Shown: piece after piece, positions 1 through 64,000 of the stretch
Position numbering within the stretch: position 1 is the stretch's first letter
Layout: every line of letters begins with the position of its first letter
NCBI GenBank assembly: GCA_964019415.1
Contig: OZ025868.1
Span: 2,750,461 to 2,814,460, forward strand
DNA length: 64,000 nucleotides
Direction of reading: 5' to 3'
Source of the DNA: Ianthella basta
Taxonomy: Eukaryota; Porifera; Demospongiae; Verongiida; Ianthellidae
Made by a program: the position numbers and the translations under genes
Notes under the pieces: generated by a model
Databases searched by the model: none
What the model was told of the DNA's origin: nothing
What the model saw: only the letters and a program-made list of their open reading frames with translations

Positions 1-1956
1 AACTAATTCCCAACACTTGCATGGAAAGCCTATAACTATGGTATATATAGTACTAGCCTCGCAGCCTCTGAGTTGCAGCCTTCACCTTAGGAATAATGAA
101 TTGCATACCTAAGTTTACTCAACCATCATAGCCACACATGTCTGCTTCCTGTACATTCATGCATACGTTTTCTCACTCCTTGACACATGCGCACACCCAC
201 TCATGCTTGCCCCACAGTGCTTTGCATCGTTTAGTTGTATAGATACAACTGAGTATGTTTAGCCTTTAACAGTACCATGCAGTATGTTACTGTACTTGGA
301 ATTTGAAGGCTCGTGCAGTGAAAGTGAGCATTCACTTGCTACCATATTTGTGGTTGTATATATAGCAATAGTGCTCATTCAAACATATATAACCTTTGTA
401 TTATGACGTGCAAGTCTTAGACCAGACATTTAATTGCCCATTGCAGCTATATGTAAGTGAGCTGCATGGAGTGGTTGTATGCCGTGATTCTGTGTGCTGG
501 CTGTAAATATGACTGCTGATTCTTGTTCTAATTATGCACAGGGCTGTCTGTTGGAGAAGATAAGAGTAAAGTTGTAGTTAACCTTTAACCTGTCAAGTAA
601 ACTTTATGTTCTTTATTGTAAAGGCCTTGTAAAGGCCCATGTACACGTATTTCCCCCGTGCACAGACATGCATCCACGACTGGGTATAGGCACTAATCAC
701 TGGACAGTATTAAACATGCATAGCTAATACACGTACATGACATTGTACAGTGTTTGAAATTTAGCTATGCATTGAGAGCAGGCAGATGTGTGTTTGCAAG
801 TACATATCTGTGTGAGAGTGGTTAATTACCGCGAGAGCTTGGTAAACTTATATTTTAATAATTATAATTTTACCTAGCTACAGGTATAGCACCAGTCCTG
901 ATTATCTTTGTATCTATAGTGTGGCTTCCTAGATCATCCCATCTAAGTGCTAGGGGTGATGAAGTGGTACCTTCCTTGCCTTGCTAAGTGCCAGCATTCA
1001 GATGGGATGGTCTAGCAAGCCTACTAGCTATGTGTGTATATATGGCATGTAGGCACAGAGTGTTTGCTTCAGGGCTTTCCCTACAGACAAAGATGGCTTC
1101 TAACACTATTCAGAATACTCCATTCTCTATAGTCACTTCTCTTCCTTGTCCTAATAATTGATTTGCTCAAGTTGACTGTGGTATGAAAGATGATTAATAT
1201 TAATTGCCGAATTCAGTAGCGGGATAGAGCCATGTGCATGAGTCAATTGCAGCAGAGTCCAATAGAGCTAGGGACTACAGTAGCTATTATGAGGACAGTG
1301 GCAATTCCAAGCATGCATATGATTATGCATAATTTATACAAATGTACAGGACATTGTTTATTGACTTTAGTACTATAGTTAGATGGCACAGCGCATATTG
1401 CTCACCCTGTGCTTGCTTACAACTAGCTAGCTATAAGCTTAATTAGGCCTGCATGCACATATTGACAGGGGCCGGTCAAACAGATTTCAGAAAGCAGCTG
1501 TCATTGTCCATATCAACTCTTGCGTAGCTACATCTTTACACTTTTGTAAGTTTCTCAATCCCCTCTTTGCCTTCTCTGATGGACTAGCTAGTTGGTGCTA
1601 GCTATAGTGCCTTTGCATGGTACAGTGGAAATAAAATCGACGTCCGGGCCATGAGAAGTGCATGTCCTTATTTTTGAGGTGGTCTTAATTCTGAGTATAC
1701 AAGGATTTGGGACTAAACCAAAGCGGTCTTATTTCTAAGGTGGTCGTTTTATAGAGGTGGTCGTTTAGCGTGGTTCCACTGTAACTGGCTACAACTCATC
1801 CATGGATGCTCTTTTCTCGTTCCCAGACTGGGAGGTTGCCAGGGGCGGGGGCGGGACACATATACACACAGCTGCAGTTCGAAGTAGCCTCATTTTTATC
1901 GAAGGATTGTCTGGGTACGAGGCTACAGTTCGAAGGATTATTCGTACCCTGTGAAC
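1..1956. other. Gene-free 5' flank with promoter-like end
   Basis: I see no exon here. A short stretch at 205-237 matches ends of a dispersed repeat seen again near 32138-32170 and 35072-35104. A G-rich stretch at about 1842-1857 contains two overlapping GGGGCGGG-type GC boxes, and the 10-mer cagttcgaag occurs twice (about 1874 and 1924) just before the ATG at 1957. These could be promoter remnants of the downstream signal-peptide exon, but nothing more can be shown. Confidence 0.4.
922..1022. repeat. Short inverted repeat, MITE-like hairpin
   Basis: About 22 bases at 923-946 are the reverse complement, with few mismatches, of 998-1021; both arms contain CATCCCATCT or its complement. The loop is about 50 bp. 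It looks like a small non-autonomous TIR element or hairpin. No coding content. Confidence 0.45.
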
Positions 1957-2629
1957 ATGGCTACGCAAATGAGCAAGAAGCCTTACGCCATTGCCAGAGT
2001 TATCTTTTCTTTTGGTTTACCGATCATTCTGCTTGCCAATGGGCAAGTTAACGATTCTTGTTGGTGTTGTTTGGAACTCGCTACAGCAGCTAGCTATACA
2101 TTTTACGTAGCTAGTTACCAGCTTAGCCATGCTAGATAGACGGCTATTGTTACTGCTGCGGGTTTGTGCTTGTATGAACACATGTAGTCATAGCATCATA
2201 ATTATTATAGCTATTATTGACTTAGATTGGCTTAATGTGTATCAAAACTAAAGGTATTAGCTAGATGGCACGATCTACGTATCCTTCAGGTGCTGCCCAG
2301 CGAGTGTTCCTCTCCGGATCCTCCACCAACCCCACTCCCTGTTTTGGTGACACTGTTGACCTCATCTGCTACTACCCTGATGTGATGGAGAGGGTGAATG
2401 GACAACTGAGGTACAGTGCTACTACAGCCAGCTACAGAATGAATGGGGAACTTGTTTTCCCTGATGATGACGTCTTTGATCAGAGCATCATAAACCAGAT
2501 GGCCTCAAGACTCAGAGTGAGCATTGACCCAGCCACCTTCACTGGTGACCCTGTCTCCTTCACTTGCTTCTTATCTTTGACTGGTGGAGGAGATCGAGGA
2601 CAACACCAGCGTTACCACAGACCCACAAG
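1957..2629 (+). pseudogene. Broken receptor 5' end: signal peptide exon + Ig exon
   Basis: Two exons are recognisable. The signal-peptide exon (1957-2047) starts MATQMSKKPY and continues into a hydrophobic core ending in LLANGQ; it resembles the first exon of receptor 3 (MATQWSMK). The Ig-like exon (2290-2629) starts GAAQRVFLS and is a close paralogue of the Ig exons at 21833-22162 and 30640-30969. Two lesions are visible. The splice donor that reads caag|gt in receptor 3 reads caag|tt here, so the usual phase-1 GT is lost. A 4-bp insertion (tcga, about 2594-2597) near the end of the Ig exon shifts its last 11 or so codons and makes the exon 340 nt instead of a multiple of three. The next in-phase receptor exon (5796) belongs to a gene with its own signal exon at 3907. 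I therefore call it a relic. An alternative donor could rescue it, but the obvious upstream GT puts TGA in frame within the Ig domain. Confidence 0.65.
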
Positions 2630-3906
2630 GTACACTGCAACCTTTCGCCTGTAGCTACCAGCATTCATGGCTGTAGCCCAAGTAGCTGAATATACTGCTT
2701 ATAGTGTACGCACACATTGTGTAGCCACCTTTGCAGTAATATGGTGCATTTTATTTTTTGAGTGCCATGTATGTGTGATAGCGTCTACCATTACCGCGTG
2801 CATGCACAGTAGAGAGTCACCAATGCAGTGATATATATACATACTTTTTGTGCCTCTTTTGCTAACTATAGGGTTGTCATTTGGTGTGTTGTGCTGTAAT
2901 AGCATTACATAGTCATTAAATGTGAGAGTTTGGTTAGTGGTACCGGTGGTGGTGTTTGGTGCCTGTTAATTACAGCGATTTGAAGAAGTGTGCACGTGTG
3001 TGGGGGGAGGGTGCTAACTGGCATATAATTATTTTAAAAATATATAGTGCATGGCTGGTGGTTTTGTCATGGTTTGATCCTTTTGAGTTTGATGTATGTA
3101 GTTTTGAATAATAATGTTTATGGATGCATGGTTTATTGGCACATGGTTGTCAGGTGCAGATGTAGTATAATTATGTGTGTAGGCTTGAACTGCCTAGCTA
3201 TGTATACTGGTAGTCCCAGATCAATGCATATGCATGCATGAGTATAAAATGCATGGTTTGGCATCTCCTGTCAGGCTATTTTATTTCCTTTGTCCATGGG
3301 GAGCCCATACCAACAGCAGCAAGTTCTAACAGTAAACATGCATTATTGCTTAGTTAAGGTATAGGGGTGGTGGCTTTGGGTTATGGTTCCCTCCTTTCAC
3401 AGTGTTAGCATAAGTACTGTTGCTATCACTAAAATTTCAACTCTTCCACTGATATATACTGTCTTATCGACACCCAACATGCACATAGATTAACAATGTC
3501 ATCATTAAATTCTATTTCAAAGTGCTTGTGTACTGCCATGTATGGTACTTGCATGATGGTGTAGAGTGTTTTTCTGCAGTTTCAATTTAATTGTGAGTCT
3601 TTTATATTGGTACACTCACAGTGTATCACAAGGTATATATGACACCAGACATTAATATAACAATTGCAATACAAATAAATATCTAGTGTAGTATATATAG
3701 AGAGAATGGTAAAATTATATGCATGCATGTGCAGTAGCAACACGCGCATGCACAGCTGTGGTAACAGGAAGTGCCATCACTGTCTCTTCCTGTCAAGCAG
3801 CAATTTCAAAAGCGTACGTACATGCCCTTTGGCAATAATTCCGTGAAGTATATAGGGAACAAATATTTATACAAGTGTTGATGCTGAAGAGAAAAGATTT
3901 TGGATC
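2630..3906. other. Intergenic, nothing recognised
   Basis: No exon, RNA gene or repeat recognised between the Ig relic and the signal-peptide exon of receptor 1. The short open frames here have no splice context or protein-like composition. Confidence 0.4.
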
Positions 3907-6664
3907 ATGATCAGCCAACGAGTGCAGAGTTGGCATTGTGTGGTGACAGTTGCTAGTTGCATGGTCATCTTCAGCTGGCCAGGGCAGGTACTTGCAGGTA
4001 AACTGAACGATAATGCCCCCCCTAAACCATCACTATATTAGTACAATCATGTCTACCTATATAACATGTCATTGTCCCACATATTGTAGAGTGCAACTAA
4101 TAAACAGAGTAACAATGGCCCATTACTGTCTTAATATGTACTAGCACACTCGAACAACAGTAGATTATGCATACCTTCACCCTGTGTCAGTTTGCCTATG
4201 TATCAACTATATAGCTACCATGCAAGATAGACATTGGGCAGCATTAGCCATGAACCACCAGTACAGTGGTTTCACGATTTCTAGTCCAGATTGACATTTG
4301 CGCATTGCACTTGATCACGTGAGTAAAGTATTGGAAGGATAGGCTCGCATGAGATAAGCATGTGCTTTAATTTACACGTGAGCCTAGCATTCCAATACTT
4401 TACCCACGTAATGGAGTGCAATGCGCAATGTCAATCTAGATTAGATATCATGAAACCACTGTGTACATGATAAAGTGATATGACTGTGGTCAACGTGATT
4501 AGATAATGAGTTATTGAATTATACTAATTGGCATGTGTTTACCAATGTGGTCTATAAACCCAATGTACTTCCAACCACTGTGCACTTGCGGTCAGTAGGT
4601 CTTTTGTTCGAGAAAAATGGGGAATGAGAGGATGTATGGTGTCTTGTGTATGTATATCTTACGTATATGCTCGCGTGCGTATAACTATCTTTATGCCAGC
4701 AAGTGGGGAACTTCTTAAGCACTGAACATGGCAAGGTAAGATCATTCAACTTAATCGGGATGTTTTGGCTGCGTAGGCCTTCATCAGCTGAAACTGAAGT
4801 TGCGATCGATTACATATTGTTATGCCACTTTCTGTGTCTACAACAATAGGTGTGACTTGTAATTGTACTCTGCTTTAAATCCAGAGTAATGTGAGTCATT
4901 GTTATAGTCATACAATGGGCACAATTGGCTATCACAGATGGTACATCTTCCTTGAACCCAGACAATAGTGTTGCCTACTGGTACAATGCATTAAGGTGGC
5001 TTTCAGTATAATTGACAATTGACTTACTTTCTCCTCAATTATCATGTTTACACTGTTCCTGGCCAGCAATGCAGTACACTTCTTAGGGCTGTGCTGAAAA
5101 TGTGCTGGCCAACATTATACAAGCTGCAGTACGTTATACTGCACATCTATTTCTGTGTTTTAATGATGGTGTCCAGTGGAGTTCTATAGCTTGCTCCTTA
5201 TCAGCTCCTGCAGTCCACCGTGAAGGCTGCCATCTTACTCTATCTTTGGGAGAGCTCCCTGTAGATTGAGAGTATGCAGGAGAAGGTAAAATCGGTTTGC
5301 AAAGATATTCTGTGCATGCACGCTCTTCTCGAGAGCGCAGTTCTAGTGCAGCTCCATTTATATTTGCCCGACAACCTGAGCTGAAGAGAGCCAGAATGGT
5401 TGTGTTCTGTGTCAGGCCAGCACAGTTTGTCACAGGTCAATTTGCTACTTTACACTTTTTATTGCGTTGACATGGTTATGATTGCCAGACTGAGTAAAAA
5501 CAATAATTTGTATAATGGGACTCACAACAGCTAGCCGCCGATTTCCTCTACACTGGTTTCACAATGTTTTGCCCCGTTCGCATGGTGCACAGCACGTGCA
5601 CATGAGGCTAGCAGCTGAGACTGATTGGTGCTTAAGTCAGAGGTACATGATCAATGTGATGATGTTGCAAATCACATGACTTCTTACACTGCTGTGGTGA
5701 TGAACCACCATGTACACACTGTACATACACGTGTCTGTGTGCCTAGAGCAAATCTACTACAGTAAACTTCCTATCATATTTCACACTACATGCAGGTTAC
5801 CCAGCCATAAGTGTACAGGCTCCCCACTGTTTTGGAAGACCTTTCAAACTCACCTGTCACTATCAGTATGAGACCACTAGGCCACCGGTGTGGTTGATGG
5901 ATGGCAAGCAAGTGGAGCATGATGGAAGTCAATTTGACATCAGTGACATAGATGGCTCACTTACTCTCCTGGATGTCAGTCAAATTGGATCTAACTTAAT
6001 AAAGAGCGTTTTTCAGTGTTGTGTGGAACTGACAAGTGGTCCACAAGTTTGTGGAGAACGCTACATGCTTGAATCACTTGGTAAGATGCATGTTACTGAT
6101 TTAATTATATCCATCCCATTTAATCCCCTGCTGTTTTGTGCTTTTTCCCTAGAAGAGCAACCTGACCCCCCATCGGTTACTTTAGTATCAATGACTACCA
6201 TTGTCCTGACTTGGAATATTTCCAAGAGCTGCTCTGGTTCTAAGGTGAACATATTTTGGCAGTCCAACAGAGGTGGTGGGCAGGCTATGAATGTGTCAGG
6301 GAACAGATTCACCATCACTGGCCTTACCTCTGGTGTGACCTATAACATCACTTTGGTTATCATTGGAGATGGAATTCAAAATGACTCAATATCCATCACT
6401 GCTACCACTAGAAGTAAGTGCTTACCTTGCATGTACTCACACTCAGTATGTAATCTGTTTTATAGCTTCTAATCTAAAATTCATTTTATTTCATGTTCTG
6501 TATGACATTGTGTAGGGGTAGAGGAGTTAACTCCAGCAGAGATGGCTGGGATTGGAGTTGGAGCTGAATTTGGAGTTCTGCTCTTGCTTATTTTTGTTGT
6601 CCATGCAACAGTGATAGTAATTATAACCATAACTATTAAGAAAGCATCTCAAGCACAGAAATAG
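3907..6664 (+). CDS. Receptor 1: signal peptide-Ig-FN3-TM, short tail
   Basis: Assembled from four exons: 3907-3997, 5796-6080, 6153-6413 and 6516-6664; all joins are phase 1 with GT-AG borders. The product is 261 residues. Exon 1 begins MISQRVQSWH and supplies a signal peptide ending near PGQVLAG. Exon 2 is an Ig-like domain: Cys in the B-strand context LTCHY, Trp in PPVWLMDG, paired C-terminal cysteines at FQCCVE. Exon 3 is an FN3 domain: IVLTWNI, then FTITGLTSGVTYNITLV, the usual L-x-x-G-x-x-Y core. Exon 4 carries a transmembrane helix (GVLLLLIFVVHATVIVIITI) and ends after a basic eight-residue tail, KKASQAQK. It acts presumably at the cell surface. The tail has no tyrosine. The exon at 7145-7276 cannot be joined in frame to this TM exon because three stops lie between. 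The FN3 exon is a close paralogue of 13285-13539. No family name is recognised. Confidence 0.75.
4264..4461. mobile_element. TA-target MITE, copy 1 (in receptor 1 intron)
   Basis: A 198-bp nearly palindromic element. The left end cagtggtttcacgatttcta is mirrored by the right end tagatatcatgaaaccactg, with inner arms also complementary. A second copy is at 37143-37344, where TA flanks both ends, as expected of Tc1/mariner-type MITEs. Here the right flank is TGTA, so the TA duplication is imperfect. A degenerate partial copy is near 61373-61470. Confidence 0.75.
4755..4795 (-). other. CTGATGAAGGCC...AAAAC motif (hammerhead/PLE-like)
   Basis: On the minus strand CTGATGAAGGCC is followed, after a short spacer, by GCC and AAAACAT. 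Similar arrangements occur at 18398-18431 (+), 53824-53870 (-) and 62741-62785 (-). The layout recalls a hammerhead ribozyme core (CUGANGA, stem II, GAAA), as found in Penelope-like elements, but the GAAA box is imperfect here. Confidence 0.3.
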
Positions 6665-7144
6665 TGATCAGTGCAGTTTACACGATGAAATAGTAATAGT
6701 AAGTCTGCACAGCATGTGGTGCCAAGAGGAAGTATGTACTAGTATGTGTGTTAACTTTAAAGATTGTATAAGTATATGTGTGTGTGGGTGGATGCATGTG
6801 TGAATGTGTGTGTATGGTGTGCATGTGTGTAAATGTGAATGGCATTCCTTTAATGATGAAAATTGAGGAAATGAGAAAATTGTTTGTGGTGCAGCAATGT
6901 GTTTTGTGGCACTCTTTACAAAATCTACCTGAGCAAACATCCCAGCTGAGACCTGGACAGGACTCAGTATCTGGCAGCAAGGTAATGATTGAAGTAAAGG
7001 CCTCCATAAATGGACATAACGCTTTACCTTTGTTACTCTATTGCGTACTATGCTGAGATCTATATAGTGGATACTCCATGGACTTACAAGCTTCAGTGTT
7101 ATCAAGTCTCATGTTTTTCATTGACTCCTGTGTATTGTATGTAG

Positions 7145-7276
7145 CAACGAAACGTGCAAGATCTCAATTACATTACAGTTGCTCATGCGCAACCAAGACC
7201 TATTCATGTTCCCAATGAAAACTTGGATGTGCAGTACACAGGTGTAACATTTGAAACTGAAGGATCTACAGTGTAG
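7145..7276 (+). CDS. Orphan receptor tail exon with two ITIM-like motifs
   Basis: The segment follows a good acceptor (ttgtatgtag) and reads open in phase 0 from QRNVQDLNYITV to a TAG at 7274-7276, 43 residues. It contains LNYITV and VQYTGV, both fitting the ITIM consensus [ILVS]-x-Y-x-x-[ILV]; the second differs by one residue from the PECAM-1 ITIM VQYTEV. A candidate phase-0 exon precedes it, ending ...VSGSK at 6981 with donor gtaatg. No in-frame path from the receptor 1 TM exon exists, because stops at 6662, 6665 and 6686 lie before the next donor. It may be a tail made obsolete by a premature stop, or be used with a TM exon I did not find. Confidence 0.45.
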   Translation, partial: QRNVQDLNYITVAHAQPRPIHVPNENLDVQYTGVTFETEGSTV

Positions 7277-8884
7277 CAGTAAGTTGTCACTGACTTCTTA
7301 AACTGGTGTGGTGCATCACACCAAGTGTCAACCAAACAATCTATTTTAGATGGAAATGTTAGTGCCATTATAAACTGACACACAGGTGGATCGGAGCAGT
7401 GAATGTGGTTCGCATGATATGATTATGGTGGAAAATGTAGGTCAATCTGGTATTGATGTTACTTTAACTATAAAGTATTGAAGATTAAAGAGATTGAGAC
7501 TAGGATGTTGAAGGCCCTTGCCATAAGTGATTGAGGCTCAGCTTCTGCAAGAATCGTGAAGACAAGCATGATTCAGATCCATCTTGCAAACATAAAGCAT
7601 ATTGGTGTGGAAACATGGAAAGCACTCTTCCTTTATCAGTGGCAACAATTTGAGTAGGCAATTTTGCACAATAGGTATGCCGTCAACCAGTGCCAAGTCC
7701 ATGGAGAATTCTCACACAACTTCGCAAGGTCTTCAAACTACAAAATTCCTACGGATTCATTCTCACTCCTTCCCCAGCTACTGATTATCCTCTAAACAGT
7801 AGTAGTATAAGCATCAGTTGGTTTTTAACCAGTGAGAAATGTATATTTACATCATGTGCATGCTATTGCACTACATAGAGTATTAAGCGGCTAACATCTT
7901 GGTCAAATGGTATTTGTACGTAGTACTATGATGTGCCTTATTGTATTGCTGGGACTGTCGCCATACCTCCTATACATTCCAGTGGCAGTAATTACCCCAC
8001 TTGCAAATGCGTAAGGGCCGAGGCTTAAGTGATTGCTTCAGTCTGTCTGTCTGTCAGCTTTTTGAGTGACTCCATGCTTGATCTGCACCGACACGCCAGA
8101 TAAATCACTGAACATCAACATTTGGTGGTGTAGGTGTATCGGGCTGCAACCAACACAGTGCATGTGGAGTGCAATCCCATGTTTAGCAGCGCTTCATATG
8201 ACCTGCCAATTTGTTCACCCCATTGTAGACATGGCTGATATAGCAATCACATGCACTTGCAAAAATGCACTTTCTAGCATCACTTCCACCGCTGCATGGG
8301 GTATAATTAACTATAGGTGCCATCTTATTTGTGTAATCCTGAGTGAACCACACATACACGCATATTACATTCACTGCTTGGAGCATATGCAGCTCACTTG
8401 AATCAAATGGGCTGACTCTCTGTAACAGCAGTGTGTATCTTGCTTAGGTCAGTCGTTTTAGTACCAAGGTTTGTTCTGCTTCCCAAATTGTCTGAACGGA
8501 TTTGGGACAGCCTGTTACAGGCTATCATTTATGTAATGTGTCCAACTGCTTACATTTGTGCTGTGGATTGGTTCAGAATTTGCAGGATTTCACCGTGTAT
8601 GTTCATTGTCATCATCTGTTGCTGCTTCTTGTGTTTCCTTTCAGGAATGCTAGCTCTTCAGTTCCGTAGACCTAGACGCACACCACAGTTGTTGAATGTC
8701 TCTTATATAACACATCAATAACAGATATTTGTGTTTAGCTACATTTATTATGTTAGTTTGTTGATTTAGCTACATGTGTGCACACTCGCTTACTTGGTAT
8801 TTTTGTACACATTCAGTGGTGCAGATTCACTATAATGATTAAAAGGGTGATTTAGAAGGCATGATTTGCTCATGGAGAAGGCAT
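7277..8884. other. Intergenic; no supported gene
   Basis: Nothing firmly supported. The reading frame 8431-8721 ends in a hydrophobic run and a basic segment (QFRRPRRTPQ), which superficially resembles a TM plus tail, but the acceptor phase does not fit and no partner exon was seen. A short CTGT tetranucleotide run lies near 8040. Confidence 0.35.
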
Positions 8885-9944
8885 AACTTTGGTGCTACAT
8901 ACAAAGCCACAAATTACACCATTGCCATATCAGTAACTGAAACAGGCTCGGCTATTAATCATAAATGCTACAAGTGTTCTGGCCCATTGCACATGGCAAC
9001 ACCTCACACTCCAAGCAACAGGTGTGCAGACTAATTATAAGCTAGAGGAGAAATACCAAACCTACAAGATGAGGTGGAGCTAGTGGTTAATGTGTCAGCT
9101 GCCAACAGGAATAAAGGAATGATGAATGCACAGTTTCATGTCATGGTAACATGTGAAAAGTCACAAGGAAGATCTACAGCAACCTCCAATATTATAGGCA
9201 AGCAGAATGAACCCATTATATGAACACATCACACATGCACTCTTACAGTATATACATACATACATAATAGTATTATGTACCATGTACCATATAAACATAT
9301 TATAATTACGTATGTTTGCATGTATGTGTGAGAGTGTGTATGGATACATTCTAGTGCACTTCTATGTGCTGATTCTACTGGTACTGGAGATCAAGGTGGG
9401 CTAGCTAAATTATAACAGTAGCCAGGCCACCTCGAATACATAGGTTTTGTACTGCATCATTTGTCAATGTATAATCATCAATTCATCTACATGCATTTGT
9501 GCTATTACTTTCCTACACCTTCACCACTGACTGCAGGTACAACAAGAGTTGCCACACACAACGCACAAGGTAAATTGAGCCAAATCACAATGCAGTACAA
9601 TACATCCCGGTATGTACATAATGGTATGTGCACATACTCACACAATAATTGGGTCCCATTACTGAAGCTGAATTGGCTAAACTTATAATTATGCCAACTG
9701 TCTCTCAGTTTCATGCTTCAATAGCTGTTCAACTTGCTCTCCCGCCCACAGAAAACGTCCTCATTTTGACTGTCCTAGTGCCTTTATTGGTGATAACGAT
9801 TGTCTCTGGTTCAATAGTGGCCATGTGTGTAATAGCTGTGAAGATAATGAAGGATAGGAATACAGAAAAATGCAAGGAAAATGAGTACACACACACACAT
9901 GCATGCACGTGCACACATGCACACACACACTTCTTCAGCTCTCC

Positions 9945-10260
9945 TTGTCCTGGATGGACGTAGGGCGGGATCTAGGCCCCGTTTCGAAAGCCAGTTAAAT
10001 GTCGGGGTGAGTTGGCTGGACTCACGCCCCTAACCCTGGGTAGGGTAGCTGCTGGGCGCCGTGGCCCTTCAAGGCCGTGGCTGGTCGCTCATTCATTGGG
10101 GTGCCGTGACCATGAGAGGTTGTTACTGGTCGCCTGTCCAAGTGACAACTGACCCACACAGGAGCCCAGGGGGTGCGGCGGAAAGTTAGTACTTGTGGTG
10201 AGAGGCCACTTTTCGGGTTCGAGAGGCTTCGTTGGTCCTGAGTTTGTTGGTCCTGAGCTT

Positions 10261-10261
<1 letters not shown>
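9945..10261. other. GC-rich insert of unknown type
   Basis: About 310 bp, clearly richer in GC than its surroundings, sits in the pseudogene intron between two CA tracts. It contains gggttcgaga, reminiscent of a Pol III B box, and a near-tandem ttggtcctgag pair at its right end directly before the CA array. It might be a SINE or retroelement fragment; I cannot classify it. Confidence 0.3.

Positions 10262-10325
<64 letters not shown>
10262..10325. repeat. (AC)n microsatellite
   Basis: An uninterrupted AC tract of about 32 units whose last cacag serves as the splice acceptor of the tail exon at 10326. Long His/Thr or Cys/Val frames across it are artefacts. Confidence 0.9.
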
Positions 10326-10327
<2 letters not shown>

Positions 10328-10489
10328 ATTAAGCCACACATATACGACACAGTCACCCCCTCACGCTCCACAAGGCCTGAAGCAGAAGACCCAGCAACTG
10401 CAGTGACAGCAAACCAGGCAAACCCAAGTTACATCCCCTTGGAGCAATTGCTGACGTCACACACAATGCATCAGCTGGGCCAAGTGTGA

Positions 10490-12221
10490 AGCGTGCAGAG
10501 TCACAGATGTACAAACCCATTGTAATTAAGTCACAATTATTTCAACCAGTTCCTATTGACTTTAGTAGTAATTACACACTTCCTTTACCTTGTAATCCAC
10601 CATTAGTCATGTGATATGTACCCTAGAGTGCTGTTGCTTTAGGAAATAACATGACTTGATGATAATGAGCGTCAGGTGCTGAAATAGTAGGAAAGAAAGT
10701 GTGCACATTTATGCACACAGAACATTCTGCCATAGCATTCTTACATCCATTCAGGTAATTTTGGAGTAATGCAAATATCTACCCAATTGCAATCTTCACA
10801 TCTCCATTCCTGTACACCTACCAGAGCACGTCCTCCTTCTATGCCCACTCCATACTTCACCGCCTCTCCTCCCTCTACACCAACCTGAAGGAATTTGGAC
10901 ATGATCTGTTGTCATGACTTCTTATGAATACCACATTCTCAAACATCTTGAAGAATGGCCTCTCATCACCAGGTGGAAGTTTACAGAAAGGATGAGGCAG
11001 AGCTCAAAGAGTCTCACGGTTCCATCTGAGACCAGAGTAGGCATGGGTGTAAGGAATGCTACTTAACGGCCATTAATACCATGATGAGTGCACACACACT
11101 CATGTATGTACATGCACAGCACACACAGGCATATACCACACATTGCTATTGGCAGGCATTGGACTGTCATCACTGCACACCTATACTGTACACTGGTAGC
11201 GTTACAAAGGCACATCTAAATGTACAGCTGCCCTTCATTAGAGAAAGGAAACAGCTGTGCACTGACTCAATGTACCTACATACTAGCAGATACACAAATC
11301 TCACATAATCCTACTCATAGAACTGGCACACAATCGTCAACAGCTTTTGTACAGCACAGTAGCTTGCTGTGTATTATGATTAATGTGATCATCTGTGTCC
11401 ACATTCACATGATGGACTGACAGAGCCAGAGCTAGCTGTGCATGCATGGAGGGTGAGGAAGAGTCTTGACTATAGATTATGATTGGATACCTCCTGATTG
11501 AATAGTGTATATATCTTTACTAGCAGAGTGACCCTCCTTCGGCGAGCTACGCGCACGACGCCAGTCCCCCCCCATGCCCTAAGCAACCATATTACTGCTA
11601 CAGTTAAAACTGATGATTATAGGCTTAAATTCGAACGTGGAACAGCAGCGAATATTGGATAGAATTGCATGCGCTGCATTTTGAGACTATTAACCTGCTC
11701 TGAAGAATGCGGACTACTAATTAAGGGACAGTCCCCTGTTGTGTGTATACAACTTTAAAATGGCCGTTACATTTGGTTAGCGGATTTACTTCTACTTCTC
11801 CTTCAGTTGTTCAGTTGTGTACCTCACCTCTCTCCCACCCCATGTAGGTGCAAGTGGTCACACAATCTCCCTGTTGGCTGTCACTGTTGTGTTAGTACTG
11901 GAGAGCTCTACTGGAGGAGAAGGTAACTAGGTACTCTACTGGAGGTAAATGAGCTTGTACATTGTATGTATGCTCTGTGTGCTCTGCATGCTTCTAACTC
12001 CACTGACAACATTATACTACTTTACAGCTCCACTACTACACAGTAAGCTGTGTTTGTTATGTATGCAGAATAGGTAGCGCCACTGACTCAGATAAGGGAA
12101 ATTGTAGTAGTAGCTATACGTATATGCTACGTATAGTGCAAGGACTGTATATAGCTGTATAGCTATATACATGGCAGCTCTTTTGTGCATGGATTATATG
12201 CGCATTCATTCCATCTCACAG
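10490..12221. other. 3' flank of pseudogene and spacer to receptor 2
   Basis: No intact gene. 10788-11335 is homologous to 61730-62220 (shared blocks gaatggcctctcatcaccag and cagagctcaaagagtctcac), so it is a duplicated flank. At 11850-11925 a stretch with acceptor and phase-1 donor (gaag|gtaact) encodes a hydrophobic run SLLAVTVVLVL and could be a signal-peptide exon of receptor 2 that has lost its ATG. In-frame there is no start codon. Confidence 0.4.
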
Positions 12222-14254
12222 CTGACTTAAATGTCTCCCTGGAGCTCCGAGGGGACTGTTCAGACGAACTCAACCTCATCTGCAGACATGATGCTGTTCC
12301 CACTGACCCAGCCTGGATACACAATGGGACAGCGGGGGCTGGTGAACTCCTTGTCACTGCCTTCCCTGGGTTGACAATGTACTCTTTCCAGAACAGCACA
12401 GAACACAGAGTGACAGTCACTGAAGAGGATAGTGTAACAGCTCTGGATGGATATGTTTTCCAGTGTGCATACAGCATACAGGGCACCCCCATCAAGAGCA
12501 ATGCAGTCCAGTTCACTTTTGTTCCTAATGGTCAGTCACACACAACACATTGCCCCAAATGTCTTACATGTATTGCCACTACAAACTGCATGTTTACTGT
12601 ATGCCGTGCATGACATTGTGCAGTGCTACTGGAGTCATTATCCATGGACAAATATTGAACCATACTGTATTGTATGTGTCCAATCTGTGCCAGAGTAGCT
12701 AGGGGCTTGCTATATTAGCTATGATGTAATCAATTTGCAGCGCTGTTACCTGTACATGTACTCTAATGTGGACACTAACTTACAGTCTGTATCGATCGGT
12801 GCTGTAATACCTGAGTGGGCTGCACTGTATGTACTGAATACATCTCCTTTTTATCTCCTTGAATTGGTCAATTTGTTCAGACATTGCTGCACCACCAACA
12901 TTCACATGTGTTGTGGTGAATGGTACCATGGCAACGGCATCATGGCACCACACTGACAAAGGACCCCGCTTCACTAACCTCACCTTCTCCTACAACGTTA
13001 CTTGGTACCCTGTGGTGGGAGGGGTCCCACTGAGGGGGGAGGGGCAGAGTGGGGCAGAGTGGTGTGACTGGACCAGGTGCAAAAGCATACACCATCACCA
13101 ACCTGATGAATGGCACAGACTACCAAGTGGAGTTGTTTGGGTTCACTTCAAGTGACCCAGTTGTGTACAGTGAGGTGGCTACAGTGAACATCACAGCAGA
13201 AGGTGTGTGCATTAGTTATACCACATACACAAGTGTAGCCAGACCATTTGAATCCCCTTATGCTTCATGCAGTCGTCCTGGCAGAGCAGCTTGACGCTTC
13301 AGTAGCTGCTTCAGCATCAATGACTTCTATTGTCCTGACTTGGGGTTTTTCCTTGACTTTCACTATATCCACCATTAACATATTCTGGCATTCAAACAGA
13401 GGTGTTGGACAAGCTATGAATGTGTCAGGGAACAGTTTCACCATCACTGGCCTTACCTCTGGTGTGTCCTATAACATCACTTTGGTCATGGTTGGAGATG
13501 GAATAAGTGATTCGGTATCCATCTCTGTTGAGACTGCTAGTAAGTGCTTCACTTGCATGTACTTGGCGTGTGATCTTTATATGGCTGTAGGAAGATGTTC
13601 AGAATGTATTGTATTTTATGCTCTGTATATGTACAGGTGTAGAAGGCGTATCTGTGGCATTTGCATCTGTTACACTTGTGATGAGTGCATTGGTATTGAG
13701 CATACTGGCAGTCATAATTACAATCATAAACAGCATTCGGAAAAGAAGAAATTTTTACAACTTTCTCGCGGAAGAAGCAATTCCTCTAAATGTATGTGGT
13801 GCTAAGATGAAGTGCTAATGTGTGTGTGTTTCTGGGTAGTAAGCACACACATGTATGTGTGCATGTGTCTGTGTATGCATGTGGTACAGTATGTCTGTGT
13901 ATGCATGTGTGTACAGTATGTGTGTGTTGGGAGTACCTTACTTTTGGAAGAAAGGCTGCTGTATCTTCTACTTCAGGTGCCTCAAAACACTACAGGTTCA
14001 TCTGCTGAAGGGAATAGCATGGAGGAGGCAGAGGTGGAGGAGGTATGTTTAAAGCTTCATGTTACTGGTATGCAGTACATTCATAACATTACCCTGTAGC
14101 ATTATAATGTACACAAGTTGTATAACTGTGTGCAGGCTGTGGGTCAGGGTACACAGACACCGCTAGCTGGTGGTGAAGTTGAGAGTGCAGGCAACAGTAC
14201 TTCACCAGCTACTCCTGCAGTTGGGGGTGAGGCCATGGAAGAGAGTAAAGTAAG

Positions 14255-14480
<226 letters not shown>

Positions 14481-14492
14481 ATTCATTTGTCT

Positions 14493-14621
14493 GTACTCAT
14501 TTTCCTTGCATTTTTCTGTATTCCTATCCTTCATCTTCACAGCCATCACACATATGGCCACTATTGAACCAGAGACAATCATTATCACCAATAAAGGCAC
14601 AAGGACAGCCAAAATGAGGAC

Positions 14622-14623
<2 letters not shown>
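14493..14623 (-). pseudogene. Antisense copy of a receptor TM exon
   Basis: Read on the minus strand this encodes VLILAVLVPLLVIMIVSG, then a basic end MKDRNTEKCKENE. It is nearly identical to the plus-strand TM exon of the pseudogene at 9752-9884, one codon shorter. It is inverted relative to receptor 2 and bounded by (TG)n on one side and (AC)n on the other. The acceptor that precedes the 9752 copy is replaced by CA repeat. It probably arose by an inversion or template switch at microsatellites. Confidence 0.75.
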
Positions 14624-14659
<36 letters not shown>

Positions 14660-14661
14660 CA
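14624..14661. repeat. (AC)n microsatellite
   Basis: A short AC tract, complementary to the TG tract at 14258-14480, so that the antisense TM exon is framed by inverted microsatellite arms. Confidence 0.85.
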
Positions 14662-15512
14662 GTCAAGCATATGTACTACTGTAAGGGTGACTGTCTACAC
14701 ACTGTGCAGTGAAGAGACCGGCAACAAAGAAGGACATAGAAGCTGAGTGGCATGCTAACCCATCCTACCTGGCAGTGGCACCAAAATTGCAGGAGGAAGG
14801 AGGAGAGCCAGAGAGATCTGAAAAAATACATGAATACATGAATATTAATGTCATGCGCTTGGAGATAAATGGCAGGCCATTGCACAAGCTATCGTTACCA
14901 ATGGCGCATGGGGAAAATGAGGGACTGGAGATATCTGAAGAAGTGCACATGCAAGAAGAAGAAGGGGTGGAGAGATCTGAAAAAGTGCGTGTGCAGGAGG
15001 AAGAAGGAGGGCCGGAGGGATCTGAAAAAGTGCTTGTGCAGAAGGAAAGAAGAGGGCCGGAAAGATCGGTAAAAGTGCATGTGCAGAAGGAAGGAGGAGG
15101 GCCAGAGAGATGTGAAAAAGTGCAATACAAGAATGTCATGCGTGTTGATGTAAAAGTTAAAGGCAGTCCATTGCACAAGCCAACAGTACCAGTAGTGCAA
15201 AGTGATAAAGAGAGACAGGAGAGGTCTGGAGAGAGAGGATATATGAATGTGTGGAACTAGTGCACTGATTATATTGAAACAGAATTGCATTTATGAGCTG
15301 TATTGAACCTAATCTCATATACATATGAGCATGCTGACACTGTTTGATGGTGTGCACATTGTAGCATTTGCATTGAAAGACAAAAATTCCAGATCTCTTT
15401 CCTCACAATTGCATGTGGACTAAATCTTCAGACCTACACAGAACTTAAACTGAAAGAGCCATATACGGATTCCATTGACTTTAATTCATATCTATCCACA
15501 GCAACACTATAA

Positions 15513-17040
15513 TAATATCAATCAATCAATCAATCATACACAGCTTTATCTCCAATGCTGGAGGTTGCTGGAATTATTTTCAAACAGTTCTGTGCAAGAA
15601 ATAGTTCACATCATGCTGTACTAAATAGTTCAATAATTAACTGTTCAATTTACTTTCAGATCATCAGCCCATCTTTTCCTTGGTCTTCCCCTCGGTCGCT
15701 TTCCGGGCACATTCTCCATATACACCTTCTTTACCATCCTGTCATCTGTCATTTCTTCCATCTTCTTTAACCATTCTGTCTTCTTGTTCTCTACTCTTGA
15801 TACCACTGCCACCTGTCCCAGTCTTGATCTAATATCAACATTCCTCACTTTGTCCAACATAGTCACTCCTTCCACTCTCCTCAGGCATCTCATTTCAAGG
15901 GCTTGTATTCTGCTCTTGTGTCTCTCTAGCAGGGTCCAGGTCTCACATGCATACAACAGGGTTGGCATCACCGTGGCATTGATCACTCTAAGTTTTGTTG
16001 CCTTGCTCAGTTCTCTTCGATCAATTATCTCTTTTCTCATAGCTCCAATCACTTTGGATGCTGCTCCTATTCTGTGGTCTACCTCTGCTTCACATGATCC
16101 CTCTTCATCTAACATGGCTCCTAGATACTTCATTGTCTTCGCATTTTCTATCTCCACTCCATTTACTGTAATGTTGCATGTGCCTCCTCCTCTCTTCACC
16201 ACCATTACCTTTGTCTTTCCCCAATTGATTGTCATTCTCCATTTCATCATCACTTCATCCAGCACCTTCACATTTCTTTCTGCATCCTCATCTCTTTCTG
16301 TCACTAACATTAGGTCATCGGCAAACAAGAGAAGCTGTACTGTGCCTGTTTCCATCTCAACTCCTCCTTCAAACCTCTGTTTTGCCTCCCTCACAATGTT
16401 GTCCATAAAGATGTTGAATAGCCATGGTGACATAGTGCATCCCTGTCTCACTCCTTGTCCTACTCCAAACCAGTCTGATTTCTGACCTTGAACCCTGACA
16501 CATGCCTTACCATCATCATATAGTGACCTCACTGCTCTTATCAGCTCACCATTCACTCCATATGCCCTAAGCACTCTCCACAATAACTCCCTGTCTACCC
16601 TGTCGTATGCTTTCTCTAAGTCCACGCAAACCATCAGCATCCTCTTGTTCTTTTCAATAATCTTCTCTCCTAACTGCCTGACAGTAAACAACTGGTCTAC
16701 ACAGCTCCTCCCTCTTCGGAATGCCCCCTGCTCTTCCAACACTTTCCCTTCAGTGATTGTCCTCATCCTCTTCTCCAACACACTGGCATACACCTTGCCA
16801 GGTATACTCAGCAAGCTGATGCCCCGGTAATTCTCGCATTGGGTTCTGCTTCCTTTCTTGTGGATCGGGACAATCAGTGCCCTTCGCCAGTCCATTGGGA
16901 CACTCCCACTCCTCCATGCCAGGTCCATGATTTTGTGCAGCCACTCTACCACTACCCCTCCACCTGCTTTCAGCATTACTCCAGTGACCCCACATACTCC
17001 AGGTGCTTTCCTATTTTTCAGTCTATAATAATACTCCCAC
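15513..17040 (-). mobile_element. 5'-truncated non-LTR retrotransposon (RTE/CR1-like)
   Basis: On the minus strand the reverse transcriptase part of a LINE is followed by a 3' end in TGAT repeats (plus-strand CAAT repeats at about 15518-15535). Short tandem-repeat tails are usual for RTE-type LINEs. Homology stops abruptly near 17030-17040, so the endonuclease region is missing. Similar CAAT runs at about 33400, 55982 and 58457 may mark other 3' ends. The clade is inferred from motifs, not a tree. Confidence 0.8.
15645..16976 (-). CDS. LINE reverse transcriptase fragment
   Basis: An open frame of 443 residues; upstream codons in frame to about 17030 (KNRKAPGVCGV) belong to the same protein. 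Visible RT motifs are IVPIHKKG, YRGISLLS, the palm motif around VDLEKAYDRV, QGVRQGCTMSPWLFN and catalytic FADDL. A C-terminal basic stretch (GKRPRGRPRKRW) is typical of such LINE ORFs. The endonuclease domain is absent through 5' truncation, so the copy cannot be autonomous, but the remaining frame is uninterrupted, which suggests a fairly recent insertion. The first Met is internal to the original protein. Confidence 0.85.
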   Translation of the reverse strand: MLKAGGGVVVEWLHKIMDLAWRSGSVPMDWRRALIVPIHKKGSRTQCENYRGISLLSIPGKVYASVLEKRMRTITEGKVLEEQGAFRRGRSCVDQLFTVRQLGEKIIEKNKRMLMVCVDLEKAYDRVDRELLWRVLRAYGVNGELIRAVRSLYDDGKACVRVQGQKSDWFGVGQGVRQGCTMSPWLFNIFMDNIVREAKQRFEGGVEMETGTVQLLLFADDLMLVTERDEDAERNVKVLDEVMMKWRMTINWGKTKVMVVKRGGGTCNITVNGVEIENAKTMKYLGAMLDEEGSCEAEVDHRIGAASKVIGAMRKEIIDRRELSKATKLRVINATVMPTLLYACETWTLLERHKSRIQALEMRCLRRVEGVTMLDKVRNVDIRSRLGQVAVVSRVENKKTEWLKKMEEMTDDRMVKKVYMENVPGKRPRGRPRKRWADDLKVN

Positions 17041-20000
17041 TAAAATGGATGCCACCCTTTAGTTAAAAGTGCTTCAATATCAACCATTTGTCGTCTGCCA
17101 GAAGAAGAAGAGAATTCCCGACATTAATTGTGAGTTTAACATAGCTCTACAGATCGATCAGAGTGGTACCATCAGCAGTATATATTTTAAAGCAAGGGAT
17201 CTCTGGAATTAATCGTGCGATTTCCGGAGACAGCGATGCCTGGCTTCCACCATGTAGAGAAGGAAAGCTTGTTACCCTGTCCTTGAATATGCTGAAGGCT
17301 GCGCTGCATTGAGGACGAAGTAGCCGTATGGGAAGCTGAATGTTTCTCTCTACAATGCCTTGCTAGCTATGTGGCTAGGCGCGCTGTGTCTGGAAATCTC
17401 CTTGCTCCTTGCAATTGCCTTTAATACTATACTGAAGTTGACCATATACTTATCATAGCCTGCATGCTGTTCCTGCTGTAATGCCTAACGGGGATATACA
17501 GGTTAGCATGCATAAGGAACATAATTATTCAGAAGTGGGGAAGTTCTGTACATGCAGGGAGCTCTAGTGTATGATGACATACGTTTACGTGTGTCTTTAG
17601 TCAGATGGATTTTGCATGACTCCATAGCCAAATTAATATACTATAATTATATGAAAAGCTGAGAAGGAGCTGTCACTTCAGAATAAATATACAGCTGACT
17701 TCAAGATGTTTGTGGAAGGCCTATATAGCATCATTTCAACTTCATGAATGATATTACACTCTCTATACATATAGGGATGGTTAGTCTCGCGTAGCCAGAC
17801 CGCTTTCTCCCCTCCATTTTTTATAAATGACGTTGTGTATCTCCTCTTGTGAACAGTCACATTATGCAGAAAGGTGCAGAAATTGGTGGTCGACTGCAGA
17901 ACTGCCTGCATAGCTTAAGGAGCACCGCCACTTGTGAAGGTACAACCCCAAGGGGATTGGGCAAGGTCCCAGGATTGCTGTTCTATGACCTCAAGTCTGT
18001 CTACCCTGAGCCATGTATGGCAGTGCATGCTTTCTGTTACTTTTTACTTGGTATGTATTTGGCCCCACTGTAGGTTATATATAACCTACTGCATAAGGTA
18101 TTAACCTACAAACCAGATAATTGATTTGTTAGGCAATTTGGTTGCTATTGATGTGATTCCAGCTGTGGCCCTTCAGCCATTCCAGACATCCCTGTATGTA
18201 AGCATGGCTAACACATGTAGTTGTGCACAAAGCTAGATGTATGCATGTACTGTAGGTGCACGGGGATCAGAAAATTAGCTGTGTGTATTTGAAACTACAT
18301 TGCTTGCATAACTGCTCTAATTTGTATAGTTCAGTTACTGAAGGGCATAATTTGTGAGAGATACAATTATAAACAACAAACAGCAACAACAACCCTTGAT
18401 GAAGACCCTAGATTAGGTTGAAACATTTGGTTAATTATTGACAAGCTACATCTGTCCCAATTCCTGGCTAGTGAAGTTTCCCGATCCTAAAGCAAGATAC
18501 AATTACTTGCTTAATTGCCTTGACAGAACATATTTATGGCCATGGGCAACATTCGTCAGACATTATCCTAAGGCTTGCCCTGTCATTAGGGAGTTTGCAA
18601 GCAATTTTACCATGTATATGCACTTCACGTAATTTTCACAGTGTTAAACTCGCGCAGTACAAGTTTTCACATTTTTATATTTTACTTTGTGGTTGCAGAG
18701 TCTCAGTCTGCATGACTAGCTAAAGCCTTGTGTAATTTTTGTGGGATGAAACATTTTGCAAAAAATGCAAAATTTAACCCCTCATAAGTTATGGCATTAC
18801 AGCAACCAGGTATTGTAGGAGCAGTTATGAGTGCAGGGTACATATACACTTTATTCCTTAATCTGAGTGATTGTGCGAACACTGCTATATAGGGAAGGAA
18901 CTTTTTAGAAGTAGTGATTAGCCTGCTGCTCCTGTATAGTGGGAGTTTAAGTCAGGCTTACACAACCAATCATCACAGAACATTAAATCATAGCACAGAA
19001 GGTGAGTGTCTTAGTACTTATGGCATGTAAAAACATGAGAGTAGGATTGGCTTAGTGAATTTGGAGTCAATGGGTAGCTATAGAGAGGGTATTTACTAGG
19101 CATTGACATAATTATCCCTATGGAATATGCGCAGAACTTGTTGGCATAACTTTAGATCCGTTGCTGTGCATATTCAACTTGTATTGTAGTGTCATTACTC
19201 TGAATATACACAGTAACAAGTTACAGATGCACATGGAATTAAGGCATTAGAATAATTACATAATGGATGAATATCTTTTACTGGGATGGAGACACATGTT
19301 TGTATGCGCCAGGGACTACTTCGAAACATGTACAATACTTGCTCATTGCCTAATATAAGGGAAATTTGTCTCTGACATCTGCATTCTGGCCAACGTCTTC
19401 TTACATGGCTGCAAGGTCTCTTGCAGCACTATCAGTAGAAGTTATAGCGCACTTTATATCCTCTTAATCTAATGGCACCTCCTTCAAAAGTCTGTGAGGC
19501 AGTTTCTGCTGATCATCCCTGCTTCATAAATTTTGTAAACCATGTGCAGTTATAATGCAGCATTGGTAACCATTATTTTACTGAACTAATAATGTGTATG
19601 GCTACCCTTATGTAAGAATCTTCAAGTGTCTGCCATAACTTCATGCAACACATCACTGTCATCTTGCAGAAATGCATTGCATGCCCAGGGTGGAAACACA
19701 GTTTGACACTCATGGATGCTATTAACTTTCATTGCAAGTCTGTCATAGATGGCAGACTCAATAATTATAAAATTTAAGTATATCCACTTATGCAGTTGAT
19801 GCCAATTTTGTCAAAGCTCATGTCACAGTCCATTTTTGCCCCTTTAGTTTAACACCACGATGAATTGTTGCAGGATAGTAGTATGAACATGTGGCCACTT
19901 TATATAAGAGAGACCTAGTCTACGTAGATATAGCACATTGAGCTTCTACGTCTGCATAACTGCTTTCAAACTGCCATGAACCTCTACCGTCATCCTTGTT

Positions 20001-21513
20001 TCAGCATTTGCTCTGTATAAGCTAGCTGTGATGAAGAACTATCCAAAAAGCATACAATCATTATGATATTTCTGCTAGTTACATTCGTTCAGAGATAAAA
20101 CTGCAGTCCATTCATTTGGTAATGTAAGTCAAACAATAACCCAGAGACTACATGGGAAAGAGCAATCTTCTTTATTCTCTATATACTGTAGGTAGTTAGA
20201 AAGGTATATACAACAAGCACACTGAAGTTACATGCAGTCTCAATACCACGCGTGCATGAAGGTTGTATGCACCCTCCTAGGAGTGCTTCCTACTGCAATT
20301 ATTTGATGTACAATTGATTGGGTATCTTCCTAGCCCATGCATATGACCTCACACTGCCATGACTATTATAACTGTCACGCCATGAAGAAAGTGAACAGAG
20401 TCTACATTGCCAAGTGAACTGGGCTTACGTATGCAAGCATGTATAGAGCCATTCATTATGAGAAGACACTAGGCAATAGAGAGTTAGCATGAGTCTTTGC
20501 TGGCTTGATCCGCATGTTCTTGCTGTATAGTCACAGATACTGTACGTATTTAGATTGTATCCTACCCAATCGAAATCAAGCCAGACAGCAGAACTGGGCC
20601 AATTGCAAGACAGGTATATGTGTCACAAACAATTTAACAGCTATTTCCTGCCTTGCAACATTGGAATGACAACAAAACTTAATGGTTTAGAGTACTAGCC
20701 AGTCACAGTTTAAGAAGCACACCAAGGGATGCATTATAACTGTATGTCCTGTATATAAGGGTCAGCCTGTACTGTTCAGCTGTACAACATCAAGCAATGG
20801 TACTGGTCTTGCTATATATCCCCATCCTCGATGGCCAGTTTCATTGCCACTGCACTATAGTACTGAAACTACATAATATATTATATACTTACAATTATTT
20901 TGTAAATGCACTGCAATGTTCAAACAGTGCAATACAAATCAGAAGCACACAATATTAATTATAAGTGTCTGTGACTATTATTCTATGATCACTATAATAA
21001 TTATACATTATCGCAAATTGTGTACATGCTCCATCTTTTGATGAGGCTAGTTGGCTATAGAAATAGATCTAGAGGTACGTACACATAAAGAGTTCTTTGC
21101 ATCAAGCGTTTCTTGCTAGTGTACATGCGTGTGAGGACATTTCAGTAAGGGATCTTGCTTGGATGCCCATGCATGCATGCAGTTATCAAGTGCAGAAGAG
21201 AGTATCTATAGCTACCACATGGCTCATGTTATGGTTTTGTTATGGTCTTGACTCAATGACATAGTAATTACTGTAGGAATGTGTATCCTGCATAGTGATC
21301 CTGACCTCATAAAATGTTATCCTTGTTTGCAAATGAAGTGAGTGGATAGTAGAAGAAGGTATGTGTCAATGAACTCGCATGACCCAACAGTATAACAGAA
21401 AGTGAACATAATTAGCTATATAATGTCATACATAATTTGCATTCATTGTATTAGTTAACATCAGCCAAATATAGGTTTCAGGATTGCTACTATAAGCCTA
21501 GAGGAGTAACAAC
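17041..21513. other. Intergenic, no gene recognised
   Basis: I find no receptor exon, RNA gene or plausible start here. 18398-18431 (+) carries a TTGATGAAGACC...GGTTGAAACAT motif of the hammerhead-like type. About 18985-19850 is a diverged copy of 37885-39870, without the TIR insertion found there. The rest is AT-rich with many short palindromes. Confidence 0.4.
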
Positions 21514-24500
21514 ATGGCTACGCAATGGAGTATGAAGCTTTATTCAGACATGTTTCTGATTATAAGGATTGTCCTGCTCACAACTGGCCAAGGTGCTTAT
21601 GCATGACATGATTGTAGTAATTTTCTAATATTGATGTTGTTACTGTCAAATACAGTTATGATGTGTCTAATATTATGGACTAGCTTGTTTTATTGAATTA
21701 ACACAACTACCATTTTAATAATTATACACCATCATGCCATTGCTTGAATGAAAAGCTTGACCATGCATTACAGTGATTTCGTATTAGAACAGATCTAGAG
21801 GTATCAGCTGGTGATATCTGTCTCACATGCAGGTGCTGCCCAGCGAGTGTTCCTCTCCTCCAACACCACCACTCCCTGTTTTGGGGACACTGTTGACCTT
21901 ATCTGCTACTACCCTGATGTAACAATGAGGGTGAATGGAAAACCAAAATACATTGTTGGCACAGCAAGTTGGAGAATGAATGGGAAACTCCTCTTCCCTG
22001 CTGCAGACGTATACAATCAGGACATTTTTAACCAGACATCTTCAAGACTCAGAGTGAGGATTGACCCAGCAAACTTCACTGGTGATCCTGTCTCGTTCAC
22101 TTGTTTCCTACATTTGACTGGTGGGGGAGAGGACAGTGCCAGCACTGTGGTGGATCCACAAGGTACATTGCAGATTTTCATCTAAATATAATTGTCAATG
22201 ACTTGCATGGCTATACAAGTAAAACATGCAGGACAGGTGTGCTTTTCACCTCATGCATGGCAGCTGCAGAGCAATGTATTATATATTAACCATTAGCTAT
22301 GCATGATTGTATTTCTAAGGGTATGAAATTGATGCATGATGTTGTATAATGATGTAGTTATATAGTTATAATGGCTACAAATCATATGTTAGTATGTAGT
22401 TGGAATACATGCATTAACCTTAGGCATGAGTGTAGAGAAGGTCACAGTACACACATCAATATAGAAATGCAAGGCCCAGCAGTCTATGGAAAATGAAAAT
22501 CTCCACTTTATTACATAATATGCAATACAATAATTGTATACTAATTAGGATCAGTTTCACGATTGCTATAGAGGGAATTAAATGTCAATTTCATTTGCTG
22601 TTTCAATTAATGTCTTAGACAGATGTTGACATCTTGTGGTTATAACTTCCCTATCTTCTCCATTATAGAATCAGCTACTCCTCCTGTAGTTAGCAGGTCC
22701 CTTCTTGTCAGTGACTTGGCACTAATGCAATGGAACCACACTAACACAGGACCCTGCTTTGCCAACCTCACCTTCTCCTACAACATCACCTGGTACCCTG
22801 TGGTGGGTGGGACTGGACAGATGGAGGCTGCTGAAAGTGCTGTAGCCAGCAATCACAACACTGAGGGCACCATGTGGTATGTCATCACCAACCTGCTGCC
22901 CAACACTAGCTACCAAGTGGAGATTGTGGGGTTCACCTCAACTAGCCCACAAGTGTTCAGTGAGCCAGTGACAGTGGGGTTTGTAACTCAAGGTAATTAT
23001 GGCACATCCCTGTATGAGTATAATAATTTATATATAATTATGCATTCACATGCAATGTCATGGATCTGCTTGAAATGTACTATCCTGTTTATGGTACCTA
23101 CACAACTGGACATGATCTACAGTAACTACTACACTGCATGCATGCATGCACTTACAGTGCTGCAGTTCATGAATTCAAAGAGCATATATATTGGACTGCG
23201 TAAATCAGGCTCACTATGTGTATAGAATTAAGTTTCCTGTATAATATGGTATTTCTCCACTTCAGTAGACAACAGTGCTAAACCAACAAGTAAGCAAGAT
23301 ATCAATATTGGTGGAAGTTGTGATGGCAGAGTTATTACTAGTACATCAGGTAAACCAGGCATACGTAGTTTACATGCACATAGTGCTAATTTTGCACTGC
23401 GAAGTTGCAATATGTACAAAAGACTGCAATTTAAGAACCAATATAAATATTGGAATATAAAGGAGAATATATAAGGAAGGGTACATGGGAATATATCAAT
23501 GGGTACACAGATGTTCGTAAATGCATGCTGTATATAATTATGTACAGTATGCGTATCACTGACGACCTGCATGATCGCAAGGTGCTATTATACATACGTA
23601 TAAGGCATGACTTTGTGTGTTCACACTGTGCCGAATTATGTACGCATAGAACTTATTATAAGATGTGAGTGCTCTCTCTTCGCCTCATGCAGCTGCTTTT
23701 TCTACGGTATTAGTGGTGACATTGGCTGTGTCTGTTCTAGTAAGTGCGGCAACATGTGTCAAGATTCACTACCTAAAGAGCCAAGGTCAGTGTGAAGATG
23801 CACATGCATGCAATTAGTCTAGCATGCTAGACCAACTCAACCTCACTGGCCACTTAAACTGGCTAAACTGGCTGCATGCCTGACCCATGGGCTTGCATGC
23901 AGCTGCATATCCTAAATTGAGTCGCAGTCGTTATTCCTATGTGTAAACAATAGTGTTATGTTGTGCATGCAAGGAATGGATGGCTGAATCACATGTTAGT
24001 CCTTGCTATCATCAACAAGAAAATCACAGTCTATATATTTATACACACATTTATGCAGGGACAATTATTCAAAGCCTAAGCTCCCAAGCGGCAATCACAT
24101 CGATCATTATGCTCTTACATGGAGAAGCTGAGAGAGCAGCTGTATCATGTCCACTCCTATATATAGCTACTGGCATACAGCTAGTAGCTAATTTTATATG
24201 TATATGTCGAAGTACTGATGATTTAGCATTGGCACCTAATCTACACCTCTCTGTCCCCCTAGGCCTGTTGCAATCACTCGGGAACAGAGCCAGATCTAGC
24301 TCATTAAACTATTAAGAACAATATACTAAACTATTAGCCTCAACTGAACCATCCATGCACTCCCACACACACAAGCACACTTGCACACTAAATGCATGTA
24401 CATGATCAGGCATATGTGCACATGCATGAATAATATATTATGCACAAACACTGTAATTCTATTTGTACATGTTGTAATTAATGACATCATGGAAGAAGTA

Positions 24501-24678
24501 GATAATTGTATTATTCTCTACAGTGAAGGAACTGAAGCCAAGTAAGGAAGAAGATGTTGAGCTGGAGACTAACCCATCCTATCAGTCTGTTGCCCCGGCA
24601 GTGCAAGTGGAAGGAGGAGGACTGGAGGGACCTGGAGAGATGAATTACATGAATGTGGGACTAGTGCTACAGTACTAA
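21514..24678 (+). CDS. Receptor 3: signal peptide-Ig-FN3-stalk-TM-tail
   Basis: Six exons read open with GT-AG borders and phase 1 throughout: 21514-21592, 21833-22162, 22669-22992, 23266-23349, 23693-23785, 24524-24678; the product is 354 residues. The signal peptide is MATQWSMK... with core MFLIIRIVLLTTGQ. The Ig exon starts GAAQRVFLSS and has Cys in VDLICYY and VSFTCFL. The FN3 exon has FSYNITWYPVVGG, then VITNLLPNTSYQVEIVGF. The stalk is a 28-residue Ser/Thr/Gly-rich exon. The TM exon (VLVVTLAVSVLVSAATC) is followed by VKIHYLKSQ. The tail has NPSYQSV and NYMNV: an NPxY phosphotyrosine/PTB-type motif and a YxN motif of the kind bound by Grb2-type SH2 domains when phosphorylated. Several N-x-S/T sites fit an extracellular domain. 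No lesion is seen. It is presumably a cell-surface signalling receptor; the ligand is unknown. Confidence 0.8.
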
Positions 24679-24926
24679 GATTAGACTAGTGTACATGACT
24701 GTAAGTTGGAATGGCATTTAGTCACAAGAACAAGAAACTATTATAATAATTGTGTTAACTGTGCACTGATTCAAGGCAGTATTATATTGTTGTGCACAAA
24801 GAATTTGACGTGCATCTCCATTCAGCTGTAAGCTGCCCTTTAAATTACCTACATGCAGTGTAAGAAGAAACCTTTAAATATATGCTTCTTCTGTGGTTCC
24901 TGGAGCACCTCCTCTATACATACATA

Positions 24927-25724
24927 CCGTATTTGCCCGTATAGAGGCCGGGCTCAAATAGAGGCCGGGGCTCGAATAGTGGCCAGGGGTCAGGAGGCCA
25001 GTTCATTAATAGAGGCCGGGTCCGAATAGTGGCCGGGTCTTGAATAGTGGCCGGGTCCCGAATAGTGGCCGGCTTCGCCACAATCGACTCGGAATGCCTC
25101 TCGATCGAAGCTTTTCTGCTCCTTAGCAACTGCAAGTCGCTTGTCACACTTCACAGTTGCCAAGAATCATCAGAGTTGCAAGAGCGATGTCTACGAGAAA
25201 GTCGTTAGGAGTTGGGGGTTCTGAACAAGATGGGGGTTCTGAACAGGGCGCCGCGTTTCGCCTGCACTTAGTAGAACAGCTTCCGTTTCTGTATGCAGTT
25301 AGCACAAGAGTCAATGTATAAACTGACACAATGAGAAGCTGTACCTTCGAATACAGACGGAGCACGGCGCAGTGTTCGGAACCCCCTTACTTTACCTAAC
25401 GATGTCGCCTTAAAGTTGAAAGTCGTTTAGTGCACAGAGAAGACGACCAAGAAAGCCGCTGCCACCTTATACACGTGGTGGCCTCTAGAAACGCTCACTT
25501 TCGCGACAGAACTAGTCGCGTGCGAATCTTGACTTGCAGTCAGATTCTCCCCATGCGCGGGACACAATACTATGCCACACTGATTTTATATCGGAAACAA
25601 GGCCAAGTATTAGGAAAAATATTTAAATAGAAGCCAGTCGAATAGAAGCCGGGCTCGAATAGAGGCCGGGTCAAAACTCCCGGGAAAGAAATAGAGGCCC
25701 GGGCCTCTATTCGGACAAATACGG
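24927..25724. mobile_element. ~800-bp TIR transposon with subterminal repeats
   Basis: The left end CCGTATTTGCCCGTATAGAG and the right end (reverse complement CCGTATTTGTCCGAATAGAG) are terminal inverted repeats of about 30 bp flanked by TA. Inside each end the unit GAATAG(A/T)GGCCGGG is repeated, at least seven times in total. No transposase frame is seen, so it is non-autonomous. A smaller element (25232-25386) is nested inside. Confidence 0.8.
25232..25386. repeat. Nested small inverted-repeat element, copy 1
   Basis: Ends GGGGGTTCTGAACAGGGCGC and the complement of GCGCAGTGTTCGGAACCCCC form an imperfect TIR. The whole 155-bp unit recurs inverted at 28252-28404, where ends and interior (tcagtttatacattgactct and its complement here) are conserved. 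Confidence 0.65.
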
Positions 25725-26889
25725 TAGATGCAATGTCCTTGGGACGTATGTATACTGTACTTATACATGCCAATTTCTAGTATATGCCTGTCTCTTCACT
25801 ATATACATAGAGGCCACTAGATGCTGTGTAAATGGATGAAAAACAGTGGATTTATATAGTCTTGTAATCACTCTTCCAGGGCAGTCATTACGTAGGATGA
25901 ATACCAGCAACATACACAAGTATTATAGGACTATAGGTAATGACAGCAGTTAACCATTTAATTTCCTAGATAATATTGCACTGCCATTTGCAATATTCAT
26001 GCAAATTAGGGAATTAATGAATGCAATTGCAAGATTGTGTCTTGCCACATGGCTACAGACCTATACGTATAACAAACATAACCTACATTGCTTGACAACA
26101 GGTATTAATTGTCCAGGGTATGTATATTTAGGTGCATGGTCAACTAAGCCAAAAGCAGCAAGATGCATGCACCTGACTAGCTAGCACGTGCACACCTATT
26201 TGCAAGCATCCATGGCACTGTTTAAACATTTACGTAAAGTCAAATCTTGTCACAGGTATGATTTTACCATTATGTAGATAGTAACAAAATACATCAATCT
26301 ATAGCTATATATCCATGTGCACAGTGTAAGTCAACCCATGCAGCTGCAGGCTACTGTGTTGGTTTCAGACCTACAGTAAATTCAGACTCAGTCTCTATTA
26401 AAGACTGCTGATCTGAACCTTGGCCTCTATTCAAGCCCAGCCATACAGACATATATATGGTATGGACAAACAATCATCAAAATTGCTGCCATGGCCACTT
26501 ACACGGTTTTTCAGTCCAGTTTATTTGTTTTGATTACGTGGTAAATTCTAGACCAATGCATATCTATCCTGTGTAGCTAGCAAGCCACTTTGTCTCGTCA
26601 GTGCAGCTGCAGTGTTGCATCCAAGTTATCAGAATATCCTTCATAGTACATATACCAACTTTATTTAGGCCTTCATCCCACAATGATACACCTGACAGCA
26701 ATCTGACTGTGTATACAATGACATTCAAAATAGCTAGCTGTCAGTACATATCAATAACTAAAGAGTTTGGCAGATATATATGAAAACTTTGTGTCAGTCT
26801 CCTGGATGCCTCCCACAAAGTTTTCACTGACCTTCCAGGCCTTAGAGCCTACGAAGTTCCACAGGTGACAATCCTCCTTGAAGCGACGG

Positions 26890-27215
26890 TGTCCCAGTTC
26901 CAGATCAGACATGGTGGTCATTCAAGGCAAGGAGCTGCACCTGTTGGAGCTGACAGTCTGCGGTAACACCATGGAGGCCTTGGCTTCAGCACAGGCACAG
27001 AAAGCAGGGAAGCCGGAGTACCTGCAAGTATACTGTCTGATGCAGACAGGAATGGTTGGAAAACAAAGTTCACTACCATTGAGATTGGAGCACTGGGCCA
27101 CCACCATCCAAGCTTGCTGACACTGCTGTCTAGAAACTTCTCACAGATCCCAAGTTCTAAGTGGAGGGCCGGAGCAACTATCATCGCTGTTAATTGTTCA
27201 AGAGCCATATTTCTG
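26890..27215 (+). pseudogene. Retroelement-derived coding fragment, frameshifted
   Basis: The translation contains GKELHLLELTVCGNTMEALA and, after a frame change near 27030, NGWKTKFTTIEIGALGHHHP. From memory this resembles the C-terminal region of some invertebrate reverse-transcriptase polyproteins; I cannot name the family. The shift and the lack of any neighbouring domain mark it as a relic. Confidence 0.4.
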
Positions 27216-28251
27216 GCACAATCGACCAGCTAATGGCCACTGAACAAACCCCTACCCACTACTTGACCTGATGGATGTTCACACCTTAGACCGAGAACGC
27301 ATACATCCATACAAAATTTTACTGTAATCCAATGTGCTAATAATGGCTTTTCTCCCCCACCTAACATTTACCATTCTATAGGCATCACAAAGGTGCAACA
27401 TGTACAGGTCTATAGACAAGCTTTGACAGCTGGCTGAGTTTGGCTTAGCTAGCTACCTGACTGGTTTGCTTAGCACTGGCAGAGCAAGGAACCCCCTTAG
27501 ACTAGGACTTCAAGGCCGTCAGCACCAAGAAACGGGGACTCTCTTAGGACCTAATGGTAGTCAGCGCTGACAAGAGCTCGAGTTCTTTAAGTCTTAGAAT
27601 TGACAGTGACAAGTACTGCGATTACTAGTACCAAACATACACACCCCAAACAACATAATCCCTATACATAGCTAATACTGTCGACAGCACTAAGTGCTTC
27701 CGAACATAATTATACGTAAGCAGGAAAGCCTGCCTTCGGCGGGCTTCCCTGCTCCGGCGCGCCCCTGACGGCACTTCCACGACAGCTAGTCGGCGCCGGT
27801 CTGACAAGGCCAGAGTGTATGATGACAGTATGCTACATCATCTGGTAGCATGCATGCATATGCACTTAACAGAACAAAACAGCGATCAATGAATCACGTG
27901 CATGGTCATGCACATGGTCTAAATCACAAATGAATCGTGCATGTCTCACAACAGAGCCAGTTAATGTCCATAACACGATGCTTACTCTTGTCTTTGCTGT
28001 AGCAAGTGTTGACCTTGGTGGTATGTTCCTAAGGAGCACAGTCTCATTCGTGCAGCTTTGCATTTTGTTGGGTGTAGAAGAAATGCACTGAGAAGCAACC
28101 TGACGCGATCATGTCCCCGTCCACATTGTTGCATGTGATTCCGACGCTGGTCAGGAGCTTCACTTTCCCTCGCTCTTGTTACTGATCGTCTCATAGTCCC
28201 TATCTTTTCCGTAGCAACGTATCTCGCTGGTATGTGCGTAAGGTAAAGTCG

Positions 28252-28404
28252 GGGGGTTCCGAACACTGCGCCGCGCTCCGACTGCATTCGAAGGAGCAGC
28301 TTCTCGTTGTGTCAGTTTATACATTGACTCTTGTGCTAACTGCATACAGAAACGGAAGCTGTTGAAGCGTGCAGGCGAAACGCGGCGCCCTGTTCTGAAA
28401 CCCC
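28252..28404. repeat. Small inverted-repeat element, copy 2
   Basis: Inverted copy of 25232-25386, beginning GGGGGGTTCCGAACACTGCG and ending near GGCGCCCTGTTCTGAAACCC. Both copies sit beside GC-richer sequence. Confidence 0.65.
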
Positions 28405-29208
28405 GTCTTGCTCGGAAACCCCTCTCCCCTAACTTACCAAATCCTTCCCTGGCAAATGCAGTCAATGAGAAAAGATCGCCAAGGAGAATCCTTGCTCTTC
28501 TGCTCTGCACTTGCGTTGCACGTGGCTGGTTCGTTCGGCAGTTGCGACGATTCAATCGCTGAACTTCGAAGGCATTTCGCACCACGGAATCCGAGAAAAA
28601 TGGCCGCTTTCCGTTAGCACCTTCCCTTTCTTCTCCGCGCCGGAGCTGAACGTCGCTGTTTTCGGGATTCCATTGTTCCGAACTAAAGTAGGGCGAAGTG
28701 CAGACGAACGGAGCTGGCAGAATGCGCAGCGCAAACCCCTAAACGTTGCTAAGAATACGGAACGCAGGCAAGATTACGGAACGCCCTAAGAATACGGAAC
28801 GGTGCCAAGAATACGGAACATGGATACTCGGGTTTAGTTGCAATACGTAGCCTAGCTAACAGGAAGCTCACTTTGCTTACCGGTATTTGCTTCAAGGTTT
28901 TGTTAGTATCCTGGCCGTCAAAGCAAAGAAGACCCTGGCCCCTCTTTAGTCATGCACAGTTGTGTCGGGTTTCGCTGAGCAGAGATTGAACAGGAAAGCT
29001 GTGGATGTGCCCTTCACCTGGAGTCTTATAGGTGCGTAGCTACTGCATACCTAACTCGCTCGTTGCTACACATTGGCTGTGGCCAGTACGTGATCGCTCG
29101 CTCGCTGCTTCAGCCGTACTAATGTAGCTAGCTGGGGTTTTGCATATTAGCCTACCAGTGATATATATGAGTAATCTATTGTAAGTCACGACTCAGGGGT
29201 TGGGAAGG

Positions 29209-29290
29209 GAAATTGGCCACCAGCCAGTATCGAACCTCGGACCTACATTCTAATGTGGAGTTTCATCTATTGCACCAACTGACCGGGCGG
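29209..29290 (-). repeat. tRNA-like sequence, probable SINE
   Basis: On the minus strand an A-box-like GGTCAGTTGGTGCAATAG is followed about 40 bases on by a B-box-like GAGGTTCGATACT, the spacing of a tRNA internal promoter. The arms do not pair well enough for me to call a functional tRNA, so a tRNA-derived SINE or tRNA pseudogene is more likely. Confidence 0.4.
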
Positions 29291-29837
29291 TGATAATTTG
29301 CCCTTCCTCGTCTTATATAGGCTATTTCAGAACGATGACATGCTTTAACTATGTATATCTCTAACCTCCTGGGCACTGATTTCTGGGTAGCATAATACTA
29401 TAGATTAAGTTCAGTATCAATGTCATAACTCTACTAATAACTATTATAATATATATCAACAGTTTTCCATAAACATGCACCAGCAAGGATGTATACATAT
29501 TTATGAACAGTACTGTGCTTCTTCAGTACATAGCTTTCTGATATATGCGGTGCCACCCTTTGTGCTAAGCTGAGAAGGTGCATGCCAAGAACATGAACTG
29601 GTGCTGCACATTTGGACACCTATCATTGTCCTAATGTATGACAGCACCTAGGACCACACAAAAAGGAATGCTAGGAATGAAGGATATGGATCATTAGTGG
29701 CCTGTCTTGTTTACACAAAACTAGCTTATGCATACTATTAGAGAGGGAGGCCTAGGACAAGCCACACAGATGCAGGATGCAAGCATGAATATAATTAATG
29801 TATACACGTTGCTAACCTTACAGGCTGCAAAAGGAAA

Positions 29838-32800
29838 ATGTTGTTTTTCATACCTGTGATGAAGACTACTATACTGCTCTGTGTGATAACGTTTGGTGAG
29901 TTCATTGCTATGTATCTGTACAGACTGTTTACAATGATACCATGGATTCTATGAATACTCTTTGAATATCAATCATGCTGTTCAGCTGTAGAATGTTGTG
30001 TGATGTGAGGTCACATCATACACAGCCTTGTGATCAATGCGTAAATGAATATGATGCTACAAACCCAGTCGTGCATATGTGTACAAGCATTAGTAGTAAG
30101 CACATTTTCATTCCATGTACTCATACACATCATTGTAGTTTATACAGTGAGCTGATTCCAATAATTATACCCCAAACTCTGAATTTGATAGCTTCAATTG
30201 CAAATAATTGGATGGCATCCCTTGTTACTTGTCTCATCTTCTGAGAGATGTTATTTTATGGCAGTTCCCATCAACAAAACCAATGGCCTAGATTTTACCA
30301 GATACAGGCAAGACTCAGCCTGTACCACTTGAGCATTCAAAATGGCATTGATTAAATATTGTATAGTAATGGCAGAAATTGAATTGGTTAGTGATTGGTC
30401 ATCTGTGAGCGTACGTGCATGTAGCTTCTATTGCACAAACCATGCACATACACGGCATATCCAGACTTCCAGACATATCCTGGCCTTTATACAAACATGG
30501 GCATATTACAAAATATATAATATAAGCCAAGGTTCTCCACGTTATTCATAATAATACTGAAACTTGCAGCTACATATACAATTCTGAATCACTTATTATA
30601 TATGCTTACACTGGGTATATATGTCACTTCTGCTCACAGGTGCTGCCCAGCGAGTGTTTCTCTCCTCCACCAACCCCACTCCCTGTTTTGGTGACACTGT
30701 TGATCTCGTCTGCTCCTACCCTGATGTGATGGAGAGGGTGAATGGAACACTAAGATATGCAGCTAATACAGCCAGCTACAGAATGAATGGCTTGCTCATT
30801 TTTTCTGATGAGGATGTCTTCGATCAAAGTATATTAAACAAGACAGCCTCAAGACTCAGAGTGAGGATTGTCCCAACCAACTTCACTACTGAACCTGTCA
30901 ACTTCACTTGCTTCTTACTCTTGCATGGTGAAGGAGAGGACAGTGCCAGCACAGTGGTGGACCCACAAGGTACATTATAATACTAAATGCACTTGTAAAA
31001 AGTATTCATACACAGCTATAGCACAATATGCCATGCATATTTGGGGCGAGCCTGAGCGAGCCCCACTCTGGCGTGGAGTGTAGGCGGAAGTCTCTGTTTT
31101 ATTATTATTATTATTATTATTATGTATAGATGGTACGTCCGTTTTGGCCCCCGGGGCCGATTTTGTCTAAGTCATAGCCCCAAGCATAAAACGTCTATAT
31201 ATGCCCCAAGCCGAGTCTCTTCGCCGGTGTAGAAGAACACGGCTGCATGCCGTTTGTTTGCCAGCCGCGCACACTCCGAAACAAAGACGCCTTACCAACC
31301 GTGCAGACTTCGAAACAAGGATGCCTTAGCAACCGCACACACCCCGTTGGAACGTCGCTCGCACTCACGACGCTATGTCAAGGACGCTTTCCCTACCTTT
31401 GTTGTTGTAGCTATGGGAAAGCAGCGGGTCCCCACGTCGGCTAGGGTGCCGATTTTTGATGCACAGCTTTTACGTGAACTTCATGCTCAGGTGGCTACAG
31501 TCAACGTTTCACTGGAAGGACAGCGCGCTCCAGCCATTGTTCTAGCCAGGGACCAGACTCTTCAGCGATCAACGTTGGCTGCAGCGAGTTCCCTTCGAGC
31601 AGGCTGCTCATCTAGTGCATACATGCTGATGCAGTGACGTTGTCAGTATATTTGTGGGCATGGGTATTAGTTGTCCGTCTGCCCCACTCCATTATATCAC
31701 CATGTCTAGCACATTATGCTGAGGAAGACAGTCAGAGAGTCATCATCTTGCCCACCATTTTACATTAAAGTTTATAATGCGAAATAATTTATGTCAAAAC
31801 AAGTGGAATATAATGCACAATACAATTAAGAACATGCCATTGTGACTCAACACAATCATGGTGCAGCAATCAGAACGCAGTAACATGACAGATTAGTCCA
31901 GTTGTCCAGGGTGTACCCATTCACATACTAGAGGTAAACTGGTATCAATGCAGTAACTTGCTGTCTTATGCTCTGCATTTGGTACTCATGTGCATGGAGG
32001 TGTGTCCGTCCTCAGTAGGCCTATCCACATTTCCTAACCTGTTTCATTCACCTACACCCATCATGCACGTGTGCTCCATTCCTGTCATCGCCCACTCTCT
32101 AGGCCACATTACTGCAAGAGTACGTGACGCTCGCTCAGGCTCGCCCCACAATGCTTGCATTCGCCTAGTAATATATACACCGGCTAATGTACTGTCAATC
32201 ATGAACATGTGCATGTACAAATAATACGTTAGTGTGCTAGTGCTGCTCCACGACTGCTAATCCACAACGGCCAGGCGAAGACAGTGTGGCTTATGATAAT
32301 GTGGGTATGCCAGCTGGTAGGCCACAACCATGCATGTTGCAGGCAATGCTGTGTGTAGTATGATATGGACAGAGAATTACCTGGAATGAGCAGAATGATA
32401 CATGCACTGACAATGGACACAACTGCATAATGGGTAGAAAGGAAGCAAAGAACAGTATGCATAATACAAAGGCCCACGTGAAGTGCAGAGATAAGTTAAG
32501 ATGCTGTCACATGGAGACGTTCAGGACAACACATGTTAAATAATATCCTTGTAATAATTGTAAAATGGTTACTCAGCCCTAACGCGGACATTTATGTATA
32601 CTTAGCTATTGAAGTAGCTAGGAAGCAGGCCTGGCAATTTAACACCTATAGCTACACTATTAAAAATGGGGTGTTCATTTAACACTGCAAGGGAGCTCCA
32701 CAATCATGTTGCCATGGCAATACCATGGTAATGTGAATGTGGAGCTCCCTTGGGGGTGTTTGACGAGCACCCCATTTAACAGGGTTGCCTTGTTCTCAGG

Positions 32801-35800
32801 CCGTCCACATTAATTAGTGTGTGGGCGGCCTGGAACCATGAAATGGACAGCAGGAAACACTGAGAACAGTCAGGACTGGTCCAGTTTGGGTAGAAATTGA
32901 CCTATGTTAGTCAGTTCGCTAAGATTCTTCGATTTGCTGTGCCAGTGATTTCAAATACTGTGCACGGGAAGATAGCATTCTCACTGCGTTGTCAGGACCT
33001 AATACAGCTTGCAGTAAGGTTGGGCGCCGACTATTGCATACATTATGAGGCTTTCTGACTCTCCGTCACATTCCAGAATAGTATTGATCTGCTGTTGTAC
33101 ACTGAGCCTTTCTGCTCCGGCCTGCTTTATGGACCTATGGCATATGACAGAGTAGTTACTGAGCTAGTTGTAAACTCGTGATGCAGCAGTACTCCGCCTT
33201 GTAGTTGATGGTAGTGCTGGGAATGGTAGAGGGGCCTCAGCATACATAATTTACAGGTGTTGAGCAATGTGTTGAGCTGACGGGAGCTGAAAGTGAGCAC
33301 CACAGTGATGCCCATGTAGGTTAGAGTCTAAACATTAGACTGAACTACCAAAGTAGGTTATATATAAGGTCTAATATTGCTTGCATGCACCGCTAGTTCA
33401 ATCAATCAATCAATCAGACAAACAGCTTTTCTCATCATTAGGAGATCACCTTAAAATTTTTACAGAGAAATATCATTTTGTAGCAGTTAGTATATAATAA
33501 GCACAGTTCTGCCATTAATTAATATTAGACTATGATGCAGCAAATTGCTGTAATCTGATTGGTCCAATGGAGGTATTCTAAATCGCTTATACCACCTCTG
33601 ATTCACTTATACCACTGCTGATTCAACTTATACCACCTCTGGTAGCTTTGCAACTTTAAGGCAAACATTTGACAATGTAGCTGCGACAAGCTTGGAGCAA
33701 AATTAACTTTTAACTAAGCGCAACATTCCGAGGTACTTCACGGCAGCTGGGCCTCGCAGGGTCGTTTCCTCGCAGTTTTACACTGCCGTTTGACTACTTG
33801 GCTATCTTTTTGTCGTCATTTCTCAGTAGAACTGGCTAGAGTGGTCCTTCCCCATATTGATGCTGGCTGCTATCATAGTCTAAATACCTTATACCGAGCT
33901 CTATCGGTGTCTACGGGATTCAGAACACCTTGGAAACCAATATAGAGGCCCTTGCACTTTGCGCATGGGCCATTATAATAATCGGTTTCCCACGATGTTC
34001 TAAATTCTGTAGACACCTCGGATCTCTATATAACCTATATTTATACTATGAAAAATGTCATTCTGTATCGTGCATCTATCCACTTCTTTCTAGGCCATTC
34101 CCTTGGCTCCTTCTGCACACATCCTGCACCGCTAGTTTACAGATGAATACTCCTTCTTTGCTAATTTTCTGCTCTTTCCAACAGCTGCAGATTCAGTTAA
34201 GAAACCAAATTTCTTGCAGATCCACCATGTTGGCAATAGTGAGATGGCTACTACTAAACTAGAGTGGGAACACGCTGACAAAGGAACCTGCTACAACAAC
34301 CTCATCTTCTCCTACAACATCACCTGGTATCATGTGGTGGGTGGGGTCCCACTGAAGGGGGAGGGGCAGAGTGCTGTGACTGGACCAGGTGCAACAGAGT
34401 ACACCATCACCAACCTTATGAATGGCACAGACTACCAAGTGGAGTTGTTTGGATTCACTTCAAGTGACCCAGTTGTGTACAGTGAGGTGGCTACAGTGAA
34501 CTTCACAACAGAAGGTGTGTACATATGTAAGTACAGTATATAGTATACATGTAGAGGAATCATATGAGTTAGTTTCCTGTTCATAGCCGGCTCTTTGGAC
34601 TTACCAGAGTGGTATTTGTGCACGTCATCACTTTAATTTGTGTAGTTGATACTGTCTCTTCGCTGAAGATTTACTGCCTTACCACACCCAACTTTCCTGG
34701 AGCGTCTTTGCCAGAAGATCTGTGAGTGCTCTTCCTACAGCTTGGCTACTTAAGGAACTGCCACCCCGGCATATTGAAGTCTTGTCGCAGCAATAACAGT
34801 CAGGCTCCCTAGCCTAAAGCAGTTCTACAGGATTGTTTTCAGCAGGGTTATATTTGGAGTTTCAATCGATATCCTCTCCATCAATCTCACTAACAACTTG
34901 GCCTTGGGCTGCATGTCTCTCTCCACACCTTGCAAAGTTTTCTCAAATGCAAAGAAGTAGAAGAGCCTCATTTTTACCCTTCACCACTCAAAGGAAACAG
35001 GGTTTCGGGGATCCCTGTATGGGCAGTATGCCTCAGTTGGAGAGCAGCTCTGCCCATGCAATGCTATATAAGGCTTGCCCCACAATGCTGTGCAATCATC
35101 TAGTGCATGATGGTCACTTCAGATATTCTTCAATTATTAATCATGGTGGTGAGCACATTTTGTGTTCACTGTTGTTCTATATATGTCCACCTGCAGAGAG
35201 AGTGCCCAGTGCTGATACATCTGGTGGAGGTGGCAGTGTCAACATTGTAACTGTAACAGGTATATTATGGCTGTGTTTGCTGTATCAATGTACGTAGATG
35301 TCACTTGTTGCCACTGGAAGTTCAGCATGCATGTGCTGTAATATACATTTACTTGTGTATGCATATTCAGAATGTCCCTTCCATTCTATTTGTAGTTGCT
35401 CCTATTGTAGTGTTTGTGTTCATGATCATCTGCGTGGCTACTACCATTATCTTACTGACAGTGGCTTACAAATCATGTACCAGAGGTAGGCATGATGCAC
35501 TTGTCATTCCATTTATGTATACATTCTTCCTAGTTCTGATGTAAGGATGTTATTTTGCCTTATTAATTGGACGATATAGGGAATTATGATCTTGGACATG
35601 GAGTAGAAACAGTGTCACCTGCAGAGGAGCAAGTGGACCATGGGATGTCAATAGATGCACCTTCAAATGGTGCAGCAGGTGACCAGGAAGAGCAATGGCA
35701 GGTTAGCACATATTCCATGCATGTCATTCTGTACAGTCATGTATATCATGTTCATGCAATTCCAATATACTCTCTTGTGTGAAACAGTCACAAAGTGCAG

Positions 35801-37892
35801 ATCTAGACCAGCAGCGTGTGTGTGGGTGTCACTACCCGCTTGAGTCCCTTGAGACCACTATAGCACGTGCTCCAGTTACATTTGCTGTTAATGGAACTCC
35901 CACAGCTCCACCTTTTGTTAAGGTACAGCCAGTCGCATTATACACAACTATTATTATACAGTAGTATCAAAATGTCTGCTATTTTAGTTTCATATCATGT
36001 ACAGTACATATACTGCCTGTTGTACTGTGTTTATCCATTGTATTCCATTCCATTCTAATGCATACTTACGCACTTTTCAGGCACTGTTTACTCTATTCAA
36101 GTCTGGCTTGACCATGGCTCCTATACAAACTGGAACGAAATGACCTGAATCCTAGCCTTTGTCATATAATGATGAATTCTGCTAAATACTGCAAATGCAT
36201 CAAGGCAGCCCTTATCGTGCTTCATGTGTTCACCTCTTTCTAGGAGGCGAGCGTTACATGAAGTTGCTTTCTTAAATTTGCAAGTCTGGATCCCAGTTAT
36301 TCCCATTTCCCTCGCAGTCAGTTTTGCTCTCTCTGCACACTCCATGCATGGCCAGGTTTCCAAAGGGGGTGGTCCATGGGCCATGATGCTACACAACATG
36401 AATGTGCCAACTTGCCACCATGGGGCACACTGTGATCAATTCAAACTTTATCCTCACGCATCAGCAGTCCAAGACACCCAGTATGCGAATACTAGCCCTG
36501 GTGTCTATTAATTTTAGTCCAGCCTCTACGGTCAAGACCTTGCATAAATAGCTCTGCTAACTCCTGCATGGCCTCTTGCAGACAACTACAGTATATTTAC
36601 TGTATGTGTATATTGTATGTTACAACTTAGTAAGCCACCAGCTATATACACTTCCATACCTTTCTTTCCTTCACAGGAAACACGTATTGAAGAATATATA
36701 AGGACTTCAAGAGTGAGTTTAATGTTGTAAGCACATGTAACCATGCACTTTTTAATTCAGGGTTGCAATTTGTCTTGTACAGCCGGTCCTTAATGAACAT
36801 GACTTTCACCAGAGATGTCCATTTTTAGATGTCAAGGCCACTGCTGAACCACAGGTTTGCATACCTGACTGTCTCTATGACATTGTACTTACATCATATG
36901 CACTTTAATTTCATTTCTTACATGCGTGCATGGTTAATATTCACAGGTATCACATCAATTAAAGTGAAATACTGTACTGTATGATTGTACAGATAGGCAG
37001 AATTGTATTTTAGTTCTCTTTGCACTGGTGCACCTGGTGATCTTGGCCTATTGATGCATTGCGGCCAGCAAGAGCAATTAATGTGCTCCATATACTATAA
37101 ACAGAAGAAAAACTAACATGGTGAAAGAATAGATAAACTATACAGTGGTTTCATGATTTCTAGTCCTGATTGACATTTGTGCATTGCACTTGATCATGTG
37201 AGTATAGTATTGGAAGGATAGGCTCGCACGGGATAAGCACATGCTTCAATGTACGTGTGAGCCTATCATTCCAATACTTTTTTACTCATGTGATCGAGTG
37301 CAATGCACAATTGTCAATTGGGACTAGAAATCATGAAACCATTGTATATACAGTTGTCACCATCTTTGCAATCATGATGTCACTTCAATAGTAGCTATAG
37401 GAATCCACAAAAACATGAATATTGAATATTTTAAAAGCATGCATGGCACATATAATTTAATGTGATAAATGTATTTTGCTGGCACGTTGTGCATGTTGCT
37501 TATCATCAGCACAAAATTTTGTCCTTATAGGGTGACCTTCCTATGGTGTCACATGCTGCAGAGAAAGTTGATACTGGCTCAACAAGGGGTCCTAACAACG
37601 AGGTACTCAGCCTTTTGCGAAGCTGTTACAGTAGCATGTGTTGAGTGGTTTCATATCTGGTCCAATAGTTGATTGATCTATCTAATACTGTTTTCTTGCA
37701 AAGGTTGATGGGTTTTTTAATTGTACTCATACTGAGCCAGTGGAGGATGACATGCCAATACTACATGACGAATGTGCTGTACCAATTGAGGAAGATTGTG
37801 CACAAGATGATACGATACCACTCATCTCTGAGCCCGTTCAAGGTAACTGTGTTAACCGCCCCAGTGGCCGGAGGTATAGGAGGTTGTCATAG
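29838..37892 (+). CDS. Receptor 4: signal peptide-Ig-FN3-stalk-TM-long acidic tail
   Basis: Eleven exons join in frame: 29838-29895, 30640-30969, 34185-34514, 35197-35259, 35396-35485 (phase 1), then tail exons 35580-35701, 35788-35922, 36677-36712, 36783-36854, 37531-37602 and 37704-37892 (phase 0), 498 residues. Signal peptide: MLFFIPVMKTTILLCVITF. The Ig exon (GAAQRVFLSST...) has Cys in VDLVCSY and VNFTCFL. FN3 exon: FSYNITWYHVVGG and TITNLMNGTDYQVELFGF. The stalk has GGGGS. TM: IVVFVFMIICVATTIILLTV, then AYKSCTR. The tail, about 210 residues, is rich in Asp/Glu and contains NYDLG, HYPLESL and EEYIRTS, but no NPSY or perfect ITIM. The first long intron (30970-34184) holds several repeat elements, and a MITE sits in intron 9. 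The final exon could instead use a donor at 37843; reading on to TAG at 37890 is simpler. Confidence 0.75.
31043..32147. mobile_element. 1.1-kb element with 19-bp inverted ends (in receptor 4 intron)
   Basis: ggggcgagcctgagcgagc at 31043-31061 is exactly complementary to 32129-32147. The interior includes an ATT-triplet tract near 31101-31122 and a GC-richer block with a short open frame from ATG 31413 to TGA 31637 (MGKQRVPTSARVPIFDAQLL...), which I do not recognise. The sequence next to the right arm (ccccacaatgcttgcatt) recurs near 205 and 35072, so a dispersed family is likely. Confidence 0.5.
32664..32778. repeat. Palindromic MITE-like repeat
   Basis: aatggggtgttcatttaaca... with ...gggagctccacaatcatgtt is mirrored by ...aatgtggagctccctt and ...gagcaccccatt, giving a foldback of about 115 bp in the first long intron of receptor 4. 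Confidence 0.6.
33889..34030. repeat. Imperfect foldback repeat
   Basis: accgagctctatcggtgtct and its surroundings pair with agacacctcggatctctata at the far end; the centre (tggaaacc ... ggtttccca) is also self-complementary. It is a foldback element of about 140 bp directly upstream of the receptor 4 FN3 exon. Confidence 0.5.
37143..37344. mobile_element. TA-target MITE, copy 2 (in receptor 4 intron)
   Basis: About 202 bp, same family and orientation as 4264-4461, with ends cagtggtttcatgatttcta and its near complement, flanked on both sides by TA. The shared interior includes ggaaggataggctcgca and the complementary gagcctatcattcc. Confidence 0.8.
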
Positions 37893-38990
37893 CACAGAAA
37901 GGTGAGAGACCTATGGTCAGCATGTGCCATGTGTACAATGCGATTAGGGAGTGGGGAGTGTATTTGGAGCCAGGTTGCAGCTGTTGGTATGCATTGATAT
38001 ATATACAAAGCTTAATCTCTTTCACTTCCGCTCATGTAACTGGAATTCATACGTTGCCTTACCTGAGCACATGGCTGGATAGCCCAGGCCGACTTGCCTA
38101 TTTCCATACTGGCCAGGTACCAACCTAGTGGAACCCTGGCTTGGTGTTCAGAGTGCTGGGCCTCACCCCGTGACCTTTAACTTTGGAAGTTATGACATCA
38201 CTATTGGTTATTAATAACAATTTACCAGTAGTTAGCAGTTTACAGGTAACACCTAGGAGGAGGCTCCGCTCTCACAAATGGGGCTTCGATCACTTGACCT
38301 CACGTGGTAAGTAGGAGCTGTGCATGCACTAGGTGGGTTTGAGCCCGCATGCTGCACGCACTTCAAATTCACATGTAGAGGGTCACCTGACCTGGATTAG
38401 CCCCATCTAAACGAATGTGACGTTGGCCACTCCAGCTAGCAAGATTAACCAAGTTTAATTAACCAAGCTTAAACTACAATATAGCATACAAAGCTCACAA
38501 TGAGATATTACATAGGCACAACTTTGGATGATCAGTTGCTGTACATTGCACAGTGTCAATAGTACATAAGAGATATGAGTGCAGAACCAATGAAGGCACT
38601 CTCCAAAGAGATGCAGTAACACATTGCTCTTACTTAAAATTAGATGTGGTAACAACTTTAAATTTGACTGGGACACATACACACTCATGCGAAGGATAAT
38701 CGGGAAAAATTGCCTCATTGTCGAGATTTCTCTGACACATGCACTTCCAACAGCTTCTTACACATACATCTGCCATGTCTCTGGTAACACAGCACATGCG
38801 GTCAATAGTAGAAGTTGTAGTGTACTTTGCAGCAGCAATCCTCTGTGACACATCTTCCGAGAACCCCAATTGCAAGGCAGCTTTCTGCTTATCATCCCTG
38901 CTTCATCACCTATTACTATTTTGGGTTTTTATGTACAACCTGGTAACCATTGCTAACTGAGCTAATCATGTGTGAACAGCTACCCTTATG

Positions 38991-39577
38991 CATAGGCATA
39001 GGAACCATGGGGGCCGTGGGGGCCATGGCCCCCCCAGATTTCACAAGGGGGGGACCAGGCCTCCATAGATGTTTAACCCTGTCTCACCTGTGCAATCTTT
39101 GATTAGCAAATGCTAGTAAATGCTCAGGCCATCTCACCAAAGTATACAGAAAGAGTCCGCAGCATTTTCGTTCGGATCTATATCCAACAAAACCTGTTGT
39201 TCAAAATTCTGGTTGAGTGGCTTGCACTTGGAAGCCATTTGACACATGACCTGAATATGAATATAATATCCTACCGCGCTATAATATTTGTTTGTCTCAG
39301 CAATCTCTCCTAAGTTTTCTGGAAAAGCCAGCAAAGAGAAGAAAAAGCAATGCAACCAACAGGTGGCATTGCTTTTGGCATCATAGCTGTTAATGAAATG
39401 TAAATTACTAATAGAGGAGTATGCAGGTCTGTAACTGAGCTCGTGGGGTTCGCACTCTCATTCCCTACTAAATTTAATTAGCCTCAAAAATTTTTCGCTC
39501 GCTTCGCTCGCAAATCTACCTCTGATGTACCTGCTATCTTCAGCCCCCTTAGTTTTGAAAGTGTTCCTACACCCCTG
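38991..39577. mobile_element. hAT-like non-autonomous transposon
   Basis: The left end CATAGGCATAGGAACC and the right end (complement CAGGGGTGTAGGAACA) form a TIR with the GTAGGAAC-type core common in hAT elements, and CTTATG is repeated directly at both junctions. The paralogous stretch near 19610 reads acccttatgtaag with no insert, an empty site. No transposase frame seen. Confidence 0.65.
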
Positions 39578-40712
39578 CTTATGTATAGTACAAGATGTTT
39601 AACGTAGCTATATACCATAAGCACATGCACTTGTGATACATTACTGTTGCATCTTGTAGAAATGCATTGCACAATTAATGAAGAAACAAGGCTTAGCGCA
39701 GTTGCATACTAGCACATTATGTGCTCTTAGTACATACCATGATTTGTTCTTTACTTTCTCTGCAAGTCTGTCTTGAATGGTGTACTCTATGATATCCTAT
39801 ATAAATATATCCACTCATGCAGATGACACCATTTTGCTATAACACTTCTTGCAGCATAATAATTATATGTAATTGTAGTGCCCATTCAGATATACACCCA
39901 CACTTAATTGTGCAAGACTCTAGGTGGACAAAAGTCCACAGCATTATTATGTATCAGAGAGCTAGAGTGCATGTACTCATTGAAATTGTAACTTAATTCA
40001 ATGTGCTTGCTGTAACATAAAGTAAACTAGAGTAATTTTGTCCCTAGGGTAATTCTGTCACTAGCTAGGGTTTTGTCTCAACTCTTCTGCCTTCACGGTG
40101 GGCTTTCAGCTCAGTACAACTCTGGTGTTGTGCAACCAATCTACTGCACTCTCTAACCTTGTGGGAGTGAGCATGTTCCTTCTTGGTGAGTAGCTGTAGA
40201 CTCACACAATGGAATTACATATCCCACTCTGAAATAGTGACAAAATTACCCCGGTTTTCCTTACTCCATTCTTTTTCTAACTGCCTGCAGAGAATATGAA
40301 GACTGATGATTGATTGGCATAGTGTAATGTGCGATACTAATGTTTTGTATCTTTTATACTATAGCTACACTGACACTCCACAGAACCTCATTTGTGCTTA
40401 GGCCCAGTTGTGTGATTAACTGACTCATATATCCATCATCCTGCATTGACAGGTCCCCTCACCCTTAATTTTCTTTAGATATTGTACTTATATCAGGCAG
40501 TGCGCATGTGTGCCTTTATTGTTGTATATTTCACTTACTGATAATTTAAAAACAGCATAATTAAAATGGATATATCTGATTGTCCTGTAGCTTTCACAAA
40601 GCCAACTGCGTATATTGCATACACATTCATTATCATTCAAGCATGTCTATAGCGCTAGAGCTTGAATTTTTGGAGCAAAGCGAAGCCCCTCTCTTCGTGG
40701 TGGTGCAAAACC

Positions 40713-40790
40713 AGAAGACATAGTATGTCACAGAAGACATGGTACATCATGGAAGACATATGGTGCGTCGCGGAAGTCGTGGTATGTCGC
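40713..40790. repeat. 19-bp minisatellite, four diverged units
   Basis: Units of the form agaagacatggtatgtcac repeat four times with substitutions between 40713 and 40790. No coding role apparent. Confidence 0.55.
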
Positions 40791-42503
40791 ATCCACTTCA
40801 TATAGTTGGTTGGTTCTTTGGACAGGCTTGCACAATGCCTGCACATGAACGGTCACCACGGCTGCTGTACAGCTTCCACCTAATTACCGCTCATACTGCA
40901 ACACAGCACTGCGATCAAGAGAGCAATGGGTCCATCTGTATGTGCAGGCATTTCCAGCAAGGTCTCAACACTGCATTCCCTAGCTGCAGCTGGTAATCAG
41001 CCAGCCCTTTACCTCCATGCCACTGTTCACGCCAGCTCCAACCCCACAATGTTTCATATATTTGTCTAGTGCAATGAATTCAAATGGCAGTCAAAGATCA
41101 GCACTGTATAATATAGTGTTCATTTGTACACTGACATGTGATCAAGATGAATGCATGACCTCAATCAAGATCAATCAATATGAATGTGATACATAATTTA
41201 TAATTATGCTCTGAATGCATACATGTGTGGATGCACACTACAATTATATGTATATGTATACAATCCTACACTAGCTATGTACACATGTATATAGCATGTA
41301 TAATTATACCTTGTGCATGCTTATTATATAATTTCCGTTTGTACTGTACACCAATTTCTCCAGCATTGTGTAAATGCTTTCACCTACTTGGGGTTGCAGA
41401 CTACATCTAAGTAGCTATAGCCTGCTTCACAGCTGAACATGATGCAATTTGATCATAATTATTATCAAAAGCAGAAATGTAATCAGCAGCTTGCGCATAG
41501 CCAGAACACAACACTACAAATACCTGCATGCGTGATGCCAAATCATGAATGGGATAAATACACTTCATGAGCAGTTTATTAAAAGACTAAAAGATTGCAC
41601 TACAAAACAAATGCCTGCATAATGCCAAATCACTATAGTGAAGGATCTTGTGGATTGCAGCACGTTGGTCACACATAATCACTCAAATTGCAAACCTGTA
41701 GGAGTAACAGGTACATACAGTGCTTGAGTATTGATGTCTCTCTCTTATACTACTAGAAATAATAAATATTTTCTACAAAATAGAAGAATGTAAGGGTGGC
41801 ATAAAAAGGACAGGAAGAAGTGGAGCATTCACTATTGTCCTACATGCAATAATGTAGCACCATCCTATATCCTTGAATGCAGTTTGAATAAAGCATGAGC
41901 TAAGATGCATGATATAACTTCCTTGTGTAGCTCCTGATTGAACTAGCTGCAATTTGCTTTGAGAAATTGCACTGATATTGTACATAATTCATTCCACATG
42001 CAAAGCCAAATGCCATGCTAAGTCATAGAGCAAGACAAAGAATTCCACAGTGACGCAGAAGAATGGGAGAAGGAGCCTCTGGAAGCTGTACGCAGCTGCT
42101 CGCAATGGCACCAGTAATGCCGGTTTCATCTGTCTGAACTACGTAATCTGAAACGGCATTCACGTCGCTTGCCAAGCACCACGGCAGGAGTCATGGTAAG
42201 CACCATCTTCCGCACAAATTGTACTGCCTTCTAACCTACAAAGAAGTACAGCCAGCCAAAAGTGGTGCAATATGGTGCTAGAAGTGTTTCCCGTTCCTGG
42301 CTGTCAAAGAAGACGACAACGACAAAACATGGGAAAAGCCGATGACACTCTGTAAATGAACGAACACCTTCGCTTGAAAGCAAGGTTAGCTATATGCACT
42401 GTTCAGTCCTCGTTTCGTCATGGAAAGCTTTGTTTGTCAATTTTCAGTCTTAATCAGGAGTAGCACGACTTTTCACTTAAATTACAGCATACAAGCGTCA
42501 TCC

Positions 42504-45500
42504 CTACATAGATAGTATTGACACTGATAGTATTGAATACAATGCAGTCATGGAATTCTTTCAGTGTAGTTACAATCCCTCCCCAGCACTTCCCCCTACT
42601 GAGGCACGTTACAAACATGGTCCTCACACCAGTACACTTTGACTTAGTCCTGCCTTTAATAAAAAACACCATATCATACCCCACCCCCCTAAATTATAAC
42701 CATACCAACTGTGTACACTCCAGGTTAGCATCAATACATGCAGCAATTGGCTACACTGTCAAAAGGACTTACTGTGTTGGCATATACAACTTGGCGTGTC
42801 TCTGTGTTGTTGGCCACTTCCAACAATCCAGACTCAATAGCAGCACTTTCCACATCCACTACCACACATTCCTGCTTAGCACCTACGTCTTCTATCAGCA
42901 TTGAATTTTCAACCGCATCACTAGTAGTATCTCCGTCTGCCACCAGTTCAAGCTATAGTGCAAAAGTACCCAGTAACAACCAATAATCTCGTTCAATGTC
43001 CACACTGCATTTGGCATCACTATCATGAGGGACTTACCGTGTGTACACTGCCAACAGTTTGCTCTGGCTCGATCCAACTGTTAGTTTTGTCTGGCATGCC
43101 AGGGGTAACACATGAGCTCATCTGTGGCAAAACTGCATCCAATTTGGTCTCCATTTCATTTGGCGGCAAGACAGTAGCAGATTCAGTTTTCATTGCAACT
43201 GTTTCAGCACAGCTGGTGGTTCTGTGCACCACATGCTTGCCAGGCTGAAGTGCAACATGAATAAATCTTTGAAAAAACACTGATTAGATATCCACTTCAA
43301 TTACCCAGTGCCAACATGCAAACATACCCATGGTCTTCCAGTCTGAGGAACATCATCTTCAGGGGAGGTTTGAGCCTTCATAATATTCGTAATATTCTCT
43401 TCCTCTGGAACCTAATGAGATAAATGAATGAGATTGAAAATCACTGCACTGCTACAGTTATTAATATTCACTGTTGTCATATGGTTATGGTTAACATTGA
43501 AGGAAAACGTGTGCATTGTGTCATCTTTGACAAAGTCAAAATGCCATGGTGGCGGATTGTTTGGTAGCCATAGAGTTCCTCTGAAGGACAAGCAGACTAC
43601 GGCAGCTGCTGCAAGACAAGCAACAAGCAACATCCCGCCGGAACTAAGCACAGAAGGGCGCATACTGTACAAGTAAGTTATTGTATGGTCAACTATGCAT
43701 TGGCTCTTTATAGCACTCACCCTCAGGACTCGAGCATTAAATAAGCTAACGCATAGCTGACCATACAATAACTATTACTAAACAAGTGTATGAATCTTGT
43801 AACATTGTATGTATGTATGTATACCTTCATATTCTCTCCTTCAGTCTTTGTCTGCAAAAGAAACCAGGCACAAATACCACAGCATGAAAGAAATCACACA
43901 CACAAGCACACAACCATACAAATTGTATACACCGAAGTGCAGGAGAAATTTCACAAAACGAAAACATTGCCCAAAACAATGACTTCCTAGTTGTGTTGAC
44001 ATATTATATTAAAAGGTACTGAAAATCGAATCCAAGTGTCTCATTTCATTGGAACCTTTCTACAGGCCATACGTCTTTGCAAACTCTGTGGGCACAGAAT
44101 TTCTCATGCCATCTAAAGGAGCCATTACAAGGAGCAACATCCTGCCGGAACTAAGCACAGAAGGGCGCATACTGTACAAGTAAGTTATTGTATGGTCAAC
44201 TATGCATCGGCTCTTCATAGCACTCGCCGTCCTCGGGACTCAAGCAATAAATAAGCTAACGCATAGCTGACCATACAATAACTATTTCTAAACAAGTGTA
44301 TGAATCTTGTAACATTGTATTATGTATGTAGACCTTCATATCCAAAACACACAATTAGTTACACAGTATCAGTTGCCAACACACAATTAGTTACACAGTA
44401 TCAGTTGCCAATAGTTAAACATAAGAGTACCGTGCACCAATAATCACACATTCACAATACCTGATCATCCTTGTTTAGCAACTCAGATGCTGGATCAAAT
44501 GAGGAAGCCGTAATCTCTCCTTCAGTCTGTGTCCGAAGGGAGACACAATCCATTACCAGAGTAATGGATGAATTGCAACATGCACGAATACCACAGCATG
44601 AAAGAAATTACACACACAAGCACATATTCATACAAACTGTATACATCAAAGTGCAGGAGAAAATTCACAGAACAAAATCTTTGCCCAAAATAATGATTTC
44701 CTGGTTGTGTTGACTTATTATATTAAAAAGGTACTGGAAATTGAATCCAAGTGTCTCATTTCATTGGAACCTTTCTACAGACCATACATCTTCGCAAACT
44801 CTTTAGGCACAGAATTTCTCATGCCATCTAAAGGAGCCATTAGCAATGATGCCAACCACTTTAGATTACTCCCTGTACTGTTGTGAAGACAACTGACAAG
44901 ATTGGTGCAGATTGGTAGAAATCTGATGGCTCTGAGTACTTCACAGATGCTGGCGTTACCTCATTCTAGCACATACATGCACCCTATGCCTTCTGCTCAG
45001 CGATGAACTCCGTGTGTAAACCACACAAAGGTTGACAGGAACCGTTCTCATTTGCACTAGATTACTGGGGGCAATGAATGCAGTTTCGTTCCCACTTAAA
45101 TAACCTGACTGCACTTCCCTAGACAGTGGGAAGTTATGGCCAGGGACAGAGGTCAAAATCAGCACCAAGTACTTCATTCTGTGCAATGCAGCAACATAGC
45201 CTGACCACTATTAATGCTACTACTAGCAAAAGAAACATCTTTCTGAGTAACTACAAAATTTGTACAATTCCAAAAGAAACAATATTTGTAAAACTACCTT
45301 TGCACCTACCATTGATGCAAGTGAATTACTCGTTGATGCAGCCGGAGATTTCCTTACTTCATTCAATTTGCAGATCTGGGGTGCACAATACATCATCAAA
45401 GTATTACATAACAAGCAATATACACTATGCATACCATTATACAGAGTTAGCATTACACAGTGAGGCTAAAATAATACTATGCAAGGCCATACGGCATAAG

Positions 45501-48500
45501 CATAAGGGCATATGCATAAGGCATGTGCATGTACAACCATTTACAGTGCGGGACACAAAATTAATATGCCACAGCACAGAACATACAGCACATTCGTACC
45601 TTGATGGTCTTCTTATGGGTGCTATGGCAGTACCAGCAGGAGACAATTACTACCACTACCACCACCACCACAAGTGCAATCACACTGCCCACTGGTCCAA
45701 GTACTGCGCCTGCTATCCAATCTGTGATTGGAGTAAATTCATCATTACAGTACACATAACCAAAAATGCACATCAAAGACAAGCATGGTTTCATTCAAAC
45801 TCACCAAATGACTCAGTGTCACTGGATTCCACTTGTGCTTTAACTAGAGAAATACACAATTGACTTAAGTCAACACTCAATGATAAAATACAAGTGCAGT
45901 GGCAAATTCCACTCACCACAAATTGAATTGCTTCGCAGACCAGTGTCCCCCACAGCTGAGATATTTACACATTGCTGTGATATTTGACTAGCAAGATGTC
46001 TGTCTTCAATTTCAAACGCAAGTACCAAACTTGCATCCTCTTCTGTTTGTTCAAGAAACCTCAGCGTAGTCCCATTCACGTATGCTTTGTATCTCCAGCT
46101 CAGGCATTTGTCAGCAGGCATTAGTATTGGAACCTAAATTGAATGAAAAACTCTATACCAAATCTGATTAGTGAACGCGCATTGACCGTAACTACATGAA
46201 TGTCTGCATGTACCAATGGAAGTATCAGATGCATGTGCATATGTAAGTTGTATTGTAAGTTGTAGTGACTTATGCAATTGACAAATGCTGCTAAGAAGAG
46301 GTAACGAATGAAAATGCGTACGAAATGTTGTAATGAATACTAGGAATATGCAATGCACATCAGATTGCCTCGCACTGCACATGCAGTACTGTCAGTGAGA
46401 AGGTGAAAGCAGTGCCTGTGTTTTGCCTGACAGACAGTGTCTGTGTGGACCAGAGCCGCTGAAACCTGGATCTGCACTGTTGGAGCATTTCCTCTGCTCT
46501 GTGAATTATTCCTTCCTGGTCGTTGCAGCCATTGGAGAAAGTTGGCCACATTGTCAGTAGTGCAACCGCATAATTACGTCAGTGTGTAAGAATAATACTA
46601 TGCAGTATGTTGCACAATGACTGCAAGTAACCAGGAAAGGAATAAGCTGGCAGTTTTTACGTGTCATTCCTGCAGAAGGTGACCAGTTTTGCACACCTCT
46701 TCCATGCTTCCTGCTATGTTTACGTGTACACGAAGAAGCTCCCTTTCCTCCACCTCAGTGACGCTGCGAAGTGTGTGCGGATGCCTACAAGCTCGAGCGA
46801 GTAAGAGAGGGTCGTCCTACAGTGTGGAAATGTGTATAAATTCTCTAGACAGGGGGTGCTTCCTGGCCACCCTTGTGCTTCATACCAACTGCCCCCAAGA
46901 ATGTGACCCAACCTCCCAACCACACACTTTACAGCCTAATCCAGTACATAACACATTGCTACATGCGTATCACCCTCCTGCACTACCATAAATATTCTAA
47001 AAATTCGAAAATCTAACTTTCGTAAACTTTCCACAGTCTTGCCTTGCAACATTCTAAAATTTCGAATCCTTGAACAACTCTTAACATTTGTGTAGAACTC
47101 TAATTTTCGGTAACAGTTACCAGGGTACTGCATGATGCACCTTGAGAAATGGTATTCAACAACGCTAAATGCACCTAACACAACAGTGTTGTCTGCAGAG
47201 ATGTCCAACAGTGATGTTCAGATTAGCTACTGGTTAGTTGCTACGAGTAGCACAGGTGACAGCTACAGCTTCCTGTCTTGGAACTTCTTTCCTCGGCGAC
47301 CCATACAAAGTCCGGCTCCAAGCCTCCTTGTAGACATGATTCCTGTGAATAACACACGTCAAAGTGAGAAGGAAAGCGCCAGTGGTGGCCATTTTACTCA
47401 CGGAGCCTTCCAGAATATGACAGCCTAGACGCCTTCAATTTTGCAAGAGGCCCTAATTTTCACAAGACTTGAACGAAGATTAACATATTTCCTCCTAGAC
47501 TTTGAAAAGTCAAAATTGAAAAGCATAAAAAGTTCACATTTTTTGGAAGATTTATGGCATAAATAACTTTCCTGACCCAAGCCAAATATCAACTTCCCCT
47601 TACTGTGATTACAGTGCTACTGTTTACAGCAATTACACACTTGGGTTAGGGCATGCACATTTGCACACTATCATGAGCTACACTTGCGTCACCAGGCTGG
47701 AGTCACGTCACCGTTATTAAAGAGCCAGAGCAGGGAAGCCCACCAATGGCAAGTAATACACAGCATAACATATGTACATATCTCAATGGACAGTCAATGG
47801 CAATCTGGACAACCCTCAAAGACAGTCATACTGTCAGTGTCTTATGTAGTGTTAGGCTTAATTAATTAAAAGTGTTGTACTTCCTTTGATGTAACCTAGG
47901 AGATAACAGATCACGTGTGTATGCCTCGTGTTCCTTACCTTGTGTTGCTGTTATTGAAGCTTGCACACTGTCAAAGTGAATCGCATCGATCACAAACACT
48001 ACATGGTGTCAGAAGAAGGATTCTGAGGAGAATCATCAAAGCAGACAGCGCAGATTACGGAGATCACAAAAGCAGAGAACGAACGACTACCCGGACGATG
48101 GCAACTTATCAGATAGCCCCTCCGGAGAAGTTCAACTATAGTCAGTCCGATGAGTGGCCAAAATGGAGCCGCCGGTTTGAAAGATTTCGGCAGGCGTCTG
48201 GTTTAACGGAGAAGGAAGAGACCAGCCAAATCAACACCCTCATATACGACTAATGGGCGACGAAGTGGACGACATACTTACCTCGCTGAAGTTGACTAAC
48301 GCCCAGAAGAAGAAGTACGAGACTCTCAGGCAGAAGTTTGAAGGTTACTTCGTCAAGAGACGCAACCCTATATTCGAACGGGCAAAGTTCAACTCGCGCA
48401 AGCAGGAAGAAGGTGAGCCTGCTGATAGTTTTATTACAGCACTCTACTGTCTTGCCGAACACTGTGGCTATGGGGCGTTACACGAGGAAATGATTAGAGA

Positions 48501-50990
48501 TCGCCTGGTTGTGGGCCTGTGTGATCTAGCCTATCTGAGAAGCTCCAAATGGATGCAGAACTCACTCTTGAGAAATCTGTCACTGCAGCTCGACAGAGTG
48601 AAGCAGTCAAGAAGCAGCAGGCAGTAGTCAGAGGCACAGAGAGCCAGGCCACTAACATTGACAATGTCCATAGCCGCCAGCACCAATCCAAACGAACCAG
48701 AGAAGGAGGCCAGCAGCAACAGAAGCACTTTTCTTCCCAGTACAAGCAGAAGCAAGTCACCACTGCAAAGACTTGCACAAGGTGTGGTAAAACACCCTCC
48801 CACAGCCGACAACAATGCCCAGCATGTGAAGCTACTTGCAGCAAGTGTGGTAAGAAGGGCCATCATCAAGTCTTTTGCAGATCAGGCAAGTCCATCAGCC
48901 TGGTCACGACCAACCAAGATGACGTATTCATTGCAGCTATACATGGGCAGGTGCCCACAGTTGATGCGAGAGACAACCTCTGGGTGGTGACCATCTCCAT
49001 CAACGAATCACCAGTGGAATTCAAGATTGATACTGGGGCAGATGTCAGTGTCATTTCCGAGTCTACCTACAAGGCACTGAACAGGAAGATGTCTCTGATG
49101 CCAGCAAGCAAATCCCTTACCGGTCCCAGTTGTCAGCCCCTGAATGTCTGTGGCCAGTTCACAAGCACCCTCAAGCATGGAGCCTGCACATCTAAGGAAA
49201 AGATATTTGTCGTGCAGACTCTGCAGATGTCTCTACAGGGACGCCCAGCCATAGAAGCTCTGGGATTGGTTTCAAGGGTGAACACGGTGGGAGACCAGAG
49301 ACAACACTACACAGCGAAATATCCAGAATTGTTTCGAGGATTAGGCAAGATCCCAGGGACACACCACATCCAATTGAAAGACGACGCCAAGCCATTTGCA
49401 CTTTCCAGTCCAAGGAGAGTAGCTCTTCCTCTGCAGCCCAAAGTAAAAGCTGAACTGCAGAGAATGGAGCAACTGGGAGTCATATCCAAAGTAGATGACC
49501 CAACAGACTGGTGCGCAGGGATGGTGTTGGTACCCAAACCAGACGGCAAGGTTCACATTTGCGTAGACCTCACCAAATTGAATGAAAGTGTCTGTAGAAA
49601 GAGACACATTCTTCCCTCAGTAGACCACACCCTCGCCCAACTTGGAGGAGCAAAGGTGTTCACTAAGCTTGACGCCAATTCCGGATTCTGGCAAATCGAG
49701 CTTTCAAAAGAATCAGCTCTCCTCACCACGTTCATCACCCCTTTTGGGCGATTTTGCTTCAACCGACTCCCATTTGGAATCACCTCAGCACCAGAGCACT
49801 TCCAAAAGAGGATGTCCGAAATCCTCGAAGGCCTAGAAGGAGTTGCTTGCATGGTTGATGACGTTCTAGTCCATGAGAGGACACAAGAAGAGCACGACAA
49901 GCGACTGGACGCTGCCCTGGAACGAATTGCACAAGCCGAAGTCACACTCAATGCAGAGAAGTGCCACTTTTCTCAGAGCAGTGTCAAGTTCTTGGATCAC
50001 ATTGTTGACGAAACTGGCATTCACCCTGATCCAGAGTAAGTCAATGCCATTCAAGCTATGAAGGAGCCCACCAACACCTCAGAATTGCGCCGATTCTCTA
50101 TCTTTCTAGCGCTTGTGGGGCTTGCCAGAATAAGTTTTTTTTTTAAAAATGCAGCATTTAACTGAAAACAAAATGTAAATGTCATAATAATGTGAACAAT
50201 TCAGCATACCTGGATCTTAACAATTAGCTTCATGGGATCTGTGTTTCTTAACAAGGTTGCTGACTTCACAGTGGGCTGAGGGGGGCCTACATTCAAGTAG
50301 AGAAGTGCAGTCGTGGTAGAACGCAAGAGCTAGTAACTTTTATGAAGTGCATACTGTTCAAAGCTAATGCGTTAAGTCAACATGACACAGCTAGCTAGCC
50401 ACACACTTCGTACATAAATGCACTCGTATATACATTTACTCACTTGCATATTGGTAGATAGTAAAATTTGGGCTGAACAACTTTTCTCCAGTGTTTGGAA
50501 GGATGAAGGCTTGTATGGTGAAAGGCAAGTAGTGGGACGTATTCAACACAAACAATAGCTGAAACCCTTCGGTTGTCTTTGCTATCGTGGCGCTTAGATC
50601 ACCAGTTGCTGTCTGAAGCCTTGTGATGATACTAGTGTCAGTGCCACTACCTCGAAACTGTGGCTGCACCCGAGAGCCATTGACCGGGTTAGTCAAGTTG
50701 AGGCACACGCGTTCCTCACAACCAGACGCAGGACAGCACATGTGTTCTTTGCCGTCGCAGGCAGTCACCTTGAGAACCGCTGCAAAGCGAGACAACAGGT
50801 GAAGTCAAGAACATACTCCAGCTATCTAGTTGCTAAATAATAGGACAAAGCTACGGTGTAACTGAGATACACAGTGGATTGTGCGTAGTCACCAACCTTC
50901 ACCATCACTTTCGGAACACCGGCTAACATAGGCTAAAAAATAGCCGAGAATGGCGGTTAACAATAGGGCGGGCGCTTTCCCTGGAAACAT
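42504..50990 (-). CDS. Receptor 5: Cys-rich Ig-like ectodomain, TM, long multi-exon tail
   Basis: Minus-strand exons, 5' to 3': 50990-50897 (signal peptide, MFPGKAPALLLTAILGYFLA), 50779-50444 (Cys-rich domain: HMCCPASGCEERVC, ending FTIQAFILPNTGEKLF), [one phase 1-to-0 exon not located], 46133-45917 (FN3-like second half), 45837-45805 (11-residue stalk), 45721-45600 (TM with a run of eight valines, then WYCHSTHKKTIK), then phase-0 tail exons 45375-45310, 44526-44461, 43845-43825, 43411-43328, 43244-43038, 42952-42773 and 42557-42504 (TAG). The phases add up to a whole number of codons if the missing exon behaves like 52783-52856 of receptor 6. The tail is acidic; its end reads VVYANT then, across the last junction, NSMTALYSIL. 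A Ty3/Gypsy element in the opposite orientation fills much of the gap. It is head to head with receptor 6. The unresolved join is the main uncertainty; a 26-nt candidate near 46490 is too weak to use. Confidence 0.65.
43627..44846. repeat. Tandem duplication within receptor 5 tail region
   Basis: The unit 43627-44126 is repeated at 44133-44846, the second copy being longer by an insertion of about 200 bp near 44340-44560. Each copy contains a foldback (43674-43771; 44182-44282) whose arms gttattgtatggtcaactat and its near complement are almost perfect. The duplication carries a tail exon: 44461-44526 (TEGEITASSF...) and a 21-nt version at 43825-43845 (TEGENMK), both with usable phase-0 borders. 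Confidence 0.75.
46134..48003. other. Receptor 5 intron sequence
   Basis: I could not place the missing receptor 5 exon here with confidence. Minus-strand 46360-46551 has open frames in two phases with some Ig-like flavour (APTVQIQVSAAL), but no coherent acceptor and donor. The stretch just before 48004 may be the Gypsy LTR; its start is not discernible. Confidence 0.3.
48004..50145 (+). mobile_element. Truncated Ty3/Gypsy LTR retrotransposon
   Basis: It starts with a primer-binding-site-like tggtgtcagaag (48004) just after a probable 5' LTR end, then gag and pol. Homology ends about 50110-50145 soon after the reverse transcriptase, followed by a T/A run; RNase H, integrase and the 3' LTR are absent. 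It lies antisense in a receptor 5 intron. The LTR boundary upstream could not be defined. Confidence 0.8.
48098..50039 (+). pseudogene. Gypsy gag-pol, broken by frameshifts and a stop
   Basis: Gag begins MATYQIAPPEKFNYS at 48098. The frame breaks near 48245 and again near 48525, giving three overlapping open pieces (48098-48253, 48253-48627, 48549-50039). The last piece has two CCHC-type zinc knuckles (CTRCGK..., CSKCGKKGHH), an aspartic protease active site DTGADVSVIS, and reverse transcriptase motifs FTKLDANSGFWQI, LPFGITSAPEHF and a catalytic box MVDDVLV in place of the usual YVDD type. It stops at TAA 50037-50039, where a sense codon is expected, with further pol-like codons after it. The copy is inactive. 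Typical full elements continue into RNase H and integrase, missing here. Confidence 0.85.
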
Positions 50991-51343
50991 CGATCACGTC
51001 CGGTAACTGAAGTCTCAGATATCGCCGTAAAGTAGGGTACACCACCACAAACTAGTGTGGATGCCTGAAGATTTCTGTAGCTCCTACTCTGAAAAAAGAC
51101 AAATGGCTCGGTTTGCACTCCGGGGTGGACCTTCCCTGCCCACGCGAAATCGGGGGCCGGAAGTAGGGGCTATATAGCGCGCCAGACTAGGGTGGGGGGG
51201 GGGCGACTGGTCGCGTCGACGCAAAACCTCACATACCCGGAAGTGCAGAGAATTATTTGATATACCATATAAGGTAAATCCCTGCAGTATACGTATCTTT
51301 GGCAAAGGAATGATTTGAGCTAATATTTCATTCAATCGAGGAT
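50991..51343. promoter_or_regulatory. Bidirectional promoter between receptors 5 and 6
   Basis: 353 bp separate the start codons of receptor 5 (minus, 50990) and receptor 6 (plus, 51344). The stretch is GC-richer than its neighbours, with CpGs and a G run near 51192-51203. Two identical CCGGAAGT octamers, the ETS-family consensus, lie in the same orientation at 51157-51164 and 51237-51244, and a TATATAG sits at about 51171-51177. Divergent initiation is inferred from layout; no transcript data. Confidence 0.5.
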
Positions 51344-56364
<5,021 letters not shown>

Positions 56365-57013
56365 ACATGAAAGTGTTGGATAATACCCTATTGTAAACTC
56401 ATTAACAGTACAACTTCTATCACCATTTACTGAATTACTGCATAATTATCCACTTCCTTTGCCTTGATAACTGTTAATGATGTCCTACACTACACAACAC
56501 TGCAAATGTCTCCCTATGAGGGTCAGAAGGGTCTGGTAGTATAAGCCAACTTGTGCCATAGCGAATGCAATTGCAGTTAACTCTTGCACAATGACATCCG
56601 TAGTGCAACAGTGCAGTGAGTGAAGTACGGAGTGCTCAAATTGACATTGCTTTGCTAGTGCAGCTCATTCATGCTATGCTTTCAGAGTGTACCTGAGTGA
56701 AATCGAAGTGCACCTAAGGCTATCTTTCAAGCAAGCCAACGCCATGTCTTTAAATTTAGGCTAATGTCATAGAGCAATTGGTGAATTTGATTGGACAGTA
56801 CAGGATATTGTCCTGGACACAAGTCAGCATACACATTAATACCAGACCCTTCCACGGGGGTGTGGTGTGTGAGACTGTGGGCAGATTGAACAGAAGATTC
56901 AAGATGGCATTTCAATACTTCATAAGACCACACAAACACTTCAGTATACACTGAACTGTACGTATGTGCACATCCTGATACTGTGTGGGCTAACCTTACA
57001 TTTCTTGCCAGTA

Positions 57014-57190
57014 CAGTCAATTTCAGAACGGTTGGCCAAAATGGCAAATGGCAAAACGACCAAATGGCGTGACGTCACTATTAGTTTAACTGCTTGCCAT
57101 TACGTCACTCCTATTGTACAGTATTGCCATTTGCTATGACGTCACGCCATTTGCCATTTACCTTTTGGCCAACTATTCTGAAATCCGCTG
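57014..57190. mobile_element. MITE with TA target site, absent from paralogue
   Basis: 177 bp; the left end cagtcaatttcagaacggtt and the complement of the right end (cagcggatttcagaatagtt) are inverted repeats, flanked by TA on both sides. The homologous flank at about 60005-60020 reads gccagtattaagcg with a single TA and no insert, so insertion followed duplication. Copies of atggcaaatggc and gacgtcac-type inner repeats strengthen the palindrome. Confidence 0.8.
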
Positions 57191-57534
57191 TACTAAAGCG
57201 ATATCCATACTTTACAAGTGTTTACCATGCATACTGATAAGCAGATAACACACAAACAATCCTGTCCACTATAAAGATAGTGGCTTTAGAGTGTTCATAA
57301 CTAATTAGCTTGCCCTGTGATACCCTCTTCTCCTACACAATCACCTCAACCCAAAAGTCAACTAGCACTTCCCAACTGAGTGCTGACTGTAGCACTACTG
57401 ACTGTGAAAAGTGTCCCATACTGTACATTAGAATATACTGTATTGGTGTATGGTCACTGGTGCACGTACGTACGTATAGAAGGCCTACTGACTGATGCGT
57501 TAGTTGGAGTCACACACGCACGCACGCATGCACA

Positions 57535-57539
57535 CACGC

Positions 57540-57585
<46 letters not shown>

Positions 57586-58948
57586 AACACGCATTCCAAC
57601 ACAAAACACACTCGCACTACATGTAGAACACACACACGAACATAACTGTGTAAACCACACACACATATCGAGATCAGACACACCACACACTACACAACAA
57701 CAAGACAATTTGTATCCCATTTTCCTACACAACAGATGAAGCCATTTTGGCCATAGCACTGTACATCACTGCACCACTGCTGTCAATACTCACCGCTGCA
57801 TCTCTGGCCATAGCCTGTTTATTGGCTGTGAAACTGCATAGAACAGGAAGGAACAAGAATGTTACATCAGGTACTGTGTGACAACTACATCGACCAGTCC
57901 GTCACTAGGGCATTCTGGTACTACCAAGAGAACAACTGGTTTGCAAGTTGTTAGGATAAGACAATGCCTCCCACTGTCTCACACCACATCTTAGGTCGTG
58001 AGGTTCAGTATGCTAGGGGACAGGGTTGTGCAACATGGTTGCCATGAGTGTCATTCAACTGACAGCTCACGTTGAGCTCTGGACTATGGCCTCACTTTTG
58101 GCAGGTAATGGTAGCACATGAACAGTTTTAAGTTCCCTGCGTACAGCACCAAACAAGGTCGAAGTTCAAAGGTACAGTAGTCTTCAGTTGAATGACAGTC
58201 ACAGCAACCATTTTGTAAAACACTGTAACTCTACACAGATGGTAGATGGCAACAATTCTACTACTCTAGATGAATATGTATACATAATTTTAGGGAACAG
58301 AGAGCCCTACCACGCTCTCTATTTGGTAATCAGTGGACTCTTGTAGTATGTGATGCCAAGTCACCCAGGCATGCAATGAAACCAAATATGAAAGGTCACT
58401 CACTAATGATCTAATTAGCCAAATGAAAACACCTGTAAGGCATGTGCTCAGATAAATCAATCAATCATAAGCTGTTTGTTGGCAGGTAGGGGGAGGGTAA
58501 CTGGTTATATCAGGTTTCTACTGGTATACCAAAATAACAGGAAGTGGAGGTGTTGACAGGTGGTCATGTTGTGTGGGCCAGTCTGTTAGGGCGAGAAGAA
58601 TGTATCAGCTTTAACACAACTGTCTTCTCTGGAATGTCTTGTCATCCCAACTACACCCCCCCCCCCCCCACACACACTCAGGTAATAAAGCACCAATCAT
58701 ATACGACACAGTCGCGACTTCACACTCCACAACAAGACCCGAAACAGAAGACCCACCAACTGTAGCTACCCTGAATCCCAGCTATGTACCCCTCGAGCAT
58801 TTGCTGATGTCCCACACAGTGCACCAGCAGGACCATGTGTGAACATGAAAGTGTTGGATAATACCCTATTGTAAACTCATTAACAGTACAACTTCTATCA
58901 CCATTTACTGAATTACTGCATAATTATCCACTTCCTTTGCCTTGATAA
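57535..58948. repeat. Tandem duplication, unit 2
   Basis: Second copy of 55075-56475. Beyond 58948 it joins sequence equivalent to 57247 onward (acaaacaattctgtccacta), i.e. the block matching 56476-57246 is missing here and instead appears at 59497-60045. Confidence 0.85.
57736..58842 (+). CDS. Duplicated TM + tail cassette of receptor 6
   Basis: Exons 57736-57870 and 58682-58842 duplicate the last two exons of receptor 6 with intact acceptor, donor, phase 1 and stop codon. Changes are few: in the helix SLAIACLLAV replaces SLTIACLLAV; in the tail LNPSYVPLEHLL replaces PNPSYVPLEQLL; IIYDTV is unchanged. No signal, Ig or stalk exon precedes it, so it is either an alternative 3' end for receptor 6 (the phase permits splicing from 55053 to 57736) or the tail of a gene whose front was not duplicated. 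Confidence 0.6.
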
Positions 58949-58949
58949 C

Positions 58950-60535
58950 ATACAAACAATTCTGTCCACTATAATGATAGTGGCTTTAGAGTGTTCGTAA
59001 CTAATTTGCTTGCTTTGTGATACCCCCTTCTCCTACACAACCACACTCACACATACAGAATACACAATACATTCTCACTCCCACCAAAGGGCTTCCTTGG
59101 TTTGTGCAGGTAATGCTAGCTAACAAACATGTCACTCAGGAGGTAATGCAGAGATAATGAAGGGTCGGGGCAATAGGGTTAGATTCCACCAGTCTCCTTT
59201 GGCAAACTGACATTATTGTGGAATGCATCCCAAGGGATTCTAGCCTGTAACCCTAGGCCTAAACATCACAGAAAACAGATGAATTGCTAGCCATAGGCAA
59301 TGGCATGCCAGACAACCTTGTAGCTGGCTGCCATAGCAACTACAGTAAAATTCTATTATGCCCTAGTTATCTTCAGACTACTGGAGCCTTGGCCTGGCCA
59401 GCTGCTAACCACACAACCACAACTGAAAAAGGTCACTGGAGGGTCGAGTATCTATGGTATAACTATGTACCTTTGAGGAGACTAGTATAATGTGCCAGAC
59501 CCCCTGTGGAGGGTCTGGTAGTATTGCATAAGCTGACTTGTGCCATAGGAATGTAATTATTGCACAATGTGGTTAACTCTTGCACAATGTCATCCATAGT
59601 GTGGCAGTCAGCAAGCAAAGTATGGAGTGCCCGAATTCACATTGTTTTGCTTGTACGGCTCATTCTTGCTCTGTTTTGAGAGTGTACCAGAGTGAAGTCA
59701 AACAGCATCTAACAATATCCTTCAAGCAAGCCAATGCCATGTCTTTAAATTTAGGCTGATGTGTCATATAGCAATCGGCCAATTGGCCAGTACTGGATTT
59801 TGTCCTGGACACAGTTGGCATATGTATATACAACAGATCCTTCCACAGGGGATCTGGTGTGCGAGACTATGGGGAGACTGGACAGAAGATTCAAGATGGC
59901 ATTTCGATTCTTAGTAAGACACAAACACACTACAGCACTGAACTATACGTACGTAAGTGCACATCATGATACTGTATGGGTTAACCTTGCGAGTCCAGTA
60001 TATTGCCAGTATTAAGCGATATCCATGCATGCTGATAAGCAGACAACACACAAACAATTCTGTCCACTATAATGATAGTGGCTTTAGAGTGTTCATAACT
60101 AATTTGCTTGCTTTGTGATACCCCCTTCTCCTACACAACCACACTCACACATACAGAATACACAATACATTCTCACTCTCACCAAAGGGCTTCCTTGGTT
60201 TGTGCAGGTAATGCTAGCTAACAAACATGTCACTCAGGAGGTAATGCAGAGATAATGAAGGGTCGGGGCAATAGGGTTAGATTCCACCAGTCTCCTTTGG
60301 CAAACTGACATTATTGTGGAATGCATCCCAATGGATTCTAGCCTGTAACCCTAGGCCTAAACATCACAGAAAACAGATGAATTGCTAGCCATAGGCAATG
60401 GCATGCCAGACAACCTAGTAGCTGGCTGCCATAGCAACTACAGTAAAATTCTATTATGCCCTAGTTATCTTCAGACTACTGGAGCCTTGGCCTGGCCAGC
60501 TGCTAACCACACAACCACAACTGAAAAAGGTCACT
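58950..60535. repeat. Secondary duplication with broken exon copies
   Basis: 58955-59430 and 60050-60535 are nearly identical to each other. Both contain a truncated copy of the receptor 6 exon that begins ACTACCGGAGCC at 54616: here cttcag|ACTACTGGAGCC at 59377 and 60475. The first diverges after about 50 bases and reaches a TAA by 59490; the second runs into a TC/TG array at 60552. Between them 59497-60045 is a copy of 56520-57260 without the MITE. Confidence 0.7.
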
Positions 60536-60551
60536 AACAGAGCTCTTCTCA

Positions 60552-60555
60552 CTAT

Positions 60556-60651
<96 letters not shown>

Positions 60652-60791
60652 TGTATGTGTGGTGTGTGTGTGGTGTGTGTGTGTGCGTGTGGTGTGTGTG
60701 TGTGTGTGGTGTGTGTGTGTGTGGTGTGTGCGTGTGGTGTGTGTGTGTGTGTGGTGTGTGTGTGGTGTGTGTGTGGTGTGTGTGTGTGGTG

Positions 60792-60824
<33 letters not shown>

Positions 60825-60865
60825 TGTGGTGTGTGTGTGTGTGTGTGTGGCGTGTGTGTGTGGTG

Positions 60866-60923
<58 letters not shown>

Positions 60924-60965
60924 GTGTGTGTGTGGTGTGTGTGTGCGCGTGTGGTGTGTGTGTGT

Positions 60966-61001
<36 letters not shown>

Positions 61002-61091
61002 TGTGTGTGTGGTGTGTGTCTGTGTGTGTGTGGTGTGTGTGTGCGTGGTGTGTGTGTGTGTGTGTGTGTGTGTGTCTGTGTGTGTGTGTGT

Positions 61092-61130
<39 letters not shown>

Positions 61131-61149
61131 TGTGTGCGTGTGTGTGTTG
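60552..61149. repeat. Compound (TC)n(TG)n satellite
   Basis: About 30 bp of TC followed by roughly 565 bp of TG repeat with recurring GTGGTGTG and CGTG variants. Open frames of up to 257 codons occur on both strands only because the repeat lacks stops. Confidence 0.95.
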
Positions 61150-63248
61150 TATGATGGACACTGAAGTCCTGTACAGCTGAAAATACAGCAGTTGGGGGAT
61201 CACAGAATGTCTGTACATCAGGATATGACAAACCTACCATGGCAAAAGTATACATTTTGTCCATGTAAGCACACACACCGTATACACCAACACACTATGT
61301 ATAACATAGATATGGTGACTTATGATATTACTTATTTTCCATTACAACAGATTAAAATCAGTTTGGCAATACAGCTGTTTCAGGGTTTCTAGTCCCAATT
61401 CAAATTACATTGTGTTCTGCACTCAATCATGTCAGTAAAGTATTGATTGGTATGGTACAGATTCACATGTGCTCCCATTGTCGACTGACGTCATCACACA
61501 CACAAGTAGCTATGTTCCAAATGCAGTGTTCACGTGATGGAGTGGTGCACATGGCATTAGGCCATTTGGGACAAGAAACATTACGTACAAGGACAATGCG
61601 TGATTGTGCAATAATAGAGGCTAGCATGCTAGACCAATTATGCATGGAGAAAGGCAAAGAGAAGTGATCATATCAATTGGAGATATCTTGCTGTCTTCAA
61701 GTACAGTGCAAGTACCAACGCCTCTTCATTTCTGTGCAGACCAGAGCATGTCCTCCCCCATTCCCTCCCCTACTGCATAGCTTACACTCTTACTGGGAAA
61801 TCAGAAATCATCTGTTTGTCATGTGCTCTCATGAACACCACACTCTCAAACAGCCTAAAGAATGGCCTCTCATCACCAGGGGGAGGATAGCAGTAAGAAT
61901 GTGGCAGAGCTCAAAGAGTCTCACGGTTCCATCTGAGACTGGAGTGGGCATACGGTGATGAGATGAGTAGGTGCAAAGAATGCTACTTAATGGCCATTAC
62001 CACCATGATGAGCACACACATACGTACATGCATGTCTCGCACAAAACACATACCACATGTTGGTATTGGTATGCAGGTGTTGAGCTGTCCTCATCTATAC
62101 ACCTACACTATTAGCGTCTCTACAATACATGTACGTGTACAGCTACCCCTCTCTGGAGAAACAGTGCACAGGTTAATGCACATACACATACATAGTCCTG
62201 CTCATAGAACTGGCACAAATCTAATGTTAGCTACGCTATAAATGCCGTGTATTTTGTCTGTGCATGTGCTTCAGTTACCAAGTAGTGCAGTAAACGTCTC
62301 TCACTGACTGTTATGGACTTACCTGTAGTCGACTTAGGAAAAGGCACCTTGCGTAATGAAGTTCTCATGAATACCCCAGGAAGTGATATAGCACCAACAT
62401 AGAGTAGACAGTGAACCCTTCACGGGGCGGGAGGAGACGAAGTACATCTTCCGCGGTGAAGATTAGGCGGATTCGTTTCCAAAAGTAATACACTGCACCA
62501 TAGTACACGCGCCATTTTGTCGCCTTTGTACAGCTAGGGGAAACCCCATTAGTTAATTCTCTGTAATCACTCATAATTATGCGCGCATGATCATGCCCAT
62601 GCAGACTGAGGCGGTGCATGCATGGGCAACAACTATATAGGGGACGCTCGGTTATTTAAAAGCTAGAGACGTACTGCATGTCGATCACGTGCACGTGCGA
62701 GCTAGAGCAAAGGACTTAATAGATATTCTAAACAAGAAAAGGACATTTTGTAATTCCATGGACATGAAGGCCTTCGTCAGCATATGCAGCTGCTAAGACT
62801 TCGTGATGATTACCAGTGACGAATGACAAGCATTATTATGCATGAATTTTAATTCACATGAAGCCAATTGATGAAGCAGGAACAGTGGGTATAGACTAAA
62901 TTATTTAACCTAAAACAAAATATACTGTTCCAAGTCTTAATGATACTATCTAAGGCTCCACTAGGTTCTGCAAAGGACAAAGCAAAGACAAAATATGAAG
63001 AAATATAGGTCAGTGCTTATTGCAGCCAAATACAGTTATGTACCAGATGCATCTAAAGCCGAAATATGTAGCACTCCAGGACAGAATATCTATAGTAAGT
63101 TAACATTGGACACCAACACACACAGACCCCCATTGATGAGACGTACACATGCACATGGGAAAATAGATGGTTAGCCCTATGCACACATACCATCACAGCA
63201 TACATGCAACACCCCACTGAGATGCACACATACACACCATGGGTTTGG
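61150..63248. other. Intergenic with duplicated receptor 3' flank
   Basis: 61730-62220 is homologous to 10788-11335, the flank of the receptor-6-like pseudogene. 61373-61470 is a decayed copy of the 4264-4461 MITE. 62741-62785 (minus) has a CTGACGAAGGCC...CAAAATGT motif. 62380-62520 is GC-richer and might be a promoter, but no start exon could be attached. Confidence 0.45.
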
Positions 63249-63796
63249 CTAGCCACATCCTTCGGGGTCTGAAGGTTCATTCACACTACCAGTCGTAAAA
63301 GCTTGCACCTGCTCATTACTGCACTGGACATCTGGTGTGGAACCTTTGTTCCATGTACACAGGGCTCCAGGCTGCAAAGGTAAGGAATGAGAAGTGATCA
63401 TAGCAATCTTGAAGGTCAACAGTGTGATGTATGTAGATTACACAATAAGACAGCCAAGACAGTCTCGACTTCATTATGCCAGACCTGCTCCATTCACGAA
63501 AACTCAAATGTATTAGTTACAATAAATCAGCCCATTGGATGCAATGTAAGACAACACACCTCCACATATTTGGAACCCCCATCTGTCTTAAACAGCACTA
63601 ATGCTTCTTCGCTCTTAGTCTCTGCATTTGCCCCCGGTGGTGATGTTTGCCCCTCCTGGACAAAATGTTGCAACAAGACAGAAGCACTGTGAATTGAATA
63701 ATTATACCTTGCATCATGCTGGAGTAAGTGCAGGCTTACGTCTTTGGCAAGTGCACGCATGCTCTCTTCATCCATTTCCGCATCATCTAAATGATC
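63249..63796 (-). CDS. Receptor 7 (partial): 3' tail exons
   Basis: Three minus-strand phase-0 exons: 63796-63740 (DHLDDAEMDEESMRALAKD), 63655-63560 (EGQTSPPGANAETK..., ending GSKYVE) and 63371-63249 (PGALCTWNKGSTPD..., stop TAG). Borders are GT-AG (gattcgtag, ttgtccag, ctttgcag acceptors). Composition, exon size and phase match the receptor 5 tail; the last exon starts PG after a similar acceptor, as does 43244, and QTSP is shared with exon 43411-43328. The TM and ectodomain would lie beyond the right edge. A possible 18-nt exon near 63862-63880 (HCVKVL) is unproven. The gene is called a receptor only by this analogy. Confidence 0.5.
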
Positions 63797-64000
63797 CTAC
63801 GAATCATTTGGCACACATACGTAGTGTAAGTATACGCAGAACTTGCACTTGTGAAACACATATACTCACAAGAACTTTAACACAATGCTGCAAAGCTCAC
63901 TGCTCTATCCAGCAATCATGAAATAAGAATGAATTATTTGAGCTATCATACACTAAGCCAGTGACACACATACACACACACACAGGCACATGTACATACA
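63797..64000. other. Right edge, receptor 7 intron
   Basis: No exon firmly supported apart from the doubtful 18-nt candidate mentioned for receptor 7. A CA tract begins near 63968. Confidence 0.3.

Follow-up and report, generated by a model that had tools for sequence, protein, structure and literature searches.

Opposite-strand pairs of Ig/FN3-like receptor genes with unlike tails in a candidate recognition complex of a probable sponge

The window, by which we mean the whole 64,000-nucleotide stretch of DNA analysed here, carries single-pass receptor genes that a genome-wide exon search identifies as a small slice of a far larger receptor cluster. Judged from its sequence features, the locus is on balance best read as a section of a probable sponge's germline-diversified recognition-receptor complex, in which paired receptors would signal through their tails in allorecognition, the first choice, or in immunity. 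An earlier note had described a cluster of single-pass Ig/FN3-like genes here; the cluster is real, and its scale, megabases rather than 62 kb, had been underestimated.

All receptor genes assigned in the window lie on the plus strand and are single-pass, with exons in the order signal, Ig-like, FN3-like, stalk, TM and tail. By window position, the features are:

1957–2645, plus strand: gene A, broken; signal from 1957, Ig from about 2290
5796–6664, plus strand: gene B2; Ig-like 5796–6080, FN3 6153–6413, TM 6516–6664 including the stop; tail very short
9752–10489, plus strand: TM and tail remnant; TM exon from 9752, tail exon 10326–10489 (HIYDTV, NPSYIPL)
11949–15260, plus strand: gene C; signal candidate 11949–12042, Ig (IgC type) 12222–12530, FN3a 12881–13202, FN3b 13285–13539, TM 13637–13791
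13977–14042, 14136–14249 and 14715–15260, plus strand: gene C tail exons (NPSYLAV, YMNI, YKNV, YMNV)
15645–17039, minus strand: retroelement RT ORF inserted between receptor genes (RVT_1, E 1.2e-41)
21514–24678, plus strand: gene D, intact; signal 21514–21592, Ig 21833–22162, FN3 22669–22992, stalk 23266–23349, TM 23693–23785, tail 24524–24678 (NPSYQSV, YMNV)
30640–36143, plus strand: gene E, complete from the Ig exon on; Ig 30640–30969, FN3 34185–34514, stalk 35197–35259, TM 35396–35485
35580–35701, 35788–35922 and 36081–36143, plus strand: gene E tail exons, without NPxY
47900–50039, plus strand: retroelement ORFs; ORF 48525–50039 matches protease and reverse transcriptase (RVT_1, E 4.5e-24)
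51344–56364, plus strand: gene F, intact; signal 51344–51413, Ig-like 51600–51911, domain 52175–52501, split domain 52783–52856 and 54616–54931, stalk 55006–55053, TM 55263–55397, tail 56204–56364 (IIYDTV, NPSYVPL)
57736–58842, plus strand: tandem duplicate of the gene F TM and tail exons; TM 57736–57870, tail 58682–58842
61–63.8 kb: nothing assignable (two ORFs scanned with Pfam)

Complete signal-to-tail exon chains were recovered for two genes, D and F, each with a frame open from ATG to stop and with GT-AG at every exon junction; the six exons of gene D encode a product of 354 aa, and the eight exons of gene F one of 480 aa. Eight of the ten internal exons in these genes have lengths that are multiples of 3. 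Both exceptions (52783–52856 and 54616–54931) are in gene F, their lengths add up to a multiple of 3, and they appear to be the halves of a single domain. The predicted product of each receptor, as shown for D and F, is a type I membrane protein with a variable N-terminal Ig domain, at least one FN3-like domain, a single TM helix and a tail that is short and usually bears tyrosine motifs. The previous count of at least four intact genes is reduced to these two: no convincing signal exon was found for E, where one was sought, or for B2, where the search gave weak candidates and nothing better, and C and A are frameshifted. In gene A, the signal exon starts as that of gene D does with its donor displaced, and the Ig exon is frameshifted close to its end; in gene C, a 10-bp tandem duplication shifts the frame of the 322-nt FN3a exon. 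Broken copies among the receptors, also claimed in the note, are borne out by A and C and by the TM and tail remnants at 9752–10489, for which extracellular exons were not found, and at 57736–58842. By their profile matches, the retroelement ORFs at 15645–17039 and 47900–50039 are taken to be no part of the receptors.

Of the two domain types proposed, FN3 was confirmed directly by profile. The fn3 profile was matched by four of ten window ORFs (E 1.8e-5 to 1.3e-3), one of them above the curated cut-off; the FN3 exon of gene E scored 25.3 bits against a cut-off of 25. In genes D, E and B2 a single Ig-like exon precedes an exon that matches fn3 (E 3.1e-5 in D and 8.9e-5 in B2). The Pfam scan of three gene F ORFs gave one weak unrelated match and no Ig or fn3 match, its membrane-proximal domains included. 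For the Ig domain, a Pfam scan of five Ig-like window ORFs at E up to 1 returned no Ig match, and the assignment follows instead from profile matches of relatives and from predicted structures.

Ig-superfamily domains are recognized by a β-sandwich, a disulfide between strands B and F, a strand C Trp and the strand F pattern D..[YF].C. AlphaFold models of two exon families, IgD and IgC, present Ig-like strand orders. In the IgC type, aligned over 77 rows (76 of 120 listed relatives and one window exon), Cys21 and Trp32 are invariant and Cys82 nearly so, with the motif LDGYVFQC; the model has a pLDDT of 80.4, and the Pfam profiles Ig_2 and ig are matched by 6/77 (best E 0.0018) and 5/77 members (best 0.002). 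The IgD model (pLDDT 83.9) holds Cys25 and Cys91 on strands 2 and 6, and the type is weaker than IgC against Pfam, Ig_2 being matched in 3/84 rows (81 IgD relatives and three window exons; best E 0.026). A profile alignment of the two types lines up Cys, Trp and Cys, yet with an E of 0.087 and a probability under 1%. On these matches and predicted folds we place both exon families in the Ig superfamily, IgD less firmly, and the receptor Ig domain is predicted to contain a disulfide. Sequence searches of the PDB gave nothing convincing.

Genome-wide, exon searches returned 85 IgC matches, 43 IgD matches and, for the tails, 74 matches to class 3, seven to tail F and two to tail D, with family matches mostly at C1 0.30–0.82 and 1.96–3.15 Mb. 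At C1 0.30–0.82 Mb, 39 IgC exons switch strand at 37 of 38 junctions, a value matched by 0 of 100000 shuffles, with two fragmentary IgC rows at C1 0.38 Mb omitted that would reduce the figure if entered as separate genes. Tail class 3 (NPSY...SKYVNL) stands there behind 17/19 plus-strand and 0/20 minus-strand IgC copies; the alternation and tail counts also omit one overlapping tail row and are given without C9 (six IgC rows) and C7 (one IgC row). Pooling both clusters, from which four fragmentary rows at 2.34–2.42 Mb were further omitted, places tail class 3 behind 37/42 plus-strand versus 0/30 minus-strand copies, and strand alternation in the second cluster is much weaker (17/32). Strand alternation and tail segregation together therefore describe an array in which receptor genes on opposite strands are paired and their tails differ. 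The duplication unit at C1 0.30–0.82 Mb comprises two genes of the same Ig type that face in opposite directions, one alone carrying the conserved NPSY...SKYVNL tail. This clearest array is about 2 Mb from the window, and the paired layout lies mostly outside it.

A second partner tail exon was found in three copies, all of them minus-strand within the array and each about 3–3.6 kb downstream of a minus-strand IgC exon; the strand direction was as predicted, and the number fell short of the 10–20 copies expected beforehand. A single membrane-proximal exon was discarded as a mark of all partners, having just five close copies, of which one lies near a tail-class-3 gene. Distant relatives of this exon, the first partner exon tested, occur behind IgC on both strands.

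Tandem duplication of a two-gene unit would by itself account for the alternation, and the region might be a recently duplicated, largely decaying one with little present function, its alternation and common tails being by-products. Several copies are broken, and the tail was not under clearly stronger constraint than the ectodomain (pN/pS 0.47 for the tail and 0.62 for Ig exons, six copies each, no clear difference), so that tail sameness may reflect recency. Since 73 of the 85 IgC matches are stop-free over 93 or more of 101 residues, genes D and F are intact and pN/pS is below 1, we regard decay as the least probable explanation.

Variation in the IgD exon, by statistical tests on 12 copies, is centred on residues 36–68 and reshuffled between copies. 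The PHI test gave 0 of 1000 at three window sizes, a result that patchy rates can mislead, and clustering of the variable core gave 0 of 2000; long shared runs beyond chance were confined to 3/66 copy pairs at p up to 0.002. Codon comparisons gave no support for positive selection on this exon, with a median dN/dS of 0.67 and values above 1 in 10/66 pairs. Variability across residues 36–68 is raised at synonymous sites too, which points to conversion or recombination, or to uneven mutation, rather than to selection alone. In other assemblies, the relatives belong largely to expansions of their own, as compared over 54 rows (12 exons from the present genome and the 42 of 118 IgD relatives that sit on large contigs). 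Single-pass Ig and FN3 proteins are common adhesion molecules, and an average dN/dS below 1 would suit ordinary adhesion or gamete-recognition proteins duplicated by chance; such an origin is improbable, as housekeeping adhesion genes seldom show this copy number, opposite-strand pairs whose tails differ, separate expansions and broken copies.

Six tails were tested for motifs (D, E, F, C, class 3 and partner). NPSY is present in 4/6, and none of the six matches an ITAM (YxxL/I x6-8 YxxL/I). The loose ITIM pattern [SIVL]xYxx[IVL] occurs in F (IIYDTV), class 3 (SKYVNL) and C (VQYKNV), with no match in D, E or the partner. Across six frames of 264 kb, all 12 occurrences of NPSY fall in receptor-tail sequence, one in a broken tail and one in a duplicate remnant, while ten shuffles gave 0–4.

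On the host side, a homeodomain search of the genome gave 32 matches, and among the 12 readable sequences of 13 fetched none was Hox-like by eye. A cathepsin family search, made with silicatein in mind as a sponge marker, gave 45 matches, with the canonical active site GSCW[AS]F in 6 of 12 fetched loci (two overlapping). Three tandem cathepsin-type copies on C6 were considered as silicateins; they have long open frames but not the residues usual at the catalytic site, and cannot be called clear silicateins. The likeness to known recognition complexes drawn in the note holds in that the family is large and clustered, duplicates rapidly, has tyrosine tails, includes broken copies and belongs to a few-homeobox animal, and does not extend to ITAM-like tails; opposite-strand pairing strengthens the likeness of layout.

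In the recognition complex that we favour, tandem duplication multiplies the receptor genes, and the Ig domain would recognize a variable ligand carried by another cell, possibly a member of the same family. Binding could lead to phosphorylation of tail tyrosines and draw in PTB adaptors through NPSY and SH2 adaptors of the Grb2 type through YxN. Pair members with unlike tails might pit acceptance against response, or act as receptor and co-receptor. For the ligand, allorecognition is favoured and microbe sensing comes second, as a possible if rather unlikely role: this sponge family would correspond in kind to innate Ig receptor clusters, its copy number shaped by pathogens or symbionts and its pairs made up of activating and inhibitory receptors. 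The same layout and duplication evidence fits such a role, NPxY tails fit uptake receptors, and the sequence features do not tell microbial from self ligands. Ig-domain genes are reported to be among those altered by microbial-signal treatment in sponges, which adds to the case for microbes, although the passages cited describe genes other than the present family (PMC6208332, PMC8242945).

Should the host be a sponge, clustered, paired Ig receptors with tyrosine tails would reach an early animal branch, with a candidate signalling code of NPSY and YxN unlike the ITAM/ITIM code, and a defined, mappable locus with exons for typing in graft crosses would be at hand. Sponges reject foreign grafts, and we know of no receptors assigned to that rejection. 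In the sections cited, a 2025 review calls invertebrate allorecognition mechanisms 'a complete mystery' and notes that the candidates are not conserved between sponges, cnidarians and ascidians (PMC12065747). The portions of the open-licence literature searched yielded no published description of this receptor family.

The vertebrate leukocyte receptor complex and NK paired receptors are dense arrays of single-pass Ig receptors with unlike tails and broken copies. The present family is like them in layout, in its dense cluster, its common ectodomain types with unlike tails and its broken copies; it differs in having no ITAM match, the loose ITIM pattern alone and FN3-like membrane-proximal domains. 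The usual sponge candidate for self/non-self recognition is the aggregation factor, whose secreted proteoglycan cores carry Calx-beta and Wreath domains; the candidate role is the same, whereas the receptors here are membrane Ig proteins. The factor is named for cell reaggregation in the passage cited (PMC11999971). Sponge Ig-TIR receptors, as described in the excerpt cited, combine extracellular Ig with an intracellular TIR domain (PMC6208332); membrane Ig is shared, and no TIR match was seen in the few tail exons scanned here, among ORFs that included the last tail exon of gene C and the TM region of gene E, or in the remaining tails, which were read by eye. The Alr allorecognition complexes of Hydractinia and Podocoryna, with 41 and 22 genes (PMC11999971, PMC13119343), are by description similarly large, clustered Ig-superfamily families of early-branching animals; the cited passages do not mention opposite-strand pairing for Alr, whereas the genes here are Ig and FN3-like and paired.

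A parallel in arrangement is drawn with Botryllus, where, in the passages cited, neighbouring and co-expressed gene pairs encode the fuhc receptors FF and FcoR, and FcoR, with tyrosine motifs, has a V-type Ig domain, sushi, two C2-type Ig domains and an ITIM or hemITAM (PMC12065747). Both systems have clustered Ig receptors in adjacent pairs, in which one member bears tyrosine signalling motifs; by the same description, the present receptors are set apart by Ig with FN3-like domains, NPSY/YxN tails and no sushi match among 20 window ORFs scanned. As a tentative and, taken whole, unlikely proposal, about twenty opposite-strand pairs of one Ig type with unlike tails may constitute a sponge allorecognition complex that signals as receptor and co-receptor through NPxY (PTB) and YxN (SH2), with pair content that varies between haplotypes, convergent with Botryllus FF/FcoR.

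The receptor cluster that an earlier note had claimed for the window proved real, and it belongs to a much larger system than that note reported. The window occupies C1:2750461-2814460 of a genome of 209 Mb in 96 contigs. Six-frame searches of the whole genome, whose counts are all lower bounds, returned at least 43 matches to the IgD exon (15 near full-length at ≥65% identity), at least 31 to FN3D and at least 85 to IgC (73 spanning ≥93/101 residues without a stop), these exon types being named after window genes. The tail exon of class 3, a conserved receptor tail (QPNPSYCSVEMSHQQLMSSRLENESKYVNL), gave at least 74 matches, the gene F tail at least seven and the gene D tail at least two. Family matches are concentrated on C1 at 0.30-0.82 Mb (the first array) and 1.96-3.15 Mb (the second cluster, which holds the window), with small outposts on C9, C7, C3, C5, C23 and at a few further C1 sites. 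A profile census of a 264-kb sequence sample, in which 12.5 kb is N with a 460-base gap in addition, counted 15 IgD, 6 IgC, 5 IgB2, 10 FN3D and 10 FN3B2 hits, fragments from broken copies included.

In the first array, strand alternates at 37 of 38 junctions among 39 IgC exons (two fragmentary rows excluded), which was equalled by 0 of 100,000 shuffles, and 17/19 plus-strand IgC exons are followed 2.4-2.9 kb downstream by tail class 3, against 0/20 minus-strand ones. The second cluster shows the opposite orientation: 20/23 minus-strand IgC exons have tail class 3 within 4.5 kb, against none of the ten on the plus strand, one of which belongs to window gene C; strand alternation there is only 17/32. 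Pooled over both clusters, tail class 3 accompanies 37/42 versus 0/30 IgC exons (Fisher test), the p-value being descriptive only since IgC copies are not independent. The strand and tail regularity is explained by tandem duplication of one two-gene unit, and this opposite-strand unit is itself the finding proper.

Two candidate exons were read for the partner, the opposite-strand neighbour with an unlike tail. The first, a membrane-proximal exon, comes from two IgC genes on the plus strand of the second cluster. It was ruled out as a general marker: only five close copies were found, one of which, on the minus strand, neighbours a tail-class-3 gene, and distant relatives of the exon (31-39%) follow IgC on either strand. 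The second, a tail exon (DTDSLPEK...NSYLLLTAHL), comes from a minus-strand gene in the first array and was found three times. Every copy is on that array's minus strand, some 3-3.6 kb downstream of an IgC exon of the same strand. Ten to 20 copies had been predicted beforehand; the partners therefore have several sorts of tail, or tails that this search cannot reach.

Within the window, splice models were made by hand from the DNA. The complete genes and the remnants are as follows.

Receptor features of the window
21514-24678, plus strand: gene D, complete from ATG to stop, junctions all GT-AG
51344-56364, plus strand: gene F, complete from ATG to stop, junctions all GT-AG
9752-10489: transmembrane and tail remnant
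57736-58842: transmembrane and tail remnant

All four internal exons of gene D, and four of six in gene F, are multiples of three with a phase 1 start; the other two in gene F (74 and 316 nt, their sum a multiple of three) appear to be halves of one split domain. Gene E has everything from the Ig exon onward; a search for a good signal exon found none. Gene B2 comprises Ig, FN3, transmembrane segment and a very short tail, with weak signal-exon candidates only. Gene C has every part, one FN3 exon being 322 nt long and out of frame because of a 10-bp tandem duplication. With D and F complete and E, B2 and C near-complete, the earlier count of at least four intact genes was too strong: two are intact. 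In gene A the Ig exon is frameshifted and the donor of the signal exon displaced, and no feature could be assigned at 61-63.8 kb. Recent tandem duplications were observed at 55.2-58.85 kb (offset about 2.47 kb, copying the gene F transmembrane and tail exons) and at 59.0-60.5 kb (offset about 1.1 kb), both with many translated stretches 94-100% identical. The cluster also contains two kinds of retroelement, with reverse-transcriptase ORFs at 15645-17039 (minus strand) and 47900-50039 (plus strand), and long (CA)n/(GT)n runs (e.g. 10.2, 14.3, 53.0 and 60.5-61.2 kb), several within receptor introns.

Of ten window ORFs scanned, four matched Pfam fn3 (E between 1.8e-5 and 1.3e-3; one exceeds the cut-off), and Pfam Ig models matched 0/5 Ig-like window ORFs at E up to 1; relatives were therefore collected for profile tests. 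The Ig assignment comes from these relatives and from AlphaFold2 models. For IgC the assignment is well supported: Ig_2 matched 6/77 members (best 0.0018) and ig five (best 0.002), the model has pLDDT 80.4, an invariant Cys21 is followed eleven residues on by an invariant Trp32, and LDGYVFQC leads into the strand bearing Cys82. IgD is likely Ig: Ig_2 weakly matched 3/84 members (best 0.026), and the model (mean pLDDT 83.9) has seven strands in order, strand 2 holding Cys25 and strand 6 Cys91. The IgD and IgC profiles align Cys on Cys and Trp on Trp at E 0.087 and probability <1%, so that by itself this alignment shows nothing. No convincing match came from sequence searches of the PDB. The corresponding exons of F and B2 may be called Ig-like on features read by eye. 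Elsewhere, C12 at 1.688-1.713 Mb carries arrayed FN3 exons that closely resemble one another, some in open frames of about 250-375 aa; these are the genome's strongest fn3 matches. Other dense fn3-exon clusters (C8 7.18-7.55, C12 7.01-7.13, C6 5.97-6.12 and 9.41-9.43, C4 3.56-3.63 Mb) are perhaps further receptor families.

The tails usually carry tyrosine motifs. Across the 264 kb, translated in all six frames, NPSY occurs 12 times, always in receptor-tail sequence; one occurrence is in a broken copy and one in the duplicate remnant at 58.7 kb. Ten sequences shuffled in three-base blocks contained 0-4. Gene D reads NPSYQSV...YMNV, gene C NPSYLAV...YMNI...YKNV...YMNV and gene F IIYDTV...NPSYVPL. 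Among six tails tested, none matched the ITAM pattern and those of F, C and class 3 matched a loose ITIM pattern; NPxY and YxN are absent from the gene E and partner tails. NPxY serves as a motif for PTB domains or endocytosis, and YxN as one for Grb2-type SH2 domains. From these roles we infer the signalling route: the tails would act through PTB domains at NPxY and Grb2-type SH2 domains at YxN. With pN/pS of 0.47 for tail class 3 versus 0.62 for IgC (six copies each), the sameness of the tails may reflect recency rather than constraint.

Across twelve open IgD exons, median dN is 0.193, median dS 0.300 and the ratio 0.67, exceeding 1 in 10/66 pairs. Synonymous and amino-acid differences both peak in the 33 residues from residue 36 on (0/2000 shuffles each); in an 84-row alignment (81 relatives, three window exons) mean entropy also peaks in this third, at 1.40 bits versus 0.92 and 0.67. 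Among ten loci compared, similarity mostly ends at the exon edges, and most flanking introns are unalignable. The PHI test gave 0/1000 with all three window sizes used, and long shared runs stand out in 3/66 pairs only (p up to 0.002). We read this variation as exchange between copies round a variable core; the dN/dS ratio does not demonstrate positive selection.

A protein database search (E up to 0.01) returned 118 IgD and 176 IgC relatives; among the matches listed (118 IgD, the best 120 of 176 IgC), nearly all come from ENA contigs, assignment to one contig being by inference. Clustering of the database at 90% identity hides near-copies. Contigs of 1.446 and 0.661 Mb bear copies 99-100% identical to the present genome. 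Among the matches listed, a 1.685-Mb contig holds 20 IgD relatives, three reaching 90-95% to the sampled present-genome DNA, a 5.81-Mb contig 17 and a 1.40-Mb contig 11. A 54-row tree places all 21 rows from the 5.81- and 1.40-Mb contigs in one 24-row group without present-genome rows, at moderate support (81/72; the deeper fork is weak, 60/82). Present-genome rows interleave with those of the 1.685-Mb contig, and the contigs may be haplotypes or species.

A homeodomain search of the genome gave 32 matches, 13 of which were examined and 12 were readable. By eye, we take these to be NK-, POU- and LIM-like, and none of the 12 is Hox-like; the set suits a sponge and counts against bilaterians and cnidarians, short of proof. 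Near the end of C1, the contig of the receptor clusters, two near-identical NK-like homeodomains, about 40 kb from each other, are encoded on opposite strands (97919-98089, minus; 138104-138274, plus). On C6, at 3.129-3.137 Mb, there are three tandem cathepsin-like genes, each with a long uninterrupted frame and an altered catalytic-cysteine region (GEIGDS and similar).

Judged from its DNA, the locus is a real system: in a probable sponge, Ig receptor genes arranged in pairs and multiplied by tandem duplication form a complex whose putative role is most likely recognition of self or of microbes. Sponge papers describe Ig-TIR receptors and Ig-domain genes responsive to microbial signals (PMC6208332, PMC8242945), and the accessible portions of these do not mention the present family; the main text of an Amphimedon grafting transcriptome paper (PMC5450542) is without immunoglobulin, Ig-like or receptor. 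Going by the parts of the descriptions available, the closest in kind include the Alr complexes of Hydractinia (41 genes) and Podocoryna (22 genes) (PMC11999971, PMC13119343) and the FF/FcoR receptor pairs of Botryllus (PMC12065747), both of which differ from the present family in domain make-up and tail motifs.
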